A stretch of DNA of 64,000 bases, taken from a virus. Numbering within the stretch: position 1 is the first letter of the stretch; each line of letters starts with the position of its first letter. The translations under genes and the position numbers were made by a program. The DNA lies in IMG/VR virus record IMGVR_UViG_3300046522_000512, positions 1 to 64,000 of that record; one strand, 5' to 3'. A model generated the notes under the pieces. The model saw only the letters and a program-made list of their open reading frames with translations. It had not been told where the DNA came from and did no database searches. Of this stretch, positions 1 to 64,000 are shown piece by piece.

Positions 1-612
1 GCGACCTTCGCCGCGGTGACGGCCTGGTCGGCGAGCGCGAGCTCGGTGACCGCGCCGTTGGCGAGCTTCGCCTGAGTCACCGCATTCGCGGCGAGCTTCG
101 CGTTGAGGACTGCGCCGTCGGCGAGCCGGGTCGAGTCGATCGCGGCCGCCGCCACCTTGGCGGTGGTGACGGCCTGGTCGCCGATCTTCTGCGCCGTCAC
201 GGCGAGGTCGGCCAGCTTGGTCGAGTCGATCGCGGCGGCCGCGACCTTCGCCGCGGTGACGGCCTGGTCGGCGAGCGCGAGCTCGGTGACCGCGCCGTTG
301 GCGAGCTTCGCCTGAGTCACCGCATTCGCGGCGAGCTTCGCGTTGAGGACCGCGCCGTCCGCGAGCCGGGTCGAGTCGATCGCGCCCGTGGCCACCTTGG
401 CGGTGGTGACCGCGGCGTCGCCGATCTTCTGCGCGGTGACCGCGAGGTCGGCGAGCCGGGTCGAGTCGATGGCGGCCGCCGCGACCTTCGCCGCGGTGAC
501 CGCCGAGTCCGCGAGCGCGAGCTCCGTCACCGCGCCGGCGGCCAGCTTGGACTGAGTCACCGCATTCGCGGCGAGCTTCGCGTTGAGGACCGCGCCGTCC
601 GCGAGAGCCCAT
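1..612 (-). repeat. 240-bp tandem repeat inside the fibre gene
   Basis: Bases 1-240 and 241-480 are nearly identical, differing at only a few scattered positions. A third, more diverged copy runs from 481 to about 612. The period of 240 bp is exactly 80 codons, so copy-number change keeps the frame. Within each unit the protein repeats a shorter AVT...KLA pattern. Confidence 0.9.
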
Positions 613-1337
613 GACTCCACCGCGCCCGCGGCGAGCTTCGCCGCGGTGACAGCATCGTCCGCGAGCAGCAGATCGTTGATGGCGCCCAGCGCCACCTTCT
701 CGCTGGTGACAGCCGCCGCGGCCAACTTCGCCGCTGTGACCGCCTCCGCGGCCAACTTGACGTCGGTGACAATCCCGTCGATCAAGTCCTGTGACACGGC
801 CTGCCGCGGCGTGCCCTGCACCGCCACGGACGCACCACCAGTCAGCAGCGCCGTGTTCTGCGCGACCAGGCGCACCCACACCGGGTCGTAGCCCTCGATG
901 TGGACGGTGGCCGTGCCGCCGAGCAGCGCCGTGATCGTGGCTATCTGCGTGGTCAGGGACGGGGTGAAGTCCTCGGCCGTGCCGACGTGGACCTGGACGA
1001 GGGAGAAGTCGGCGGGGGCCGCGTCGGCGTCCGCCCATTGGCCGTCCCAGTCGATGACCAGACCGGCCAGCGCCTCCGTGACGGTCGGGGCGGACGGTGT
1101 GGGCGGCGGCTCGGTGTTGACCGGGTCGGGGACCAGGGCGATGGTGCCGTCGGACTGCACGCCGACGGAGCCCTTGAGCGTCCCTTCCTCGTCGTAGATG
1201 TCGAGGCTGCCGCCCTCGATCGACGCATAGTTCAGTTGGTTGGTGCGCTCCAGCGCTGCCAGCCGGTCTTCGAGCGCCTTGAAGTAGCCGGCGAACTGCT
1301 TCGCCTTCTCGCGCTCGTCCAAGCGGAAGGACGACAC
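1..1337 (-). CDS. Tail fibre / minor tail protein, partial (C-terminus off the left edge)
   Basis: Reading from GTG at 1337 (purine-rich SD, GGGAGGGAGG, just upstream) gives 445 codons with no stop before the edge. Residues 1-70 look like a baseplate-attaching head (SSFRLDEREKAKQFAGYFKA). Residues about 85-175 resemble a fibronectin-III-like fold. The remainder is an AVTxAKLAxGAVT-type repeat with a short period, typical of actinophage fibres that probably form a beta-rich stalk. It is the last gene seen in the leftward virion operon and follows two minor tail genes, which fits a host-contact protein at the tail tip. The receptor-binding end is not in the window. The role is inferred from position and repeat style. 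Confidence 0.75.
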   Translation of the reverse strand, partial: MSSFRLDEREKAKQFAGYFKALEDRLAALERTNQLNYASIEGGSLDIYDEEGTLKGSVGVQSDGTIALVPDPVNTEPPPTPSAPTVTEALAGLVIDWDGQWADADAAPADFSLVQVHVGTAEDFTPSLTTQIATITALLGGTATVHIEGYDPVWVRLVAQNTALLTGGASVAVQGTPRQAVSQDLIDGIVTDVKLAAEAVTAAKLAAAAVTSEKVALGAINDLLLADDAVTAAKLAAGAVESWALADGAVLNAKLAANAVTQSKLAAGAVTELALADSAVTAAKVAAAAIDSTRLADLAVTAQKIGDAAVTTAKVATGAIDSTRLADGAVLNAKLAANAVTQAKLANGAVTELALADQAVTAAKVAAAAIDSTKLADLAVTAQKIGDQAVTTAKVAAAAIDSTRLADGAVLNAKLAANAVTQAKLANGAVTELALADQAVTAAKV

Positions 1338-1429
1338 CCGTCCCTCCCTCCCGTGTCCCACAGGCCGCCGGGATGTCCGGGGGCAGAGCGGGAGAGTGGG
1401 AGGAAGGAGGGGTTAGCGTCTCGGGCAGG

Positions 1430-2635
1430 TCAGCCGTAGAAGTCGGAGCGCGTCAGGTTCAGCACTGCGGTGCCGGCTGCGGGGTCGATCTCCTCGGACA
1501 CGATGCGGTGCCAGATCGCCAGCTCGCCCACCCACGGAATCTCGACCTGGACGAGGATGCGGTCGCCGAGTGCCCACGAGCCCAGAGGGGCGTTGGGGTG
1601 GTGGCGTATCGCGATGCTGGGAATGGTGAGCTGCTCGCTGTGCTTGGCCCGTTCCTTCTTGCCGTACTCGGTGAGGGCCTTGGCGTTCGCGGTGCTCTTG
1701 TAGCTGACGAGCTTGGCCCGCCGGACCCGCTTGTCGTTCACGACGACGCGAGCCCGAGCAGTCTTCGCGCCCGACCCCTTGCCCAGCACGTAGATGTTGT
1801 TGGCGAAGAGGTCGCCTTGGCCGGTGGGGGTCGCGATCTCGATGATGTTCTCGCCCTGACTGAACCGGAGATCACTGCGGGACTTGCCGAGCCGTCGGCG
1901 GCCCAGGGCGACGTGGTGGAGGATCTTCTCCTTGGAGCCGTCCCAGTAGTGGCGTTCGAGGTAGTCCGCATGGGCGAGGCTCATGACATCGCCGATGACC
2001 TGACCGCAGTCGGGGTTCTCCCACCACTGGAGCTCCCACGGGTCCTCGCCGGAGGCAGCGCCGAGCTTGTAGCCCGAGTCGTGTCCGTCGATGGTGATGC
2101 CGAGCTTGCCCGCGTCGTAGCTCTGTAGGTGGGCCCAGATGTGCCGATACACATCGAACACGTCCCACCGGCTGGAGATCGGGTCCTTCGGGCGCTTCGG
2201 CATCTTCTTCTTCGGATGCGTGTGGTCTATGTAGCCGTCGTGATTTTTGTCTTTACCCTCGTACGCCCATTTTTTGGGGATCTTGGCGCCTGAGCGGATC
2301 GTGTCCCCGAGGTAGGGCATGCCGTTCGGGTAAGCCGTGTAGCCCGCGCACGTGACCTTCATGGCCTGGCCCTCGAAGCCCAGGTTTGTGACGATGCCGC
2401 CCCACCGGATCCGGCCCTCGAACTCGGCGAACAGAGACGTGGCCCACTCGGCGATGACGGGCAGACCGTCAGGCTTGGCCATGAGCCGCAGGTACTCCGG
2501 GTGAATGCTGCCCTGCATCTGCCCTGGCCCGTTTAGCTCTCGTTTAGGCGGCCCGTCCGCCTCGAACGGAACATCCCAGTCGAGGAAGTCACCGGACACC
2601 GTCCGCATCGCGATGTACCGCCAGCCGTTGGCCAT
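1430..2635 (-). CDS. Minor tail protein (baseplate/tail-hub region)
   Basis: A 401-residue protein from ATG at 2635, which overlaps the stop of the upstream gene (TGATG), so translation is probably coupled. It contains an acidic loop DKNHDGYIDH (about residues 130-139) that looks like a calcium-binding EF-hand-type loop; this is a visual match only. It ends LNLTRSDFYG. It lies third after the tape measure gene (distal tail, minor tail, this gene, fibre), the place where siphoviruses encode the tail hub or Tal-like protein. No enzymatic motif was recognised, so the precise role is inferred from order. Confidence 0.6.
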   Translation of the reverse strand: MANGWRYIAMRTVSGDFLDWDVPFEADGPPKRELNGPGQMQGSIHPEYLRLMAKPDGLPVIAEWATSLFAEFEGRIRWGGIVTNLGFEGQAMKVTCAGYTAYPNGMPYLGDTIRSGAKIPKKWAYEGKDKNHDGYIDHTHPKKKMPKRPKDPISSRWDVFDVYRHIWAHLQSYDAGKLGITIDGHDSGYKLGAASGEDPWELQWWENPDCGQVIGDVMSLAHADYLERHYWDGSKEKILHHVALGRRRLGKSRSDLRFSQGENIIEIATPTGQGDLFANNIYVLGKGSGAKTARARVVVNDKRVRRAKLVSYKSTANAKALTEYGKKERAKHSEQLTIPSIAIRHHPNAPLGSWALGDRILVQVEIPWVGELAIWHRIVSEEIDPAAGTAVLNLTRSDFYG

Positions 2636-3600
2636 CAGGCGCTCACCGGCTCCTGCGAGTAGGTCACCTCAAGAGAGAGAACGGTGCTCGCGTCCGCGCG
2701 CAGCACCCCCGTGACGCCCACTGTGCCGATGCCTTCCACATCGATGTCGAGCACCTGCCCGCGGTTCTCGGGCGCGAGGAGGAACTTGTGCCCGGCCTGC
2801 ACGGCGAGTCGGCTCGCCTGCGTCGCCCCGTACGGCATGCCCACTCCGTGCTGCTCGCCGAGCGACACCCGCACCTGACCGCCGGCCTCCGTGGCATCGG
2901 GGTGCAGCACGCCCGTGACGAGGACGTGCACGGCCGCATGCGTCGCCCACTCCGGGGTCTTCTCCGACCAGGTGGCGCCCAGTGGCCAGACCTCCCACTC
3001 GTCCGTGACCGGGCCGACGTCGTCCGGCGTCGACCAGGCGCCCGGCAGGTAGCGGCGGGAGGTCTGGGAACGCGGCCGCACCATCTGCCGCAGATCCTTG
3101 ACCATGGCGGCGGTGATGACAGTCGTCGATGCAGGCATGTCGATCCGGGCCAGCGTGACCGCGGTCGAGTCCGGATCGATGTCAAGGATGCTCGTGGTAC
3201 CCGGAGGTACGTCGGGGATGACCCGGGTCCACACGTACGGCCCGACCTCCGGATCCTCCGGCGTGGGCCACGTCTCCCCGCCGAACGGATCCTCGACCCT
3301 GGCAATGATCAGGTCCGACCGGCCGCCGTCGGACGACGTCGGTTCGATGTCGACCTGCTCCGTCGTGGCCATCCGCGCCGCGTAGCTCTGATTGCCGCCA
3401 CCCACGACAACCCGCCGCTTCGCCACCATCGCTCCGGGGCCAACCTGAACCGCCGAGCCTGGAGCCTCCAGAGCGGTCACCAGGAGGTCGGCCGGACCGA
3501 CGATGCCCTCCCCGCCGCACGCGGCCGCTTCAACGATCAGGCGCATCGTCTCCTCGGACGCTGCCGTGCCTTCTACAAACCAGGGGATGCCGTCCCACAT
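2635..3600 (-). CDS. Minor tail protein
   Basis: A 321-residue protein from ATG at 3600 with a strong SD (GGAGAAGGAG, about 5 bases upstream). It starts MWDGIPWFVEG and contains GG-rich turns and beta-prone segments (AKRRVVVGGGNQSYAARM). This is a common actinophage minor tail type located after the distal tail protein. It sits 48-49 bases downstream of a copy of the virion-operon intergenic motif at 3649-3657. Placement between the distal tail and hub-like genes supports a baseplate role; no catalytic motif was seen. Confidence 0.6.
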   Translation of the reverse strand: MWDGIPWFVEGTAASEETMRLIVEAAACGGEGIVGPADLLVTALEAPGSAVQVGPGAMVAKRRVVVGGGNQSYAARMATTEQVDIEPTSSDGGRSDLIIARVEDPFGGETWPTPEDPEVGPYVWTRVIPDVPPGTTSILDIDPDSTAVTLARIDMPASTTVITAAMVKDLRQMVRPRSQTSRRYLPGAWSTPDDVGPVTDEWEVWPLGATWSEKTPEWATHAAVHVLVTGVLHPDATEAGGQVRVSLGEQHGVGMPYGATQASRLAVQAGHKFLLAPENRGQVLDIDVEGIGTVGVTGVLRADASTVLSLEVTYSQEPVSA

Positions 3601-3663
3601 GCCGTCTCCTTCTCCGTACCGGAGAGGAGAGAGTGGGTGGCCGCAGCGCCTACTGTCGCCCGC

Positions 3664-4710
3664 TCACCACCAGCCGTACGCATCCCGCCAGGCCATGCGT
3701 ATCAGCGGCCCCGTTGGAAGGTGGGCCGCCGACTTCGTGTACGACAGCGACATCGTCCAGTACCCGGGCGGAATGAACATCTGCGCCAGTCGCGGACTCG
3801 CCCGCGTCAACTTGTCGGCCACCGAGCCCTTCGACGTCGCTCCGTCGTAGTGGGTGACCGTACGCACCCACGGGCGAGCATCGATCGTGACGTGGTCCCC
3901 GGCGTCGATCGTCATGGACAGCTGCACAGCCCACTGGTCTGACAACGAGAGCTTCGGGTTCTTGCACGGCCCGTGGATCTCCACGTACGGGTAGGTGTTC
4001 AGGGTGCCGGCCTGCTGGACCGCCGCCGTCTTCTTGGACTGGAAAAGCCAACTGCCGCTCGACCCCCGGCCCGGCCGCGGCGGCAACCCCCCAAGGATCC
4101 GGTGGTCGTAGACCGTGGCCTCCTTCTCCGTCGCGTCGTAAAACCGGTCGTCGACGGCCTCGAACTGGGCGACGACCGGCGTGTACCCCTGCCGGGACAG
4201 ACGTGAATGCGAGACCGCGAACTTCCGCGGCCGCCCATAAAACTGCCGGGTTCGGCCTGCAGTCGTGTGCATCAGCCAGCCGACTCGGCCCGCCCCCGCG
4301 CGGATCGAGTCGGCCCGCCACACCTGTCGCAGCATGTTCAGCCCGTCGAGCCCCCACAGGTGCACGCCCTGGTCCTTCTTGAAGGTGCGGGCAGCCACTT
4401 CCTCCACGGCTGTCCAGTCGCCCACCCGGTCGCCGTTCGTCCAGGGGCGTCTGGGCCAGTGCAGATCGATCGGTCCCCTACTGCCGTCGACTCCGAGCTC
4501 GAACGTGACGGTCGCGTTCCGCTGGTAGTCGCGGCCCATACGGACACCGTCCTCGCCCGGCAGCGACGCGTCGGCCAAATCCATGTCGGCGAAGGCGATG
4601 TCCGGCTCGCTCAGGCAGTAGATGCCCGAGGACTCCCGGCCGAACGTCAGCGATGCGCCCGGGTAGGCGTTGTAGGAGGAGTAGCCCAGGAGCCATTCGC
4701 CGTCTCTCAC
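3664..4710 (-). CDS. Distal tail (Dit-like) protein
   Basis: A 348-residue protein. The chosen start is GTG at 4710, which overlaps the stop of the tape measure gene (GTGA), a coupling seen at many joints of this operon. The upstream open frame to 5058 lies inside the tape measure gene and is low-complexity, so it was not used. The N-terminus (GEWLLGYSSYNAYPGAS) and mid-region (QGYTPVVAQFEAVDDRFYD) match the style of actinophage proteins immediately after the tape measure, equivalent to the tail-tube-cap/distal tail protein. Assignment rests mainly on order and overall character. Confidence 0.6.
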   Translation of the reverse strand: MRDGEWLLGYSSYNAYPGASLTFGRESSGIYCLSEPDIAFADMDLADASLPGEDGVRMGRDYQRNATVTFELGVDGSRGPIDLHWPRRPWTNGDRVGDWTAVEEVAARTFKKDQGVHLWGLDGLNMLRQVWRADSIRAGAGRVGWLMHTTAGRTRQFYGRPRKFAVSHSRLSRQGYTPVVAQFEAVDDRFYDATEKEATVYDHRILGGLPPRPGRGSSGSWLFQSKKTAAVQQAGTLNTYPYVEIHGPCKNPKLSLSDQWAVQLSMTIDAGDHVTIDARPWVRTVTHYDGATSKGSVADKLTRASPRLAQMFIPPGYWTMSLSYTKSAAHLPTGPLIRMAWRDAYGWW

Positions 4711-7700
4711 GGGGTGCCTCCCAGACGGATCCGGCGAAGCTCGAACATGGCGTCCTCCAATGCGGTGCCGGTGCTTGCGACGGCACCGATGTTCAGGTTG
4801 AGGTCGCCGCCGACGAGGGCGCCGGCGCCCTGCGGGGCGGACGAGCGCGGTGCGGTGACGGTGCGGGTGGACGAGGAACGGGCCAGGGAGACGGCTCCGT
4901 TGGCGAAGGCGCGCGGTCCGCCCTGGCCGGGGTAAACGACCATGCCGCCGAACATCTGGGCCACCTGGTCGAGGATCGCCTTGCTGCGCTTCCGCTTGGA
5001 TTTGGCCAAAGGGAGGTAAGCCTCGCCCTGAGTCTCGTCCTCCGCCCATATGCGCCATTCGCCGCCCTTTGCGATTTGGGCGATGTGGTTCTCGGCGCCG
5101 TTGGCGAAGGCGCGGACACGGGCGCCGATGGCGTTGATGCCGCCCTCGGCGTAGCGCAGGATGCCGCCGTTGGCGTGCCGTGAGACGACCGACGGCTTGC
5201 CCGACTCGCTGTACTGGACGGTGACGTGCACCGTCTTGCCGGTGAGGCTGTTGATCTTCCCCTGGATCGCCTGCACCTGCTGGATCGGCGTCTTGTTCGG
5301 CGCGGTGATCTTCACCGTCTTGCCGTGTGACCCGTCCACCGTCTTGATCTTGTAGCCGAGATCCTTCAGCGCGGACAGTGCCGTCTTGGTGGGCGTCTTG
5401 ACCTCGATCGACTTGCCCTTGGGCAGGCCCGACACCTTCTGTTGCACAGACTTCAGGTCGCCGGCGGCCTGCTTGATGATCGCCTGGACGGTGACCTTCT
5501 TCTTGTCCGGCGCGGCCGCGATGTCGTCGGCCAGGGCCGCGATGTCGATGCGGGCCTTGCCGCTCGGGGCGGTGACGACGACGTTCTTCGAGCCGGGGAT
5601 GCGCTGGAAGCTGTAGCCGAGGAGCTCAAGCTGAGTGCGCGCCTCGATCGTGGGCGACTTGATCTGAATGCCCTTGCCCGGCGGGATGCTCGCCAGCTGC
5701 GTACGCAGCCCCAAGATTTCCGCGGTGGCCTTCGGCATTCCCTCCGTGGTGATCAGCGTGGTGATCTGATCCGGGATGAACCCCATCTGATCCGCCAGCG
5801 CCTTCGCCGCGGGCGCCGGGATACCCAGCGCCTCGGCGAGCGCGATCGCCTTCGTGCGGGCGGATTCCGCGGCGTCCCGGCTGGTGTTCATCGCCTCCGA
5901 CAGAGGGATGAGGTTGTTGTCGGCGGCCTCGCGCGCGCTCGTGGAGACCTGGAGCATGCCGTCCCGCAGCTCCTCCAACTTCTGGTTCAGATCCTGGCCG
6001 TTCTTCGTGGACGTGTTGACCAGCTTGTCCGTGCCGACCAGGGACTTGCCCCAGCCATCGGAGTGCTCGATGTTGTCCTTCATCGTGTCGTCGATCTGGA
6101 GCATCGTCTGGTTCAGCCGCGCGGTGGCGTCGTGGATCGACATGGTGTTGCCCTTGAGGGAGTCAAGGGCCGACCTGAGCGCCTGGACCCGCTCGTCGGA
6201 GGTCTTCGTCTTGTCGTTGAAGTCCGCGATGGCGCCACCGAGCCGGGTGTAGGAGTCGACGCCGGTGACGCCGCTGTCCTTCATGGCGTCCGCGGCTTCC
6301 TTGCTGTCCCGCTTGGACTTGGCCAACTCACCGTTCACGGAGCCGAGCGCGTCGGCCGCCGCCTTGTACTTCAAGCCGATCTCGTCTGGCACAAGGACGG
6401 AGGCCTTGTCGCCCGCGATGTTCTTGTACTCCATGTGGTCGTTCATCAAGCCGAGCATCTTCTTGCGCAGGTCACCGATAGAGCCGCCCTGCTCCAAGTA
6501 GGCGTCGGTGAGATCCTTCAGCGACACGCCCGCATTGCGCATGGTGTCGACCAGCCGCCCCTTGCCGTCGGCAAGCTGCGTGTCCTGGAGGAGCTGCACG
6601 GCCTGCGCGCGCACGTTCGCGTCGATGACGCCCTTGGAGTCAGCGAGGGCCTTCGCCAGGGACTGGACGCGCTCCTTGTGGGCGGCGGCCGCCCGGGCGT
6701 TCTGCTCCTGCTTCGCGGCGAGGAGACCGAGCCCGATCGTGGCGCCCGCGATCGCGATACCGAGGGGGCCGCCGAGGGCGCCCACAAGGCCAGTACCGAC
6801 GGTGCGGACAAGGCCCCCTGCCGCGGTCGCGGATGTCCGGGCTGCTGCCCTGATCCCGCCCAAGGAGCTGCTCAGCCGGCCGCCCTCCGTGGAGGCTCCA
6901 CGGTAGGCGAGCTGCATGCGCTGCCATGTGCTGATCTGGGGGCCGATGGCGCCAGGCCCCAGACCGTTTGCCGCGCTCCTCAGACCCGTCATGGACAAGC
7001 CGAGGCGCTGCACGATGCTGACGACACCGCCCACAACCTTCAGGGCGAGCATGGTGCCGAGGAACGTCGCCAGGACCGTGTTCGCCCCGGGGATGACGCG
7101 CATGAGCGTGTTGAAGACGCCCAGGAGACCGCTGAACGCCTGCATCAGCACGCCGAGCCCGCTGCCTGCCGCGGACAGGTGCCCGACGGCGGTCGCCAGG
7201 TTGGAGATCAGGCTGATCAGGCCAGGGCCGATGCTGTGGCCGAGGGAGCTGAAGAACGTGCCCAGGGCGGGCCCGAGCTGGGTGCGGATCTGCCGGATCA
7301 GGTCCCTGACCCCGGTGTCCCGAGCAGCCCGGCCGAAGCTGCGGAAGAAGTCGCCGACGAGCATGTTCAGCTCGTGGAACGTGCCCGCAGAGTCCTCGTA
7401 GAACTGTTTCATGGCGGCCTGGCCCGGCTTGCTGTGCGCCCACCGGTCGAAGCGCGTCATCGTGCCCTCAAGGCCGTCGAGGAGGGTGTTGCCGACGTCC
7501 ATGCCGGCCTTGCTCATCCCGCCGAAGCCCTTGATCATGTGCAGCGTCGTGCGGCCCAGCTGGTCCGCCTTCTGCCTGGCGTGGTCGAGGAACTTCGCCA
7601 GCGAACCCGTCTCGCGGCCCGCTTGCACGGAGGCCCGCACCCACTGCGTCAGCCTCTCGGCGCCCGCGCCGACCTGTTCCACGAACGGGCCGGAGGCGAC

Positions 7701-9845
7701 CAGGAAGTCGAGGGAGGCGTGACCCAGGTTCGCGAGCCCGTCGGTCAGGTGGCCGATGACGGTGTTGCTGGTGCCCGCGATCGTCTTGAAGTCCCGGCGG
7801 AACACGCCGGTCTGCATGAACTCCGCACCGCGGTGGGCGAGCTCGCCCATCTGCCCGGCCGCGTCACCGAGGGTGCTTTGCAGGAGCGGCATGACGGAGC
7901 GTGCCAGGGGCTTGATGTCGTTGGCGACCTTGGAGAAGAACCGCTCGGAGACGGCCATCTTGACCTTGTCCCAAGCCACTTGCAGCTGGGAGACCGCTGT
8001 GACCGCCTTGCGCGCCGACGGGCTGAGCTGGTCCATCGCCTGCTTGAGCTTCGCCTGTTGCGCTGCGGTGACCTTGCCACCGGCGGCCGTCTGCTGCTGG
8101 AGCTGCAACGACTCCTTGAGGGCCTTACCGAACCCGGAGAAGGCGACCTTCGTGCCGATGAACGCGGTACCGATGGCGGCGACCAGGCCGGGGATCGCGC
8201 CGAGGACACCCACGGCCGGCGCGGCGGCGGACACGAGCGCGTACAGCCCTTCCACGTACGCGCTGAGTGCCGCAACCGCAGGCTGGCCGAGCGCGAGGAT
8301 CGTCCCGAACAACGCCGCCCGCCAACGGCGGCGGCCGCCGCGGTTCATGTCCGGGCTCACCGGCACGTTGAGCGAGAGGCTGTCGGCGAGGGCTTGCCCG
8401 GCACGGAGCACGCCGCGCAGGCTGCGGGTGAAGAAGTTGCCGCCCTCCGCGCTGACACGGGCACGTATGAGGGAGGTCGCGGCGCGGCCGGCGCGCTGAG
8501 CGATGGTGGCCACGCCCCGCGTCAGGTCTCGGACGGCCCGGGCGGCGGGCGTGACGGCGACTCGGACGGCGTTGCGGGTGTCGCGGGCTGCGGTCGAGGT
8601 GATGCGGCGCAGGTCCCGGGCCAGGCCCGTGACGGCGGTCCGGGCAGGCTCGGTGAGTACGCGCACCCGGGCGGCAACGGCGCTGCTGTACGGGCGGATG
8701 GCCGTGCCGATGCTGCGGCCGAAGTCGGTGATGGCCCGGCGGGAGGAGTCCGCGGCCATGCGCACGCCGACCACGAACTGAGTGCGGTAGCGGGTCGCCA
8801 TCTGCCGTACGGACGTGGCGAAGTCGCGGGCCGCCTGGCGGGACACGTCCGCGCCGACCCGGAGCCGGACACGGAAGTCGCGCAGTGGCCCGAAGATCAG
8901 GCTTTCCAGCCAGCCGGAGCCGCCGAGGCGGCCGCCGAACGCGAGGCGTAGCGCGTCGGCTGCCTCCTCGCCGAGGCGGCGCATGTTCCGGCCGATAGCC
9001 CGGAAATCGGTGCTCCGTACGCGCAGCCCGGCGATCCTGACCCGCAGGGACAGATCGCGGCCGTACGTCGTCAGGAAGTGGCGGGCCTCCCCGGCAAAGG
9101 CGCGTATCGCGTCGCCGGTGGTCGCCACACCGAGCCTCACCTTGGCGCCGAGGCTGCGCACCAGGCCCGCGTTCTTGCCGAGCATGGTGAAGAACGCGCG
9201 GCTGAATGCCCGCCCGGTGTCCCGGCCGGCGGTGACCGCGATGCGGCCCATGTCCCGGACGAACGTGCGCAGCACGCCCCGGGTCGGGGCGAGCGCCGAC
9301 CGCGTGACCATCCGTAGCTGCCGTAGCGCCACGGTGGCGATCCGGGAGAGGGACCCGCCGAGCTGACGCTCTGAGTCGCGGTCCGGTGCGACCCGTACCC
9401 GGACCGTGGAGGCCGCCGGGTCCCGGGCGACCCGGGTGAGCAGACCGCGCAGCGAACCGCGGAGTCTGCCCACCAGACGGCCAAGGCCGCCACCGCCACC
9501 GCCACCACCGTTTCGGGTGCTGCCGTTCTCGTCGTCGCCCAGGCGCACGGGCAGGTTGACCGCCGCGCCCTGCGCGGCGTTGTCGGCCACGGTGGACACC
9601 TCGCGGCGGAGCCGGTTGGTGTCCTCCTCGACCTTGACCTTGACCTTCGCGTAGACGCCCTTGGACGCCTCCTCGACAGCCCGCTTCAACTGCTTGCGCA
9701 GTCCCTTGCTGTCGACCTTGACGGCGATCTTGGCGGCCACGCCCTCGGCGGCCGCCTCCACCTTCGTGCGCAGCTCCCGGGCGAACCCTTCGAGGGAGGC
9801 GACAACGGTGACTTCAAGGCGTCCTGCCTGCATGCCCTCAGCCAC
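4707..9845 (-). CDS. Tape measure protein
   Basis: A 1,712-residue protein, by far the longest of the tail module, directly after the two tail-assembly chaperone frames. It opens with coiled-coil-like sequence (about 1-110), followed by an arginine-rich part (about 120-480) in which short VRVRV / ARxFATSVRxMA-type segments recur. Hydrophobic alpha-helical stretches (about 520-560 and 1,000-1,060) are followed by long polar helices. It ends in the actinophage-style GGEWRIWAEDETQGEAYLPLAKSKRKRS tail region, of which only the character is quoted. The length predicts a long flexible tail. GTG 9845 is used; ATG 9833, with GAGGG four bases upstream, is a possible alternative. Confidence 0.9.
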   Translation of the reverse strand: MAEGMQAGRLEVTVVASLEGFARELRTKVEAAAEGVAAKIAVKVDSKGLRKQLKRAVEEASKGVYAKVKVKVEEDTNRLRREVSTVADNAAQGAAVNLPVRLGDDENGSTRNGGGGGGGGLGRLVGRLRGSLRGLLTRVARDPAASTVRVRVAPDRDSERQLGGSLSRIATVALRQLRMVTRSALAPTRGVLRTFVRDMGRIAVTAGRDTGRAFSRAFFTMLGKNAGLVRSLGAKVRLGVATTGDAIRAFAGEARHFLTTYGRDLSLRVRIAGLRVRSTDFRAIGRNMRRLGEEAADALRLAFGGRLGGSGWLESLIFGPLRDFRVRLRVGADVSRQAARDFATSVRQMATRYRTQFVVGVRMAADSSRRAITDFGRSIGTAIRPYSSAVAARVRVLTEPARTAVTGLARDLRRITSTAARDTRNAVRVAVTPAARAVRDLTRGVATIAQRAGRAATSLIRARVSAEGGNFFTRSLRGVLRAGQALADSLSLNVPVSPDMNRGGRRRWRAALFGTILALGQPAVAALSAYVEGLYALVSAAAPAVGVLGAIPGLVAAIGTAFIGTKVAFSGFGKALKESLQLQQQTAAGGKVTAAQQAKLKQAMDQLSPSARKAVTAVSQLQVAWDKVKMAVSERFFSKVANDIKPLARSVMPLLQSTLGDAAGQMGELAHRGAEFMQTGVFRRDFKTIAGTSNTVIGHLTDGLANLGHASLDFLVASGPFVEQVGAGAERLTQWVRASVQAGRETGSLAKFLDHARQKADQLGRTTLHMIKGFGGMSKAGMDVGNTLLDGLEGTMTRFDRWAHSKPGQAAMKQFYEDSAGTFHELNMLVGDFFRSFGRAARDTGVRDLIRQIRTQLGPALGTFFSSLGHSIGPGLISLISNLATAVGHLSAAGSGLGVLMQAFSGLLGVFNTLMRVIPGANTVLATFLGTMLALKVVGGVVSIVQRLGLSMTGLRSAANGLGPGAIGPQISTWQRMQLAYRGASTEGGRLSSSLGGIRAAARTSATAAGGLVRTVGTGLVGALGGPLGIAIAGATIGLGLLAAKQEQNARAAAAHKERVQSLAKALADSKGVIDANVRAQAVQLLQDTQLADGKGRLVDTMRNAGVSLKDLTDAYLEQGGSIGDLRKKMLGLMNDHMEYKNIAGDKASVLVPDEIGLKYKAAADALGSVNGELAKSKRDSKEAADAMKDSGVTGVDSYTRLGGAIADFNDKTKTSDERVQALRSALDSLKGNTMSIHDATARLNQTMLQIDDTMKDNIEHSDGWGKSLVGTDKLVNTSTKNGQDLNQKLEELRDGMLQVSTSAREAADNNLIPLSEAMNTSRDAAESARTKAIALAEALGIPAPAAKALADQMGFIPDQITTLITTEGMPKATAEILGLRTQLASIPPGKGIQIKSPTIEARTQLELLGYSFQRIPGSKNVVVTAPSGKARIDIAALADDIAAAPDKKKVTVQAIIKQAAGDLKSVQQKVSGLPKGKSIEVKTPTKTALSALKDLGYKIKTVDGSHGKTVKITAPNKTPIQQVQAIQGKINSLTGKTVHVTVQYSESGKPSVVSRHANGGILRYAEGGINAIGARVRAFANGAENHIAQIAKGGEWRIWAEDETQGEAYLPLAKSKRKRSKAILDQVAQMFGGMVVYPGQGGPRAFANGAVSLARSSSTRTVTAPRSSAPQGAGALVGGDLNLNIGAVASTGTALEDAMFELRRIRLGGTP

Positions 9846-10254
9846 TGACCTGCACCATTCCTCTCCGGGCAGCGGCCGCCAACATCTTGCGGTGGCCGGT
9901 CATACGGGGCTGCCGCGGGCTGTTCCCCTGGGGGACAGCGGCGGCGTCTTCAAGGGCCGGTGGTCGGTGTACCGACACGGGCTCCTTGCGGCGCTTCTCC
10001 GCGGCGAGAATCGAAACTTCCTCGATGACCTGCGCCAGGAGTTCCTTGGTCACCGTCCAGCCGCCAACGGGGGTGGACATGACGCGGGAGTCCTCCGGCA
10101 GCCCGTCGAGGAGTGACGTCAGTCGTCGGAGGCCGATGAATCCGGGCTGTCCTGGCCGGAGCCAGACTCGGCGGGCGTCGATGCGGTGGTATCGGGAGAG
10201 GTCGGACTCGACGTCTGCGAACCGCTCGCGGAGGAGCCGCCCAGTCCGAAGAGC
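9838..10254 (-). CDS. Tail assembly chaperone, frameshifted T domain (G-T fusion)
   Basis: This segment is read as the -1 frame continuation of the upstream chaperone gene. After GGGAAAG (10260 to 10254) the shifted frame is open for 138 codons (ALRTGRLLRERFADVES...RRLTSLLDGLPEDS...) and stops just inside the tape measure start. The internal ATG at 10080 would miss the well-formed upstream part. The DxxRYHRIDxRRVW...LTSLLDGLP pattern is typical of siphovirus T domains. Fusion length would be about 278 residues. Such fusions bind the tape measure during tail assembly. Confidence 0.85.
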   Translation of the reverse strand, partial: ALRTGRLLRERFADVESDLSRYHRIDARRVWLRPGQPGFIGLRRLTSLLDGLPEDSRVMSTPVGGWTVTKELLAQVIEEVSILAAEKRRKEPVSVHRPPALEDAAAVPQGNSPRQPRMTGHRKMLAAAARRGMVQVSG

Positions 10255-10673
10255 TTTCCCAGGTCCACCGCGTAGATGGTCGCGAGGGCCTTGGTCAGGC
10301 GTACGTACTCGGGGACCGACGGCTTGTGCGCCGTGAAGTCCTCGAACTCGTCCTCGCCGAGGAGCTCCCTGTAGATGTCCTTCACCGCGGCGACGAACTG
10401 GCGCGGGAGGTTGCCGTGCCGGAAGAACAGATCGACGACCTCGCCGGTGCCGATGTCGCCCGAGCCGTTCATGGTCTCGCCGATGAGCCCCATCAGGTTG
10501 AGGTCGTCGGACAGCAGCGGGTCCAGTGCGTCCGCGGGGAGCTCGGCCGGGAACATCAGATCCCAGTCGTCGCGCACCTTCACGGCGATGCCGTGAGGGA
10601 ACTTCACCTCACGCCGGTCGGCAGAGATGTCGATGGCGTACGTCGAGTCGGTCTTGGCCGTCTTGGCGGTCAT
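10119..10673 (-). CDS. Tail assembly chaperone, G protein
   Basis: A 184-residue protein from ATG at 10673 with SD GGGAGGAC. The open frame continues upstream to 10787 but there crosses a palindrome of the partition locus, so the ATG is preferred. The body is acidic and helical (PAELPADALDPLLSDDLNLMGLIGE, DIYRELLGEDEFEDF, VRLTKALATIYAVDLGKLFGLGG). It ends in a Ser/Asp/Thr-rich tail that exists only in the unshifted product. It precedes the tape measure gene as in lambda (G and G-T). A copy of the intergenic motif lies 55 bases upstream (10729-10737). Confidence 0.85.
   Translation of the reverse strand: MTAKTAKTDSTYAIDISADRREVKFPHGIAVKVRDDWDLMFPAELPADALDPLLSDDLNLMGLIGETMNGSGDIGTGEVVDLFFRHGNLPRQFVAAVKDIYRELLGEDEFEDFTAHKPSVPEYVRLTKALATIYAVDLGKLFGLGGSSASGSQTSSPTSPDTTASTPAESGSGQDSPDSSASDD
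10254..10260 (-). promoter_or_regulatory. Programmed -1 ribosomal frameshift site GGGAAAG
   Basis: In the G frame the codons read ctG GGA AAG, an exact X XXY YYZ slippery heptamer, and the same GGGAAAG as used in lambda G/T. The -1 frame is open from here to 9838 and encodes a recognisable T domain. The heptamer is about 135 bases before the G stop. Confidence 0.9.
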
Positions 10674-10763
10674 GGGTCGGGTCCTCCCGGTGGGTGTCGA
10701 AGCACCGGGAAGGTAGGAACCCTGATCGGCTTGCGTCTCGGGGTGCGCCGGGCCTGCGGAACT

Positions 10764-10877
10764 CCCGTGTCTCTCAGTGAGAGACACGGGTGCACGCCGA
10801 CATGATTCGAGCCGTGTCTCTCAGTGAGAGACACGGCTCGGGAAGGCCGTCTGGGTGTGTCTCTCACTGAGAGACAC
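10764..10877. repeat. Three parS-like palindromes upstream of parA
   Basis: Three perfect inverted repeats share the arms GTGTCTCTCA / TGAGAGACAC around one central base: 10764-10790 (13+1+13), 10808-10840 (16+1+16) and 10857-10877 (10+1+10, centre C instead of G). Centres are 47 and 43 bases apart, about four helical turns. Arms outside the common core differ between copies but stay palindromic, as expected for selected protein-binding sites. Together with the two copies after the ParB-like gene they frame the parAB pair, so a centromere and/or autoregulatory operator role is likely. Confidence 0.85.
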
Positions 10878-10976
10878 GACCCTTTCGGTTACAGCCTATG
10901 GGGGTCTGCCACTTGGATAATCGTTTGGCTGGCAGAATGCGAGCGACCTGATCGCCATGCCTGGAAGGGCGACGTC

Positions 10977-11873
10977 GTGACCATCATGCCTATGTCAGCC
11001 GAAGCTCTCGGCGTCGACTACCGACTCTTCAGCCACGTGACTGTTTTCGCCAGCGGTAAGGGAGGCGTCGGCAAGACCACCCTGACCGGCAACAACGCCA
11101 CCCGGACCGCCAGCAAGGGAATCCCCACCCTGGCCGTCGACGCCAACGGGCAGGGCAATCTCCGGCGCGAGTTCGGCATGGACGAGGGCGACCGGGGCGA
11201 GGCTTTCTACGAGTCCCTGAAGAACGGCACCCCGCTGGTGCCCGTCAAGAACGTGCGCCCCAATCTCGACGTCGTCGTGGGGGGCAGTGAACTCCGCCAG
11301 ATCACCAGTCTGTTCATGGAGCTCGCGACGCGAGAGGGCCCCTATGCGGCGTTCTGCCGCCTCGCGCAGTGCCTGCAACCGCTGCTCCCGAACTACGGCG
11401 TCGTCTGGATGGACGCTCCGCCGGAGAACCCGAACATCCTCACCCTGTGCCTGTGCGCGAGCCGCTGGCTTGTCGCCCCGGTGAAGATGGACGTGTGCTC
11501 GCTGGAAGATGCACTCAAGGACATCTCCGACGCCTTCCGCGCCGCGAAGCAGGTCAACCAGCTCCTCGAACTGCTGGGCGTCGTCCACTTCGGGTCGCCG
11601 AACAAGTCGAGCAGCATCCACAAGGAAGTCGTCCACGAGGCTCGCAAGATGCTCGGCGCGAACACCCACGTGTTCGACGAGACCGTTCACGCCTCCTCCA
11701 AGACCGCCCAGCTCGCCCGCAAGCTCGGCGTCTCCGTCTGGGAGCTCGAACAGCTGAAGCGGCCCGAGGACAAGGGCTTTGAAGACACGATTGCCAAGCT
11801 TGCCGCGGCTCACGACCAGCTGACCACCGCGATGCTGCTGCGCATGAGGAGCCGACTGGAGATGGCCGCATGA
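10977..11873 (+). CDS. parA: ParA-type partition ATPase
   Basis: A 298-residue protein with the deviant Walker A of ParA/MinD ATPases (SGKGGVGKTTLTGNNA, about residues 23-39), a VDANGQGN A'-motif where DxDPQ is usual, and a WMDAPPENPN hydrolysis motif. The frame is open back to 10824, but that part overlaps two palindromes. GTG 10977 has GGAAGGG about seven bases upstream; ATG 10986 is the alternative. It is on the plus strand, opposite to the surrounding virion genes, and overlaps the next gene by ATGA. Known ParA proteins segregate low-copy plasmids. A possible -10 (GATAAT, near 10915-10920) lies between the palindromes and the gene. Confidence 0.9.
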   Translation: MTIMPMSAEALGVDYRLFSHVTVFASGKGGVGKTTLTGNNATRTASKGIPTLAVDANGQGNLRREFGMDEGDRGEAFYESLKNGTPLVPVKNVRPNLDVVVGGSELRQITSLFMELATREGPYAAFCRLAQCLQPLLPNYGVVWMDAPPENPNILTLCLCASRWLVAPVKMDVCSLEDALKDISDAFRAAKQVNQLLELLGVVHFGSPNKSSSIHKEVVHEARKMLGANTHVFDETVHASSKTAQLARKLGVSVWELEQLKRPEDKGFEDTIAKLAAAHDQLTTAMLLRMRSRLEMAA

Positions 11874-12745
11874 CCACGAACACCGAAGACGCGCGCGGCG
11901 AACTGGAGGACGCTTTCAGTGGCAAGGCGTCGCCCGAGGAGGACCCGTTCGCCTTCCTGAAGCTCGCGGGCACCGGCCTCCCCGACCAGCAGTCCAGCGC
12001 CACGGCGGCCGTGGTCGAGCCGGAGCCTGAGCAGCTGGAGGTCGAGCCCGAGCCGCCGGCCGACGCGCCCAAGAGCGAGCGCCTCGCGTACTTCGAGGGC
12101 ATCGTCTACCGCGAGCGGGAGCTGTACAAGGACACCGTCGCCGCGGCCGACAACCGGTTCGTGGAGCGGGCGAGTGGCCCGCTGTACGCCATCAACCGGG
12201 AGAAGCTGTATCTGGAGCTCATCTCGGAGGAGACCGGCGAGCCGTTCGAGCGGTTCAAGGACTACCTCGCGGAGCGCTGGGGCATCTCCCGGGCGCACGG
12301 CTACCGGATCCTCAACGAGTACCCGGTGATGACGGCCCTCGGCGACGATGCGCCGGACAAGCTCACCACCCGCCAGGTCCCGAAGCTGCTCGCCGTGCTG
12401 CGCTCGCGCGGCGCGGAGGATGAGGCAGTAGGCCGGGAGGCGGTCCGCACGGTGTGGCGGGAGTCGGAGGTGAAGACGCCGGCGGGCTTGCAGGCGACCA
12501 TCGACCGTCTTGGCTGGGGCGACGCCGAAGCCGAAGCGCTCGACGACCTCAGCGAATCCGACCGGGAACGCGTCGCGCTGGTCGACCGCTGGGACAAGGT
12601 GACGCGGGCGCTCGACCCTGCGAAGGCCCGGCAACTGCTGTCGCGGAGTCCCGAGGACGCGCAGCGGCTCCTCGACCAGGTGATGCCGTTCGTGAAGGTC
12701 CTGGAAGAGGTCGCGCAGCTTCCGGCCGCCAAGGGCGAGAAGTAG
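11870..12745 (+). CDS. ParB-like centromere-binding protein (non-canonical)
   Basis: A 291-residue protein coupled to parA by ATGA. It lacks the usual ParB N-terminal nuclease-fold motifs. The first about 75 residues are acidic and disordered (EEDPFAFLKLAG, EPEPEQLEVEPEP). A helix-turn-helix-like segment follows at about 118-150 (ERFKDYLAERWGISRAHGYRILN), then long charged helices to the C-terminus. Position between palindrome clusters makes it the probable binder of those sites. The function is inferred from operon context; sequence alone would give only a HTH DNA-binding protein. Confidence 0.7.
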   Translation: MTTNTEDARGELEDAFSGKASPEEDPFAFLKLAGTGLPDQQSSATAAVVEPEPEQLEVEPEPPADAPKSERLAYFEGIVYRERELYKDTVAAADNRFVERASGPLYAINREKLYLELISEETGEPFERFKDYLAERWGISRAHGYRILNEYPVMTALGDDAPDKLTTRQVPKLLAVLRSRGAEDEAVGREAVRTVWRESEVKTPAGLQATIDRLGWGDAEAEALDDLSESDRERVALVDRWDKVTRALDPAKARQLLSRSPEDAQRLLDQVMPFVKVLEEVAQLPAAKGEK

Positions 12746-12762
12746 CGCCGATCGCTGCCCGG

Positions 12763-12836
12763 AGCCCCGTGTCTCTCAGTGAGAGACACGGGGCTTTCCG
12801 CTTCCCCGGCCCGTGTCTCTCAGTGAGAGACACGGG
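12763..12836. repeat. Two parS-like palindromes downstream of the ParB-like gene
   Basis: Perfect inverted repeats at 12763-12795 (16+1+16) and 12810-12836 (13+1+13), with the same GTGTCTCTCA / TGAGAGACAC core as the upstream cluster and centres 44 bases apart. The first is followed by TTTCC and could also act as the plus-strand parAB terminator. The second ends seven bases before the stop of the convergent tail tube gene. Confidence 0.85.
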
Positions 12837-12842
12837 ACTCGA

Positions 12843-13433
12843 TCACGGCGCCGGCGCGAACGACGGGTCGTCGGTGAGCAGGTACCAGGCGTCGGCGTCA
12901 TCGCCGCCCTGCACGGCCAGGCGCAGCGGCAGCACGGCCTCCTTTGCCTTCTGGAGGTCCGACTGCACGCCCTCCATCTGCATGGCGCGCGGCACCACGT
13001 ATCTGTAGTGCTTGCCGCCGTCGATGACCTCGACCACGGCCGCGATCTCGCCGCGGCCGCCGACGCGCGGCGGCACGAACTTGTAGTGCTTCGGGGTGCC
13101 GCCCCCGGACGGCGTGATCTCGGTGATCGTGCCGCCGCCGAACACGGCCTTGAAGTTCGCGCCGTTCCACTGCTGGAGGTCGACCTCGATCGTCGCCGAG
13201 TCCGAGGTCTGGAAGGTGCGCGACGGGTAGTCCGACTGCGCGCTCTTCACGGTCTCGAACTGGGGCTCTTCGTTGAATTTGAGCGAGTCCTCGGTGGTGA
13301 GGCCAACGCTGTACCAGCCCGTGCCCATGGCGGCGGTAGCGTCCGCCGGGGCCGCGGTGCCCACGGGCGCAAGCCATACCTGGGTACGTGCGGGGATGAC
13401 GATCTGGGTGTTGTTCGTGATTTCGCCACTCAT
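12843..13433 (-). CDS. Major tail (tube) protein
   Basis: A 196-residue protein from ATG at 13433 with SD GGAGAG. It starts MSGEITNNTQIVIPARTQVWLAPVGTAAP and has the alternating beta pattern of siphovirus tube proteins (LTTEDSLKFNEEPQFETVKSAQ, ATIEVDLQQWNGANFKAVFGGG, YYLTTDDPS-like end). It lies between the tail terminator genes and the chaperones, the canonical position. A small hairpin (13449-13471) and an intergenic motif copy (13491-13499, 57 bases before the start) precede it. Confidence 0.85.
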   Translation of the reverse strand: MSGEITNNTQIVIPARTQVWLAPVGTAAPADATAAMGTGWYSVGLTTEDSLKFNEEPQFETVKSAQSDYPSRTFQTSDSATIEVDLQQWNGANFKAVFGGGTITEITPSGGGTPKHYKFVPPRVGGRGEIAAVVEVIDGGKHYRYVVPRAMQMEGVQSDLQKAKEAVLPLRLAVQGGDDADAWYLLTDDPSFAPAP

Positions 13434-13491
13434 GGCGGTGCTCTCCTCGGGCCGGGGTTAAAGGCCGGCCCACGATGGAGAGCGAGAGGGG

Positions 13492-13692
13492 TTACCGTCC
13501 CGGGCTCACCCTCTGCGCGGGCGCGAGGAACGACGGCGGGAGGCCGAACGCGGCCGCCACGATCTGCCGGAAACGGTCGCGTTCCAGGAACTCGGCGACC
13601 GTCCGGCGCGTGGCTGCGCACACCGGATGCTGGACGCGGATGACGCGCACCGGTGTCGGGGGCTGCCAGACGTGGACTTCGTGCTCGGTCAC
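13492..13692 (-). CDS. Small virion-operon protein of unknown role
   Basis: A 66-residue protein, TEHEVHVWQPPTPVRVIRV..., starting at GTG 13692, which overlaps the upstream stop (GTGA). The open frame continues upstream to 14079, but that part lies within the tail terminator gene. Its TAA stop falls inside the intergenic motif copy GACGGTAAC. Position between tail terminator and tube protein is where many actinophages carry a small conserved protein; no domain was recognised. Confidence 0.7.
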   Translation of the reverse strand: MTEHEVHVWQPPTPVRVIRVQHPVCAATRRTVAEFLERDRFRQIVAAAFGLPPSFLAPAQRVSPGR

Positions 13693-14132
13693 GGGCTCTC
13701 CTGCGGAGGGTGGATGGCGAGTAGTAGTCCGAAGATCCATCGGGCCTGACCGGTCTCCAGCGGCGAATCGATGACCATGCCGGACGGCCGGACGGCGCAG
13801 AGAACGGGCTGACCGGGCGTGGGGTCCTGGTCGACGAGCTCCTTCGCCGCGAGCGCGCACACGAGCAGCGCACGCCTCAGCGCGGCCGGGCCGGGCCAGC
13901 CGCTCGGGTCGCCGATGAGCTCCAGCGACACGTTCGGCTCCGAAGCCCACCGCATGTCCCGCAGGTCTCCGCCGGGGCCGGCCGAGATCCGAAGGTGCGG
14001 CCACGGTGCCTCGATCGCCCCGGAGACATGGCCGGGCCCGCCGAGCACTTCCTGAACTTTGGGGTGCGCGGCGAGCCACGGCAGCAGCAGGCCGACCGGG
14101 TCGGCGTCGGCGAGCGCGTACGGATCGGCCAT
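13689..14132 (-). CDS. Tail terminator-like protein
   Basis: A 147-residue protein from ATG at 14132. Residues 1-30 (ADPVGLLLPWLAAHPKVQEVLGG) followed by WPHLRISAGPGGDLRDMRWASEPNVSLELIGDP match the form of actinophage tail terminators, short alpha/beta proteins just before the tube gene. This type closes the tail tube at the head-proximal end. No close family could be confirmed by eye, so the call depends on size, pattern and order. Confidence 0.65.
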   Translation of the reverse strand: MADPYALADADPVGLLLPWLAAHPKVQEVLGGPGHVSGAIEAPWPHLRISAGPGGDLRDMRWASEPNVSLELIGDPSGWPGPAALRRALLVCALAAKELVDQDPTPGQPVLCAVRPSGMVIDSPLETGQARWIFGLLLAIHPPQESP

Positions 14133-14136
14133 GAGG

Positions 14137-14394
14137 TCAGCCGCGGGCGGCGTAGCCGTTGCGGCGGAGCTGGCGGGCGTAGTCCGGGCCCACGACCACG
14201 GTCGAGCCCGGCAGATACTCCTTCGCCCCGATGCGCAGGTGATGCGCGAGCGTCAGCTTCTCCGGCTTCTGCCCCGGGCGCAGCGGCGGCCCGGCGACAG
14301 CCACGGTCTCCTCAGCGGGCGCTTCCGCCGGTGCTGCGGTCTCGGTCGTCTTGGCGTCCGTCTCAGCGGGCGTCTTCCTGGTGTTGGTCGTCAT
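14137..14394 (-). CDS. Small virion-operon protein
   Basis: An 85-residue protein from ATG 14394. An Ala/Thr/Glu-rich N-terminus (about 1-35) leads to a compact end (LRIGAKEYLPGSTVVVGPDYARQLRRNGYAARG) resembling the short head-tail proteins near connectors in Streptomyces phages. There is no SD. Instead the leader is 26 bases from an intergenic motif copy (14421-14429) and ends TCCGCCTC before ATG, as at three other genes of this operon. Confidence 0.7.
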   Translation of the reverse strand: MTTNTRKTPAETDAKTTETAAPAEAPAEETVAVAGPPLRPGQKPEKLTLAHHLRIGAKEYLPGSTVVVGPDYARQLRRNGYAARG

Positions 14395-14441
14395 GAGGCG
14401 GAAGAGTGCCTTCGCCGACGGCTACTGTCGCGCGCTGCGGG

Positions 14442-14972
14442 TCAGCGGCTCGCGGCGACCGCCGCGGCGGCCCGCGCCATGTAGAACACGCCCGGAGCGA
14501 TCAGGTTCCCCGGGTAGACGGTGCCGACCTCCGCGGCCACAACCCAGTCGCCTTCGGCGATCACCTTCACGGTCACAGTCGTCCCCGCCACGATGGGAGG
14601 GAGGGTGCGGATGTTCTTGGAGATGCCGTCGGGGATCGTGTCCGCGCGGCACTCGCAGTTCTTGAGGTTGGCGACCGCGCGAGAGGACTCGTCCCGCGGG
14701 AACTTCATGTAGGTCTTCGGGCCGACGCCGCGGTGGTCTCGGTCCCACTGCATGGAGTTGATCTCGAAGCGCAGGTTGTCGGGGCGCTCCTGGCCGTTGG
14801 CCTGGATGTGCGTGCGCCGCATGTGGTGGTCGGCGACGGTCACCCACTTCTTCGTGGGCGGCGCGAAGATCTTCGCCTGTCGCTCGACCCGGCGGCCGAT
14901 CTCCTCGACCCTCGGGGCGATCATCACCGCGAGTCGCTGCTCCAGCCCCGGCGATACATGGAACGTGGCCAT
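14442..14972 (-). CDS. Head-tail joining / tail completion (HK97 gp10-like) protein
   Basis: A 176-residue protein from ATG 14972, overlapping the upstream stop by one base (TGATG). The frame upstream to 15179 belongs to another gene's interval. The pattern LEQRLAVMIAPRVEEIGRRVERQAKIFAPPTKKWVTVADHHMRRTH followed by beta strands resembles HK97 gp10-type neck proteins, which are short alpha then beta. Motif AAEVGTVYPGNLIAPGVFYMARA ends the protein. It lies after the head closure gene and before the tail terminator, as expected. Confidence 0.65.
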   Translation of the reverse strand: MATFHVSPGLEQRLAVMIAPRVEEIGRRVERQAKIFAPPTKKWVTVADHHMRRTHIQANGQERPDNLRFEINSMQWDRDHRGVGPKTYMKFPRDESSRAVANLKNCECRADTIPDGISKNIRTLPPIVAGTTVTVKVIAEGDWVVAAEVGTVYPGNLIAPGVFYMARAAAAVAASR

Positions 14973-15301
14973 CACGGCACCTCCGGCGGGTTCAGGGTGG
15001 CGGTGACGGCGATGTAGTCGGCGGCCCCGTGCCCGGGAACGGTCTTCTGCAGCGCGGTCACCACCGTCCACGTGCGGGTGCCGTCCCCGATGACGTCGCC
15101 GGGCCGGACGCGCCACGCCGCGGGATCTACCCGCAGCGTCCATGTCCCGTCCGACTGCTCGATGGCCGCGCCCGGCCACGTGCCCCGGGCGGCCGGCCGG
15201 GCGTCCGGCGGCGGCGGCACGGGCACGCCGTGCGCATCACGCCCCCAGGGGTGGTCGAGGACGTACACCGTGAGATCCCGGTCCGGGAGGAGGACGGCCA
15301 C
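14972..15301 (-). CDS. Head closure-like protein
   Basis: A 109-residue protein from GTG 15301. The beta-rich body (LTVYVLDHPWGRDAHGVPVPPPP...WRVRPGDVIGDGTRTWTVVTALQKT...DYIAVTATLNPPEVP) fits the small barrel-shaped head closure proteins (SPP1 gp16 class) in size and secondary-structure style. It is sandwiched between a poly-gamma-glutamate hydrolase and the gp10-like gene with 3- and 1-base junctions. Call based on position and fold impression. Confidence 0.6.
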   Translation of the reverse strand: MAVLLPDRDLTVYVLDHPWGRDAHGVPVPPPPDARPAARGTWPGAAIEQSDGTWTLRVDPAAWRVRPGDVIGDGTRTWTVVTALQKTVPGHGAADYIAVTATLNPPEVP

Positions 15302-15304
15302 GGC

Positions 15305-15940
15305 TCAGCCCGCCACAGCCGTGACGAGAGCCTTGGAGATCCCGAGCTTCACCGCGGTCGCGTACGTCGTGAATGCCGTCGTGCGGTTCCCGCGGTTGGC
15401 CCGGGTCGTGTCGCCGCCGGTGAAGAACGCCTGACGCTGTGCCGTGGTCAGCTCCAGTTGGACGCCCATGCCCCTGGTGGTGCGGTTGCAGATGTTCGCG
15501 GGGTCGTTGCCGTTCAGCTCCTCGGACGCGACGCTCACAGTGAACCCGGCGTCTTTAAGGCACTGCCCGATCTGGTCGCGGAGGTTGTAGTCGGCGCCGC
15601 CGAGGTACGTCGCTGCGCCGGTGCCGGTCGCGCCGTGGAACGACACGGCGTGCGTGGCGGCCGCCGCCATCTTCAAGGCCTGCGCCTCGTCGTAGCGGGT
15701 CGACGTGACGTGCAGGTCATCGTTCGTGCCCGCCGTCTTGAACCCGTCCAGGGCGTAGAAGTTGTGGATGTCCCCGGCGACGACGTCCGCGATCTCCTGA
15801 GAACCGGGCTCGATACCGCCGCCGTGGATCGCGAAGCACACCAGGCTCGACACCTGGGAGAGCCGCCAGAGCCGCTGAAAGTCGATGCCCTCAATCTGGG
15901 CGGCTGCCAACTGCGCATAGGAGCTGTAGAGGTCGGGCAC
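15305..15940 (-). CDS. Poly-gamma-glutamate hydrolase family protein
   Basis: A 211-residue protein, full length for the family. It shows the zinc-peptidase signatures: HGGGIEPGSQE (His39, Glu44), LHVTSTRYDEAQAL (His77) and VSFHG (His102), then NICNRTTRGMGVQLELT. Known members (YmaC/PghP type) cleave gamma-linked polyglutamate of bacterial capsules. It starts at GTG 15940 with a weak SD. It lies between the connector and head closure genes and is transcribed with them, so it may be a virion enzyme or a passenger gene that helps penetrate host surface polymer. Confidence 0.85.
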   Translation of the reverse strand: MPDLYSSYAQLAAAQIEGIDFQRLWRLSQVSSLVCFAIHGGGIEPGSQEIADVVAGDIHNFYALDGFKTAGTNDDLHVTSTRYDEAQALKMAAAATHAVSFHGATGTGAATYLGGADYNLRDQIGQCLKDAGFTVSVASEELNGNDPANICNRTTRGMGVQLELTTAQRQAFFTGGDTTRANRGNRTTAFTTYATAVKLGISKALVTAVAG

Positions 15941-15964
15941 GTCATCCTGCCTTGTCGGGTCGGG

Positions 15965-16834
15965 CTACCAGCGGGAGTAGCGGCGGCCGCCGTACGGCCA
16001 TGGGCTTGCGGGGGCGGTGGCGATCGTCCGCCACAGGCGTTTGCGGTAGTCGCCCAGGGAGTCCAGCGTCGGCAGCGCACCGGCCTGCCCCGCCGTCGGG
16101 GAGGCTTCGTAGCTGATCGACTGGCCGTCGGCCGACACGGATGACACCCGGCGCCCGCCTGCGGCCGCTTCCCCGGCCGGGCTGTTGCGGTGCCGTTCAG
16201 CGGCGTGCGCCACGACGTAGCGGACGATCGGCTCTTCGGCGGCCGCGTTCAGGCCGATCAGGAGCCGCACCGTGTACGTCTCGTCGGCGTTCTGCTCCCA
16301 GCCCGCCACGCTCACGATGTCGTCCACGTCCGGGATGGGCCACGCGCGATGGTCGGACAGCGGATGGAACGGGCGCAGCCCCACGTTCCGCAGCACCATC
16401 GGCTTCGGCACGAGAGGCCGCTTCAGGTACACGGCGACGTCCGCCTGCGCCTTGGCCAGGCTGTCGCGGAAGGTCTCGCGCTGGACGGCGTCCAGCGGCA
16501 GCGGCACGCCGAGCTCGTCGGCGAGCTGCTCGGGTGAGGCGATCAGCCCGGTGCCCAGAGGCAGGTCCAGGCGTACGGTGCGGTCGGTGGCCGGGGAGGT
16601 CTCCGCCGCGGGGGTGAATGTGACGGTGCACCAGTACCGGCCGTCGGGCAGGTTGTCGGGGATCGTGAACCGGTACTCGTTCTCACCGACACGGACAGCC
16701 GGGCCCGCGGTAGCCACCACGGTCCCCGATCGGTCGGGAGCCGAGTACAGGTCGATCCGGCTGACCTCCCCGCCCTCGGGCTCGGGATCGCACAGCACCC
16801 CGCCCCACACGGGCCGGTACAGGTACATCGCCAC
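15965..16834 (-). CDS. Head-tail connector (adaptor) protein
   Basis: A 289-residue protein from GTG 16834 (SD GAGGAGAGG). Residues about 1-100 form an extra beta domain (YLYRPVWGGVLCDPEPEGGEVSRIDLYS...). From about 108 the sequence (SPEQLADELGVPLPLDAVQRETFRDSLAKAQADVAVYLKRPLVP) has the helical character of gp6/gp15-like adaptor proteins that dock under the portal. It ends in a C-terminal arm (GDYRKRLWRTIATAPASPWPYGGRRYSRW). Family members often carry such an added domain in actinophages. Confidence 0.7.
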   Translation of the reverse strand: MAMYLYRPVWGGVLCDPEPEGGEVSRIDLYSAPDRSGTVVATAGPAVRVGENEYRFTIPDNLPDGRYWCTVTFTPAAETSPATDRTVRLDLPLGTGLIASPEQLADELGVPLPLDAVQRETFRDSLAKAQADVAVYLKRPLVPKPMVLRNVGLRPFHPLSDHRAWPIPDVDDIVSVAGWEQNADETYTVRLLIGLNAAAEEPIVRYVVAHAAERHRNSPAGEAAAGGRRVSSVSADGQSISYEASPTAGQAGALPTLDSLGDYRKRLWRTIATAPASPWPYGGRRYSRW

Positions 16835-16846
16835 AGTCCCTCTCCT

Positions 16847-17389
16847 CTACTCGCCGAGCTGCGCGCGCAGGGTGGCGACGATGTGCTCGGCGTCCTGGCG
16901 CTGGACTTCCGCGCCGACCGACAGCAGGAGCCGCGAGGCCGGCGTGCGGTAGGGGCCCATGCTGATGTGCTCGATCAGTCGCTTCGTGGAGCGCCAGACG
17001 TTGCCGTACGGAGGTACGGGCTCGAACACGGCGTCGGGGTCGGTGGGCGCCAGGCCGGTCAGCTCGTCGACGATGCAGTCGCCGATCTCCGCGGGCAGGA
17101 GGGCATCGGGGCCGACAGGTTTCGGCGGGGCCGTCGCCCTGGTCGGCGCGGGCGGGGCTTCCAGCGGAGCGACCTCCGGCGCCTTCGTCTCGATCTCTTC
17201 GGCGGATATGGCCTTGTTCTCGATCTCGGCCGTGCCGGTCTCGGTGTCGTCCGAGACGGCCTTCGCCTCCACCGGGGCCGACTCCGGCTCGGTCGCAGCC
17301 GTCTCCGACTCGGTTACGGGCGCCGTCGCCTCTACGGCCGGAGCGGGTTCCGCCGCGGCCGCAGCCTTGCGGGTTCGGGGTGTTGCCAC
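16847..17389 (-). CDS. Hypothetical virion-operon protein
   Basis: A 180-residue protein from GTG 17389 with SD GGAGGA. Residues 1-100 are low-complexity Ala/Glu/Pro/Thr, probably disordered; the C-terminal about 75 residues form a compact domain (IGDCIVDELTGLAPTDPDAVFEPVPPYGNVWRSTKRLIEHISMGPYRTPASRLL). It lies between the IPT-domain protein and the connector. A copy of the intergenic motif lies 51 bases upstream (17441-17449), fused to a strong hairpin. No function could be assigned. Confidence 0.75.
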   Translation of the reverse strand: MATPRTRKAAAAAEPAPAVEATAPVTESETAATEPESAPVEAKAVSDDTETGTAEIENKAISAEEIETKAPEVAPLEAPPAPTRATAPPKPVGPDALLPAEIGDCIVDELTGLAPTDPDAVFEPVPPYGNVWRSTKRLIEHISMGPYRTPASRLLLSVGAEVQRQDAEHIVATLRAQLGE

Positions 17390-17446
17390 AGCATCCTCCA
17401 GATGAGCGGGGTTGGGGCGACACCCTGACCCGCGGGGTTCGTTTAC

Positions 17447-17486
17447 GTCGCGCTGTGCCGTCCGCGGGGGCCCGGCACAGCGCGAC
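17447..17486 (-). terminator. Hairpin after the IPT-domain gene
   Basis: A 14-bp perfect stem (17447-17460 with 17473-17486; arm GTCGCGCTGTGCCG) with a 12-base loop sits 9 bases beyond the stop of the IPT gene. It has no U-run, the usual actinobacterial form. Its 3' arm ends GCGAC and overlaps the intergenic motif GACGTAAAC. Confidence 0.75.
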
Positions 17487-17495
17487 CGTCAGGGA

Positions 17496-17978
17496 TCAGG
17501 AGTAGGTGAAGCCGTTCGCCTTGGTCACGGCCCCCGCCTCGTCGCCGACGACGACGTTCACCGCGCCAGCAGCGTGGGCCGGAGCCGTAACCTGGATGGT
17601 CTCGGCAGTCAGAATTTTGAGGTTCGTGCCCGCGGTGGCGCCGAACTTGACGTCGGCGACGCCGTCGAGGTTCGTGCCGGTGATGGTCACCACCGTTCCG
17701 CCGGCGGCCAGGCCGGTGGCCGGGGACACCGTCGCGACGGTCGCCGCAGGGAACAGCTTGTCGATCTGCGACTGACGCACCACCGCCCCGGCCCGGAACA
17801 TGAGCGTCTTGATCGAGCCCTCGGGGACGCCGTCACGGCTGCCCGTGGGGCGGGTGCCCTCGTCGTGCCGACGGGTGGCGTACACGTCCTGGGTGACGAT
17901 CAGCTCGGGGTCGGATACCGCACTGGTAGGGAATGCGGCCTTGGTGATGCGGGCACCGGCGGCGTTGTACAGGCCCAT
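17496..17978 (-). CDS. Head protein with IPT/TIG (Ig-like) domain, possible decoration protein
   Basis: A 160-residue protein from ATG 17978. Residues 1-80 (MGLYNAAGARITKAAFPTSAVSDPELIVTQDVYATRR...) resemble a small head protein. Residues about 83-160 are a clear IPT/TIG fold (VSPATGLAAGGTVVTITGTNLDG, VKFGATAGTNLKI, VTAPAHAAGAVNVVVGD, NGFTYS). Ig-like domains on phage head or tail tube proteins are surface displays that bind weakly to carbohydrates. It lies two genes after the capsid gene. SD GAAAGGGG; motif copy about 54 bases upstream. Confidence 0.75.
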   Translation of the reverse strand: MGLYNAAGARITKAAFPTSAVSDPELIVTQDVYATRRHDEGTRPTGSRDGVPEGSIKTLMFRAGAVVRQSQIDKLFPAATVATVSPATGLAAGGTVVTITGTNLDGVADVKFGATAGTNLKILTAETIQVTAPAHAAGAVNVVVGDEAGAVTKANGFTYS

Positions 17979-18056
17979 GAGGAGCCCCTTTCTCAGGTGT
18001 GGTCGAGTGCCGCAGGGTGCCCGACGAGAGGCCCTACAGTCGCCGCCTGGAGCCCG

Positions 18057-19304
18057 TCACAGGATGCGGAGGTCGTCCCACCCGTCCTTCGTGACGGAGA
18101 AGACCATCAGGCCCGGCTGGGACACCTCGCCCGAGCGCATCGTGTACCAGTCCGATCCGTTGTCCAGCGTGGGTGCCTGCACCCACAGCCGGCCCGCGCC
18201 GAGCTGCTGCGCACGGAAGTGGTGGAAGTGCCCGGACACGAGGATCTTGGCGTCCGCGATGGGCTGACGACCGAACGTCTGGCCCTTCCACCAGTCCGGC
18301 GCCTTCTCCGGGCGGGCGTACTGGTGACCGTGGTTGAGGCCCACGATGGTGCCCGCCATGTCCAGGGAGACGGTGTCGCGCCAGGGCTCCGGCGTCACGA
18401 ACGAGACGTGCCCGTACGCGTCCGGGTTCTTGGCGTACGCGTCCGCGATCTGGCTCAAGACCTCGATGCCCCAGTCGTCCTCCGGGGGCCCCACAGGGTC
18501 CTTCCCGCGCCGTACGCGGGCATGGTTGCTGCCGCACGTCGCGGCGACCACCCGAGGGAACGCGGTGGCGAGACGGTCCAGGCCCTCGAAGCTCAGCCGC
18601 CGGTGCACGCGCACCATCTGCGTGAGTGTCAGGTCGTTCGTGTATGCCTGACTCGCGACGTTCTCGAACCCCTCGATGCAGTCCCCGGCGTCGAGCCAAT
18701 ACGCGGAGTCGGGGGCCCGCCCGATCTTCCCGAGGTCACGCATGTGGTCCTGGAGCCGGTCGAAGCGCTCACCGACCCGGGCCACCAGCTCCCTGGTTCC
18801 GCCGTCCCGGCCGACCTTCCCGGCCTGCGGGTCCGCGTACACCACGGCGAGCGCCCGCTCCGTCGTCTCGGCCGGAGTGCGCGGGGTGCGGCGGCGCCGC
18901 ATCGCGTCCTTGATCAGGCTGTTGAGGTCTTCAGCGGACGCCCACCCGGGCGTCGAGGGCTCGATCAGGTAGCGGCAGCGCCACACCGGCCGGGTCACCG
19001 CGTCCTCGCCCTGCGCGTCGCGATGCCACGCGGCCGGGTCGTGGCGGGCCTCCACGAGCCTGACCCGGTAGCCCTCGGGCACGACTAGGCCGAGCTCCTC
19101 CACCCGCTCACGCCAACCGAGTTCGTCCTGTCCCGGCGCCTCGGCGGCCGGCGCGGTGACGAGCATCGATCCGCCCGGCTCGTAGCGCACCCCGGGCTCC
19201 CAGCCCTTCGGCGCCGCGGTGGTGGGCCGGGTCGTCTCCGGCGGTGTGGTCTGCTCTGCAGAGGCGGGCGCCAGGAGCGCATCTAGCTGTTCGTCGAGAC
19301 TCAT
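18057..19304 (-). CDS. Calcineurin-like metallophosphoesterase
   Basis: A 415-residue protein from ATG 19304, which overlaps the previous stop (ATGA); an in-frame ATG 15 bases upstream is possible. The metallophosphoesterase signatures are in order: VYADPQAGK (about 154), WLDAGDCIEG, CGSNHARVRR (GNH-type), LNHGHQYAR and SGHFHHFRA (GHxH). The first motif has Gln where His is usual, so metal site 1 is atypical. The N-terminal about 140 residues are partly disordered and partly WRCRYLIE-type beta. It sits between capsid and connector genes. The substrate (DNA ends, nucleotides or protein phosphates) cannot be told from sequence. Confidence 0.8.
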   Translation of the reverse strand: MSLDEQLDALLAPASAEQTTPPETTRPTTAAPKGWEPGVRYEPGGSMLVTAPAAEAPGQDELGWRERVEELGLVVPEGYRVRLVEARHDPAAWHRDAQGEDAVTRPVWRCRYLIEPSTPGWASAEDLNSLIKDAMRRRRTPRTPAETTERALAVVYADPQAGKVGRDGGTRELVARVGERFDRLQDHMRDLGKIGRAPDSAYWLDAGDCIEGFENVASQAYTNDLTLTQMVRVHRRLSFEGLDRLATAFPRVVAATCGSNHARVRRGKDPVGPPEDDWGIEVLSQIADAYAKNPDAYGHVSFVTPEPWRDTVSLDMAGTIVGLNHGHQYARPEKAPDWWKGQTFGRQPIADAKILVSGHFHHFRAQQLGAGRLWVQAPTLDNGSDWYTMRSGEVSQPGLMVFSVTKDGWDDLRIL

Positions 19305-19570
19305 CGCGGGCACCTGCATCCGTTCGAGGCGCCGCGGCGCCGGTGCCGTGCCACAGACGGGGCTTGCACGGGATAGCCGCTGGCCGTGAGCGTGTCCGCG
19401 ATCCGTGTGGAAGTCACCATGCGGGTGTCGAGCAGCCCGTTCAGCTTCTCTGCGGTCGCGGCGTCGAGAGACGCCAGGATGTCGCCGACCGTGCAGCGCG
19501 CGCCGCGGCGTGGGGCGGGCTCGGTCATGAGCTGGGTCAGGGCCGTGCTCAGCCCGTCAGTGTCTGCCAC
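19301..19570 (-). CDS. Small HTH-like protein paired with the metallophosphoesterase
   Basis: An 89-residue protein from GTG 19570 (SD GAGGATCC). The middle (CTVGDILASLDAATAEKLNGLLDTRMVTSTRIADTL) looks like a winged-helix or HTH (rule DILASLD...TRIADTLTASGYPV), and the end is cationic with GCRC. It overlaps the next gene by ATGA, suggesting a two-component unit with the metallophosphoesterase. The tail SGYPVQAPSVARHRRRGASNGCRCPR might bind nucleic acid. Function unknown. Confidence 0.7.
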   Translation of the reverse strand: MADTDGLSTALTQLMTEPAPRRGARCTVGDILASLDAATAEKLNGLLDTRMVTSTRIADTLTASGYPVQAPSVARHRRRGASNGCRCPR

Positions 19571-19597
19571 GGCGGATCCTCGCTCTCTCCATGAGTA

Positions 19598-19625
19598 CGG
19601 GGCCGGACCATACGGTCCGGCCCCG
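19598..19625 (-). terminator. Hairpin between major capsid and downstream gene
   Basis: A 12-bp perfect stem (19598-19609 / 19614-19625; arm CGGGGCCGGACC) with a 4-base loop lies 45 bases after the capsid stop. It likely ends or attenuates the abundant capsid message. It abuts the intergenic motif at 19625-19633. A strong stem with no U-run is typical for high-GC hosts. Confidence 0.75.
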
Positions 19626-19669
19626 CTAACGTCCCCGAGTGCTGACTTTCACGACCGGTAGGCCGCTAC

Positions 19670-20974
19670 TTACACCGGGTCGGTCCACGTACCAATGACG
19701 AAGCTCTCCGGTCGGGAAACCTCAAGTGCCAGCCGCTCGTCGGCACGGAACGTGAGGACGCCCCTCTCGAAGTTGTCGCTGTTCTCCGAGGACACGGTGA
19801 CCGACACGTTCTCCCGGTCGTAGATCTGCGCGCCCATCCCGAACGAGCCGAGGAGGTACTTGTCGTCGGGCATGGCCGTGGTCTCGACGACGTTGACGCG
19901 CCACACGCGCTTCTGGGCGCCGACGGCGACCTGGAGCGCGACGCGGAAGGCGCCGTTGTTGTCGGTCTCGACCTCGACCTGCTCCCACATGGTGGGGCTG
20001 AGGACGACGCCGGTCGGCTCATACTCGGCGAGCAACGCCTTGGTCATCGCGCGCCGCATCTGGATGGAGAACTTGTCGGTGTTCTGCCCGGTGTACGTCT
20101 GGACGCCGGTGGTGTTGAACAGGCCGGTGATCTTGGTGCCGTCGGTGCCGACCGAGTGAAGGAGGTCCCAGTCCTCGGCAAACTTGATGCCCTCGATCAG
20201 ACGGCTGTTGATGAACTGCTTCAGACGCGGTTCGTCGGACAGGATGTTCTTGTGCCCGTCGAGCATGTGGGCGATCTCGCTGACCGGGAAGGAAACCGGC
20301 TGGAGGGTCAGCTTCGAGCGGGGGGCCCGTCCGAACACGTCGGTGTCGAGGCCGGTCGGCGCGGACGTGCCGTCGGCCGCGCGACGCTCGGCGACCTGCG
20401 CGGCGTTGTTCACCCAGCCGGTCTCGCGGATGCCCTGAAGTACCGCGTTCTTCGTGGTCGCCTTCGGGAAAAGATCGCGAATGTGGAACTTTCGGCGCTG
20501 CGCGTCGGTGATCCCGAGATCCTGGACGCCGCCGAGGGCCGCGTGGGTCTGGGTGCCGGCCGACAGGGAGAAGATCGACTTCCCCTCCATCTCGGCGCGG
20601 ATGAACGGGCGGTCCTTGAACTGCGCGCGGGCCGCGGCCTGGTAGGCGTCGGACGCGACGAACATGTCACCGAGAGACTTGACCTCGGTGTCGGAGCCGG
20701 AGCCGCCGCCGCCGTAGTACTGACCCGCGGCCGAGGAGCCGGCGGGGGCGTCGAGGTACTGGCCGAGGGCTTCGGCGCCGGTCGCGGCGTCGATCAGGCC
20801 CTTGATCTCCTGGGCGTCCTTGACCGCCTTGACGTAGGCGTTGCGCTGCTCGGTGGAGACGACGAATGCGCCGTTCTCCTCCTTGAACGTTCCTGCGATG
20901 CGCTCGGCTTCGGCTGACTTCTCGTTGAGCTGGCTCTTCAGCGAGCGCAGAAGGCTCTGGTCGGTGGTAGGCAT
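19670..20974 (-). CDS. HK97-fold major capsid protein
   Basis: A 434-residue protein from ATG 20974 (SD GGGAG). Residues 1-70 are a charged coiled coil (delta or scaffold-like domain). A Gly-rich linker (GQYYGGGGSGSDTEVKSLGDMF) at about 85-110 is a plausible protease cleavage zone, then the HK97 core (FPKATTKNAVLQGIRETGWVNNAAQVAERRA, KLTLQPVSFPVSEIAHM, GTKITGLFNTTGVQ, VVLSPTMWEQVE, FGMGAQIYDRENVSVTVSSENSDNFERGVLTFRADERLALEVSRPESFVIG). It follows the prohead protease gene, as in HK97. Confidence 0.95.
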   Translation of the reverse strand: MPTTDQSLLRSLKSQLNEKSAEAERIAGTFKEENGAFVVSTEQRNAYVKAVKDAQEIKGLIDAATGAEALGQYLDAPAGSSAAGQYYGGGGSGSDTEVKSLGDMFVASDAYQAAARAQFKDRPFIRAEMEGKSIFSLSAGTQTHAALGGVQDLGITDAQRRKFHIRDLFPKATTKNAVLQGIRETGWVNNAAQVAERRAADGTSAPTGLDTDVFGRAPRSKLTLQPVSFPVSEIAHMLDGHKNILSDEPRLKQFINSRLIEGIKFAEDWDLLHSVGTDGTKITGLFNTTGVQTYTGQNTDKFSIQMRRAMTKALLAEYEPTGVVLSPTMWEQVEVETDNNGAFRVALQVAVGAQKRVWRVNVVETTAMPDDKYLLGSFGMGAQIYDRENVSVTVSSENSDNFERGVLTFRADERLALEVSRPESFVIGTWTDPV

Positions 20975-21084
20975 TTTGGTTGCACTCCCTGTGCTGGACG
21001 GGCGATGACGTGCGCATCACGCCCGGCCAGCACCGGGACGTCTCAACGCTGGGGCGCATGGAAAGGCACAGGGGGTGTTAGCGT

Positions 21085-21128
21085 CTCGGGCTCCCGGCCA
21101 CGCAGGGACGCGCAGCGGGGAGCCCGAG
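21085..21128 (-). terminator. Hairpin between protease and capsid genes
   Basis: An 11-bp perfect stem (21085-21095 / 21118-21128, CTCGGGCTCCC) with a 22-base loop is placed 12 bases after the protease stop. The 3' arm runs into the intergenic motif GACGCTAAC (21077-21085). Confidence 0.65.
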
Positions 21129-21140
21129 GAAAACCGCAGT

Positions 21141-23123
21141 TCAGATGGCAAGTGCGGCGAGTGCCGCCTTGACCTCCGTGGGGTCCAGGTGCACGGAGTC
21201 GTTCTCGTCGGCCGGGGTGTTCCCCGGGGGAACAGCCGTGTCGGCGTAGGGGATTGTGCTGTCGGCCGGTCCGTCGTCGGCGGTGGCGCTGTCGGCGAGT
21301 TCGTCATAGGCGGCGGGATCGCCGTCCCCGTCGTCGGGCCAGCCGTCGGTGATCGAGTACTTGTCCAGCCACGAGTCGGAGTCGTCCGAGCTGCCGTCGT
21401 CCATGGGGGCGCCCTTCTTCGACAGGGCGTCGAGGAGTTTCCCGATGGTGGGCCGCAGGTGTTCCAGGTGCGCGGGTCCGGCGTCGGACACCTCGATCAG
21501 CGCCGTGGCGTCCTGAAGAGCCCGGTCGGTCGGCCTGATGAACCGCTCGCGGGTGGACTCCGTGGCGTCGGCCAGGCGCTCCGGCCCGGCAACAGGGGTG
21601 GCCACGGTGGTGAGTTCCACCTGAACGGGCACGCCCAGGTCCACGTCCCGGCCCGACACGGTGTACGGGATGGCGTACGTGTCCGTGTCGCCGTCGTCGT
21701 AGCGGCTGACGATGATCCGGTCGGGGTAGGTCGCCTCGATCGCCACCCAGCAGCATTCCGGCTGCTCGGGGCCCCCGCCGCCGCGGTCGTCGTTGTCCGG
21801 GGTGAGCAGTGCGCGCGCAGCTTTGCTGAGCTGGTCGCGGAGCTGCTCGTAGGAGTAGGGCATGGGTGTGCTCATGAGTCGCTCCGGAAGCTGAATGGGT
21901 TCGGCGGACTTGGCCTCGATGACGATCTGCGCGGCCGACTTCTGCTCCAGCACCGCGGCGTGGGTGGCGGCCGACTTCGCCTCCATCACGATCTGCGCCG
22001 CCGACTTCGCCTCCATCGAGGCGGCGGGTGCGGCCGCGGTCTCGTCGGAGGCCGCGCCGAGCGGCACCTCGAACTCGTCGCCGCCGCGCACCACGTGGAG
22101 CGTCGTGAAGGTGACCGGGGTGGCCGGCACCGGGTCGGTGCTGTCCAGGTCGTATCCGAGGGTGACGTGCGGGGTGAACCCGTGGTCGTCGCGGACCGCC
22201 TCCGAGTACGGGGACCCGGACAGGGCGAGTACAACCTGCTGCCGCAGCTCTGCGAGGCCCGGCACGTCGACCGGCACCCACGTGGGTATGCCGTCCCCGG
22301 TGTCGGGAAAGACGCCGAGGCCGCCGAGGGTGCCCGTCAGCGGGCCCGAGTCGTTCACGGCCGGGGTGACGATGTCGCGCAGGTCGTCAGGGTGCCCGCC
22401 GAGGTCGCCGACGTCGCCGAGGTAGGCGAGCGTGATGTGCAGGCTCTCCGGGGCGGTGCCGTCGGGCTGGGCGATGGATGCGGCGACGTCGGCCGGGATC
22501 TTCAGCGCGACCATCACGCCGCGCCCCACCTGCGACTCGGCCGCCTTCAGCTCGACCGCCGACCATGTGGCCTTGCGCTCCAGTTCGTCGCGCGCCCGGG
22601 TCGCTGCCTTCACTTCGATGCTCCGCGTCATCGGGTGCGCGCCGTGAAGTACGGGGCTCACCTCGTACAGGTCCAGGTCGTGGATGATGCGGACGCCGTC
22701 GTGACGCTTGGACGCGCCGCCCGGGGGGACCTTGAAGCCGATGGAGAACTGCGCTTCGCCGTTCTCATGCCACTGGCGGACCTGTTCGTAGGCATCGCGG
22801 CCGCGGGTGGTGCGCAGGTTGTACTGGCAGGTCGCGACAAGCGCTCCGGCCTCCTTGGGCCACACGGAGCCGCCCGGGATCGAGGCGAAGCGCGGATCTC
22901 CCGGCATCCACTCCTCGATCGACAGGACACTGCCGACCGGCTCTTTCCAGTCGTGGCTCCACACCGGCTTTACACGGCGGGACGCGAGGGTGCGGGTGAA
23001 CGCTCCGGGGATGATGAGGTCTTCGACATCGTCGACCACGCCTGTGACTGCGAAGATGGCGCGGACGATGCCCTTTCCGCCGCGGGCGCGGCGCAGCATT
23101 GCGGTGGGCGGCGGGCTCGGCAC
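21141..23123 (-). CDS. Prohead protease fused to a 2H phosphoesterase domain
   Basis: A 660-residue protein from GTG 23123 (SD AGGAGG). Residues 1-170 are an S78-type HK97 prohead protease with the expected triad (His57 in VWSHDWKEPVG, Ser127 in QFSIGF, Glu154 in LYEVSPVL). Residues about 200-340 are a 2H phosphoesterase (2'-5' RNA ligase/LigT-like) with both HxT motifs (HITLAYLG at 229, HVTLGYD at 319). A repetitive linker follows (AKSAAQIVMEAKSAA...), then an acidic C-terminal region that ends LDPTEVKAALAALAI, a motif shared with the giant protein. Proteases of this family mature the prohead. The 2H domain is an addition that could act on cyclic or 2'-5' oligonucleotides. Confidence 0.9.
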   Translation of the reverse strand: MPSPPPTAMLRRARGGKGIVRAIFAVTGVVDDVEDLIIPGAFTRTLASRRVKPVWSHDWKEPVGSVLSIEEWMPGDPRFASIPGGSVWPKEAGALVATCQYNLRTTRGRDAYEQVRQWHENGEAQFSIGFKVPPGGASKRHDGVRIIHDLDLYEVSPVLHGAHPMTRSIEVKAATRARDELERKATWSAVELKAAESQVGRGVMVALKIPADVAASIAQPDGTAPESLHITLAYLGDVGDLGGHPDDLRDIVTPAVNDSGPLTGTLGGLGVFPDTGDGIPTWVPVDVPGLAELRQQVVLALSGSPYSEAVRDDHGFTPHVTLGYDLDSTDPVPATPVTFTTLHVVRGGDEFEVPLGAASDETAAAPAASMEAKSAAQIVMEAKSAATHAAVLEQKSAAQIVIEAKSAEPIQLPERLMSTPMPYSYEQLRDQLSKAARALLTPDNDDRGGGGPEQPECCWVAIEATYPDRIIVSRYDDGDTDTYAIPYTVSGRDVDLGVPVQVELTTVATPVAGPERLADATESTRERFIRPTDRALQDATALIEVSDAGPAHLEHLRPTIGKLLDALSKKGAPMDDGSSDDSDSWLDKYSITDGWPDDGDGDPAAYDELADSATADDGPADSTIPYADTAVPPGNTPADENDSVHLDPTEVKAALAALAI

Positions 23124-23211
23124 GGCGGGTTCCTCCTAGGCGGGGCTCTCGATGCGCGCACCGTGCCCCGCCCGGGGGGTTAGCGTCCCGCCGTGGCCTT
23201 CCGGCCGGGCC

Positions 23212-23784
23212 TCACTTCCACGGCTTGCCCTTCTTCTTCTTGGGGTCCGCGGGGTCCACTTCGCCGCCCGAGCCGTCGGCCGGGTCGTTGGGGACGGCTT
23301 CGTCCGCGGTGCCGTAGTCCAGCGCGAGGCCGCCGTCGTCCGCGGCCGCGGGATCGGCGGCGGGATCGCCGGCCGCCGGGTCCTGCGCTGCGGGGTCCTG
23401 CATCGCGGGGTCCTGCGCTGCGGGGTCCGGCTGGTCGCCGGTGCCGCCGGACTGCGCCATACCGGCGTCGTCCACGTCGATGGCCCACGTGTCCGGGTCC
23501 GAGTAGCGCCACACCTGCCCGGACTCGTCACGGACCCAGCACGTCAGCGTGCCGTCCTCCGCCTTGTCCAGCCACGCCTGCTCGCCGTTGTTGCCGGAGA
23601 AAGAGGCGTACGCCTGCGCCGGATCGGTCTCGTCGCCCTCGTCGTAGGCGTCGCCCGCCCACGGCCGGGCGTCATCCTGATGCGGTGGCTGAAGCTCCGG
23701 CGGCTGTTCGGCAGCCGGGTCCATGCCCTGCGCCGCCGGGTCCTGGGACGGGGGCAGCGCCTTCACCTCGAATCTGTAGTCCAC
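23212..23784 (-). CDS. Acidic virion-operon protein with DPAAQ repeats
   Basis: A 190-residue protein from GTG 23784. The N-terminus reads MDYRFEVKALPPSQ. Residues about 60-105 (EQAWLDKAEDGTLTCWVRDESGQVWRYSDPDTWAIDVDDAGM) form a small globular domain. The rest is acidic, with DPAAQDPAMQDPAAQDPAA repeats and a basic last stretch DPKKKKGKPWK. Its start lies 25 bases after an intergenic motif copy (23810-23818) with no SD and a leader ending TTCGCGGC. It precedes the protease gene, so a scaffold or internal head role is possible but unproven. Confidence 0.75.
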   Translation of the reverse strand: MDYRFEVKALPPSQDPAAQGMDPAAEQPPELQPPHQDDARPWAGDAYDEGDETDPAQAYASFSGNNGEQAWLDKAEDGTLTCWVRDESGQVWRYSDPDTWAIDVDDAGMAQSGGTGDQPDPAAQDPAMQDPAAQDPAAGDPAADPAAADDGGLALDYGTADEAVPNDPADGSGGEVDPADPKKKKGKPWK

Positions 23785-24093
23785 GCCGCGAAGGGTCGGG
23801 AGTTCAAGAGCTTGCGTCTCGGCCTCCGCCAGGAGCGTGGCCCGGACGACTGCGCCCGCCTGTGGCCGGTCGGTTCGAATTGCAACAAATTGGTTAAAGC
23901 GCTAGACATGTGGCGAGAGCCCGGTGTCCGATGGGCATCGTTTTCAGCAGGGCCCCACCTCAAGGGTGTGAGCGCTTCAGGCGAACCCGACCGCCTAGTT
24001 CCCGGTCGGGTTCGCCTGACGGCTTTTCCGACGGAACGGTCGCGTACGTCCATCCACGCCCACACCATGTACCTGCCGGTACGACCAGTCTGC
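23785..24093. other. Non-coding stretch before the acidic protein gene
   Basis: About 310 bases without a supported gene. It holds the intergenic motif copy at 23810-23818, the leader of the 23784 gene and the strong hairpin at 23977-24019. Local composition (AT-richer around 23870-23960) differs from the coding regions. A TTCGAAT run near 23875 is not part of a foldable tRNA. Confidence 0.6.
23977..24019 (-). terminator. Strong hairpin downstream of the small membrane gene
   Basis: A 17-bp perfect stem (23977-23993 / 24003-24019) with a 9-base loop. On the plus strand it is followed by GGCTTTT. On the minus strand it lies 75 bases beyond the stop of the 24094-24222 gene. It may be bidirectional, separating the capsid operon part from the toxin-antitoxin region. 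Confidence 0.8.
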
Positions 24094-24222
24094 TTACCTC
24101 CAGGCCGCGATCGCGGCAATGGTTGCCACGATCAGCCCGAGGGCCGCCAGCGCGACCATCCAGCGGTCAGCGGGCCGCCAACGGCGTTTCCCCTTCTTGG
24201 GGTGCTTCTTGGGGTGGTGCAT
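24094..24222 (-). CDS. Small single-pass membrane protein
   Basis: A 42-residue protein from ATG 24222 with SD GGGAGGAAG. It starts HHPKKHPKKGKRRWRPADRW (strongly basic) and is followed by one hydrophobic helix (MVALAALGLIVATIAAIAAW). Basic-in topology is expected, with the N-terminus cytoplasmic. It is divergent from the antitoxin gene. No family recognised. Confidence 0.65.
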   Translation of the reverse strand: MHHPKKHPKKGKRRWRPADRWMVALAALGLIVATIAAIAAWR

Positions 24223-24314
24223 GGGTTCTTCCTCCCATCGCGGTCTAGTGGACGGATAGGCATCTGCACATCTGCCTCAGCACCACCTCCAATGAGCAGG
24301 TGTCACTACCCATA

Positions 24315-24354
24315 CCACACGCACTGTGGTCTACGCCACAGGCTATGTGGTCTA
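24315..24354. promoter_or_regulatory. Operator-like repeats upstream of the toxin-antitoxin genes
   Basis: Direct repeats TGTGGTCTA at 24325-24333 and 24346-24354 (21 bases, two helical turns apart). An overlapping inverted repeat lies at 24324-24341 (CTGTGG / CCACAG) and another at 24315-24330 (ACCACA / TGTGGT). Such clustered repeats upstream of a ribbon-helix-helix gene suit autoregulation. They also lie upstream of the divergent membrane gene. Confidence 0.6.
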
Positions 24355-24448
24355 AACCAATAAATCTCTGTGGGGCGCTGACCAGGAATAACGCTGCTTC
24401 AGGCAACAAACTGGTCTGCATCCGTGGTGAGATCGCGTAGCAGATAGC

Positions 24449-24454
24449 TAGGAT
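24449..24454 (+). promoter_or_regulatory. -10 box placing transcription start at the antitoxin ATG
   Basis: TAGGAT lies six bases before ATG 24461, the geometry of leaderless Streptomyces transcripts. The same spacing occurs at the GNAT gene. No clear -35 is visible. AGGA inside this box could alternatively be a weak SD. Confidence 0.5.
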
Positions 24455-24460
24455 CGGGCT

Positions 24461-24718
24461 ATGGCTAAGACACAGTTGAACGCGCGCGTGCCGGAGGAGC
24501 TGGCCGACGAGGTCCGCTCGGCCGCGAGTAGGGCAGGCATGGACATTGGGGACTACGTCGCCGCAGTCCTTGAGGCTGACCTGGCGGCCGCGTCAGGAAG
24601 CCAAGAACTGCGACAGGCTCGCGCGAACATGCACGCTGCCGCGGCCTACAAGAAGTGGATGGCCAGTGAAAAGTCCGAAGAGGGCGCGATGAGCATGGAG
24701 GAGGTCTTCCACGCGTGA
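24461..24718 (+). CDS. Ribbon-helix-helix antitoxin
   Basis: An 85-residue protein. The N-terminal RHH pattern is KTQLNARVPEELADEVRSAASRAGMDIGDYVAAVLEADL (residues 3-42), where the first strand binds DNA and the two helices dimerise. A charged C-terminal half follows (EGAMSMEEVFHA end), likely wrapping the toxin. It overlaps the next gene by GTGA, the usual order antitoxin then toxin. It is on the plus strand, opposite to the flanking virion genes. Confidence 0.85.
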   Translation: MAKTQLNARVPEELADEVRSAASRAGMDIGDYVAAVLEADLAAASGSQELRQARANMHAAAAYKKWMASEKSEEGAMSMEEVFHA

Positions 24719-24963
24719 CGGCGATCCCGGCAAGGTTCGCTGCCCACGTCGGCGAGACCATCAAGAACCTGCCCGGCCCTGACAAGGAGGAGCTGCACAC
24801 CGCGATCCTGCGGGCGTGTGCGGACCCGATGTCGTGGCCACAGGCCGACAAATACGAGATGGACGAGACGGTGCGCGTCATCACGACGCGCACCGCCATC
24901 GTCCACTACGTGATCCTTCTCGGCGCGGACCCTCACCTGTGGCTCTTCGCCATCACGGTCTGA
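24715..24963 (+). CDS. RelE/ParE-like toxin
   Basis: An 82-residue protein from GTG 24715. The pattern IKNLPGPDKEELHTAILRACADPMSW...VRVITTRTAIVHYVILLGADPHLWLFAITV fits the RelE/ParE fold: two helices, then beta strands ending in a short hydrophobic strand. The catalytic positions of RelE are not evident, so ribonuclease or gyrase action cannot be told apart. It ends 11 bases into the 3' end of the convergent 24953-25180 gene. The antitoxin partner directly upstream supports the call. Confidence 0.75.
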   Translation: MTAIPARFAAHVGETIKNLPGPDKEELHTAILRACADPMSWPQADKYEMDETVRVITTRTAIVHYVILLGADPHLWLFAITV

Positions 24964-25180
24964 CCGCGACCACGCTGGTCTTCTGCCGAAGCAGAGCCAG
25001 CACCGCATCCGCGTCGCCCGGGTCGAGATCCCGCCGGGGCCCGAGGGGGCCGAGCAGCACCGGCGTGCCGGCGTACTGCTCGACCATCGCCCTCACCCGG
25101 CGGGACCCGGTGACCGGGCCCCCGCCGGGGATCTGGACCTGATAGGCGGAACCGTCCTCCATCGTGCCCGTCACCAGCAT
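24953..25180 (-). CDS. Small conserved-looking hypothetical protein
   Basis: A 75-residue protein from ATG 25180 (SD AGGAAGG five bases upstream), MLVTGTMEDGSAYQVQIPGGGPVTGSR... ending LRQKTSVVAVRP. A GTG at 25201 would overlap the stop of the giant gene (GTGA), which is an alternative start. Compact beta-then-alpha pattern. It is the first gene after the 24.4-kb giant gene and ends convergent with the toxin gene, overlapping by 11 bases. No function assigned. Confidence 0.65.
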   Translation of the reverse strand: MLVTGTMEDGSAYQVQIPGGGPVTGSRRVRAMVEQYAGTPVLLGPLGPRRDLDPGDADAVLALLRQKTSVVAVRP

Positions 25181-25197
25181 GCTTGCCTGCCTTCCTG

Positions 25198-28100
25198 TCA
25201 CCGAGTGGCGAGCAGTCCCAGAAGGAACGCCCGCAGGTCGTCATCCCTGTACCAGTCGCCCGAGAACATCGTCGCGAGCCCGCGAGCCACGATCTGGTCA
25301 TCGGTGACGTCCTCCGCCCGGCCGCCGAACAGCCGCTCCAGCAGCGCATCCAGCGTGCTGCGCCGGGCCCCGGGCCGTCCGGTGTGGGTCCGGGTGAACC
25401 CGAACACCTCCTGCGCGGCCAGCAGATCCGGGTAAGAGCGCTGAAGGTGAGCCACCAGAGCGTTCACCGCAGTGCCGCGGCCGCCGTCGCCGAGGTCAGC
25501 GACCGTGGCCGTACCGGAGTCGGCGTCGTACGAGCCCGCGTCACCATCGACCGCGGTCACGAACCGTGCCGTGCGGTCCGCGAGCCACTCCCGCGGCACG
25601 TAGCCCGCAGCATCGGCCAGCGCTCGCGCCGCCGCCGGGTCGCTGCTGTGGCTCAGCGTCAGCCGGTTCCTGCCACCGGGGCCCATCTCTCGGACCTGCG
25701 CGAGGGTGTCACGCACCGCGCCGGGCAGCGCGGCCGTGTACGCCTGGTGCAGCCGGTCGGCTTCCTGCCGGGCGTGCTGCGCTTCCACCTGCGCCGCGGC
25801 GATCTCCGGACCGAGGTCCGGGGCGCCCTGGCCGGCCGCCACCGCCCGCAGGTTCCGAACACGGGCCTCCGCCCGGTCCTGGTAGCGGCGGGCGTGCCGC
25901 ACCGTGCCGTGCGGGTCGTCGCCGAGCTCCGGCGCGGCCGCCATCAGCCGTGCCACGACATCGGCGTCCACGTCCGTACCGGCCGCGCGCACCGCGGCGA
26001 GATGCCGCAGGGCGTGCCGCCCGGGTCCGCGGTCCGCAGCCCGGTCCATCGTCCAGCCCGTGCCGTCCTGCACGCCGGGGAGCTGACCCGCGGCGAGCGA
26101 GGAGCGGGTGGCCAGCCGGTACCAGCGACGGCGCCGGGAGACCTGACCGAAGTGGCCCGGGGCGGGCAGCAGCCGCGCCCAGTGCGCCACCTGGTCGGCC
26201 AGCGACATGCCGTCCCCGTGCCGCGGCAGGGAGCGGGCAGCGGCCGCGATACGGCGCAGGCGCCGAGTCTCCGGCCACGATCGCACCCGCCGCACCAGAC
26301 CCTTGCGGAACCGGTTGATGGCCTTGAACGGGTACGCCACCGCGGCGGCGAGACCCTTGAGGAACGCGGCCACCAGCTCCACGACCCGGCGGGCGATCTG
26401 CACGAGCGCCGCCGTGATGCGGGCGAGCATTCCCGGCCGCTCGCCTTCCGGCAGCTGGGCCGCAATGCGCTGCGCTGCACCGTCACGGCTGTCAGCCATG
26501 CGCTGCGCGAGCCGGGCGACGATCGCCGCGCGCCGCTCCGGAGTCAGCAGCCCCGTATCGGCATCCCGGAGCGCCTCGCCCACCGCACCATCGACGTGGC
26601 CCTGCACCTCGTCGTCGACTGGGGAACCCGCACCCGCGTCGGGCTCGGGAGTGGCCTCACCATCGGCGCTGCCGTCCCCGTCGCCCACACCGGTGTCGAG
26701 GTCGGGCTCATCCGACTCCGACCGGTTGCGCAGCGACTCCGGGATCAGCCGCAGCAGGTCCGCAGCACGCGCCGCGGTGTCCTCGGGCGACTCCCCGTCC
26801 AGCGGCTCCAGGTCGTCGAGCGTCTGCACCGCAGCCTGCACCGCGTCGATCCGCGAGCGCATCGCCATCCGCCGCAGCTCGGCGAGCAGCCGCTCCCGCT
26901 CGTCGCCGGTGATACCCGACCCGTCGACCACCGCCTGCGCGTCCCTTTGCACGCGCCGCATCGCCGACCGGAGCGCGCCCGCCGTGACCTTCGCGGCGAT
27001 CTGCTCCCGGAGCTGGTGAATGCTGCCCGGGGTCTGAGTCCCTTCCACCGCGGCGTCGACCACGGCCCGCGCGACCAAGTCGCCGTAATCGGCCGTGAAC
27101 GCCGCCGTGTCCAGGCCCGCGTTCGGGTCCCGAGCTTCGGCGTCATCGTCGGCCGGAACCTGCGGCTCGGGCAGTTGGTACAGCGGGTCACCGGCGGCCA
27201 TGGTCCGCTCGGAACGCTGCCCGTTCCCGTCTTCCACCGTCAGGACCCGCAAGCCGCCCGGGGCGTCCTGGACGTCCGTGACGCGGTACGAGGCCATCTC
27301 GTCGGGGTTCGTCTCGTCCGGCAGGGCGATGGTGTCACCGACACCGACCGAGCCGACCGTGCCCGGCTCCGGCCGCCCCGCCGGCGCGCTGTCCGCATCC
27401 GGGTTCGGGGCGTCGGCCTCGCCGGTCAGGCGGCGCTGGTTCGCGGCGAACCAGGCAGCCGCGGGCCGTTCCCGGTCCATGACGCTCACCGACTCGGCAA
27501 GGGATCCGCCGAGGATCTGGAACGTCCTGGTGGTGGACGGCCTACCGGCCAGGCCTTCGAGCTCGACCGTGACCTGCTTGTCGCCGACGCTGACGGACTG
27601 CACCTTGCGGGTGAACCAGTCGCTGCCGTTGGCGCCGGTGCCGAACACCAGGTGATCGCCCGGCTTCAGCTCGGTCGCCTTCACGATGCGGCGGTCTGCC
27701 TGATCGGCGACCCCACCGCCTTCAAGGGCGCTGTCGTAGGGCAGGGGCCGGAACGGGGCGCGGGCGCCCACGCTGTCACTGATGAACCGGCCGTCAGCGT
27801 TGGCCAGGAGGAGATTGACTGTCTTCCCGTCCTCGCTTCGGATCCCTTCCACGACCAGCAGACGGGAGGGCTCCCCGTTGACCGGCGCCACGATCACATC
27901 ACCGGTACTCAGGTAGCGCGCTTCGGTGGTCATACCGCCGTCGTCGTTGCTCGTCCCGGTCTGCCCGGCCGCCTGGTCGAGGCGGTCAGCGGCCCGCTTG
28001 GCTGCGCGGCCCTCCGCCGTCGATGGGTCGGCGTTCTGGCGAAGGCCTTCAGCTATCGCGGCCGCCTGCTCGGGGGTGACGGGCAGGTCCCGGGCGATCC

Positions 28101-31100
28101 GGGCCGCGCCCTGCTGCGCCTCGGGGGCGTCGCCGGGGGCGGTGCCCCGGTCGGCGACCGCGTCGCGCTCTTCCGGTGCAAGCTCCGGGTCCACGGTCGG
28201 CCCGGTCACGGGCTCCACCGTCGGGGCCGGCTCGCGGCTCGTGATCGGCTCCTTGCGCCGCTGGGCGGCCGGTGTGCCGTCCTGCCCGTTGTTGTCGGTG
28301 TCGCCGATGACGCGCAGGTCCGTGACGGGCATGGGCTTCATGCCCTCCGTGGTGGCGACGGTCGCGGTGTCGCCGTCCAGTTCCTCCACGGTGCCGAGCA
28401 TGTTGCCGTCCCGGTCGCTGACCCAGTTGCCGACGTTCACGCGGTGCCCGTCCGTCGTCCAGCCGGACGGGCGCGCCGCGCCGCCGTCGATGACGTTGAG
28501 GGTGCTCGGCTCGTGCGCGTCGTCGGTGCGGTCGTCGCCGAACTGCACCCGCACACCGGCGGAGTTCGCCCCGACCACGACGCCTTCGCGGCCGTCGTCG
28601 TCGGTCACGACCGACCCGGGGAACAGGCCGTTGCCGCCGCCGTCGGTCGCCACCCGGTCGGCAACCCGGCCGGTGAGGACATCGGAGTCCGCGCCGGTCT
28701 GCACCGTGGTGGCTTCGTCGCCGATCTCGCGAGTGGCGCGGGCCGCCGTGGCGTCCGGCTTGACCCACACCGACTCGCGCTTGGTCGAGCCGTCCGGGGT
28801 CTCGGCGATCAGCACGCGGACCATGTCCTGAACGCGCCGGGCCCGGACCGTCGGAACCTCCGTGGGCCCGTCCATGACGTACCCGGCCAGGGTCCGCGCG
28901 GTGCCGCCCTTGGTGATGCCGTCGATCCGCACCACGTCACCCTGGCGGATGTCGGAGACCTTGACCCACTCGGCGGGCCGCCCGTGCACAGGCTCGGGCA
29001 CGGCCGGGCGCTCCGGCTCCGCTTTGTCCGCAGACGGCTTCGGGGTCTCCTCGGCCGGGGCGGGCCGCTCCTTGGCCGGCGCCGGGGTCTTCGCCGCCGG
29101 GGCGGGTCGGTCCTCGGCCGGAGCCGGGGCCGGGGTCTCCTTGGCCGGAGCCGGGGCCGGGGTCTCCTTGGCCGGAGCCGGGGCCGGGGTCTCCTTGGCC
29201 GGGGCGGGCCGTTCCTCGGCCGGGACCGGGGCCGGGGCCGGAGCCGGGGTGTTGGGGGCGGCCGCTGGGCGCTCCTCCGCCGGGGCCGGGGTGTTGTCGC
29301 CGGAGGACGTGGCCCGCTGGGGGGCGACCTCGGGGGCCTCGCCGACCTGACGGCCGTACCTGTACTCCTCCACCGGCAGGTTGACGTCGTCCGCGGACAT
29401 CAGGCGCTGCGCGTTGTCCCCGACGGGGATGACGAACGTGTCCCCGGCCAGCTGGTGGGCGCCCACCACACTGGAGGCGACGTGGATGCGCACAGCCTTC
29501 TGCCGCTTCTTGTTGATGGTGATCGAGGCCGGACGGGGCTCACCCACCACGTAGCCGGTCCTGCGGGTAGTCGCTCCCGGGTAGCGGTTGGTGATCCGGC
29601 CGTCGAGGTCCACGATGTCGCCCGCTCGGAGGTCGGTGACGGGGACGCTCTCCGCCCTGTCCTTGCCGCCCTCGTCCACAAGGTCGTCAAGGAACTGCTT
29701 GGAGGCCCGAGCCTTGCTGATCTCGTGGTGCATGGCTCGCGGGTCCTCGGGTCGCAGCACGTCCAGGTAGTCACGGATCTCGTCGGCCAGCCAGCCGGGG
29801 CCGAGGATGTGCTTGTGCTTCAAATCGGCAGGCTGGTACTTGTAGTGAGTGGCGTCGAGCCACCGCAGCTCGTCGTGCAGGTGGTCCAGGTCGTCCGCCA
29901 CGTTCCCGCTGATCGTCTCGCCACGGCCGAGGGCGTCGGCCAGCGCGCGAATCTTCCGGTAGCGCTCCATGTCCGCCGGGTTGTCGTTCAGCGACTCCAG
30001 GCCGCGCAGCCCCTCCTCCTCGGGCGGGAACCCGAGGCTGAGGTTCGAACCCCTGAAGTCCCAAGCGATGTCGGGGTGGACGATGCTCAGGTCGGGCTCG
30101 CCCTGTTCCATGTCCCGCAGTACGAGATGGGCGATGGCCGCATCCCGGGTGGAGAAAGTGCCGTTGTGGTAATGGTTGCCGAGGGGCATCTCGCCCTCCC
30201 ACCGCTCCTCGGGCGGTGTCATGTAGAAGCCGGTGGTGTGCGGTGCGCGCACGCTGCCGATCAGCCGGCCGTTGCGCCAGACCTCTTCGCGGCCATGGTC
30301 CGAAACGAGCTTCGGGGAGGGCGTGAACCCCTGCGCAGCGAGTTCCTGTATGCGCTCGGGTGATCCGAACAGGGCGCGCTCACCCTCTTCGCTGATGATG
30401 CCGTTCTCGCCGGTCTGGTACTGCCTCAGCTCGTCGTGCGTCGGGATGCGCCGACCGTCCACGGTGCCCGCACGGCGGCCCTCTCCATGTGCGGCGTTGA
30501 TGCCGTACTGGGACGTGGGCGCCGGGGCATCACCCGTGGGGGCCGCGCCCTGACCGTCGCCCGCGCCTGGCGCGTCGGAGCCGCCCGCGGAAGGCGCGTT
30601 CGAGGATGAGGCGCCGTCTTGGCCGCCGACCGGCGTCGCACCGCCCTCGCGCGGCACGTCCGCCCCGCCGGCCGCAGGGGCGTCGGTGTCAGGGAGGCGT
30701 GCGACCTTGTCGTCCGCGAGGATCGTCACGCCGTTGCGGACGTTCGGCTTGGCGTCGGGGTTGTCGCTCAGGTGCAGGCGCCAGGCCTTCAGGCGCTCCC
30801 CGTCGCGGGTCGCGGTGACACTGCGGGCCGGGGCGAGGAGGAAGCCCTCCCGGGTCACCTTGCTTCCGGCGGTGTTCTGCGTCTCGACGCGCACTCGGTC
30901 ACCGCGCTGCGGCTCGTTTGGGTTGACGATCTCGGCGCGCGGCTCGTCGCTGATGTCCGGGACGGACGGCGTCCGCTCCGGCCGCTGCGGCGTGCTCTCC
31001 GCCGGCTCGGGGACGTCGGTCCGGTACTGCACATCAGCGCCCTCGGGGATGGCCACGATGTCGCTCGGGTGGAAGCGCCGAGCCTGGTTCTTGACCTTCC

Positions 31101-34100
31101 AGTAGCCGTCTCCCTGCCAGTCGTTGGAGCGCTCCACCACGACGTTCATGTGCTGAGTGCGCTTGCCGTCCTGGCGGGCGACGATCCGGAAGCGGTCCCC
31201 GATGCGGGGCTGGATCCGGGAGCCGTCAACGGCCTGCCAGCCCTCCGGCACGGGCACACGGGACGCGCTGGCCCGCTCCTCCCAGGTTTCCATCCGGCGC
31301 TTCAGGTCGGAAGTGTCCTCGCGCCCCGGGTTGCCCTCCGGGAGCCGCTCCGCCAGCTCGCCGTCGTAGAGCGCCGCCGACTCCCTCTGCACTGCGTCGC
31401 CGCCCTTGAGCGGATCCCGCGACTCGACCTCAATACGAACGCCGCCGTTGAACTGCCTGGTGTGAAGCACACGGCCCACCAAGTGCTTCGGCTCGTTGTA
31501 CATCTGGTCTGCCCCAACGATGTGCACCCAGTCCCCGACCTGGATCTCGGACGCGGGAACCATGTCGCCGTCGTAGCGCTGCCGCAGCGCCGCGAACTCG
31601 TCGGGCAGCCCCGCGGCAGGGTTGGCGTTGTCGGCCTGGCCGGTACCGGCGGGCGTGCGACCGGAGCCGTCACCGCGGCCGCGGCCGCTGCCCGTGCTGG
31701 GAGTGCTGCTGTCGGGGAAGTTGGGCAGGCCCATGCCGAGGCCGCCCGGGAGGCCGCCACCGCCGCCGTTGGGGGCGCCGTTGCCGAGCTGGTTGCGGCG
31801 ACGCCGGCGCCTGTCCCGGTCGTCATTGTTCTCGGACTCGTCGGGCTTCGGCTCGCCGTCCCCGGACTCATCGGGCTTCGGCTCGTCGGTGCCCGGCTCG
31901 TTCGTCTGGGACTCGCCGGTCTCGGGCGCGTTCGTGCCTGACGCGCCGGTCTCGGGCGCGTTCGTGTCGCGGGAGAGCCGCTCGGCCCACTCATCGCTCT
32001 CGCCGTCGGCGACATAGATGTGGTCACCTGCGTGCCCGTGTGTCGAGAGGAGCAGCCGCCAGCCGTCGACCTGGCTGCCGCCGCGCCACATCTGCGCCCG
32101 CTCCGGCGGCTCCAACAGGTCGCCCTCGGCCACGTATATGCCGCCGATGAACTCGTTCGACCCGCGGACCCGCAGACGTTCGCCTTCCTGCAGCGAAGCG
32201 ACATCAGCGGCCTCGCCGTCCGGGCGCCGGGAGATGGCTTGGGCGGCTTCCCACTTACGGGCGTCGTCCTCGTTTTCCTTCTTCACCCACTTGTCGCGGA
32301 GCTTGGCGTTCGCCTTCTTGCGCAGAGCAGGTTCGGGCGCGGTCAGGTGAACGACCCAGTCGCCCGGGTGCTCGGTGTGGCTGCCCGTGGAGAGGCTGGT
32401 CGTGCGCGGCCTGCCCTCCTTGCCGTCGGCGTGCAGGTTGACGACGACATGGGCGGCGTCCAGACCGTCGAACCTGTTGTCCTTCGCGTAATAGCCTCTC
32501 GCCGGGCGGTAGAGGTCGCCGGGCTTGAGGTTCTGCAGACGCGTCCAGCGCATGCCGTCGGGGAGTTCGGCCTCTCCGACGATGAACTGACCGTCACCGG
32601 TTCTGGGATCGGCGACAGGAAGGTACTCGCCGCCGAGGGCGCTACGCCTGTTGTTGTAGTGGTGGTACCCGGAGAACGACTGATCGTCGTTCTGCCCGCG
32701 CCAGGCGTGGAAACCCGCGTAGTACGCCTTGACGTCGTCACTCGCCGAACTGAGGGATCGCCCCACTTCGGGGAAAGCTCCAGTGAGCCCGTTCGCTCTC
32801 TGCTCGGGGTCGTCGCCACCCGCAACGCCAACGAGGAAGTCCTTGACCTGCTGCTCTGTGAGCCCGTGCCGGTCGGCATCCGCCACAGCGGCAGCAATCT
32901 GGTCCAGCACAACCTGCCGGCTCCGCTCGCTGTCTCCGGCCCACAGGGCACCCAGCTTCTCGGCGGCATCCTTCATTCCGGATCGCGTAGCGATGCGCGG
33001 GATCATGATCTCCCGGCTTGCGGCACGGAACTCTCCGGCAAGCCGCTGTGTGGCCTCTCGCATGGAGGCTGCATGACCGGCGAGGAAATCCCTCTGGTCG
33101 CCGTCGTACTGCGCGAGCAGATGACGCGTGTTCTCGTCGAACTGGTCCAACGGGAAGGCGTCACCCGCGTCACCGATCCACCGGGGAGCCGCCTTCGGGC
33201 TGAGTGGCCTGGAGGCGGGGCCGGGCATGTTCTTGACCCGGTCCAGAAGCGCATTCCGCGGACCGTCCGGGGCCGGGTTCGCCCACACGCCGGCCCACTT
33301 GCGGTACTCGTCGACCTCCTTCTGGTCGGGCCGGGTGTATTCGCTCAGGTCGAGCCCGGGAACGTCCGGGATCTCCAGTTCGGGCACCGGGCCGGGAGGA
33401 GACATCCGCTCGACCTCATGACCGGCAGGGACTTCGATCACGTCGTCCCACGCATGCACGGCATGCGGCGTGTCCGCGATGTGCACCTGCCACGACATGA
33501 CCGGGTCGTCGCGGCGGGGGCCGTCTCGCCTCGCCGCCGCGCTGACGACGTATCCCTCGCGGGTGACCTCGTTGCCGTCCGCGTCCGGCACCGTGGCGCG
33601 GATGTACTGGCCGGGCTTGACCGAGTCGATGTCGACGGGGCCGAGCGCCGGGGCTTCGGGAGCGGGCAGTCGCTGGATCTTCTGGTCGGCGGGGATGTCA
33701 ACCTGGTTGCCGCGGCCGGGCGACTGGTTCGGCCCGTTCCCGATGTACAGGATCCACGCGTCGAAGTCCCCGTGCCGGGGGCGGTGACCCTTGCCCTTGC
33801 GGGGGTTGGCCAGGAGGTAGCCCTCGTGGACTCTGGTCCTGTCCAGGGTGTCCGACACTTCCACGCGGACGTAGTCGTTGATGCGGGCCTGGTCCGCGTC
33901 GATGGTCTCCCCATCGGCCTCCGGCTCGGGACTGGCCTTGCCCGGGTCGCCGTCGGCGGCCGGGCTGCTGTCGCTGCCGTTGAGGTCGGCCAGCTCTGTG
34001 CGGACCTGCGCCGCGTCGAGCTTGACCGGGGCGTCGGTCTTCGACGTCTCCCGGTGCCCGTACGGGACCCAGTCCGGGGCGTCCACGTCGCGCGGGACGT

Positions 34101-37100
34101 CCGGCTCGCCCGGAGGGGGCATGGTCTGCCAACTGTGCCAAGCGCGTGACGCCTGTGCACGGATCTTGTCCGCAAGCCTCTGGAGAACTGCCTGCCGACG
34201 GCGGCCCTCGGGGGTCGACGCGTCCACGCTGTCCGCGGTGGCAGTGGCCTCCTCCGCGAGCCGGTTCATCTGCCGGTAGTTGAGGCCGCCCTGCCCCCAA
34301 TGCTTCGCAGCCTCACTCAGTTCATGGTCAGAGGACTTCGCCCACTCCTTGGCGAGCTTGAAGAACTCCTCACGCTGAGCGTCGCTCAGCTCGCTGTACT
34401 GGACTGTGTCCCTGCCCTCTTCGGGCCGCAGGTGCCGCCAGGCCGTGTCCTTCAGCGCCACTCGCATTCCGTTGTCGCGGCGGTTGCTGTCGACGGCCTG
34501 AGCGGCTTCGCGCGGCCCGTACAGCGGGTCGGAGGCCGACTGCGCCGTCCCGCCGCCGGTCTGGCCACCGCGGGCGTCCTGGCCATGCCACACAGTGCCG
34601 CGGCGGCGGATCCAGCCGACGACGTTGCCGTCCTCGTCGAGAACCTGCCCGTGACCTTCCTCCAAGTCCAGATTGGCCAGACGCGCGCCGTAGAAGAGCC
34701 CCAGGCCCTCGGGGGTCTGCGCCGACTCCAGATCCTGCTGCCGCTTCTCCCCGCGGGCTGCTTCCTGCGCTGTGGGCGCGTTGTGCTCGGCCGTGCGTGC
34801 CTCGCCGGGCATGGACAACTGCCGCGGCTCGTACGTCCGCGGAGCGCCGCCGCCGTCGAGGACAACGACCTTCCCGTCCTCGGCGAGGATGACGCGGCCC
34901 TCACCGTTCGGGGTGACGGCCGTGTCGCCGTTGTGCCACTCGCGGGCGGTAGAGCCCTCCTGGGCCTGTCGGTTCGGCCCGGCGGGCAGCTCAGTCGGGA
35001 GGGTCAGGCCCTGGAGCTTGGCGGATTCCTTCACATCGCGGCGGTGCAGTGCTTCCTCGGCGAGCTGCCGCGACTCCTCGGTCTCGTCCAGAACGACGAG
35101 CTGCCGGGGATCAAGGCCGAGGCCGCCTCCGCCTTGAGTGGCGAGCTGGGCGGTGTAGAGGGTCGTGCGGCCGTCTTCGTCCACCGTCTTGGCCATGACG
35201 AACCGCGAGCCCCACAGCTTGTCGCTCGACGAGCCCTCCCGGATCACATGGCCGGGCTGGATCTCGTTCGGCGGGACCGCCCGGAACCCATCGGGGAGGG
35301 TGTCTGCCCACGCCGGTCTCGGGAGGGCAGAACCGTCGTCCTTACGCACCGCGATGAAGTGGTCGGCGTACCAGTTTGGGTCCGCCCGGAACTCGTGGCC
35401 GGCGTCGTCGCGCAGGATTGGATTGCCGCGGGTGTTCACGACCCGGGCGGTGACGGTCTCGCCGTCGTCGTTGCGGTAGTCGACGTAGTAGCCGACCTGA
35501 TAGCGGATGTCGAAGCGTCGCCGGTACGCCTCCTTGTCGGCCGCAGTGGCATCCGGGCCGGGCGGAACCTGGTCTCCCGTGATGATGCCAGTGGCAGGGT
35601 CGGGCGCAGCCGGGCTGCCGGTGTTCGCCTCCTTGCGGGGCTCGGTCGTCTCCGGGCTCGGCTGGTCGTTCTTCAGTGCGGCGAGTTCGTCACGGACCTT
35701 TCCGGCGTCGAGCTTTGCCGGGGCGCCGCCGCTGGCCTCCGGGTAGCGGCCCTCAGCCACGGCCTGGTTCAGCTCGTCCTCGGACGCGACCGGCAGTTGC
35801 GGCCGGTCCTGCCCGTTCCGGCGCTGGACCTGCGCGGTGCCGATGTACTGCTCGCGCTGCTGCCCGTCCACGTCGTAGCGGGCGATGAGCCCGGGGCCGT
35901 CGAGGCGGGCGACCTCCCCGACCTGCGGGGTGCCGTCTTCCTCCTGGAAGTTGATGCGGTCGCCCGGCTTGAAGTCGTCGAGGACCCAGTCCCGCCGGTA
36001 CTCGCCGGTCGGCGGCTGCGTCGGGTCGCCGTCGTTGACAGCCTCGAACACCCAGCCCAGGGAACCGGCGTCGAGGACGTCGGTCGCCCGGGTCACCGCC
36101 ACGTAGGCGACGCGCAGGTCTTCGTCTTCGGGGACGGTGTCCCACTTGATGTGGCCGTTGTCGTCGTACTCGGGGCCGCGGAAGTCGTCCGCGATCCGCA
36201 CCTTCTCGGACTCCAGGCCCTTGGACTTGTGGGCCGTCGTCACGAGCAGATCGTGCGGCTTCTTCTCGTCGACCAGGCGGCCGCCGCCGGTGTCCTCCTG
36301 CGGGTAGAGCTTCGCCAGATGGGCGTCGATCTTCGCCTTCGCGTCTTCCAGCGACAGCTTGTTGTCGACCTGGTAGTTGATCGTCCTTCCGTTCTTGGTG
36401 AAGGACTCGGTGCGCTTGCCGGGCTCGTAGTAGTAGCGGCGGGACTCGCGGTCGTACAGCAGCTTGCCGACGCCGTTGGTCTTGGCGTCACCGAGCCACC
36501 GCTTGAGCTGGTCGACCTTCGGGTCGTTCCAGTCGAGCGTGACCCACACGCGGCCGCCGACGTTCTCCGTGTCCGCGGCCTGCGCCCCGGACTCCATCAG
36601 CTTGTCGATCTCGTCGGGGTGTTTGTCCAGCAGCGCGAACAGGCTCTTCAGTTGCTGGAGCTCCGGGTCGGAGTTGACCTCGTCGAGGATGTCCTCGTAC
36701 GACTTGCCGTTGAAGCGGGCGAGCTCGGCGTGGCTGGTGCGCTCCCCGTTGGCGAGCGCACGGGCGGCCGTCACGAACTCCTGCAAGTCCTTCACGCCGC
36801 CGGACACGGCGATCGTGCGGCCGGCGGCGAGCGCCTCCACCGCGGCGAGCGCGACACCGGCGTTCGTGCGGGCGATGACCATCGTCTCGTCGCCCGGCTT
36901 GATGTTGCCCAGGCGCGAGTCCTTGCGGTCGAAGCCCTTCAGCCGCATCCGCGTGCCCAGCAGGCGCAGGAACCTGTTGCCGACGTTCGCGACGGCCGGG
37001 CCGAACCGGAACGACTGGGTGAGCGTGGCGCGGGCGTCGACCGGGAGCTTGCTGAGCGCGTCGGAGGCGCCGCGGAAGCCGTATATGGCCTGGTTGGAGT

Positions 37101-40100
37101 CGCCGACCGCGACGACCTGAACACCCTGGTCGATGGCGGCGCGAACCACGCCCTCCATGACCGGGTTGACGTCCTGCGCTTCGTCCCAATACAGGGTGTC
37201 GGCGTCGATCTTGAACCCACCGACCGCCCACATCTTCACGATGTAGTCGAAGTCCATCGGCAGGTCTTGACCCGCGTCGCCCTTGGTGGGGTCGGACAGG
37301 TTCGCCCACATGCGGTCGGCGAGCGGCTTCACCGCGTCGAACAGGTCGCGGGCCTCCTGCGCCGTCTTGGCGCCGGTGATGTGCTGCGGGCCCATCTCCG
37401 CGTCCGACGACTTCGCCCACGTCTTAATCATCAGCTCGGCGACAGTCGCGGCACCGCCCGGGGCCAGATCCCGGTCCCCGGCCTTCACCGTGTCGTACCA
37501 GCGCATGCGGTCCGCGATCTGCTGCGCGGACAGCTTCTTGAACCCGCCCGCCTTGTGGTTGGGCAGACGGTTGTTCAGCCGCTTGTCCGCGACCTTCGCC
37601 GCGTACCCGTTGGCCGTCGAAGCGGTCAGGTTCTTCGCGTACTCGCCGCGGGCCTGCGCCTCGCGCGCCTCGTTCGCCACCGACCGGTTGAACGCGAGAT
37701 AGACGATCTTCTTGCCCGGCATGCGGTGCGACAGCATCTTGAGCGTCGACGACTTGCCCGTACCGGCGAGCGCCATCACGGCCATGTTCAGGCCGCGGCG
37801 GGCCGCGCCCTCGATGATGATGCCCTGCTCCTCGGTGGGCGGGTACGCCTCGTTCGCCGCCGCCGCGGTGTCGATCCGCGCCCACTCCTCGTCGGAGTAG
37901 CCGCCCGCCTTGGCCGCGGGCAGGTCTTCCACCCGGTGCACCAGGCCGGTGGTCTCCGCGTCGTTCAGCCCGTACCCGGCCAGCCGGTCACGGATGACGT
38001 CGCCGCGCTTGCGCGGGATGACCTTCCCGTCTTCGCCGTACTCGGGCGTCGGGCTCCACCGGCGCCGCTCCTCTTCCTCCAGCTCGAACCGGCGCTGCTC
38101 CAGACGGAGCCGGTACGCGAGATCGACGGAGTCGGTCGCGTCCTGCAGCGGCGCGATCTGCTCGTCGAGAGTGTCGATCTCCTCGCCGATCTGGTCGCCG
38201 TCCATGTCGGCCGGCGGGGTGGCCGGGACCGGACGGGCATCCGACGGCGCGGACGGCCGCGGTGCCTTGCCAGCCGAGTCCGGGGCGCCCTGCTGCCTGG
38301 CGATCACGTCGCGGCGGTGACGCAGCTCTCGCTGAACGTCTGCCACCTGCGCCCCGAAGCGGCCAGAGCGCTCCTCCGGGGTCATCTCCTGGTCGTGCAG
38401 GGCATCAGCCAGGTGAAGGGCCGTCTCGCTCGCGGGGCCGAACACTCCGCCCGCGGCCTCACCCCACTGCTGGTCAAGGAACGTGAACAGCTCGTTGGAC
38501 AGTTGTCCGACGCGGTCCCGCGGCTCGTCGCCGAACTGCTCCTGATAGCCCGCCTTCAGCGAATCGAGTGCGTGGCGGCTGGTCGCCTTGTTCTTGGCGA
38601 ACAGGGCGCTCATCGGCAGGTCGCTGGACGCCGGGGCCGGCTGCGGGGCGTCGGCGGACCGCTGCCGCTCGGGCGCCTTCGTGACTCGATTGAAGGGGAT
38701 CGTCTCGCGGTCACCCGCGGGTCCGTCCACGACCACACCGTCATCGGTGGTCTCCACGACGGTGCCCAGCTTGCGCTGCGCGGGTCCGCTCTCGTCGTAC
38801 CAGTAATGGACCTTGTCGCCGGATTCGAACTGCTTGCCGTCGTCCGCGGACGGAGTCGGCTGGGGCAGAGGCGTCGTCGGGGTACCGGCGGCAGGCGGGT
38901 TCTCCTCGAACACGCCGTCACGGGTCCGCCCCATGATGTCGATGTACGGCACTTCGCGTTCCGCGCCGTTGCGGCCACGGAGAACGGCCGTGTCCTGGTT
39001 GGCCGAGCGGACGAACTCGCCGCTCTGCTGCATGTTCATGGCGTTCCGGTTGGAGAAGGCCACGGTGTCACCGGGCTGGAAGTCGCCGTCCTGCCAGGCG
39101 CGGCCGGTGGAGGGCGCGTCGCTGCCCTTGGCCGGGGTTTCCGGCGCGGGGGCCGGGGTGCCCGTCAGGCTGCGCCGGAACTGCTCCTGCGCCTCCCGCT
39201 CGATGCGGTCGCGCTGCGCGTCCTCGCGGCGACGCTTCTCGACCGTCACCGCGTGGCGGGCAAGGTAGTCGTCGGTGACCCGCATGAAGTTGTCCAAGGG
39301 CGCCTCCATGCCCTGGCGGTCGGTGTCGGTCAGCCGGTTCCGCAGGCGCTGCGCGTCCTCGCGGGCACCGGCCAGAGATGCGGCCGTGTCCTCGGTGTCG
39401 CCGGACTCCTGCGCGGCGATGGCTTGGAACACGTTGTCGCGCAGCGAACGGGCCGGGGCGGGCATGTCCCGGCCCCACGTGGTCTCGGCCGCGCTGGTGA
39501 CCTGACCCTGCGCGCCTTCCACTCCGGTGATGCCCGCGCGCCACTCGCGCTCGTTGGCGAACGGGCGCACCGTGTCGGCCGGCTTGGGGGCCGGGCGAGG
39601 GGCGGCCGGAGCCTGCGGGGCAGGCCTCGGGGATGGAGGCTGCGGCCCCGTTCCGGGCGTCCCGGACGCCTGCGGCGTCTGGCTGTTGCGTTCCTGGGGC
39701 GCCTCGTCGGCCGCGTCCAGGGCTGCGAGACGGGCCGTGCGGGCTTGTTCCCGCTCGTCGCGCAGAGCACGTGCCCGGCGCTCGCCTTCGGGCGTCATGA
39801 CGTAGTACTTGATCGAGCCTCCGCCCACGCGGGGCTTGCTCCGCTCGTCGGCGTACCCGAGGCGGAGGAGGCGACGGATCACGTTCGGGTGGGCCTCGAT
39901 CTGCTGGCCGTCGGGCCCGAGGCCCGAGTTCAGCGCGCTCTCAAGCGCGCGGGCCTGCGCGGTCGTCAGGCTCGGCTCGGCCTCGGGCTGCGAGGCCGGG
40001 GTCTCCTTGGGGGCGTCCTGGCCCTCGGGCTCGGCGCCGGTCCGGTCGGCGGCTGGGGATATCTCGGCGAGGTCGGCGCGGACCTTCTGCGGGTCCAGCG

Positions 40101-43100
40101 TGACCGTTTCGCCGCTGTTCTGGCCGCTGGGTGTCGAGGACTGTTCGGCGGCGGCGCGGGCGGCGCGGTTCTTCTCGCGGCGCTGCTGCTCACGCTCCAG
40201 CCCGGCGTGGCGGACCACGTCCTTGTCGCTGGCCTCGCCCTTCGCGATCCGCTCGGCGAGGGTGTCGGTCTCCTCCTTCAGGTCGGCATTGTTCATACCG
40301 AGGGCGTCCGGCTGCGCCGGGGCGGCCTGCGCACTGGACGACGTCCGCGCCAGGAACGCCTCACGCTTCGCGGCGAGCTTCTTCGCCCGCGCCGCGTCCC
40401 GGGCCTCGGTGGTGGGCCATATCCACTTCACGCGGCCCTTGTCGTCCTGCGAGATGGCAGGCGGGGCCGGTGTCTTGGGGACCAGGTTCACATCCCGCGC
40501 GGCGACCTGCGCAAGGACGTCTTCCTGGTCGTTGGACATGGCGCGCAGTTCGGCGTCCAAGGCGGCGATCTGCTTGTTGCGCTTGGCGGTGTCCTCCTCG
40601 GTCACCGTGGGCTGCGCCTTCAGCCGCATAATCTCGTTGAGGAGGTCCAGTTGCCGGGTGGACTCCTCGAACACGGTGGCGAGTTCGAACGGCTTCCCGA
40701 TCCGGCCGGCTGCCTGCTCGGCGGCCCGCTTCTTGTCCGCGCGCCGGTGTTCGGCGCGCTTGATCCGCTCGTCGATGTTGGCGATCGAGTTCTCGATGCG
40801 GGACAGCGGCAGCGTGCGCGGCTTGCCGTCGTGGTCGATGAGCTCGTGGTCCTCGTAGTCCTGCCAGGCGCCCGGGACCTGGGGCAGGTCGACGCGGACC
40901 GTGTTGTACCACTGGTTGCCGATGCTGCGGGTACGGACGAACCGGGCGGTGACTTCCAGGCCGCCAACCCGGCCGATCGGGATACCGGCCGCATTCTCGT
41001 CGTACGGGCGGCGCATGCCGTCCGCGTACACCGCCCGCAGGGCCGTGTTCAGCGCGTTGCGGGCGTCGTCGCGGGCGTCTCCGCCCTCGAAGTCGGTGGT
41101 GCCGATGGTGGCGTTGAAGTCGTCGCCGCGGGTGGGCTTGCGCTTCTCGACAGCCTGCTGGAGCTGCGCGACGTACTGCTTGGTCCACTCCTCGGCCTGC
41201 GCGGAGTCGCGGATGGCCTCCTTGAAGCCCTCCTGGGAGCGCCGGTAGGCGTTGAAGCGGCCCCGCAGCCGGTTCACGAGCGGCTTGAGCTGCGCCTGGG
41301 CGATCAGGTGCGGGTCGCCGGCGGTGAGGGCGCTGACCTCGTCTGCGTCGAAGTTGACGGGGCCGATGTCCTCGACGACGCGCTCGGAGAGCGAGCCGCG
41401 CATGAGGGCCCGGATGAACTTCGCCTTACGGGCGATGGCTTCCCAGAACTTGGCGTCGGTGGACCGCTCGGTGGCGTACTGGAAGATGGCGACTTCGTCG
41501 TTGGCGTTGCCCTGCCGGATGACGCGGCCGTTGCGCTGGTCGACGTCGGCGGGCCGCCACGGGGCGTCCACGTGGTGCAGGGCAACGGCGCGGAGCTGGA
41601 CGTTGGTTCCGGTGCCCATCTTGGCCGTGGACCCGAGCAAGACGGAGATCTTGCCGGAGCGGGCGTCGTTGAACAGGCGGGCCTTGGCCGCGTCGTCCTT
41701 CGCCTCGTGGATGAAACGTATCTGCTCGGCCGGGATGCCCCGGGCGATCAGGAGCGACTTCAGCTCGTCGTACGTGGAGAAGTCGGTGTAGGTCTCCTCG
41801 TCGTCGCGGGACAGCGACTCACTGCCGTCGTCGGTGAGGCTGGCGTCCATCTCGTCGGCGTCGGTGCCGCTGCCGGCCTTCTTCTTCCGCTTCTTGCTGC
41901 GGCCCGGGTCCTTCGGCGTGCCCAGGTCGAGGAAGACGATTTGCAGGCCGCCCGGCGTGTCGTGCGGGGTGGCGTCGGTCTTGCTCGTGGGGAAGACGGC
42001 GTCCTTCGTCTCCCCGTAGATCCGCACGACGTTGTCCGCGACCGTCGGCAGCTTGTTGCCGCCGCCGAGACTGGGGTCGAGAAGGCGCGGGTCGAGCGCG
42101 GCCATGCGGCCGTCGCCGAGGAGCTTGAGGTGGTTGTCCTCCTTCGGATCAACGTTGCCGCCCTCAAGGCGCGCTGCGCGGGCCCGGAGCAGTACCTCGT
42201 ACTCCTCCTGCGCCGGGGACATCGGCATGGTGATCGTGACGGCCTTGCCGCCGACGATGCCCGGCACGGGAAGGTCGAGGTCTTCAGCCGTCTTGACGTC
42301 GGCGAACGAGCGCCACAGCCGCAGCAGCTCGGGCACGTTCTGGAACGCCGCCAGACGCGTCTTCTCCTTGTAGGAGCCGTCAGGGCTGCGCTCGACCGCG
42401 GAGACCATCTGCGCGAACGTGGACGCGAAGTCGTCGAAGTCCAGCATCCCGAGCTCTTCGAGCAGGTCGGGGCGCAGGTAGCGCATCATCGTGTGGACTT
42501 CAGCGATGCTGTTCGCGACGGGGGTGGCCGTCGCGAACGTCACGACACGGCCGGTGTCGGACCGCTTGCGCAGCCACTCCAGCTTCATTTCCAGGTCGGA
42601 GGCCCGGTTGGAACCGTCGATCGCCGCGACCGAGGACGGCGTGTCGAGGTTCTTGTACATGTGGGCTTCGTCGACCACGAGGTAGTCGACGCCCATGTCC
42701 TCGAAGTGCAGGCCCGCAGCGTCTTTGAGGCCGCTGAGCTTCTTGTCCAGCTTCTCCTCAAGGCTCTTGAGGCTGGCCTCCATGCGCTTGACGAGGCGGG
42801 TGTCGTTGCCTTCGCCGTCGGCGTCCTTCTGCCGGAGGATCTTTTCTCGCAGCCGCTCCACGCGGCGGCCGATGTAGTCCTCTTGGATCTCCGGGCGCAT
42901 CTGGATCGACTCGAACGCGGTCTGCGTCAGGATGATCGCGTCGTAGTCACCGGCCGCGGCCCGAGCGATGAACTCGCGGCGGCCCTTGCCCGCCAGGTCT
43001 TCGCTGCTCGCGGTGAGGATCCGGTTGTTCGCAACGGACTCGGGGAAGATCTCCGCGAACTCGTGCCGGAACTGCTCCAGCATGTGCCCGGGGACGACCA

Positions 43101-46100
43101 TCGCGGCCTTCTTCACCAGGCCCAGGCGCCGCAGCTCCATGACGCCCATGGCCATCTCGGCCGTTTTGCCTGCACCGACCTCGTGCGCCAGGAGCACGGA
43201 CGGCTCATTGACCATCCGGGCGACGGCGGCGTGCTGGTGGGGGTGCGGGTCGAACCACTCGACCAGGCCGGGGATGGTGCGGCGCTGCCCGTCGTAGGAG
43301 CGCGGCGCCATCGAGTTGAAGTTGTCGTTGTAGAAGCGCTTGTGCTTCTCGGCGCGGTCGGGGTCGGCCCACAGCCAGTCCGTGAACGCCTCTCGCAGGA
43401 GGGTGGCCTTGGCCTGTGCGTCCTCGGTGGCGTCCTTGTCGTAGACGCTCTTGGCGTTCTCGCCGTGGCCTTCCTTCTTGGTGACGACGATCTTGCGGTT
43501 GGTGAGGATCGCCTCGGCGATCTCCAGAGCGGTGTAGCCCTTCGCGCTCCACGTGTGTGCGGTGCGCTCCGCGATGCTCTTCTTCGCCCCGTCGGGGGCG
43601 TCGACCGCCCACAGGGCGCCGCCCTGCCAAGACACCGTGATCCGCTGGTCGCCGAGGGTCTCGCGGAGGAACTGTTCGACCGGCTCACGGCCGATCCAGG
43701 AAGCGCCCATCGGGGCGGCGATCTCGCCGGTGGACAGATCCGGCGGGACGACCCGCTCAAGGTGCTCGACGTTCAGGTCGTAACGGCTGTCGTCTGCCGC
43801 GGCGCGGCGGGCCTCATCGAGCTTCGTGCGGACGTTCCCCGACAGGTAGTCCGCGGCCGTGACGAGCTCGCCGTCCGGGGCCTGGAACGCCATCGGGTAC
43901 TCGACGCCGGTGTCCGAGTCGACGGAACGAGCCGTCAGCAGTCGCGCGATGGCAGTGTCTGCGTCGGTGCGCATGACGCGGGCGAGGCCGTCGGCGGTCA
44001 GCCGGCCGTCGGTCTCCAGCACGATCGCAAGAGCGTCCTGCGGGTCGTCCGCGTACTTCGCGATCTCCCGGTACGTGCCAAGCCGCTTGCTGAAGATCGG
44101 CGCCTTGGTGGTCTTGCGGGTGGTGTCGTCGAACTCGTCGAGCGGCGTGATGTTCGACATCGTCGGGTCGTTGGTGAACAGGCCACCGCGCGCCGCCTTC
44201 TTGCGGTACGTCTTCTCGACCTTCTCCCCGGTGTCGGGGTCGATGGCGGTGCGCTTGGACCACGTGAACCGGTTGATGGCGCCGAACTTGGAGTGGTAGG
44301 CGTCGTACTGCTTGTTGAGCGCCTCCCGGAGTCGCTCGATCAGGGACTCGTCGGCGTCCTTGCGGTTCTCCTCCGCAAGGAGGGACTGGAACGTGTCGCG
44401 GATCGCGAGGAGCTGCCGGGCCTCGTTCGCCTGCGTCTTGAAGACGGGGAAGGGGTGCACCATGCCGTCGCGGACCTGCGTGAAGGACCCGTCCGGTTCG
44501 GCCTGCACGTGCCCGTCGACCCGGGAGGAGCCGGGCGGCAGAAGCGTGACCTTGCTGCGGCCCTCCGTGTCGGGCTTGTAGGCGAGGCCTGCCGCCTTCG
44601 CCTCCTCGACGGTCCGCTTCAAGGCCCGTTCCAGGTTGGCGATGGTCTTGCCGTCGCCGTCCACGCGCAGCTCGTTGTCCCGGTGCATGCCGTGGCCGAC
44701 CGCGAGCTTGCCGAGGATCTGCTGAGGGTTGTCGTGGAAGTAGCTGTTGTAGAAGACAGGCGGCTCGACCTGATCCGGCGGCGTGCCCGGCTTGGGCGGC
44801 GTCTGCCCGGGAAGGGCGTACGTGGGCAGGGAGTGCACCCACATCGGCGGGTCGTTCTGCGTCCGCTCCGACGGCCGCTTGATCTCACCCTTGCGGTTGC
44901 GGCCCGATGTGAACGACTTGCTCTTGTCGCGGCGCCGGAAGATCAGAAGGTCCGTCATCACCGACGTGCCCGCGGTGCGCTGGTGCGCGCCGGACGGCAG
45001 ACGGATCGCGCCGACCAGCTCGCCCTTCTCCGCCATCTCCATACGGGCGGCCTCGCTGCGCCCGCCATGGCCGTCCATCGTCAGCGACGACGTCACGACC
45101 GCGACCAGGCCGCCACCACGGGTCAAGTCCAGGGACTTGAGGATGAAATGGTTGTGGATCGAGTGGCCACCCTTGTTGTGCACCAGGTCGGGCACCTTGT
45201 ACCGGCCGAATGGCACATTGCCGACCGCCGCATCGAAGGTGCCGTTGGGGGCGCGGGTGTCACCGAACGACTCGTGCCGGACCTCGGCGTGCGGGTAGAG
45301 GGCCTTCGCGATGCCCGCGGTGATCGAGTCGACCTCGACACCGGTCATGTGCGTGCCGTCGGGCGCGTAGCCGATGAAGTTGCCGACGCCGGATCCGGGC
45401 TCCAGCACACTGCCGGCGTCGAACCCGAGGTCGGTCAGGGCCGCCCACATCTGCTGCACGATCTGCGGGTCGGTGTAGTGCGCGTTCAGCGTGTTCGCGC
45501 TCGCGTCGGCCCACTCGGCATCGGACAGCAGCTCACGCAGCCGCTTCGCGAGCGGCTGGAACTGCGCATCCGGCTGCGGCTTGAAGATCTGGGGGACCGC
45601 ACCCCACCCGGAGTACCGGGCGAGTTCCTGCTGCTCGGCCCCGGTCGCGGGACGGTTCTCGTCCTGGAGGCGGCGCAGGATCTCGATGGCGGCGATGTTC
45701 GCCTTGGCCCGGTTGACCGGGCTCGACGGAACGAGAGTCTTCCCGTCGGCAGGGGGCTCGTAGGCCGGAGCAGTGGCCTGCTGCTCCGGCGTACCGAACG
45801 CTACGGGAGCTGAGGCAGCTCCACCCGCGGCATGTCCTTCGTCTCCGTTCCCGGATCCTTCGGCATCCCGTACACCATGTCGTGCAGCACCCGTTCCCGG
45901 GCCCGCATCCGGACCGACTTCAGCTCGCGAGCCCGCGCCACCGCGTCCGTGCCCTCCTGCAGCGGAGGAGCCCACTCCTCCGTCAGTTCCTCGATCTGCT
46001 GCACGATCTCGTCCGACCGCTCCCGGGCGAACTCCTCGAACGCCTTGTCCGTCGGGAACCGATCCACTTCCAGCGGCCGGTACGTCTTCCAGAACGTCCG

Positions 46101-49100
46101 AACGAGATCCACGTACGACACTGTCATTGCTCCTCTTGTGCTGTTCGGACAGGGCCTGTCGAGCGACGCTCACGTTCTCACGCGCCAGGCGCAGGAACTC
46201 GGCCGCATGGGCATGGTTGGCGCCGCCGCGGCCGCGCAGGGCGCGCTGCATTCCGTCGAGGGCGCCTTGGAACTGCTGGATGGCTTCCGACGGCGTGATG
46301 TCACCGCGCTTCAGCGCGTCCACGGCGTCACCGGCAGGCGCCGCCAGGTCGTGCGCGGCGGGCGCTCCACGCAGCTCGGTCAGACTGTTGATGACCGGGC
46401 CGAGCTGCTGCTCCGCCACATCGAGCGCTTCCACGATGTGGTTGCCCGCGGCGGTGGTAGCCGCCATGTCGGCCAGGCTCGGGCCCTGGTCGGCGTTGGG
46501 GGCCGGCTGCGGGGCCGCCTCGGGGGCCGGGGCGGGGGCGTGGTCGGTGTCGTGCTCGCGCACCAGGTCCGCGAGGGCCGCCTCCTCGGTGAGGAACGGC
46601 TTCTTGGAGCTGTAGCGGGTGCCGTGACCGAGCCGGTTCCACGTCCAGCGACCCGCAGAGCCCTGGAGCGTGGCGTCGTCCTGGTTGCCGCCATCGACGG
46701 CGGCGGGGCGGTGGCCCGACTCATTGTGCGCGCCGAGCTGGACGCGGGAGAGCTGCTGTGCGTACGCCTGTCCGTCGCGGCGCTGGGCCTCGGCGAGGAT
46801 CGCCGTCTTCTCAGCCTGGGCGCGGGCCCTCTTCGCCTGGTCGCCGGAGGACAGGGTGTCAGACCAATCCTGGTCGGCCTTCGCAAAGGCGGCGTCGAGG
46901 TCCTCGCGCGACACCTGCGACCAATCCCGCTGCTCGGGCTTCGCCTGCGGGGCGTCGGGGTTCGGGGTGTTGGTGCGGTCGCCCGCGTACGGGGTGCCGT
47001 CGGGGCGGGTGATGTCCTTCAGCGCGTGGGAACGCGTGCCCCGCTCGGCGCGCACGAGCACAGAGCCGGAGTCGCGGTTTACGGCCATGACCGAGCCGAC
47101 ACCGTCAGGCGAGTTGACCTCGTCGCCGTTGTTGGGGAAGTCGCCTTCCGGCGTGGCCTGCGGGGCGCTCGGCGCGGCCGCGGCCGGGGTAGCCGCAGGG
47201 GCCGGGGCGGGCTTGTTCTGCTGCTCCTGCCGCTTGCGGTACTCGTTCGCGGCGTGGGACTCCGGGGCGCCGTGGGCGATGTCCCACTGGCCCCGCTGGT
47301 CGTCCATCTGGTTGCCGAAGGCCCGGCTCCACACCCCGACCCGGTGCCGCTCGCGGGGGCCCAGCTTCGGATCCCACCAGTCGACTTCCTGGTCCGGGTT
47401 GGACGACTCGCGCACCCCGCGGCCGACCTGCATGGCGAACTGGCTGGCATCCTCCCAGGACTTGAAGCCCTGCCCTGCGCCGCCGGACCAGCCGAGGGCT
47501 CTGCCGTCGTAGGCGCGGTGCACATCGAACCGGTGGGGGCCGCGCTGGACGATCGCGAAGCCGAAGTGGTTGGCCATGGTGACGTTCCACTTGGGGTTGC
47601 CCGCCATGGCGCGCACCCCATCGCTGTACACGCGATCCAGGCCCGGGGCGCCGCCGTTCTTCCAGTACTCGCGCAGCTCACCGGTGTTGCCGGGCTTACG
47701 GAAGCCGACCTTGTCGTCGCCGTTGTTGCCGCTCGGTCCGACGTGGCCGACGGCGATGTTCTGCCGGGGGATGCCAGAGGTGTCGGCGATGGACTGCGCG
47801 GCCTGCACGAGCGGGTTCGGCCGCTCGGTCGGGGCCGCGGGAGCCGCGGGAACGGCCGGGGCCGGGGCCGGCGGGAGGACGGCGGGGGTCGCGGGAGCGG
47901 GCGTGTTCCTCGCGGCCGCGCCCTCACGCTTCTTCGCGGCCTTGTCCGCGAATACCTTCTTCGCCTCCACGCTGGCCTGGCGCACCATCTCCTGGCCCTC
48001 GGGAGACTCCAGGCGCTGGTGATAGCCGGGGCTGTCCCAGTCGAACGGCTTGTCGCCGAGCTGGGCGGCCTCCAGGCGGTTCGCGAAGTCGACGGCTTCG
48101 CCCTTGCGCTCCGACATGGCCAGGCGGACGCCGCTGCCGGAGACGATGACCGCGTATCCGGTCTTGCGCTGGCCGTTCTTCTCCACGGTCATCTTGGCGA
48201 TGACGAACCGGCCGCCGCGGGAGAGCTGCGGCCTGTCGAGCTTGGCGAACAGTGCGGCGGTTTCCCGCTGGTGCCGCTCCTGCTGGGCCTTGTCCTGCGT
48301 GTACGGCTCCAGATTGCCCTTCCGCCAGTAGGCCTGAAGCTCGTCGAGGTTCTTGAAGAGTTTGCCGCCCAGGGCGCTGGCCGGTCTGGCTGCCTGCGGC
48401 CGCATGGGCATGCTCGTGTTGCCTTCACCCGGGGGCAGGCCTCCGCGAGAGCCGGGGCCCTTCTGGGGGCCGTCGGAGCGCCAGGCCCGGGGAACGAGCG
48501 GCTGACTCTTCGGGCGGTTCTTCCTCGGCGCGGGGATCGGCTCGTTGCCGTGACTGGTGAAGCGCTCGTGAGCGAGGCGCAGCGCGTCACGCAGGTTGGC
48601 GGCGTACCGGGCAACCTCGTCCTGGCCGTCGTTGTGGGCGATCTCCGACAGCTGGTTGGCCTCGTCCGCGAGCCAAGACAGGCGTTCCACGTCGTCCGGG
48701 TTGAGCTGGTCGTTCTTGTCGTCCCGGACGTCGAATCCGGTACCGGCGTCGGCCAGGCTGTCGTACAGCTCGTCGGCTTTGGCGTTGTGCCAGTTCGCCG
48801 GCCAGACGCCTTCCAGGTCCCCGAAGTACTCCTCACTCAAGTCGCGCACGGCGCGCCGGGCGTGGCTGGTGTCCCAGAACTGGTGGAAGTGGTCGTCTAC
48901 CGGGGGGCCGGCGGCGCGCAGCGCATCACCGTTGCCCATGACGTGCCGCTCGTGGGGGGTGTCGTCCGCGTTCCTGTCGATGGGCAGCAGGTCGGGGAAG
49001 CTCGGCATGGCGACGTTGCCGCGCCGCCGGGGCGGCAGAGGGTCGCCGTCGTTGTCGTGGATGTTCGTCATGACGCGGCCCTGCGGGACGAGCGGCTGAT

Positions 49101-49647
49101 CGTCGTCGTGGTTCGGGTCATCGGGGCCGGCGCCGAGATCCTGGCCCTCGATGTCCTGGCCGATCGGCTTGCCCTGGTCGTCGCGCTCGTGGACGGTGTC
49201 CGGGGTCTGGCCGTTGTCACCGCGGTCGTTGGCGGGGTGGTCGGCGCCCTCGGCTGTGTCGTCCTTCGCCGGGTCGTGCGGGCCGTGGCCAAGCCCGCGG
49301 TTCTCATCGCCGTAGCGCCGCTCGTCCTCGTCGCGGACCTTGGACTTGCTCTTGGTCGGCGCGGAGCCGTCCGGGCGGCTGACCATGGTCAAGCGGGCGG
49401 CGTTGATGCGGGAACGCTGGTGGGTGGCCAGGTTCTCCACGAGGACGTCGCGGCCACCGAGCGCGCGCAGGACGCGGGCCATGCCGCCGCCCCACATGCG
49501 GGCGATACCGCCCGTTTCCACGAACCTGCCCTTGGAGTCACGGGGGTGCAGATCCGGGTTCCACGTGCGGCGCAGCCTCTTGGTTTCGAGGCTGGCGAGG
49601 ATGCGGTCTACGGCGGTGGTGATCGGCATGCGGCGGACCATGCACAC
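25198..49647 (-). CDS. Giant polyvalent-type protein: DNA methyltransferase, SF2 helicase, UvrD-like helicase, many GD-type beta modules
   Basis: One uninterrupted frame of 8,149 codons. Domains in order: N-terminal WNPDLHPRDSKGRFVETGG (about 27-45); methyltransferase with VLEPGSGVGNF (about 1,413) and GNVPFGRY (about 1,476); SF2/SNF2-like helicase with Walker A HEVGAGKT (about 2,155), VDEAH (about 2,323) and QRNGRVIRQG (about 2,703); UvrD-like helicase with AGTGKSS (about 3,958), DEAQDV (about 4,153), GDSNQAIYGFRG (about 4,180), AHKSKGLE (about 4,470) and YVAVTRA (about 4,515); then about 3,500 residues of repeated GDxVR...REGYV small beta modules joined by Pro/Ala linkers; a hydrophobic helical patch (about 7,740-7,785); and a last about 90 residues like a degenerate phage metallopeptidase end. 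The MTase-helicase resembles P1 DarB, an injected antirestriction protein. It lies between portal and protease genes, a typical place for packaged polyvalent proteins. Start: GTG 49647, or ATG 49629, which gives the 26-base leader seen at three other genes. Confidence 0.9.
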   Translation of the reverse strand: MCMVRRMPITTAVDRILASLETKRLRRTWNPDLHPRDSKGRFVETGGIARMWGGGMARVLRALGGRDVLVENLATHQRSRINAARLTMVSRPDGSAPTKSKSKVRDEDERRYGDENRGLGHGPHDPAKDDTAEGADHPANDRGDNGQTPDTVHERDDQGKPIGQDIEGQDLGAGPDDPNHDDDQPLVPQGRVMTNIHDNDGDPLPPRRRGNVAMPSFPDLLPIDRNADDTPHERHVMGNGDALRAAGPPVDDHFHQFWDTSHARRAVRDLSEEYFGDLEGVWPANWHNAKADELYDSLADAGTGFDVRDDKNDQLNPDDVERLSWLADEANQLSEIAHNDGQDEVARYAANLRDALRLAHERFTSHGNEPIPAPRKNRPKSQPLVPRAWRSDGPQKGPGSRGGLPPGEGNTSMPMRPQAARPASALGGKLFKNLDELQAYWRKGNLEPYTQDKAQQERHQRETAALFAKLDRPQLSRGGRFVIAKMTVEKNGQRKTGYAVIVSGSGVRLAMSERKGEAVDFANRLEAAQLGDKPFDWDSPGYHQRLESPEGQEMVRQASVEAKKVFADKAAKKREGAAARNTPAPATPAVLPPAPAPAVPAAPAAPTERPNPLVQAAQSIADTSGIPRQNIAVGHVGPSGNNGDDKVGFRKPGNTGELREYWKNGGAPGLDRVYSDGVRAMAGNPKWNVTMANHFGFAIVQRGPHRFDVHRAYDGRALGWSGGAGQGFKSWEDASQFAMQVGRGVRESSNPDQEVDWWDPKLGPRERHRVGVWSRAFGNQMDDQRGQWDIAHGAPESHAANEYRKRQEQQNKPAPAPAATPAAAAPSAPQATPEGDFPNNGDEVNSPDGVGSVMAVNRDSGSVLVRAERGTRSHALKDITRPDGTPYAGDRTNTPNPDAPQAKPEQRDWSQVSREDLDAAFAKADQDWSDTLSSGDQAKRARAQAEKTAILAEAQRRDGQAYAQQLSRVQLGAHNESGHRPAAVDGGNQDDATLQGSAGRWTWNRLGHGTRYSSKKPFLTEEAALADLVREHDTDHAPAPAPEAAPQPAPNADQGPSLADMAATTAAGNHIVEALDVAEQQLGPVINSLTELRGAPAAHDLAAPAGDAVDALKRGDITPSEAIQQFQGALDGMQRALRGRGGANHAHAAEFLRLARENVSVARQALSEQHKRSNDSVVRGSRSDVLEDVPAAGSGSVPDGQGVRGVRPGAVGRDRAADRGTDGGVGSSAAGGHGRGGAGSRAEVGPDAGPGTGAARHGVRDAEGSGNGDEGHAAGGAASAPVAFGTPEQQATAPAYEPPADGKTLVPSSPVNRAKANIAAIEILRRLQDENRPATGAEQQELARYSGWGAVPQIFKPQPDAQFQPLAKRLRELLSDAEWADASANTLNAHYTDPQIVQQMWAALTDLGFDAGSVLEPGSGVGNFIGYAPDGTHMTGVEVDSITAGIAKALYPHAEVRHESFGDTRAPNGTFDAAVGNVPFGRYKVPDLVHNKGGHSIHNHFILKSLDLTRGGGLVAVVTSSLTMDGHGGRSEAARMEMAEKGELVGAIRLPSGAHQRTAGTSVMTDLLIFRRRDKSKSFTSGRNRKGEIKRPSERTQNDPPMWVHSLPTYALPGQTPPKPGTPPDQVEPPVFYNSYFHDNPQQILGKLAVGHGMHRDNELRVDGDGKTIANLERALKRTVEEAKAAGLAYKPDTEGRSKVTLLPPGSSRVDGHVQAEPDGSFTQVRDGMVHPFPVFKTQANEARQLLAIRDTFQSLLAEENRKDADESLIERLREALNKQYDAYHSKFGAINRFTWSKRTAIDPDTGEKVEKTYRKKAARGGLFTNDPTMSNITPLDEFDDTTRKTTKAPIFSKRLGTYREIAKYADDPQDALAIVLETDGRLTADGLARVMRTDADTAIARLLTARSVDSDTGVEYPMAFQAPDGELVTAADYLSGNVRTKLDEARRAAADDSRYDLNVEHLERVVPPDLSTGEIAAPMGASWIGREPVEQFLRETLGDQRITVSWQGGALWAVDAPDGAKKSIAERTAHTWSAKGYTALEIAEAILTNRKIVVTKKEGHGENAKSVYDKDATEDAQAKATLLREAFTDWLWADPDRAEKHKRFYNDNFNSMAPRSYDGQRRTIPGLVEWFDPHPHQHAAVARMVNEPSVLLAHEVGAGKTAEMAMGVMELRRLGLVKKAAMVVPGHMLEQFRHEFAEIFPESVANNRILTASSEDLAGKGRREFIARAAAGDYDAIILTQTAFESIQMRPEIQEDYIGRRVERLREKILRQKDADGEGNDTRLVKRMEASLKSLEEKLDKKLSGLKDAAGLHFEDMGVDYLVVDEAHMYKNLDTPSSVAAIDGSNRASDLEMKLEWLRKRSDTGRVVTFATATPVANSIAEVHTMMRYLRPDLLEELGMLDFDDFASTFAQMVSAVERSPDGSYKEKTRLAAFQNVPELLRLWRSFADVKTAEDLDLPVPGIVGGKAVTITMPMSPAQEEYEVLLRARAARLEGGNVDPKEDNHLKLLGDGRMAALDPRLLDPSLGGGNKLPTVADNVVRIYGETKDAVFPTSKTDATPHDTPGGLQIVFLDLGTPKDPGRSKKRKKKAGSGTDADEMDASLTDDGSESLSRDDEETYTDFSTYDELKSLLIARGIPAEQIRFIHEAKDDAAKARLFNDARSGKISVLLGSTAKMGTGTNVQLRAVALHHVDAPWRPADVDQRNGRVIRQGNANDEVAIFQYATERSTDAKFWEAIARKAKFIRALMRGSLSERVVEDIGPVNFDADEVSALTAGDPHLIAQAQLKPLVNRLRGRFNAYRRSQEGFKEAIRDSAQAEEWTKQYVAQLQQAVEKRKPTRGDDFNATIGTTDFEGGDARDDARNALNTALRAVYADGMRRPYDENAAGIPIGRVGGLEVTARFVRTRSIGNQWYNTVRVDLPQVPGAWQDYEDHELIDHDGKPRTLPLSRIENSIANIDERIKRAEHRRADKKRAAEQAAGRIGKPFELATVFEESTRQLDLLNEIMRLKAQPTVTEEDTAKRNKQIAALDAELRAMSNDQEDVLAQVAARDVNLVPKTPAPPAISQDDKGRVKWIWPTTEARDAARAKKLAAKREAFLARTSSSAQAAPAQPDALGMNNADLKEETDTLAERIAKGEASDKDVVRHAGLEREQQRREKNRAARAAAEQSSTPSGQNSGETVTLDPQKVRADLAEISPAADRTGAEPEGQDAPKETPASQPEAEPSLTTAQARALESALNSGLGPDGQQIEAHPNVIRRLLRLGYADERSKPRVGGGSIKYYVMTPEGERRARALRDEREQARTARLAALDAADEAPQERNSQTPQASGTPGTGPQPPSPRPAPQAPAAPRPAPKPADTVRPFANEREWRAGITGVEGAQGQVTSAAETTWGRDMPAPARSLRDNVFQAIAAQESGDTEDTAASLAGAREDAQRLRNRLTDTDRQGMEAPLDNFMRVTDDYLARHAVTVEKRRREDAQRDRIEREAQEQFRRSLTGTPAPAPETPAKGSDAPSTGRAWQDGDFQPGDTVAFSNRNAMNMQQSGEFVRSANQDTAVLRGRNGAEREVPYIDIMGRTRDGVFEENPPAAGTPTTPLPQPTPSADDGKQFESGDKVHYWYDESGPAQRKLGTVVETTDDGVVVDGPAGDRETIPFNRVTKAPERQRSADAPQPAPASSDLPMSALFAKNKATSRHALDSLKAGYQEQFGDEPRDRVGQLSNELFTFLDQQWGEAAGGVFGPASETALHLADALHDQEMTPEERSGRFGAQVADVQRELRHRRDVIARQQGAPDSAGKAPRPSAPSDARPVPATPPADMDGDQIGEEIDTLDEQIAPLQDATDSVDLAYRLRLEQRRFELEEEERRRWSPTPEYGEDGKVIPRKRGDVIRDRLAGYGLNDAETTGLVHRVEDLPAAKAGGYSDEEWARIDTAAAANEAYPPTEEQGIIIEGAARRGLNMAVMALAGTGKSSTLKMLSHRMPGKKIVYLAFNRSVANEAREAQARGEYAKNLTASTANGYAAKVADKRLNNRLPNHKAGGFKKLSAQQIADRMRWYDTVKAGDRDLAPGGAATVAELMIKTWAKSSDAEMGPQHITGAKTAQEARDLFDAVKPLADRMWANLSDPTKGDAGQDLPMDFDYIVKMWAVGGFKIDADTLYWDEAQDVNPVMEGVVRAAIDQGVQVVAVGDSNQAIYGFRGASDALSKLPVDARATLTQSFRFGPAVANVGNRFLRLLGTRMRLKGFDRKDSRLGNIKPGDETMVIARTNAGVALAAVEALAAGRTIAVSGGVKDLQEFVTAARALANGERTSHAELARFNGKSYEDILDEVNSDPELQQLKSLFALLDKHPDEIDKLMESGAQAADTENVGGRVWVTLDWNDPKVDQLKRWLGDAKTNGVGKLLYDRESRRYYYEPGKRTESFTKNGRTINYQVDNKLSLEDAKAKIDAHLAKLYPQEDTGGGRLVDEKKPHDLLVTTAHKSKGLESEKVRIADDFRGPEYDDNGHIKWDTVPEDEDLRVAYVAVTRATDVLDAGSLGWVFEAVNDGDPTQPPTGEYRRDWVLDDFKPGDRINFQEEDGTPQVGEVARLDGPGLIARYDVDGQQREQYIGTAQVQRRNGQDRPQLPVASEDELNQAVAEGRYPEASGGAPAKLDAGKVRDELAALKNDQPSPETTEPRKEANTGSPAAPDPATGIITGDQVPPGPDATAADKEAYRRRFDIRYQVGYYVDYRNDDGETVTARVVNTRGNPILRDDAGHEFRADPNWYADHFIAVRKDDGSALPRPAWADTLPDGFRAVPPNEIQPGHVIREGSSSDKLWGSRFVMAKTVDEDGRTTLYTAQLATQGGGGLGLDPRQLVVLDETEESRQLAEEALHRRDVKESAKLQGLTLPTELPAGPNRQAQEGSTAREWHNGDTAVTPNGEGRVILAEDGKVVVLDGGGAPRTYEPRQLSMPGEARTAEHNAPTAQEAARGEKRQQDLESAQTPEGLGLFYGARLANLDLEEGHGQVLDEDGNVVGWIRRRGTVWHGQDARGGQTGGGTAQSASDPLYGPREAAQAVDSNRRDNGMRVALKDTAWRHLRPEEGRDTVQYSELSDAQREEFFKLAKEWAKSSDHELSEAAKHWGQGGLNYRQMNRLAEEATATADSVDASTPEGRRRQAVLQRLADKIRAQASRAWHSWQTMPPPGEPDVPRDVDAPDWVPYGHRETSKTDAPVKLDAAQVRTELADLNGSDSSPAADGDPGKASPEPEADGETIDADQARINDYVRVEVSDTLDRTRVHEGYLLANPRKGKGHRPRHGDFDAWILYIGNGPNQSPGRGNQVDIPADQKIQRLPAPEAPALGPVDIDSVKPGQYIRATVPDADGNEVTREGYVVSAAARRDGPRRDDPVMSWQVHIADTPHAVHAWDDVIEVPAGHEVERMSPPGPVPELEIPDVPGLDLSEYTRPDQKEVDEYRKWAGVWANPAPDGPRNALLDRVKNMPGPASRPLSPKAAPRWIGDAGDAFPLDQFDENTRHLLAQYDGDQRDFLAGHAASMREATQRLAGEFRAASREIMIPRIATRSGMKDAAEKLGALWAGDSERSRQVVLDQIAAAVADADRHGLTEQQVKDFLVGVAGGDDPEQRANGLTGAFPEVGRSLSSASDDVKAYYAGFHAWRGQNDDQSFSGYHHYNNRRSALGGEYLPVADPRTGDGQFIVGEAELPDGMRWTRLQNLKPGDLYRPARGYYAKDNRFDGLDAAHVVVNLHADGKEGRPRTTSLSTGSHTEHPGDWVVHLTAPEPALRKKANAKLRDKWVKKENEDDARKWEAAQAISRRPDGEAADVASLQEGERLRVRGSNEFIGGIYVAEGDLLEPPERAQMWRGGSQVDGWRLLLSTHGHAGDHIYVADGESDEWAERLSRDTNAPETGASGTNAPETGESQTNEPGTDEPKPDESGDGEPKPDESENNDDRDRRRRRRNQLGNGAPNGGGGGLPGGLGMGLPNFPDSSTPSTGSGRGRGDGSGRTPAGTGQADNANPAAGLPDEFAALRQRYDGDMVPASEIQVGDWVHIVGADQMYNEPKHLVGRVLHTRQFNGGVRIEVESRDPLKGGDAVQRESAALYDGELAERLPEGNPGREDTSDLKRRMETWEERASASRVPVPEGWQAVDGSRIQPRIGDRFRIVARQDGKRTQHMNVVVERSNDWQGDGYWKVKNQARRFHPSDIVAIPEGADVQYRTDVPEPAESTPQRPERTPSVPDISDEPRAEIVNPNEPQRGDRVRVETQNTAGSKVTREGFLLAPARSVTATRDGERLKAWRLHLSDNPDAKPNVRNGVTILADDKVARLPDTDAPAAGGADVPREGGATPVGGQDGASSSNAPSAGGSDAPGAGDGQGAAPTGDAPAPTSQYGINAAHGEGRRAGTVDGRRIPTHDELRQYQTGENGIISEEGERALFGSPERIQELAAQGFTPSPKLVSDHGREEVWRNGRLIGSVRAPHTTGFYMTPPEERWEGEMPLGNHYHNGTFSTRDAAIAHLVLRDMEQGEPDLSIVHPDIAWDFRGSNLSLGFPPEEEGLRGLESLNDNPADMERYRKIRALADALGRGETISGNVADDLDHLHDELRWLDATHYKYQPADLKHKHILGPGWLADEIRDYLDVLRPEDPRAMHHEISKARASKQFLDDLVDEGGKDRAESVPVTDLRAGDIVDLDGRITNRYPGATTRRTGYVVGEPRPASITINKKRQKAVRIHVASSVVGAHQLAGDTFVIPVGDNAQRLMSADDVNLPVEEYRYGRQVGEAPEVAPQRATSSGDNTPAPAEERPAAAPNTPAPAPAPVPAEERPAPAKETPAPAPAKETPAPAPAKETPAPAPAEDRPAPAAKTPAPAKERPAPAEETPKPSADKAEPERPAVPEPVHGRPAEWVKVSDIRQGDVVRIDGITKGGTARTLAGYVMDGPTEVPTVRARRVQDMVRVLIAETPDGSTKRESVWVKPDATAARATREIGDEATTVQTGADSDVLTGRVADRVATDGGGNGLFPGSVVTDDDGREGVVVGANSAGVRVQFGDDRTDDAHEPSTLNVIDGGAARPSGWTTDGHRVNVGNWVSDRDGNMLGTVEELDGDTATVATTEGMKPMPVTDLRVIGDTDNNGQDGTPAAQRRKEPITSREPAPTVEPVTGPTVDPELAPEERDAVADRGTAPGDAPEAQQGAARIARDLPVTPEQAAAIAEGLRQNADPSTAEGRAAKRAADRLDQAAGQTGTSNDDGGMTTEARYLSTGDVIVAPVNGEPSRLLVVEGIRSEDGKTVNLLLANADGRFISDSVGARAPFRPLPYDSALEGGGVADQADRRIVKATELKPGDHLVFGTGANGSDWFTRKVQSVSVGDKQVTVELEGLAGRPSTTRTFQILGGSLAESVSVMDRERPAAAWFAANQRRLTGEADAPNPDADSAPAGRPEPGTVGSVGVGDTIALPDETNPDEMASYRVTDVQDAPGGLRVLTVEDGNGQRSERTMAAGDPLYQLPEPQVPADDDAEARDPNAGLDTAAFTADYGDLVARAVVDAAVEGTQTPGSIHQLREQIAAKVTAGALRSAMRRVQRDAQAVVDGSGITGDERERLLAELRRMAMRSRIDAVQAAVQTLDDLEPLDGESPEDTAARAADLLRLIPESLRNRSESDEPDLDTGVGDGDGSADGEATPEPDAGAGSPVDDEVQGHVDGAVGEALRDADTGLLTPERRAAIVARLAQRMADSRDGAAQRIAAQLPEGERPGMLARITAALVQIARRVVELVAAFLKGLAAAVAYPFKAINRFRKGLVRRVRSWPETRRLRRIAAAARSLPRHGDGMSLADQVAHWARLLPAPGHFGQVSRRRRWYRLATRSSLAAGQLPGVQDGTGWTMDRAADRGPGRHALRHLAAVRAAGTDVDADVVARLMAAAPELGDDPHGTVRHARRYQDRAEARVRNLRAVAAGQGAPDLGPEIAAAQVEAQHARQEADRLHQAYTAALPGAVRDTLAQVREMGPGGRNRLTLSHSSDPAAARALADAAGYVPREWLADRTARFVTAVDGDAGSYDADSGTATVADLGDGGRGTAVNALVAHLQRSYPDLLAAQEVFGFTRTHTGRPGARRSTLDALLERLFGGRAEDVTDDQIVARGLATMFSGDWYRDDDLRAFLLGLLATR
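29135..29215 (-). repeat. 27-bp tandem repeat in a Pro/Ala linker of the giant gene
   Basis: Units begin at 29135, 29162 and 29189 and encode PAPAPAKET-like nonapeptides; a diverged copy precedes them near 29111. The period keeps the frame. It is part of a Pro/Ala/Glu-rich flexible linker between two GD-type modules. Confidence 0.8.
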
Positions 49648-49661
49648 CGGGGATGGTTAAC

Positions 49662-49691
49662 GTCGCGGGCTCGAATTTTGCGGCCCGCGAC
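49662..49691 (-). terminator. Hairpin ahead of the giant gene
   Basis: A 9-bp perfect stem (49662-49670 / 49683-49691, GTCGCGGGC) with a 12-base AT-rich loop follows the small membrane gene stop by 9 bases. The 3' arm overlaps the intergenic motif GACGTTAAC (49656-49664), which leads into the giant gene. Confidence 0.65.
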
Positions 49692-49700
49692 GCGGCCGGA

Positions 49701-49916
49701 CTACATCGTCTCCGTCAGGATGTGGAGGAGGAACCAGCCCGAGAAGCCCGTCCAGGCGAGGGTGAAGGCGGCTCTTCCGAGCTTCGAGGTACGGACGTGG
49801 AAGAGCCGTCGGACGTTCTCGCTGAGGGTGTCCTCGTCCTTGCGGTTGATGAGCGCCCACGTCTCGTAGAGGGCGAACGCTGAGGTCCATGCAGACCAGA
49901 TGAGCCAACTGTTCAT
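49701..49916 (-). CDS. Small two-helix membrane protein
   Basis: A 71-residue protein from ATG 49916, overlapping the previous stop (ATGA). Hydrophobic helices at about 4-22 (WLIWSAWTSAFALYETWAL) and 50-68 (AFTLAWTGFSGWFLLHIL) flank a charged loop (NRKDEDTLSENVRRLFHVRTSK). It is holin-sized, but it lies between the nuclease and the giant gene rather than in a lysis cassette, so a structural or injection role is equally possible. Confidence 0.7.
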   Translation of the reverse strand: MNSWLIWSAWTSAFALYETWALINRKDEDTLSENVRRLFHVRTSKLGRAAFTLAWTGFSGWFLLHILTETM

Positions 49917-50539
49917 GACGTCGTCTCCATTGCTGAGGAGGGCAGGGGGCGGGGGCCGGTGCCGTCGTACGGGGCGGCGAGACCGGCATTGATCAGGGCG
50001 CGATTGAGCTCGTGGCCGTAGGGGGTCGCGATGGTGGCGAGGTAGCGGCCGTACTTCTCGCGGCGCTCGGTGTCGACGGTGAACGCGGGCCCGTGCGCGG
50101 CGACCCACTCGCGGACCCAGTCGGCGGCGTGCTTCCCGGCGTCGGTGTTCTTCTCGGCGGTGTTGATGCCGAGGAGCCGGACGCGTTCGAAGGCGCGGAG
50201 CTCGAACCCGAGGTCGATGGCGAGGTCGAGGGTGTCTCCGTCGATGACGCGGGTGATGCTCGCGCTGTAGGTGTGCGGGGCCGGGGCGTCGGTCAGGGTC
50301 GCGAGGTAGCGGCCCTTGGTGTCGCGGGTGGTCTGGACGGTGAGCGGCCCGCCGCTGGCCTTCAGGTGTGCGCGGGCCCACGCGGCGGCCTTCTTCGGGT
50401 CGTCGGTGGTCGTGTCCGCGGTCGCCACGGCGGTCAGGCGGACGCGTTGGGCCAGGTGCAGGTCGAACCCGAGGTCGATGTCGAGGTCGAGGGCGCCCGC
50501 GCGGCCGATGCTGAGGAGGGTGGTGCGGTAGGTGTGCAT
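49913..50539 (-). CDS. Duplicated staphylococcal-nuclease-like protein
   Basis: A 208-residue protein from ATG 50539 (TGATG overlap with the portal stop). The C-terminal half (about 100-205) is a canonical SNase domain: ITRVIDGDTLDLAIDLGFELRAFERVRLLGINTAE and REKYGRYLATI, with the metal-binding Asp, the two Arg and the catalytic Glu. The N-terminal half (about 1-92) is a diverged copy (SIGRAGALDLDIDLGFDLHLAQRVRLTAVATAD...TKGRYLATL) that lost DGDT and TAE, so it is probably inactive. An internal duplication is evident. It is a possible host DNA-degrading or virion nuclease. Confidence 0.85.
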   Translation of the reverse strand: MHTYRTTLLSIGRAGALDLDIDLGFDLHLAQRVRLTAVATADTTTDDPKKAAAWARAHLKASGGPLTVQTTRDTKGRYLATLTDAPAPHTYSASITRVIDGDTLDLAIDLGFELRAFERVRLLGINTAEKNTDAGKHAADWVREWVAAHGPAFTVDTERREKYGRYLATIATPYGHELNRALINAGLAAPYDGTGPRPLPSSAMETTS

Positions 50540-52998
50540 CACAGGTCGCCGCTTTCGGTGGTGCGGTAGCGCAAGCGGCACCGGCAGTTGATCGTCAGGT
50601 GGAGGGGGGCGAGCTGATCGCCGGGGAAGCGCATGGCGAAGCCGCCGACGTCGTACGGCTTGCCGACGGGCAGGGTGGTGCCGTCTACGGCCTGGTGGGC
50701 GGCGCGTACGCGGTCGTCGCGGCGGGTGACCCAGGTGCGTTCGATGCCGGGGCTGATCGCCGCGGCGGTGGCTTCCGCGGTGCCGTTGACGGTGGCGACG
50801 GCCGCCATCTCCGCCATCCCGGACGCGGTCTGTGCGGCCTGGTCGCCGAACGCGGTGCGTACGAGCGCGACCAGGTCGTCTATGTCGTCGGTGACGTCCT
50901 GCGCCTGAGTCAGCAGGGTTGCCGCGCTGTCCAGGAAGCCGCGGGCGATGTCCTCGGCGGCCGCCACGGCGTCGAGGACCGCGGCGGTGATGCGCTGCGA
51001 GGCCTCCGCCGGTACCCGCGGGGCGCCGAATGCGGCCATGGTGCGATCCGCTGTGGCGGCTGCGACCCGGGCGAGGATCCGGGCGAGGGTTCCGGTGACC
51101 TCGTCGAGCCACCGGTCGGCGCCGATGACCCGGGTCACGTCGAGTGCCGTGTCCCCGCCGCGCCGGTCCTCGGGGCCTGTCGGCTTCCAGAACTTGGTGC
51201 CCTTGCGGGCCTTGGGGGAGCGCAGCCGGGCGGTGACGACGCCTTCCTGCCGGGCGAACAGTGACTCCAGTGCGAGCGCTATCGCCTCTTGCGCCCGGTC
51301 GTAGTCGTCGTCTGTGACCTCGTACGAGGGCCGGTCGACGACCTTGAAGGGGAGGGCCTTCGTCTGGATGCCGCGGGCTTCGTCGACGGCGGCCGCGGCC
51401 GGGCCGGGCTCGGCTTGTACGTCCTGCCCCATGCGGGCTTCTGCGACTGCTGCGGCGGCCTCCCCGGGGCCGGCGGGCAGGTCTTGACCCATGCGGGCGT
51501 CGGCGACGGCCGCAGCCGCCGCACCACTGCCGTCCAGCGCGGGAGTGCCGGCGGGCTGTCCGCCGTCGGCGCGGGCCTGCGCCACCGCGTCGGCTGCCGC
51601 CCCGTTGCCGCCGGGCTGCGCCGACGGGTCGATGGGTGCGTTCGGGCCGCCGGGCGGCATGCCGGGGACGGCTTGGGAGCCGCCGCCCTGGATGCCGAGC
51701 GCCGCGGCGTCGGAGGGGAGCAGCGGGACGGGGGCCTTCTGCGGGGAGATCCACAGGGCTCGGGAGTGGGGGTTGTTGAACGGGGTGAGTCCGGCGCGGC
51801 GCCGGTACTCGTCGATGGAGATGAGTCCCTTGTCGAACTCCTCGCGGGCCTCCTGGCGGCGCTTGCGGCGGGGGAGTTCGAGGGCCTGGACGGTGGAGGT
51901 GTTGTAGCGAATCCCCAGGTCGTCTCCGCCGAGGTCTCCGGCGAACGCGTCGGAGATGAGCGCCAGGTGGCCGAGCTCGGTGTGGACCCAGAACCCGTAC
52001 TCTTCCTGCTCCGCGTTGTCGAAGGTGCGGCCCGACGCGTTGCCGGTGACGGACTCCGGGACGCCGAACGCCCCAAGGATCTCGATCTTGGAGTTCATCG
52101 CGGCGTGCTCGTAGGCCATCTCGCGCGGCCGGGCCGCCAAGTCGACGTAGTTCATGCCGCCGGGGCCCGCGCCGACCACGGACACGTGCCCGGCGAACTC
52201 CGAGCCGGGCAGGAACCGGGCCTCAAGGCGGTCCATGTCCTTGTCGGACAGGCTGCTCGTGTCGACGGCGACGATGCCGCCGGGCCTCGCGTCGTTCTTT
52301 ATGAACGCCACGTTGTACAGCCGGGACAGGTGGTCGAGTTCGATGCTGATGCCCGCGGCTTCGAGCGGTGTCTGCCCGGAGAACGGGTCGGTGGGATGCG
52401 GCTCGCGGATCCAGCGGACCCGCTCCGGTTCGAGTTCGCGGACGTGCCCGAACAGGGTCGTGAACTGGAAGTGCTTGATGTACTCGCCCTTGTCGTCCGG
52501 GATGGGGATGACCCGGTCGGGCGGAAGGAGGTCGAGGCGGGTGATGGTGCCGCGGTTGGACCGGGTCACCTCAACGAACGCACCCCGCTTGGACAGCAGG
52601 ATCTGGGCGGAGAGCCGCTTTCGGAACTGCGACCCGCTCTCCAGCGGGTTGGCCTTGGGCCCGTTCAGGAGCCGCAGGAGCGGATGGTCGTCGATGACCT
52701 CCTCGAACTCGCCGTCTTCGGTGAGGCCGCGCCCGATCTCCAAGGGGAGGCGGGCGGCGTGCTTGCCCATGGTGTCGATCGCCTTGTAGACCCAGACGAC
52801 GCGCTCATACCCCTCGGTGACGACGCGCCCGAGATCCCAGCCGTCGGCGCGGCCCTCGGTCCCCCACACGTTGCTCGTACCGGCGTACTGGGTGGAGGTG
52901 TAGCCGCCCGTCCACGCGATCGTTTTCGACTCGGCGGGCTGTAGGGCCTGGTTGGCAATCAGGTTTCGCAGAGCTGGTAGCCAGCGGCGTCGGGCCAT
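50539..52998 (-). CDS. HK97-type portal protein fused to a MuF (SPP1 gp7-like) domain
   Basis: An 819-residue protein from ATG 52998. Residues about 1-415 are an HK97-family portal (VVWVYKAIDTMGKHAARLPLEI, NPLESGSQFRKRLSAQILLSKRGAFVEV, LLPPDRVIPIPD, AFIKNDARPGGIVAVD, LGAFGVPESVTG). Residues about 430-560 are a Gly/Pro/Ala linker with recurring AAAAVADARMGQD-type units. The C-terminal part has the MuF signature RDDRVRAAHQAVDGTTLPVGKPYD...HLTINCRCRLRYR. Portals form the packaging vertex; MuF proteins are minor capsid proteins ejected with DNA. Fusions of the two occur in actinophages. Confidence 0.92.
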   Translation of the reverse strand: MARRRWLPALRNLIANQALQPAESKTIAWTGGYTSTQYAGTSNVWGTEGRADGWDLGRVVTEGYERVVWVYKAIDTMGKHAARLPLEIGRGLTEDGEFEEVIDDHPLLRLLNGPKANPLESGSQFRKRLSAQILLSKRGAFVEVTRSNRGTITRLDLLPPDRVIPIPDDKGEYIKHFQFTTLFGHVRELEPERVRWIREPHPTDPFSGQTPLEAAGISIELDHLSRLYNVAFIKNDARPGGIVAVDTSSLSDKDMDRLEARFLPGSEFAGHVSVVGAGPGGMNYVDLAARPREMAYEHAAMNSKIEILGAFGVPESVTGNASGRTFDNAEQEEYGFWVHTELGHLALISDAFAGDLGGDDLGIRYNTSTVQALELPRRKRRQEAREEFDKGLISIDEYRRRAGLTPFNNPHSRALWISPQKAPVPLLPSDAAALGIQGGGSQAVPGMPPGGPNAPIDPSAQPGGNGAAADAVAQARADGGQPAGTPALDGSGAAAAAVADARMGQDLPAGPGEAAAAVAEARMGQDVQAEPGPAAAAVDEARGIQTKALPFKVVDRPSYEVTDDDYDRAQEAIALALESLFARQEGVVTARLRSPKARKGTKFWKPTGPEDRRGGDTALDVTRVIGADRWLDEVTGTLARILARVAAATADRTMAAFGAPRVPAEASQRITAAVLDAVAAAEDIARGFLDSAATLLTQAQDVTDDIDDLVALVRTAFGDQAAQTASGMAEMAAVATVNGTAEATAAAISPGIERTWVTRRDDRVRAAHQAVDGTTLPVGKPYDVGGFAMRFPGDQLAPLHLTINCRCRLRYRTTESGDL

Positions 52999-52999
52999 G

Positions 53000-53365
53000 T
53001 CACGCCCCCTCGCCGCTCATCCATACGGCGACGGCCAGAATCGCGCCGAACAGGACAGACCAGGGTGTGAACGTGTACGCCGCGGCGGACATCAGGGCCA
53101 GGCCGACGGTGAGGGTGACGTAGCCGCGGTAGAGGCGTACCTGGGGAGGTACGGGCGGCTCAGTCTGGCGGAGGACCGCCCCGCCAGCGGATGCCGTCAG
53201 TGCGCCGATCAGGAACACGACCGTGGGCGGCGACGCCGAGTAGAGGGCTCCCAGCAGGCCGACCGTCCCGACGCCGGCCAGGAGGAGGCCGAACAGATCG
53301 CGGGCGAGGCGACGCCGCATAGCCCAGCGGGTGGGAGGCGGTGGAGACTGCGTTGGAGGATTCAC
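53000..53365 (-). CDS. Membrane protein with four helices
   Basis: A 121-residue protein from GTG 53365, with no SD. The Pro-rich start (NPPTQSPPPPTRWAMRRRLARD) is followed by four predicted membrane helices (LFGLLLAGVGTVGLLGALYSA, TVVFLIGALTASAGGAVL, GYVTLTVGLALMSAAAYTF, WSVLFGAILAVAVWM). The start is 26 bases after the intergenic motif copy (53392-53400), and the leader ends TCCGCGGC. Function unknown. Confidence 0.75.
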   Translation of the reverse strand: MNPPTQSPPPPTRWAMRRRLARDLFGLLLAGVGTVGLLGALYSASPPTVVFLIGALTASAGGAVLRQTEPPVPPQVRLYRGYVTLTVGLALMSAAAYTFTPWSVLFGAILAVAVWMSGEGA

Positions 53366-53383
53366 GCCGCGGACCGTAGGAAG

Positions 53384-53406
53384 GCCCGCGGGTTTGCGTC
53401 GCGGGC
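53384..53406 (-). terminator. Hairpin with motif in its loop
   Basis: A 7-bp stem GCCCGCG / CGCGGGC (53384-53390 / 53400-53406) with the motif GACGCAAAC occupying the loop. It begins at the stop codon of the upstream small gene. Terminator action is uncertain because it sits so close to the stop. Confidence 0.45.
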
Positions 53407-53564
53407 TAGGCGTCCAGGTCGATCACTGCGTACGCGATACCGAGCCAGGCCAGGACGGCGACGAAGACCGTGACGGCTGCGGCGGCGCGGGCGTCACCGG
53501 TGTGGGAGAAGGTCAGTCCGCCGGAGATGAGACCGCAGGCGAGACCGGCGAGGAAGACGCGCAT
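53406..53564 (-). CDS. Small two-helix membrane protein
   Basis: A 52-residue protein from ATG 53564 (purine-poor leader, AGGAACC). It starts RVFLAGLACGLISGGLTFSHTG and ends AAVTVFVAVLAWLGIAYAVIDLDA, two hydrophobic helices separated by a short polar turn. It is encoded 9 bases after the zinc-finger-like gene, and its stop overlaps the hairpin 53384-53406. Unknown function; small membrane proteins of this type are common in phage operons. Confidence 0.6.
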   Translation of the reverse strand: MRVFLAGLACGLISGGLTFSHTGDARAAAAVTVFVAVLAWLGIAYAVIDLDA

Positions 53565-53573
53565 GGGTGGTTC

Positions 53574-54023
53574 CTATCGGGCGGGGCGTGAGACGCCGGA
53601 GACGTAGGCGCTGATGCCGCGCCGCTGGATGGTGCCGCCGGGGATGAGCTTGGCGCTCGGGGGCGGCTCGGGGAGCTTGCGCTTGGCGCGCACGCTCTGG
53701 TCGCCGCCGATCAGGTGCCGGTTGTCGATGAGCGCTTCGCAGTCCTTGTCGGAGACGTCGTCGTAAGGGCGTCGGCAGCCGCGGCAGTAGACCTCAAGGG
53801 CGTCGATGCGGGTTCCGGCCGGGGCGGTGAAGGAGCCGCGGAAGTCGGCGGCCTTCGCGATGCGGTCCTCGACCTTGATCTCTGCGGCGACGATCCACAC
53901 GTGCGCGCGGGTCTCGACTTCCGCGGGCTCGGTGGTGTCGGGCGGGGGTGATTCCAGCGGCTCGTCGAAGAGGTCCGCGAACAGACTCAGTTCCAGTTGG
54001 TCCCGCACTACCGCTGTTGTCAC
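53574..54023 (-). CDS. Hypothetical protein with CxxC cluster
   Basis: A 149-residue protein. Start GTG 54023 (SD GGAGGA seven bases upstream) rather than upstream in-frame positions to 54062. Residues about 82-96 (YCRGCRRPYDDVSDKDC) form a half zinc-ribbon. The N-terminus is acidic with ELSLFADLF. It heads the leftward virion operon as seen in this window. There is a possible promoter (TTGACG and TACCGG) just upstream and a degenerate intergenic motif GACGCTGGG 28 bases before the start. Confidence 0.7.
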   Translation of the reverse strand: MTTAVVRDQLELSLFADLFDEPLESPPPDTTEPAEVETRAHVWIVAAEIKVEDRIAKAADFRGSFTAPAGTRIDALEVYCRGCRRPYDDVSDKDCEALIDNRHLIGGDQSVRAKRKLPEPPPSAKLIPGGTIQRRGISAYVSGVSRPAR

Positions 54024-54033
54024 AGACGATCCT

Positions 54034-54062
54034 CCGGTATCGCAGTGGCCCCCCAGCGTCAA
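54034..54062 (-). promoter_or_regulatory. Possible promoter of the virion operon
   Basis: On the minus strand, TTGACG (54057-54062) and TACCGG (54034-54039) are 17 bases apart, upstream of the 54023 start. The -35 is good and the -10 poor. It is the first gap between the accessory block terminator and the structural genes. Confidence 0.35.
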
Positions 54063-54131
54063 CGCCTCGATGCCATATGGACGTAGTGACCGGCCTGTGC
54101 GTTACACCTGGTCGTTTCAGGGCAGCAGAAA

Positions 54132-54173
54132 GCCCCGCTCGTCCACCGCGGGGGTGGAGCGGACGAGCGGGGC
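54132..54173 (-). terminator. Rho-independent terminator of the methyltransferase gene
   Basis: A 13-bp perfect stem (54132-54144 / 54161-54173, GCCCCGCTCGTCC arm) is followed on the minus strand by TTTCT, 20 bases after the methyltransferase stop. It separates the accessory block from the virion operon. Confidence 0.9.
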
Positions 54174-54193
54174 CGTACGGGGGTGCGGAGCGG

Positions 54194-54871
54194 CTACGCG
54201 GGCGCGTAGGCGCGCACCAGGAGGGTGCCCAGCACTGCGGGTTCCTGCGGGGGGAGGACTTCCGCGCGCACGTCGGTGAAGCCGTGCCGTTTGAGGATGT
54301 CGGCCCACTGGTCGGCGCTGTACTGCCACCGGTACACCTGTAGTTCCTTCTCGCGGCCCTCCAGCCACTTGCCGCCCATCTGCTGCGCCCCGTACTGGCC
54401 GGTGACGGGCTCGCGGTGGGAGAAGGCGAACACGCCGCCCGGGGCAAGGCGCTTGGCGACTTGGGGGAAAAGGTGCTCGGGGTCGGTGAACCAGACGGCG
54501 CCCCATGTCGAGTAGATGGCATCCCAGGTGCGCAGGTCGTCGTCGAGGAACGCGCACGCCTCGGCGTGGATGAACTCCAGTCCGGGGAGGCCTTCCCAGA
54601 AGGCGCGGGCGCGGGCGACCTGCACGGGGGAGAAGTCGACGCCGGTCACCTTGGCGCCGGAGCGGGTGAGGTAGGCGGCGTTCTCGCCCTCGGCCGGCCC
54701 CAGGTCGAGGACGGTCGACGGGCTGCCGAGGAGTTCGGCGCCGGGCCCGTTGTCCTTGATGCCGGTCCAGTCGAAGCGCTCGGCCGCGGGGCGGGGTTCG
54801 GCTCCTTCTCCGCGGTAGGGCTTGTACTTGTCCCAGTACTCGGCTGCGGTCTGTGGGGCTGCGCTGGACAT
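54194..54871 (-). CDS. Class I SAM-dependent methyltransferase
   Basis: A 225-residue protein from ATG 54871 (SD GGAGGATC). Motif I is VLDLGPAEGENAAYLT (about 68-83), motif II GVDFSPVQVARARAF, motif IV-like WDAIYSTWGAVWF and post-motif LAPGGVFAFSHREP. The fold is a small-molecule-type methyltransferase (UbiE/Tam-like); the substrate is unknown. It has its own terminator, separate from the virion genes. Its N-terminal AAEYWDKYKPYRG is typical of a Streptomyces methyltransferase group. Accessory gene, possibly from the host chromosome. Confidence 0.85.
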   Translation of the reverse strand: MSSAAPQTAAEYWDKYKPYRGEGAEPRPAAERFDWTGIKDNGPGAELLGSPSTVLDLGPAEGENAAYLTRSGAKVTGVDFSPVQVARARAFWEGLPGLEFIHAEACAFLDDDLRTWDAIYSTWGAVWFTDPEHLFPQVAKRLAPGGVFAFSHREPVTGQYGAQQMGGKWLEGREKELQVYRWQYSADQWADILKRHGFTDVRAEVLPPQEPAVLGTLLVRAYAPA

Positions 54872-54974
54872 GCGGATCCTCCGGGGGAGAGACGAACTCC
54901 AGAGGCGTCACGCTAGCGGCGGCGCTGCCGTGCCGTACGGGAAAGGAAGAAACCGTCACATACCTGAACAAAGA

Positions 54975-55005
54975 CGCCCGGGGTCGCGTGATGCGACCCC
55001 GGGCG
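54975..55005 (-). terminator. Rho-independent terminator
   Basis: A 13-bp perfect stem (54975-54987 / 54993-55005, CGCCCGGGGTCGC arm), a 5-base loop, then CTTTGTT on the minus strand, 17 bases after the stop of the 55022-55489 gene. Confidence 0.9.
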
Positions 55006-55021
55006 CCTTACGGCCTACCGG

Positions 55022-55489
55022 TCAGTGGCAGCTCGTGCCCGGCGCGCACGGCGTGCACTTGGAGAAGTCCGCCTCCCACAGCGGCCAGTCCACGCCGAAA
55101 CCGTTGTCAGCGATGACGTGGGCGGTCCGCTCGACGGAGCCGTCGTACTTGAACGCGATCTCCGGAATGTGTTCCAGGAACCGGCCGAAGTGCCGCTCGC
55201 AGAATTCCCGGTAGTTGCGGGTGTCCAGGATGAAGCCGTGGACCGCGATGTCCACGATCCGCCCGCAGCCGATCTCCAGGCGGTCGTCCCACCGCTCCAT
55301 CGCGGTCATGAGGTAGGCGACGGCCTGCCCGAACAGGCGCTCAGCCATCACCCGGTCGAACGGGTTGTCGCGCATGAGGAGGAGGATCTGGCGGTCCCAC
55401 ACGTCCGGGGCGACGTAGTCCCGGGGGTCGCGGGTGACCGTGTATTCCTCGCGGTCCTTCGTGATGAGCTGCGGTGTTGGTGTTGCCAT
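55022..55489 (-). CDS. Hypothetical protein with Cys-rich C-terminal tail
   Basis: A 155-residue protein from ATG 55489 (SD CGGAGGG). The body is helical (DVWDRQILLLMRDNPFDRVMAERLFGQAVAYLMTAME, GCGRIVDIAVHGFILDTRNYREFCERHFGRFLEHIPE) and it ends SKCTPCAPGTSCH. This resembles a group of Streptomyces accessory proteins with a conserved helical core and a short Cys-containing tail, often near regulators; no biochemical role is known to me. The tail could bind metal or be modified. It ends in a strong terminator. Confidence 0.7.
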   Translation of the reverse strand: MATPTPQLITKDREEYTVTRDPRDYVAPDVWDRQILLLMRDNPFDRVMAERLFGQAVAYLMTAMERWDDRLEIGCGRIVDIAVHGFILDTRNYREFCERHFGRFLEHIPEIAFKYDGSVERTAHVIADNGFGVDWPLWEADFSKCTPCAPGTSCH

Positions 55490-55524
55490 GGTGCCCTCCG
55501 GTGTCGGATTGCGTGGCGCTACCT

Positions 55525-55624
55525 CCCGGCCGACGGATGACGGCCGGGCTGCCCGCACCACACGGGTGCGGGGGTGGAGAGGCGCCGGGCGGGGGAGACG
55601 GGGGTGCATCCCCCGGCCGGCGCC
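55525..55624 (-). terminator. Cluster of three hairpins between operons
   Basis: Perfect stems at 55525-55532 / 55541-55548 (CCCGGCCG), 55552-55558 / 55566-55572 (CCCGCAC) and 55581-55588 / 55617-55624 (GGCGCCGG). The last directly follows the TAG of the 55628-56083 gene. No U-runs. Likely terminates the three-gene operon from 57241; one of the others may act in the leader of the 55489 gene. Confidence 0.6.
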
Positions 55625-55627
55625 GGT

Positions 55628-56083
55628 CTATGTGGGCCCGGCGGCCTCGGCCGTGGGCAGGTAGGTCAGGAACACGGCGCGGCGGTGGAGCTGTTCGAGC
55701 AGCAGCGCGTACGTCTCGTTGTCCGTCGTGATCGCGGCCCGGCTGATGGCGACGATGCCGTCCGCGAAGCCTTGCCCCGCGTACAGGCAGGCCTCCGTGA
55801 ACCCGGACCGCTGCCCGATCTCGGGGGCCTGGCCGACGTCGGCGAACGAGGACGCCGCGAGCCGCCACCCACGGCTCCGTACGTGGTTCTCGATCAGCTC
55901 CAGATCCGCGCGCCGTTCGGCGCCCGGCTCGGCCAGCGCGTAGGGGACGACGCGGACCGTACGGCCCACAGCACGGGCCGCGGCCACGGTCTCCAACTGG
56001 AAGCGCCGTCGCACTATCTCCAGCCGCACGTCCTCCGGCCGGGGCGTGGCGGCGAGCGGCGGGTATTTGCTGGGTGTCGTCAC
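55628..56083 (-). CDS. Hypothetical accessory protein
   Basis: A 151-residue protein from GTG 56083 (SD GAGGGAAGG); GTG 56098 is a possible alternative. The pattern RFQLETVAAARAVGRTVRVVPYALAEPGAERRADLELIENHVRSRGWRLAASSFADVG...FADGIVAISRAAITTDNETYALLLEQLHRRAVFLTYLP loosely recalls a serine-recombinase-like fold without a catalytic Ser, but this is only a visual impression. Third gene of the operon with the HATPase protein, ending in hairpins. Confidence 0.6.
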   Translation of the reverse strand: MTTPSKYPPLAATPRPEDVRLEIVRRRFQLETVAAARAVGRTVRVVPYALAEPGAERRADLELIENHVRSRGWRLAASSFADVGQAPEIGQRSGFTEACLYAGQGFADGIVAISRAAITTDNETYALLLEQLHRRAVFLTYLPTAEAAGPT

Positions 56084-56105
56084 AGTGCCTTCCCTCACGA
56101 TCGGA

Positions 56106-56690
56106 TCAGGAGCTGGTGCTCAGGGACTCGCCGAGGAGTTCCTCGTGCGGGATGGGGCCCGGCTTGAACCGGTCGAGGAGATCGGCCAGGGGCCAGTGCG
56201 GCACGAGACGGTCACCGCGGCACGGGCGTAGCCAGTACGGGCCCGGCGGCTGGGTCCGCTGCAGGGGCGGCAGGGTGAGTTCGTGCGGGGCGCCCCGGCA
56301 TATGCCGTAGCTGTTGTCCCAGATTGCATGCGTGCCCGGCGGCACGAGCCAGATGAGCAGATCCTGCTCCGGGTCCGCGATGACCGGGCCGCAGGCGGGG
56401 GTGTCAGAGCGTGCGCCCCGGAGGCGCTGGACTTCGTCCATGAGGTCCATGACGGCGTGGGCTTGGGGGCCGGAGGCGGTCACGACAGCGTCGAAGAACT
56501 GGCCGCCTAACGGTAACCGGAACGGGTTCCCGTGCTGGAGATCCATCAGGTTCCGTACGCGCGCGGCGAGGTCGCTCATGTCCTGTGCGACGTCCTCGGG
56601 CGCGGCGTCCAGGGTGGGCCTGAAGTCGACGCTGCCGGGCCCGCGGCGGAGTGGCTGCGCCGCACGCTGGGGAAGGGGCGCGGGCGTCAT
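56106..56690 (-). CDS. Hypothetical accessory protein coupled to the HATPase gene
   Basis: A 194-residue protein from ATG 56690, overlapping the HATPase stop by ATGA; upstream in-frame positions to 56804 are rejected for that reason. A Pro-rich start is followed by a helical part (APEDVAQDMSDLAARVRNLMDLQHGNPFRLPLGGQFFDAVVTASGPQAHAVMDLMDEVQRLRG) and a beta part with LLIWLVPPGTHAIWDNSYGICRGAPHELTLPP. Tight coupling suggests it works with the HATPase protein. No known domain. Confidence 0.65.
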   Translation of the reverse strand: MTPAPLPQRAAQPLRRGPGSVDFRPTLDAAPEDVAQDMSDLAARVRNLMDLQHGNPFRLPLGGQFFDAVVTASGPQAHAVMDLMDEVQRLRGARSDTPACGPVIADPEQDLLIWLVPPGTHAIWDNSYGICRGAPHELTLPPLQRTQPPGPYWLRPCRGDRLVPHWPLADLLDRFKPGPIPHEELLGESLSTSS

Positions 56691-57241
56691 ACGGCATCGC
56701 CCCAGGTCGCGGGGAGAAGGGCCTGCACGGTCTTGCCGACGACCTCGCCATCGTCCTTCTGGTGGTCCCATGAGGCGGTGCCGCGGTAGTGGGCCAGCCA
56801 CCACAGGCCGGGGGGCGCGGACCGGGGCTCATGGCTCTGGTTCGCGACCTGGTCGAAGTCCGGGAACTCGGGGAACGCGTCGTCGACCTCGATGAGCAGT
56901 TCGTCCGTGTCGGGGTGGGCGAGCAGCCGCAGGACAACCTTCCCGTCGGCGAAGGGCCGCCCGTGCCTCACGGCGTTGTCGACCAGGTGGGAGGCGACCC
57001 GGGCGGCGGCGTCGATGTTGCCGGGCCAGGAACAGACCGTGAGCCGCGGGCGGATGCGCAGCCGCGCGTTCGTTGCTGCTCCGCTGTCGGCGACCAGGCG
57101 GGTGCTCCATCGGAACGGGGACTGCTCTGCGGGCAGCGGAAGGAGTGCGGTCGCAGTGCCGGCCGGGCGCAGCACAGTGGCGGACGCTCCCCCGGGCGGG
57201 GGGACCGCTGGGGCTGCGGGTTCGGTTGCGCGCGGTTTCAC
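56687..57241 (-). CDS. ATP-binding protein of the anti-sigma / histidine-kinase-like (HATPase) family
   Basis: A 184-residue protein from GTG 57241. The N-box is ASHLVDNAVRHGRPF (about 92-106) and a G-box-like GLWWLAHYRG lies near the C-terminus, after a Pro/Ala-rich start of about 45 residues. Single-domain HATPases of this kind in Streptomyces often act as anti-sigma factor kinases or regulatory partners of XRE proteins. It is divergent from an XRE/TPR regulator, a common Streptomyces pairing. First gene of a three-gene operon. Confidence 0.8.
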   Translation of the reverse strand: MKPRATEPAAPAVPPPGGASATVLRPAGTATALLPLPAEQSPFRWSTRLVADSGAATNARLRIRPRLTVCSWPGNIDAAARVASHLVDNAVRHGRPFADGKVVLRLLAHPDTDELLIEVDDAFPEFPDFDQVANQSHEPRSAPPGLWWLAHYRGTASWDHQKDDGEVVGKTVQALLPATWGDAV

Positions 57242-57496
57242 GGCGGGGGGCTCCCAGGTTCATGGTTGTGCTCGGTCGGGCACTCTCTGCGAGGGCTGAC
57301 ACCACCGTGGCAACCGTGGGGGGACGGATCTACCCCCATATCCGCCTCGGGTTCGGGAGAGAAGTTGACGCCTTCCCTCGGACGTTCCTCGGACTTCCCT
57401 CGGATCGGTAAGTACCGTCTGTAGAGGGCATCTTGAGTGAGACAAGGTTCTACCGTCGGATCAGTGACGTGCAGTCGGATGTTCGAGGAGGAAGCC
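57242..57496. promoter_or_regulatory. Divergent control region with CCTCGGA repeats
   Basis: About 255 bases between the HATPase gene and the regulator. CCCTCGGA, CCTCGGA and CCCTCGGA copies follow each other at 57373-57404, about 13-14 bases apart, ending CGGATCGG; a CGGATC recurs near 57463. TTGACG at 57365-57370 could be a -35. Probably the operator region of the regulator. Confidence 0.5.
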
Positions 57497-58819
57497 GTGT
57501 TGCTCTTCCGGAAGGCGCTGGAGTTACGCGGCATACGCACCCCTGATGACTTCCTCCCGGAGTACCGGAAGGTGGCCGAGCGGCTCGGGTCGAGGGACGC
57601 GGAACCGGCCCTGAAGACCGTCGAAGGATGGATCTACGAGGGGCGGAAGCCGCAGCGGGTGTTCCGGCCGGTCATCGTCGAGATGCTGGGTTACACCATC
57701 GAGCAACTGTGGTCCCCGGAGGACGCCGCGCCGTACTTCGCTGCGCAGGCAGACACGTCACCGACTGCACCCCATGTCGAGTTCGGCATGGACCTGATCG
57801 AGATGAGAAGGACGGGCACGATGGCAGTACGACGCGCGAAGGATTTCCTGCTCGGGGCAGACCGGGACCGGGTGGGCGACGACACGCTCGGCGTGCTCGA
57901 CGACGAGGTGCGGCGCCTGGTCGCCGAGTACCCCCGGGTCCCGCTCCCGACGGTGTGGCCCGACTTGCTGGAGACCCAAGAACAGGTCTTCCGGCTCCTG
58001 GAAGGCGGCCGCGTCCGGCCCTCCCAGCTCCGCGACCTGAACGTCGCGGGCGCCATCCTGAGTTTCTTGGTCGCCAAGGGCTTCAACGACATGCAGAACC
58101 CCCACGAGGCCATGACGATGACCCGGGTCGCAGCAGCGTGCGCCAGGGACGCCGAACACCCCGGGCTCATCGCCCTCACCGACGGACTCAAGTCGCTCAT
58201 CGCCTACTGGGCCGGGCGGCCCGCGGACGCCTACCACTACGCCGGCCAGGGTGCCGAGAGCGCCGTCAACGTGCAGGGGACAGCGGGCCTGTGGCTCCTC
58301 GGCCTCAAGTCGCGCGCCGCCGCGGTGCTCGGCGACGAGGAGACCGTGCGCGAGGCGAACCGGCAGGCCGCCGACCGGAGAGAGCGCGTCGTCCCGGACG
58401 ACCTGGACGAGCTCGGCGGACTGTTCACCTACAGCCGCGCAAAGCAGCTCTATTACTCGGTGGAGGCCGAAGCGCTCCTGGGCCACGGCAGTGCGCAGCT
58501 CGCCGCGCAGGCCGAGGAAGCCGTCGACGCGTTCGCCGACCCCAACGCCCCTGACTGGGCATTCGGCGACCTCGCAGGCGCACAGTGCGACCTCGCGCTC
58601 GTCCGCCTCTACAGCAGCGACGCGGACGGCGCAGCGACCGCCATCCGCCCCGTGCTCAACCTGCCCGCCTCCCACCGCAACAACGGGATCATCGTCTCCG
58701 CCAGTCGCGTCCGCTCCGCACTGGATACCGGCCCCGTGCGGACAGCTGCGGTCGCGCGTGACCTGCGCGCGGAGATTGAGGCATTCCCGGGCGCCAGGCC
58801 TGCCCTGCCCCGCGGGTAG
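57497..58819 (+). CDS. XRE-like regulator with TPR-type C-terminal region
   Basis: A 440-residue protein from GTG 57497 (SD GAGGAGG six bases upstream); upstream starts at 57437 or 57479 are in frame but have no SD. The N-terminal HTH region (FRKALELRGIRTPDDFLPEYRKVAERLGSRDAEPALKTVEGWIYEGRKPQRVFRPVIVEMLG) is followed by a long helical repeat part (ALTDGLKSLIAYWAGRPADAYHYAGQGAESAVNVQG...) resembling TPR sensors of Streptomyces regulators. It is divergent from the HATPase operon it probably controls. Confidence 0.8.
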   Translation: MLLFRKALELRGIRTPDDFLPEYRKVAERLGSRDAEPALKTVEGWIYEGRKPQRVFRPVIVEMLGYTIEQLWSPEDAAPYFAAQADTSPTAPHVEFGMDLIEMRRTGTMAVRRAKDFLLGADRDRVGDDTLGVLDDEVRRLVAEYPRVPLPTVWPDLLETQEQVFRLLEGGRVRPSQLRDLNVAGAILSFLVAKGFNDMQNPHEAMTMTRVAAACARDAEHPGLIALTDGLKSLIAYWAGRPADAYHYAGQGAESAVNVQGTAGLWLLGLKSRAAAVLGDEETVREANRQAADRRERVVPDDLDELGGLFTYSRAKQLYYSVEAEALLGHGSAQLAAQAEEAVDAFADPNAPDWAFGDLAGAQCDLALVRLYSSDADGAATAIRPVLNLPASHRNNGIIVSASRVRSALDTGPVRTAAVARDLRAEIEAFPGARPALPRG

Positions 58820-58822
58820 AGT
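58817..58822 (+). promoter_or_regulatory. -10 box for leaderless GNAT transcript
   Basis: TAGAGT ends six bases before ATG 58829 and overlaps the regulator's TAG stop. This TANNNT-N6-ATG layout is typical of leaderless Streptomyces transcripts. Confidence 0.6.
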
Positions 58823-58828
58823 CCGGGC

Positions 58829-59371
58829 ATGCACCCGGTCATCCGTTCCAGCAAACGCCTCGACCTGCGGGAGCTCGCCCTCACGGACGTGGGGGCGTTG
58901 CACGCCATCTACGGCAGCCCCGTCGCGACCGCACACCTGTCGTTCGAGCCCCGCAGCCGAGAGCAGGTCGAACAGATCGTGGCCCGGTCCGTGGTGGCCG
59001 CCGCGGAGACACCCCGCACCGAGTACGCGCTCGCCGTCATCGAGAAGGAGACGGGCGAGCTGATCGGGTCCGGTCGTCTGGCCCTCGATCCCCACCAGCA
59101 GCGCGGAGCCACCATCGGCTTCGCGCTGCGCCCGCAGTCGTGGGGACGGGGTTACGGCTTGGAGACGGTGCGGCTCCTTCTCGGCCTCGGCTTCAACGAC
59201 CTCGACCTGCACCGTATTTGGGGCGCCCGTGCCCCGCTCAACGTCCCTTCGGCGCGCACCATGGCGGCCGCTGGCATGGTCGAAGAGGGCGTCATCCGCG
59301 GGCACGTCCTGAAGGGCGGAGGATGGCGGGACTCCGTCGTGCACGCAATCCTCGACCGCGAGTGGGACTGA
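58829..59371 (+). CDS. GNAT acetyltransferase (RimJ/RimL-like)
   Basis: A 180-residue protein. The acetyl-CoA-binding motif A is IGFALRPQSWGRGYGLETVRLLLGLGF (about 97-123), with downstream NVPSARTMAAAGMVEEGVIRGHVLKGGGWRD as in the RimJ/RimL group. It transfers acetyl groups to an N-terminus or small amine; the substrate is unknown. It has no SD and appears leaderless. It ends seven bases before the convergent recombinase gene. Accessory gene of chromosomal type. Confidence 0.85.
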   Translation: MHPVIRSSKRLDLRELALTDVGALHAIYGSPVATAHLSFEPRSREQVEQIVARSVVAAAETPRTEYALAVIEKETGELIGSGRLALDPHQQRGATIGFALRPQSWGRGYGLETVRLLLGLGFNDLDLHRIWGARAPLNVPSARTMAAAGMVEEGVIRGHVLKGGGWRDSVVHAILDREWD

Positions 59372-59378
59372 CGAACGA

Positions 59379-60599
59379 CTAGCCTGCGCCGTCCGCGCCT
59401 TCGGTGCGGGCCTGCTGTACGGCGGCATGCGCAGGGCCGCCGTACAGCGGCACCGCGGCGAGCGGGTCCTTCTCCCCCTGACCGTGAGTGCGGTCGTACA
59501 CCGTGTCGGCGGTGTGCGAGCCATCCGCCCACCGGCCAGCCGTGTTGCGCTCCTTGAGCGGGACGCCTGCCGCGATCATGTCGGTGTTCGCCCCGGCCCG
59601 CCACGAGTGCGAGCGGACCCGCTGACCGTCGATGTACGGCACCCCTGCCCGCTCGGCGAGGAGCTGGAACCGCTCGTTCAGGGAGCCGGGGCGCATCTTC
59701 TTCCCGCGCTTGCGGTCCTCCGGGTAGGAGCGCAGGCCGCCTTTCACCGTCAGGGACCGGAACAGCGGATCATTGGGGCCGTTCGCGCCGAGCTCGCGCA
59801 GGACATCGAGCCACGCGCGGGCGCGGCGGACGAGTTGGAGGTCTTCCCGGTCCTGGATGAACCGCCCGGCGCCCTTTCCGGCCTGGTCGGTCTTGGACGT
59901 CGCCGTGATCACGTAGAGGCCCGTGTCGTGGACGCGGACCCGCCCGACGAGCTGATCGGCGAGCTCCATCTCCCGGTGCAGGTTGACGTACGCCAGGACC
60001 GCGAGGAACGCGTCCCGCTTGCCGATGGGGGTGTCCTCGTCGATCGACGCAATGATCCGCAGGTTGTACGTGAGCGTGACGGCCGCAGCCCGGTCGACCT
60101 CCCCGCCGGCCTTCACCCACTCTTTGCGCCAGGCCCTGACCCGACCCTGCGCGCGGGAGCGGTCGGGGCGCATGCCCACCGGCTGCCAGTTGTAGATGCG
60201 GGAGAGGTACTGCGCGACCGTGTCCGGCTTGAACTCCCCCGCCTTGCCCCTGCGGATCAAGTGCAGGGCGTACGAGGTGTACGTCCGGGTTGTGCACGGG
60301 GACGCGAGGAGCGGCGGCTTCTGCTGCGCGCACCAGGCCTCGAAGGCCCGGACCGTGGAGTCGCGGTTGATGACGGTGTTCTCCGCCAGGTCCGGCTGTT
60401 CGAGGTCTTCGACGTCCTGTTCGGTCAGCCGGAAGTCGGCATCGGTCCACGCGGGCCGCTCGTCGGCGAGCGGCGGCATCTCGCCGGGCGCAAGCATCGT
60501 GTGTTGGTTGACCAGGTAGCGCGGCTGTTCGGCGACGGCCGGGCCGGGGTGTCCGGCGGGCACCAACTCGCCTTCGACGATGTCCAGTTCCGAGGTCAA
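59379..60599 (-). CDS. Tyrosine recombinase / integrase
   Basis: A 406-residue protein from TTG 60599 (SD GGAGGAG six bases upstream; overlaps the upstream stop). The N-terminal SAM-like core-binding region lies at about 55-170 (NTVINRDSTVRAFEAWCAQQKPPLL...AQYLSRIYNW). The catalytic part has NLHREMELADQLVGRVR (probable first Arg region), VRSHSWRAGANTDMIAAG (HxxR), GRWADGSHTADTVYDR (His/Trp position and catalytic Tyr). Such enzymes integrate, excise or resolve multimers. With the partition locus present, resolving dimers is as likely as integration. No att site identified. Confidence 0.85.
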   Translation of the reverse strand: MTSELDIVEGELVPAGHPGPAVAEQPRYLVNQHTMLAPGEMPPLADERPAWTDADFRLTEQDVEDLEQPDLAENTVINRDSTVRAFEAWCAQQKPPLLASPCTTRTYTSYALHLIRRGKAGEFKPDTVAQYLSRIYNWQPVGMRPDRSRAQGRVRAWRKEWVKAGGEVDRAAAVTLTYNLRIIASIDEDTPIGKRDAFLAVLAYVNLHREMELADQLVGRVRVHDTGLYVITATSKTDQAGKGAGRFIQDREDLQLVRRARAWLDVLRELGANGPNDPLFRSLTVKGGLRSYPEDRKRGKKMRPGSLNERFQLLAERAGVPYIDGQRVRSHSWRAGANTDMIAAGVPLKERNTAGRWADGSHTADTVYDRTHGQGEKDPLAAVPLYGGPAHAAVQQARTEGADGAG

Positions 60600-61096
60600 G
60601 ACTCCTCCGGCGGCGCGTACTCGGGGTGCTCGGGGTGGTCGATGAACGGGGCGGAGAACTGCTGCACCATCACCAAGAGGGCGTTGTCCGGCTTGCCCTC
60701 CTCGATCGAGCGCTTCAGGAAGGCGACCAGCAGCGACTTGCCCTGAAGGTCTTCACGGGTCCGGTAGGGCTGGTTGCGGACGATGTGGAGCGCGGCGGCC
60801 TGGTCGGCGAAGTGCCCGCGGCCGGTAAGGACCGGGGCGAAGACCCGCCCGCCGGCGGTCTGCACGCCGAAGCGGCGCGCGTCCGGCTCGGTCAGCTCCC
60901 ACCAGCCGTCTTCCGCGGCCACCATGGCACCGTCCAGCTCCTCTTTGATGCGGGCTTCCAGGAAGGCCGCCCACTGCGCGGCCGTCGCCGTAGCGGGTTC
61001 GGCGTCCGGTCGCTCGGGTCGCTGTCCGTGGACGGCTGACGGCGCCTCGGTCGGCTCCGGCCGGTACCCCTTCGGGCTGTAGGCGTCGCGCCTCAC
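60596..61096 (-). CDS. DUF6221-like hypothetical protein
   Basis: A 166-residue protein from GTG 61096, overlapping the upstream stop (GTGA). The core AAFLEARIKEELDGAMVAAEDGWWELTEPDARRFGVQTAGG...HIVRNQPYRTREDLQGKSLLVAFLKR resembles a Streptomyces family I associate with DUF6221, which is found in phages and accessory regions; its role is unknown. It is the middle gene of the three-gene operon ending in the recombinase, so it could be an accessory of that system. Confidence 0.65.
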   Translation of the reverse strand: MRRDAYSPKGYRPEPTEAPSAVHGQRPERPDAEPATATAAQWAAFLEARIKEELDGAMVAAEDGWWELTEPDARRFGVQTAGGRVFAPVLTGRGHFADQAAALHIVRNQPYRTREDLQGKSLLVAFLKRSIEEGKPDNALLVMVQQFSAPFIDHPEHPEYAPPEES

Positions 61097-61671
61097 GACT
61101 CCGTCCCGTTCTGACGCTTGGGGTCGGCGTCCGTCTTGAGGAAGGCATCCGCCCACTCGGTCAGCGAGTCCTGGTTATCGAGATCCGTCACCGGTCCGAC
61201 CATCCGCATGATGGTGTACATCTCGGCGGGCTTCTCCGTGCGCAGGCCGGTGCGGGGCTTCCAACGGGGCTCGGTGTGGGTGAAGTTCTCCGCGCGTTCG
61301 CGGATGGCCTCCTTGGCGGACGGGTCTGCCGAGGTGCCCATGCGGCCGAGCACCGGGTGGATCTCCTCAGGCTCGTTGAGGCCGAGTTGGCGGGCGGCGC
61401 CTTCCGGGTCGGCTCCTACGGCGTCGGCCGCGATGTGCGTGCCCGCTTCGTCCAGGGCGCGGTACAGGCCGTGCGCGGCGGTGATGAATGCGGGGGTGCT
61501 CTGGTCGTCACGGGGGGCGAGCCGGTAGCCGGGCGGCAGTGGGTCACCGGCGGCCGGCTCCTGGTCGAGCCAGAGCCGCCACACTGTGCCGTGTGGGTCT
61601 TCCGCTTCGTACGTGTTTTCACTGTGGTCGCCCACGATGTCCCATTGCGGTAGCGGGCCGCGCGTGGCCAT
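61093..61671 (-). CDS. Hypothetical protein, first gene of the recombinase operon
   Basis: A 192-residue protein from ATG 61671. It starts MATRGPLPQWDIVGDHSENTYEAEDPHGTVWRLWLDQEP; the middle is acidic-helical and the end MRMVGPVTDLDNQDSLTEWADAFLKTDADPKRQNGTES. No family recognised. It is transcribed divergently from the 61861 operon; a TATTCT in the intergenic region could be its -10. Overlapping stops and starts with the next two genes suggest co-translation. Confidence 0.65.
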   Translation of the reverse strand: MATRGPLPQWDIVGDHSENTYEAEDPHGTVWRLWLDQEPAAGDPLPPGYRLAPRDDQSTPAFITAAHGLYRALDEAGTHIAADAVGADPEGAARQLGLNEPEEIHPVLGRMGTSADPSAKEAIRERAENFTHTEPRWKPRTGLRTEKPAEMYTIMRMVGPVTDLDNQDSLTEWADAFLKTDADPKRQNGTES

Positions 61672-61785
61672 GTGTACCCCTCCCCTGGTTGCCGGTTATT
61701 CCAGGCAGAATACCCGATAAGGCTGCCCTAACTAGGGTTCCGGGAGGGCGTGTTGCACACTGACCCGAGTTTCACCGTGAATGAC

Positions 61786-61814
61786 CTGACATCCACACGG
61801 GCGACCCCTACACT
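61786..61814 (+). promoter_or_regulatory. Promoter of the rightward operon
   Basis: CTGACA (61786-61791) and TACACT (61809-61814) with exactly 17 bases between, 46 bases before ATG 61861, in the gap from the divergent operon. Close to the vegetative actinobacterial promoter consensus. Confidence 0.7.
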
Positions 61815-61860
61815 CAGGTGAGTCTTAGCTGAATCTAGGCTCATTTCTCCTGGAGGCGAT

Positions 61861-62463
61861 ATGCGGGTAACCCTCGAAGCCGACGACGAAAGCCCGCTCG
61901 CCGCGGCGCTCCTCGAAGCGGCCCGCCATCCCGACACCACCGTCACCGTCGGCGACCCTGTCTGGACGCCCGAGCGCGCCGACCGGTTCGTCACCGAGGT
62001 GTCGATGCCAGGCCGCCGGCTGCTGCGCGCGGCCGCCGAGGGAAGCGGCCGGGTCGACGGCGAGAAGTTCCGCGAACAACACGGGGAACGGGCGCTGCAC
62101 GGGCCGTCGGCCGCCATCACCAAGACCGTCAACCGCGGTATCCGGGAAGGGTGGTTGCCCGAGGGCGCGGAACTGCCGCTCTCCTCCACCTACGACGGCC
62201 GCTCCTCATGGTCCAAGACCGACGGATACCGGCTCCCCGCCCATCTGGCCGACATCTTCCGTGACGCCTTCACCCGGGTCTACCCCGCCGGGGCCGAGTC
62301 GCTGAACGACGTCCGCGAGCACCTGGCCGACATCTACGAGCAGGGCGGCCGCGACCGCGAATACGCGCTTGAGCGGGCCGACACGTTCCTCGAAACGCAC
62401 GCCGACGCACTCACCCAGTGGGCCCTGGCCCGCGTCAACGCAGAGAGCAGGACGAGCGCATGA
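61861..62463 (+). CDS. Hypothetical protein
   Basis: A 200-residue protein from ATG 61861 (SD TGGAGG). It starts RVTLEADDESPLAAALLEAARHPDTTVTV, contains EKFREQHGERALHGPSAAITKTVNRGIREGWLPEGAELPL (about 70-110; may be a small helical DNA-binding fold) and ends in helical ADTFLETHADALTQWALARVNA. Similar composition to Streptomyces plasmid proteins, but no family named. Coupled by ATGA to the DUF262 gene. Confidence 0.7.
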   Translation: MRVTLEADDESPLAAALLEAARHPDTTVTVGDPVWTPERADRFVTEVSMPGRRLLRAAAEGSGRVDGEKFREQHGERALHGPSAAITKTVNRGIREGWLPEGAELPLSSTYDGRSSWSKTDGYRLPAHLADIFRDAFTRVYPAGAESLNDVREHLADIYEQGGRDREYALERADTFLETHADALTQWALARVNAESRTSA

Positions 62464-63059
62464 CCCGCCAGACCGCCGCCCCGTTCGACCACGTCAGCCT
62501 GAACCCGACCTACCAGTCGGCGCGTTGGCTCGCCAGGCGCGTCGAGGAGGAGGAGATCGTCATCGATCCCCCCTACCAGCGCGGGGACGTGTGGAGAGAG
62601 GACCAGCGCGTCGCGTTGGTGCAGACGTGGCTGCGCGGCCTGCCCGCCGGCGTCGTGATCCTGTCCGACCGCTGCACCGAGGGATGGCGCAGGGCCAACC
62701 GCGGCCACGACCCGTACGAGACCGGCAAGGGCCTGTGGGCGTGCGTGGACGGCAAGCAGCGCCTGACCACCGCGGTGATGTGGTTCAACAGCGAGTTCGC
62801 TATCCCGGCGTCGTGGCTTCCCGCCGACTACGTCGCGGTCACCGAGGACACCGACGACGGCCCGTACGTCCGGTTCAACGGCTGCACGCCGATGGGGGAG
62901 CGCTTCCTGGAGCGGTACTGCTCGCTCCTCGTCGCCGACACCAAGGACTGCGCAACCGAGGCGGAAGAGGCGGAGTTCTACCTGCTGGTGAATGGCGGCG
63001 GTACCCCGCAGACGGAGGAGAACATGGCGAACGCTGCCCGCGTCGCCGAAGGAGCCTGA
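62460..63059 (+). CDS. DUF262-family (GmrSD N-terminal, ParB-like nuclease fold) protein
   Basis: A 199-residue protein from ATG 62460, overlapping the previous stop (ATGA). IDPPYQRGDVWREDQRVALVQTWLRGLPAGVVIL (about 35-70) and VDGKQRLTTAVMWF (about 97-110) are the two DUF262 signatures (DGQQR-type, here DGKQR). Full GmrSD restriction systems add a C-terminal DUF1524/HNH domain; it is missing here, so this is a single-domain form. DUF262 domains are NTP-dependent. A role in DNA modification sensing or regulation is possible. Confidence 0.8.
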   Translation: MTRQTAAPFDHVSLNPTYQSARWLARRVEEEEIVIDPPYQRGDVWREDQRVALVQTWLRGLPAGVVILSDRCTEGWRRANRGHDPYETGKGLWACVDGKQRLTTAVMWFNSEFAIPASWLPADYVAVTEDTDDGPYVRFNGCTPMGERFLERYCSLLVADTKDCATEAEEAEFYLLVNGGGTPQTEENMANAARVAEGA

Positions 63060-63060
63060 C

Positions 63061-63447
63061 GTGGAGATCCGATCCGCTGTAGCAGACATGCTCTCTCCGG
63101 CCCGGTGCTGCGCGCCGGGCTGCCGGGCAGTGATCGACGCGGCCGGGAAGATCCCGTTCGGCTGGCGGTTCGAACGCGGCCCGTCGAGTAACTGGCTCCA
63201 CCTGTGCCCGCTGGACTCAGCGGCCTGGGAGAAGCCGGAGCACCGGCCGGTGACCGGATATCAGCCGGCCGACCGCGGGTGCGCCTGCGGATTCCGTGCC
63301 CCCCTCACCCCGGACTCGACAAACGGCAGCATGGACCGTGCGTACGCCGAGCACCTGGTGCCGTACCTCGGCCCGCACCCCGACCTGGAACGCGGAGAAC
63401 TCGCGGCAGCCCTAGCCGCAGAGAGGCAGTACCCAACCGATGGATGA
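63061..63447 (+). CDS. Cys-rich hypothetical protein
   Basis: A 128-residue protein from GTG 63061, one base after the previous stop. Cysteine pairs in ARCCAPGCRAV, LHLCPLD and DRGCACGFRA suggest zinc binding. The remainder GWRFERGPSSNWLHL / WEKPEHRPVTGY is polar. It overlaps the next gene by eight bases. No family recognised; small zinc-binding proteins are frequent in phage early operons. Confidence 0.65.
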   Translation: MEIRSAVADMLSPARCCAPGCRAVIDAAGKIPFGWRFERGPSSNWLHLCPLDSAAWEKPEHRPVTGYQPADRGCACGFRAPLTPDSTNGSMDRAYAEHLVPYLGPHPDLERGELAAALAAERQYPTDG

Positions 63448-63568
63448 CGACTCGTGCCCGAACTGTGTGGACGGCACGTGCACCGAGTGCGACGGCGAGG
63501 GCTGCGAGGAGTGCAGTCACGGCGGGGTCTGCCCCGACTGTGACGGCACGGGCCGCCAGGCCGCATGA
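63440..63568 (+). CDS. Small zinc-knuckle-like protein
   Basis: A 42-residue protein from ATG 63440. CPNCVDGTCTECDGEGC and CPDCDGTGRQA carry CxxC and CxxCxGxG patterns resembling part of the DnaJ zinc finger. Eight cysteines in 42 residues are enough for two zinc sites. It overlaps the previous gene. Too small to be an enzyme; probably an adaptor or a nucleic-acid or protein-binding knuckle. Confidence 0.65.
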   Translation: MDDDSCPNCVDGTCTECDGEGCEECSHGGVCPDCDGTGRQAA

Positions 63569-63638
63569 CTGAACACCTTCGAGAGGCGCGGCGTACGAGC
63601 GAACGCTGCGCCCTCTCCGCTCCCGAGAGGACAACCAG

Positions 63639-63725
63639 ATGGCCGAGTCACGGCCGCTGCGCCGCGCGACCGAAACCCGGGCTCCGGGGCACCCTGTGCG
63701 CCCCGAGACCGGCCAGGAGGCGTGA
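63639..63725 (+). CDS. Possible tiny gene
   Basis: A 28-codon frame from ATG 63639 (GAGAGGAC ahead), stopping one base before GTG 63727. The peptide (AESRPLRRATETRAPGHP) has no recognisable feature. It could instead be leader sequence for the next gene. Low confidence. Confidence 0.3.
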   Translation: MAESRPLRRATETRAPGHPVRPETGQEA

Positions 63726-63726
63726 C

Positions 63727-64000
63727 GTGGGGTTCCGCATCAGCGAGAAGGACTTGGACCGCTTCCCCGGTCTCCGAGCGAAGTACGAGGCGGCCAAGGA
63801 AGCGGCAGCACCTTGGCCGCCGCCGCCGCCGCCCGCCAAGCCGAAGCGGCAGCGCAAGCCGAAGGCCGAGGGCGCGGCGAGCAGCTCGGCGTACGTGGAG
63901 TGCGACGTCGCCGCGGAGGCGGTCGGCGCTCGGCACTGGGTGCTCGAACTACCGCCGGTCGAGCTCATCAACGCCAACGAGGTGCGTGGCTGGCATTGGC
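63727..64000 (+). CDS. Probable RusA-like Holliday junction resolvase, partial (runs off right edge)
   Basis: 91 codons from GTG 63727 (perfect SD AGGAGG) to the window edge; the frame is also open back to an ATGA-coupled ATG at 63565. An N-terminal charged, Pro-rich extension is followed by WVLELPPVELINANEVRGWHW, which resembles the start of actinobacterial RusA proteins (LxLPP...LxxNxRxHW). The catalytic acidic residues would lie beyond the edge. RusA resolves recombination intermediates in phage replication. Confidence 0.5.
   Translation, partial: MGFRISEKDLDRFPGLRAKYEAAKEAAAPWPPPPPPAKPKRQRKPKAEGAASSSAYVECDVAAEAVGARHWVLELPPVELINANEVRGWHW

Follow-up and report, generated by a model that had tools for sequence, protein, structure and literature searches.

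What is a pair of partition-like genes, flanked by perfect palindromes and transcribed against its neighbours, doing in the middle of a phage tail module? The question is raised by a 64,000-nt sequence (hereafter the window) of IMG/VR record IMGVR_UViG_3300046522_000512, an incomplete viral contig of which the full record comprises 84,790 bases. In the reading considered very likely here, the locus is a type-I-like ParA-ParT partition cassette of a Streptomyces phage-plasmid, in which the palindromes would serve as parS sites, a ParT-like protein would bind them, form a clamp and stimulate ParA, modules are exchanged at one junction, and a palindrome may have a side role as terminator.

The cassette lies between the major tail tube gene (12843..13433, - strand; PF25681 Phage_TTP_17, 1e-36), which is its left flank in the sense of the tail genes, and a gene in the position of a tail assembly chaperone (10119..10676, -), which is its right flank. 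The latter shares 51-60% identity with the gene that relatives have between their tube and tape measure genes, and its counterpart in phage Gilgamesh is annotated as a tail assembly chaperone; a tape measure gene (4707..9845, -; PHROGs tail length tape measure, 3.9e-64) completes the tail module context. Between these flanks, parA (10986..11873, +; alternative GTG start at 10977) and the gene of a 291-aa helix-turn-helix (HTH) protein (11870..12745, +) overlap by 4 bp (ATGA). Five perfect palindromes, all candidate parS sites, surround the pair. Three precede parA, at 10764..10790 (27 bp), 10808..10840 (33 bp with extended arms; RNA hairpin of -30.6 kcal/mol, z -5.6), and 10857..10877 (21 bp), and two follow the HTH gene, at 12763..12795 (33 bp with extended arms; -34.5 kcal/mol, z -5.5) and 12810..12836 (27 bp), the last one separated by 6 bp from the stop codon of the tube gene. 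All share the core GTGTCTCTCA-S-TGAGAGACAC, with cores that start 47 and 43 bases apart in the upstream group and 44 bases apart in the downstream one. The initial annotation had described precisely this arrangement, i.e., a ParA and an HTH protein on the strand opposite to the tail genes and five palindromes with one common core, three before and two after, spaced 43-47 bases, and it was true to the base in coordinates and strands. In the interval between the last of the upstream palindromes and parA, the 17-mer CTGGCAGAATGCGAGCG (10929..10945, +) is identical in all six cassettes found in this study and is a candidate parA promoter/operator; a sigma-70 promoter scan of the locus found no consensus.

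The window ParA carries the deviant Walker A motif KGGVGKTT and matches PF13614 (1.7e-17) and phrog_164 (7e-23), and the solved sequences nearest to it belong to the ParA family. Its partner has no family match in Pfam, PHROGs, or NCBIfam, and no ParB_N domain (PF02195) was found among these, in agreement with the earlier remark that it has no visible ParB nuclease fold. Compared with canonical type-I ParABS systems, the Walker-type ParA is thus present, whereas a ParB_N/CTPase partner is not. From this, the partner had been thought to represent a possible new family of centromere-binding proteins, a proposal that does not hold, as it is recognisably related to ParT of the Streptomyces coelicolor plasmid SCP2. 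A profile of 12 sequences, built from partner relatives collected from viral contigs, genomes, and plasmids, aligned with SCP2 ParT over 173 columns (hhalign probability 98.9, E 3.6e-17), in contrast to the ParB of phage RedRock (probability 0.1); with the single sequence, BLASTP gave 31% identity to SCP2 ParT over 104 aa (8e-8). ParT was described in 2025 as a substitute for ParB with a CTP-independent role in partition (Sukhoverkov et al. 2025, PMC12260392). It has a flexible N-terminus, a long N-domain helix, an HTH middle domain, and a C domain, and no CTPase fold (PMC12260392).

Structure prediction is consistent with such a layout. In the AF2 model of the full-length partner (mean pLDDT 71.9), a disordered stretch of 66 residues leads into helices spanning 68-110; the HTH region starts near residue 129, and a linker connects it to C-terminal helices (231-282) predicted with modest confidence (pLDDT about 44-76), which may correspond to a dimerisation domain of the SCP2 type. 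Residues 66-217 modelled separately reached a mean pLDDT of 90.8, with one 43-residue helix and then a helical HTH region; the predicted long helix and HTH region, encoded at 12071..12349 (+), span about residues 68-110 and 129-160, respectively. Foldseek searches with the full and trimmed models against the PDB, and with the full model against viral models, returned no significant match, ParB included, which leaves sequence profiles and layout as the basis of the ParT assignment. At rank 26, a Myxococcus ParB (E 6.9) was not taken as evidence of a shared fold, and a sequence search against solved structures gave no credible match for the partner. The N-terminal SRR peptide, which directly follows the start of SCP2 ParT and which that protein needs to contact ParA, is absent from the window protein, which begins MTTNTEDARGELEDAF. 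The SRR belongs to SCP2 ParT itself, and N-terminal disorder is the feature of the wider family (PMC12260392); the latter is predicted for the window protein. A conserved (D/E)(K/R)GxLEDAF stretch in the ParT-like proteins could stand in for SRR as a putative ParA contact. Taken together, the partner is, judged from its sequence profile, a divergent relative of SCP2 ParT and not an entirely new family.

The palindromes are confined to the cassette. In the 64-kb window, these five, of 21-33 bp, are the only palindromes with a half-length of at least 10 (gap up to 1), whereas 30 first-order Markov simulations averaged 0.37 such palindromes and never exceeded 2. No copy of the core was found outside the cassette in the whole 84,790-base record. 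Likewise, the exact sites occur only around the cassette in all six carrier genomes, and they were absent from eight other records searched. The core sequence differs by ParT lineage (GTGTCTCTCA-S-TGAGAGACAC, GTGTCTCTCATGAGAGACAC, GTGTCTCACATGTGAGACAC), with forms of 21 bp (odd-centred) and 20 bp and an GTGTCTCACA form, with GTTTCCCAAATTTGGGAAAC in the plasmid pFRL1 and in Streptomyces canus. The palindromes also travel with the cassette: in both the window and the carrier L007, three flank parA and two flank parT, although the two cassettes are oppositely oriented relative to the tail genes.

One of the sites may serve a further purpose. In the palindrome that directly follows parT, the arms are extended by a sequence that differs per genome but stays self-complementary (window, AGCCCC; L007, GGGCCTC; L009, AGGGGGC; L020, GTACGAGGGCCC), and the hairpins at the loci tested have z-scores of -5.5 to -9.4. 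A run of eight Ts follows the extended palindrome in L007 and a run of six in L009, giving these relatives a hairpin and T-run typical of a classic intrinsic terminator, on the basis of which it is proposed that the parS copy after parT may also terminate the parA-parT transcript and, in the window, possibly that of the converging tube gene. The palindromes were not listed by a terminator scan of the window because only three Ts follow there.

The same ParA-ParT cassette was found at the same tube-chaperone junction in six genomes, namely the window record, the IMG/VR records 3300047470_000343 (L010), 3300046809_000906 (L007), 2515154101_000002 (L009), and 2784746770_000001 (L020; 129,292 bp), and the plasmid NZ_CP122459 of Streptomyces sp. 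11x1 (L013; 131,521 bp); a second contig, L008, has palindromes and a match identical to those of L007. In all six, parA adjoins the parT-like gene, with an overlap of 4 bp; the window and L010 have the cassette directed against the tail genes, the other four along them. With one insertion site in related genomes and with sites confined to the cassette, the interpretation as a partition locus in the tail module is well supported. The search for homologous partner proteins near ParA that had been suggested at the outset returned them in all six cassettes as well as in pFRL1 and S. canus V4I20. A second clade of ParT-like proteins (L023-L030) is found in viral contigs and the phage-plasmid pS1D4-14.2; its members have no clear palindromes of 16 or longer beside their genes. 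The 11x1 plasmid also encodes a lone protein with a ParB N-terminal domain (L107:1820-2443) beside its ParA-ParT cassette.

A lysogenic plasmid state, too, had been anticipated, and it fits the relatives. A search with the tail tube protein led to the isolated phage Gilgamesh (129 kb) and to seven plasmids of Streptomyces, all complete and 125-133 kb long. Relatives are thus phage genomes that exist as extrachromosomal replicons, the defining property of phage-plasmids, and one of them, the complete plasmid NZ_CP122459, carries the ParA-ParT cassette. Its ssb gene is split over the two ends of the record; its label as linear was therefore not taken at face value, and the plasmid is most likely circular. 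None of the ParT-type carriers found lies within a chromosome, so the element is not one that exists only in integrated form; for the window record itself, a plasmid state is deduced from these relatives. Where family members lie in contigs of chromosome scale (9.96 Mb, 873 kb, 328 kb, and 231 kb), no ParA is present on the contig near the phage genes, and the member on a 126-kb contig has a Gilgamesh-type ParA pair. In this small sample, the partition system is associated with the extrachromosomal state. The window record contains a tyrosine recombinase-like gene (59379-60599, -; PF00589 1.1e-5, just under the cut-off; PHROGs integrase 1.6e-6), a weak match that may point to dimer resolution or to integration, which is possible for this record. 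It was not accepted as proof of integration, given that complete plasmid relatives carry a tyrosine recombinase as well.

The junction itself is an exchange site in this family of about 125-133-kb Streptomyces phage-plasmids. In Streptomyces sp. MBT27, NBC_00536, and NBC_01278, it holds a canonical ParA and ParB, on the strand opposite to the tail genes, the ParB being a protein of 415-500 aa with ParB_N and HTH_ParB domains (PF02195, PF17762). An empty junction of 101-139 bp is found in Gilgamesh, S. zaomyceticus, S. anulatus, and NBC_01220; these genomes have a third ParA pair at another locus, next to uppS or its counterpart. The partner in this third pair (L042:4238-6003; counterparts in L043, L044, and L045) is a 300-aa protein that belongs to no known family, and three of the four have a palindrome, TTGCCCAATTGGGCAA, upstream of parA. 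Gilgamesh gp104 was rejected as a close ParT relative, the hhalign probability of 17 being a hint at most. Exactly one ParA above the cut-off is present in each of the 13 family records, which are eight complete genomes and five viral contigs, most of the latter fragments. A scan of 394 Streptomyces genomes added nine close members, of which one has ParA/ParB at the junction, one an HNH endonuclease gene (L083:6189-7325; PF13392 2.6e-12), and seven nothing.

In a tree of tube and chaperone, all ten genomes with an occupied junction form one clade (100/100), within which the ParT and ParB types are not separated, and the empty and HNH ones fall into another. Adding part of the tape measure dissolves this division into two clades; neither a single ParT-type clade (AU p 0.0017) nor a single ParB-type clade (p 0.021) is then accepted, and the partition type must have changed at least three times. 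Because the tape measure is mosaic and the tree has one long branch, numbers of gains and losses are not claimed, and the only conclusion drawn is that the partition type is not inherited together with the tail genes.

Three other explanations of the locus were weighed. It might be a canonical CTP-dependent ParABS system in which the CTPase domain of ParB has diverged beyond recognition. A ParA partner and flanking palindromic sites are present, ParA/ParB pairs occupy the identical junction in three related plasmids, and the SCP1 ParBs, with their poorly conserved CTPase domains, are real CTPases (PMC13245405). Nevertheless, the partner lacks a ParB_N match, its predicted part ahead of the HTH (disordered residues 1-66 and one long helix) appears too little for a CTPase fold, and its best relative, ParT, is reported to have no NTPase activity, which makes this explanation improbable.

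That the small unit is primarily a mobile cassette, with the palindromes as recombination sites and partition as cargo only, would account for the two orientations in which it occurs with its palindromes always attached, for the acceptance of ParA/ParB cassettes and an HNH endonuclease gene at the same junction, and for tail-gene trees that do not track the partition type. Yet no recombinase is encoded within the cassette, the replacement cassettes lack these palindromes, and empty sites have none at all; we give this explanation little credence. Even less probable is a role of the HTH protein as a prophage repressor, with the palindromes as operators or stoperators that silence tail transcription and with ParA as an incidental neighbour. 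Some sites are next to the stop codon of the tube gene and others precede the chaperone gene, so that protein bound there could block late transcription, and the HTH gene, overlapping parA, may autoregulate it. This repressor/stoperator reading was discarded on account of the confinement of the sites to the cassette in every genome, with none at other promoters; in addition, the sites invert together with the cassette, keeping their three-to-two distribution between the parA and parT ends either way, and related gene pairs occur on pFRL1, in a stretch in which no phage genes were seen.

Compared with known systems, the locus most resembles SCP2 (AL645771), where ParA is likewise encoded beside an HTH protein without a ParB CTPase domain, with an inverted-repeat centromere (here a candidate one), detectable profile homology and, in the partner, a disordered N-terminus, a long N-domain helix, and an HTH middle region. 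The differences are considerable: identity is about 31% and extends over only 104 residues, the window protein lacks the SRR start, the ParAs are only distantly alike, and the cassettes described here have arrays of 20-21-bp palindromes on both sides of the genes in a phage tail module, whereas SCP2 has one mapped 18-bp parS inside parT. The linear plasmid pFRL1 and S. canus V4I20 also pair ParA with a ParT-like protein, at 26-30% identity, and a single palindrome (GTTTCCCAAATTTGGGAAAC) flanks the genes at either end; they differ from the window in the core and are not located in a tail module. The RedRock-type parABS of cluster A mycobacteriophages (PMC7157519) is similarly a phage cassette with sites on both sides (parS-L and parS-R) and an extrachromosomal prophage, but its 89-aa ParB is unrelated to the window partner by profile, its parS consists of 8-bp direct repeats instead of palindromes, and it is found where relatives carry an integration cassette and not at the tube-chaperone junction. 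The ParA/ParB pairs of MBT27, NBC_00536, and NBC_01278 share the junction and the phage family with the window, but with their different partner and other sites they replace the ParT cassette and do not resemble it.

In the favoured ParA-ParT reading, the palindromes flanking the genes would be the centromere, and the ParT-like protein would bind them as a dimer via its HTH domain. It probably loads at parS and then spreads on the adjoining DNA as a clamp that, by analogy with SCP2 ParT, would be closed by the long N-terminal helix and slide without CTP. The resulting ParT-DNA cluster would stimulate the ParA ATPase, and ParA would move plasmid copies apart over the nucleoid, in hyphae and in spores. 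A terminator function is also probable for the extended palindrome that follows parT, with the cassette sitting at the transcription boundary between tube and chaperone. Counting against the ParT reading are the lack of a significant Foldseek match, the missing SRR, and the position of the SCP2 parS inside parT and not flanking it. A broader idea can be offered tentatively, and we consider it somewhat more doubtful than probable: the junction may be a dedicated plasmid-identity socket, in which unrelated partition systems (CTP-independent ParA-ParT and CTPase ParA-ParB) are swapped against incompatibility and parS sites double as terminators that insulate the lysogenic cassette in the late structural operon.

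ParT-type partition, so far associated with the conjugative plasmid SCP2 and homologues, is now placed in phage-plasmids. In the literature searched, with partial coverage, no description was found of ParT-type systems in phages or of this junction as an exchange site, and in PMC12260392 a phage appears only as an integration site for constructs. The several natural ParT-parS pairs with differing cores are suited to testing specificity and a CTP-independent clamp. In the RedRock type, diverse ParB types are thought to avoid incompatibility (PMC7157519); with unrelated systems exchanged at one position and one ParA per complete genome, the idea of incompatibility avoidance is directly testable in the present family. 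A centromere site within a terminator hairpin, if true, would be an economical way of retaining a lysogenic cassette in a structural gene block. Lastly, some other genes of this family were noted: giant genes lie upstream of the capsid genes, namely Gilgamesh gene 48 (13.9 kb; L005:23651-24350) and an 18.9-kb gene on the 11x1 plasmid (L013:1-7159) annotated as a DEAD/DEAH helicase, and in the head-tail gene block of the window, a gene at 15305-15940 (-) matches a PHROGs poly-gamma-glutamate hydrolase (7.7e-39).

Follow-up and report, generated by a model that had tools for sequence, protein, structure and literature searches.

A single giant gene in the head operon of a Streptomyces-type phage or phage-plasmid very probably encodes two proteins: a polyvalent anti-restriction protein built on a constant chassis, and a small TnpV-like protein read out of frame from the same DNA. 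The stretch analysed here (hereafter the window), in which the gene lies, comprises positions 1 to 64,000 of a virus record of 84,790 bases. Both frames, their conservation, their phase and the selection on them can be read from the sequence, as can a predicted ribosome-binding site belonging to the nested gene. From these we infer a conserved anti-restriction module that yields two proteins from one DNA, its translation, packaging and function being the parts supplied by inference. The nested gene is a new element, overlooked in an earlier sequence-only reading of this DNA.

The giant frame and its cassettes

The features of the giant gene and its neighbours are as follows.

50539..52998, minus strand: portal protein with a C-terminal Mu-F-like domain, upstream of the giant (PF04860, 2.3e-39)
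25198..49647, minus strand: giant polyvalent ORF, one uninterrupted frame; 8,143-8,149 aa according to which start codon is used
49153..49647, minus strand: conserved N-terminal chassis, residues ~1-165, with ETKRxRRxWNPDLHPRDSKGRFIETGG; common to eight of eight giants
45478..45720, minus strand: LPD36-like domain with a GXG(G/A/S) motif, YSGWGA at residue ~1342-1350
44848..45486, minus strand: N6-adenine methylase domain with motifs HYTDP, VLEPGSG and NVPFG
41509..43239, minus strand: SWI2/SNF2 SF2 helicase, residues ~2137-2713 (SNF2, PF00176, 5.9e-8; PF04851, 1.1e-6; Helicase_C, PF00271, 1.6e-6)
36076..37788, minus strand: UvrD-type SF1 helicase, residues ~3954-4524 (UvrD N, PF00580, 2.4e-12; UvrD_C, PF13361, 2.2e-5)
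25201..28983, minus strand: conserved C-terminal block, residues ~6889-8149; small beta units, then a helical region ending DWYRDDDLRAFLLGLLATR
21141..23123, minus strand: prohead protease fused to a 2'-5' RNA ligase-like domain, downstream of the giant (Peptidase_S78, 4.2e-13)
19670..20974, minus strand: major capsid protein, after the prohead protease (PF05065, 3e-29)

The single open frame of 8,149 codons described earlier, for which no strand had been given, is present on the minus strand with no internal stop, where about 146 would be expected over its length by composition alone. GC3 is ~0.9 along nearly the whole frame and coding composition follows it almost throughout, the exception being residues ~1172-1281. 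Its length is given as a range because the start is uncertain among three codons (GTG at 49647, ATG at 49641 and ATG at 49629). The possibility that several genes had been fused by assembly was rejected, since the same gene recurs as a single open frame, with both helicases, in five other IMG/VR records from other assemblies (7,058-8,178 aa; lengths of 8,178, 7,243, 7,699 and 7,058 aa, two of the five being near-identical to each other).

Pfam matches of the neighbours bear out the placement of the giant between portal and prohead protease genes; as a multidomain protein of more than 2,000 aa encoded among late head genes, it conforms to the description of a phage polyvalent protein. The RNA ligase-like part of the prohead protease gene (21141-23123, minus strand) matches PF13563 at 2e-11, and in Streptomyces zaomyceticus the gene preceding the capsid gene is annotated as a NUDIX domain instead of a ligase-like fusion.

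The chassis was compared in an alignment of eight giants from the window's phage/phage-plasmid group, in which the cassettes between the constant N- and C-terminus vary. Both helicases are found in the window and in four relatives (G001, G003, G004 and G008); the dyad of LPD36-methylase and SWI2/SNF2 helicase occurs without UvrD in Streptomyces NBC_00536 and G005, and UvrD without the dyad in a circular 125-kb plasmid of S. zaomyceticus that carries portal and capsid genes. The giant gene lies between portal and capsid genes in every annotated case. A chassis with exchangeable cassettes is the principle of polyvalent proteins set out by Iyer et al. (2017; PMC5512222), and the N-terminal chassis is a candidate capsid-targeting region.

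Other observations concern the carrier itself. A gene for a ParA-type ATPase (PF13614, 2.6e-17) and the gene next to it lie on the plus strand at window positions 10824-12745, amid minus-strand tail genes; the ATPase gene is compatible with a phage-plasmid lifestyle. A tail-fibre-like gene at window positions 1-605 (minus strand) holds 240-base direct repeats that are 92% alike, with sub-repeats of 30 and 90 bases. In the NBC_00536 phage-plasmid, queD/queE/folE-like genes adjoin the head operon (L025:5458-8122), which suggests that a pathway for deazaguanine modification of DNA or tRNA accompanies the anti-restriction gene.

All of the methyltransferase, SF2 and UvrD motifs reported from the sequence alone were located by motif search and Pfam, and the description as a DarB-like polyvalent protein is supported by the GWGA motif of LPD36, a TP motif, the methylase and the SWI2/SNF2 helicase. 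The LPD36 domain, with its GXG(G/A/S) motif as defined by Iyer et al. (2017; PMC5512222), lies N-terminal to the methylase, whose motifs (HYTDP at 1388, VLEPGSG at 1414 and GNVPFG at 1476) are those of a gamma-class N6-adenine enzyme with a TP and an NPP(Y/F)-type motif, NVPF being a variant with V for the first P; the match to the Eco57I-type profile, at 0.0014, was below the cut-off. The SWI2/SNF2 helicase is fused C-terminally to the methylase, with PF00176 and PF00271 above their cut-offs and SF2 motifs VGAGKT in the 2155 region, DEAH in the 2325 region and QRNGRVIRQG at 2704. The dyad is ~34% identical to phage DarB-like proteins over 99% of its 1,501 aa; at least 80% of it was matched by 54 phage records, and the window's copy was matched by 2,138 plasmid records and 114 phage records. 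The second helicase is of the UvrD/PcrA SF1 type (ALAGTGKS at 3959, DEAQD at 4154, QAIYGFRG at 4184 and YVAVTRA at 4515), with PF00580 above its cut-off and PF13361, at 24.5 bits, just under a cut-off of 25.6. As for the thousands of residues of small beta modules proposed earlier, two small all-beta units (aa ~7064-7114 and ~7433-7490) were modelled at a pLDDT of ~80, but the model of the C-terminal 1,200 aa as a whole was poor apart from these (mean pLDDT 49).

The giant shares with P1 DarB and DarB-like proteins (PMC5512222) the LPD36 GXGU motif, TP and NPPF-like motifs, an SNF2 helicase and a head-gene context. It differs from P1 DarB in its size (8,149 versus 2,255 aa), its long modular N- and C-terminal parts and the added UvrD helicase. 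The earlier reading had taken the two complete helicases to be the unusual feature. The combination is rare, but it has been described: a UvrD-type SF1 and a SWI2/SNF2 helicase likewise occur together in the polyvalent protein OJH72069.1 (12,242 aa), which Iyer et al. (2017; PMC5512222) describe from a Streptomyces viridifaciens plasmid and place in a conjugative context, whereas the giant of the window lies in a phage head operon. Since Iyer et al. report the same combination, the central surprise of the earlier reading was already known. It is unlikely, though the least unlikely of the alternatives weighed here, that the locus is best understood as a packaged anti-restriction protein notable for two helicases, with the nested gene incidental. 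Such an account is favoured by the complete motif sets of both dyad and UvrD and by the likelihood, judged from relatives, that the protein is packaged; but the pairing of UvrD with SNF2 was described in 2017 and, because cassettes come and go between relatives, the two helicases are one combination among several.

A TnpV-like gene nested in the giant frame

Codon scoring along the giant frame showed that it loses coding signal over residues ~1172-1281, where the +1 frame gains it. Two features lie there.

46130..46136, minus strand: Shine-Dalgarno sequence, lying 2 nt ahead of the nested ATG (AGAGGAG-CA-ATG)
45801..46127, minus strand: nested TnpV-like gene, 108 aa, +1 relative to the giant and overlapping giant residues ~1174-1282

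In the overlap the giant frame encodes a low-complexity linker rich in G, A, R, D and S. Relatives encode the nested protein at 94, 74, 70, 36 and ~30% identity, always in the same phase and 17-101 nt before the dyad, and the giant frame is open through the nested gene every time. AlphaFold2, with 22 homologues, predicted a confident all-helical fold (pLDDT 93.5, pTM 0.84); a search of PDB and BFVD with this model returned no match with E<=0.001, and neither NCBIfam nor PHROGs yielded an informative match to the protein of the window (phrog_24764, of unknown function, at 0.0039). The window's copy scored 15.8 bits against the Pfam TnpV profile PF14198, below the cut-off of 27, and for this reason is called TnpV-like.

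The family assignment comes from other copies. A nested 113-aa ORF of Enterococcus plasmid pGTC3 scored 50 bits against PF14198 (E 3.5e-13), above the same cut-off, and the copies in Kocuria and Sinomonas are annotated as TnpV. A ~99% identical 113-aa Enterococcus sequence is annotated "TnpV protein" in NZ_CP098745 and lies inside a "SNF2-related protein" in KY303941 and AP018540. TnpV, named from Tn4451, is known in the literature as a transposon gene; a role in excision has been postulated for it because it reportedly resembles lambda Xis (PMC3158075). That literature does not describe TnpV as lying within a methylase-helicase gene, and an excision role leaves such nesting unexplained. Literature searches turned up no report of a gene nested within a DarB-like gene.

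The homologues of the nested gene that were found sit just upstream of the dyad or under the dyad CDS. They occur in genomes and plasmids of Streptomyces and other actinobacteria; in DarB-like giants of phages of Ochrobactrum, Agrobacterium, Sinorhizobium, Vibrio, Erwinia, Klebsiella, Pseudomonas and Microcystis; in Bcep22-like Burkholderia phages and 31 further IMG/VR contigs; and in Firmicute plasmids of Enterococcus, Virgibacillus and Carnobacterium. The position and phase of this predicted hidden gene are the same across many phages and plasmids, drawn from actinobacteria, proteobacteria, cyanobacteria and Firmicutes, at least four bacterial phyla in all. The phase had not been pre-selected in two of the sets of loci and was constant in both. 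Within one actinobacterial set the dyad-adjacent copy always has the same phase, and only extra upstream copies differ: three loci have a tandem second TnpV-like copy upstream of the nested one (L071:888-1773, L072:903-1773 and L080:1043-1779), in other frames and with no overlap with the giant frame.

Plasmid loci with a short N-terminus have later annotated starts, but these are nested too, because a giant-frame start with a Shine-Dalgarno sequence lies upstream of the small gene in 17 of 17. The seemingly stand-alone TnpV genes of NBC_01213, NBC_01006, Kocuria and others are, by the same token of giant-frame Shine-Dalgarno starts upstream, probably nested. The nested gene was looked for and found absent in P1 darB, L016, L098 and the Hydrogenophaga locus L103, so it is not essential to every dyad. 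In Thermobifida pTH1 (L027:9959-10662) a TnpV-like gene is followed by a short remnant of a dyad start beside conjugation genes, apparently a decayed copy.

A small gene lying wholly within a larger one in another frame is also known from Rz1 inside Rz. What differs here is that the outer gene codes for a giant anti-restriction protein and that the pair occurs in phages, phage-plasmids and conjugative plasmids belonging to several phyla.

Selection on the overlapping frames

Selection was assessed in 82 distinct loci by permuting synonymous codons inside the small genes, with protein and codon usage fixed, to obtain the expected number of giant-frame stops; the third frame served as control. 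The giant frame was open through the small gene in 80 loci, against 35.4 expected, and contained 9 stops, all in two loci (L076 and L078), against 86.3 expected; the control frame contained 364 stops against 338 expected. Because the loci share ancestry, p-values from these counts overstate independence and the probabilities are indicative; with loci clustered at <40% identity, 12 of 13 were open against 3.6 expected. The phase was constant in all 82 loci, the spacer from the small stop codon to the dyad having 36 different lengths that all keep one phase. An SD-like core preceded 63 of 74 tested nested starts, compared with 13% of control start codons. Within the overlap the nested frame gave pN/pS values of 0.39-0.79 and the giant frame 1.17-1.39; on either flank the giant frame of the window's own group gave 0.13-0.98, and in this group its third-position changes are depleted within the overlap. 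These results show purifying selection on the nested frame and a giant frame that is relaxed but kept open, the pattern of a conserved overlapping gene pair.

On the most obvious account TnpV and the dyad would be ordinary separate genes, the giant frame going untranslated across TnpV and the parts up- and downstream of it being distinct proteins. NCBI annotation places the helicase start after TnpV in several plasmids, and two loci are closed in the giant frame. Such a division, in which the giant would be two genes parted by a small one, was dropped as very improbable because the giant frame is open in all close relatives and in 80 of the 82 loci: stops are avoided in the giant frame only and not in the control, all spacers hold phase, and gp69 of Burkholderia phage JC1, annotated as one CDS through the overlap, was detected in virions by 51 peptides.

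Slightly less credible still is the converse, that only the giant is made and the +1 ORF is a by-product of giant codons in a G+C-rich genome. Shadow ORFs are indeed abundant in the window; however, coding signal and constraint within the overlap sit in the +1 frame, the nested family is homologous across phyla and also at other base composition, with one bona fide TnpV among its copies, Shine-Dalgarno sequences are enriched at its starts, and stand-alone TnpV genes exist in annotations.

A programmed frameshift can be set aside as scarcely plausible. On that account giant-frame ribosomes would slip into the frame of TnpV and terminate there, so that an N-terminal half ending in TnpV is made alongside the complete giant. 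Its one instance is orf33 (2,185 aa) of Sinorhizobium phage PBC5, which ends in the TnpV frame; the homology changes frame at ~6950, some 40 nt ahead of where TnpV starts. The record is an old one in which a single indel would suffice, and all other giants read through a TnpV that has its own Shine-Dalgarno sequence and start. The PBC5 switch is either a sequencing error or a natural frameshift; at this locus (L136:6850-7303) orf33 matches phrog_938 and the methylase is left as a separate ORF.

Packaging, proposed mechanism and significance

Packaging of the window's giant into the head is plausible by analogy. DarB is a head protein of P1 with an N-terminal capsid-targeting signal (PMC9024508), and 51 unique peptides of the 4,515-aa DarB-like gp69 of the Bcep22-like phage JC1 were recovered from purified virions (PMC9144972). 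JC1 gp69 carries the same dyad as the window's giant, with a nested +1 TnpV-like ORF at the same position (L099:2067-2474). It differs in its N-terminal parts, UvrD is not reported in it, and some relatives are annotated as transglycosylase. A nested TnpV-like gene also sets the giant apart from P1 darB, in which none was seen.

The reading we favour, two proteins from one stretch of DNA, suggests the following mechanism. The carrier would be a Streptomyces-type phage or phage-plasmid with a giant polyvalent anti-restriction gene in its head operon, the giant having a constant N- and C-terminus and, as its cassettes here, the LPD36-methylase-SWI2/SNF2 dyad and the UvrD helicase. Packed into the head, the giant would enter the cell with the DNA, move along the entering DNA and methylate it or shield it against restriction; the UvrD part may act on single-stranded or damaged entering DNA. 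At the internal Shine-Dalgarno sequence in the disordered linker just before LPD36, ribosomes would start in the +1 frame and make a helical TnpV-like protein of ~108 aa, with other ribosomes reading the giant frame straight through the overlap. TnpV may then work with the dyad in the producing cell, as a subunit, a chaperone or a restraint of the methylase-translocase. That TnpV is a partner of the dyad is our guess, prompted by its conserved position before the dyad and its occurrence in non-phage plasmids; the latter argues against a purely packaging role.

A broader proposition seems to us evenly balanced: that the most widespread module for anti-restriction or DNA modification in phages and conjugative elements consists of two proteins written on one DNA segment. 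TnpV would then be a partner dedicated to the LPD36-methylase-SNF2 dyad, and its out-of-frame gene would lie within the dyad gene in many lineages, from four phyla or more. The dyad is among the commonest parts of phages and plasmids and one of the chief ways in which incoming DNA evades restriction. That it holds a conserved hidden gene, missed or arbitrarily named in annotation, means that the dyad module has been studied with one of its components unaccounted for. The nested gene gives TnpV a testable role and explains the odd disordered linker kept in dyad genes. If this broader proposition is true, neither TnpV nor the dyad could be gained or lost alone, and TnpV, so far known only as an obscure transposon gene, would be a dedicated partner of the dyad.
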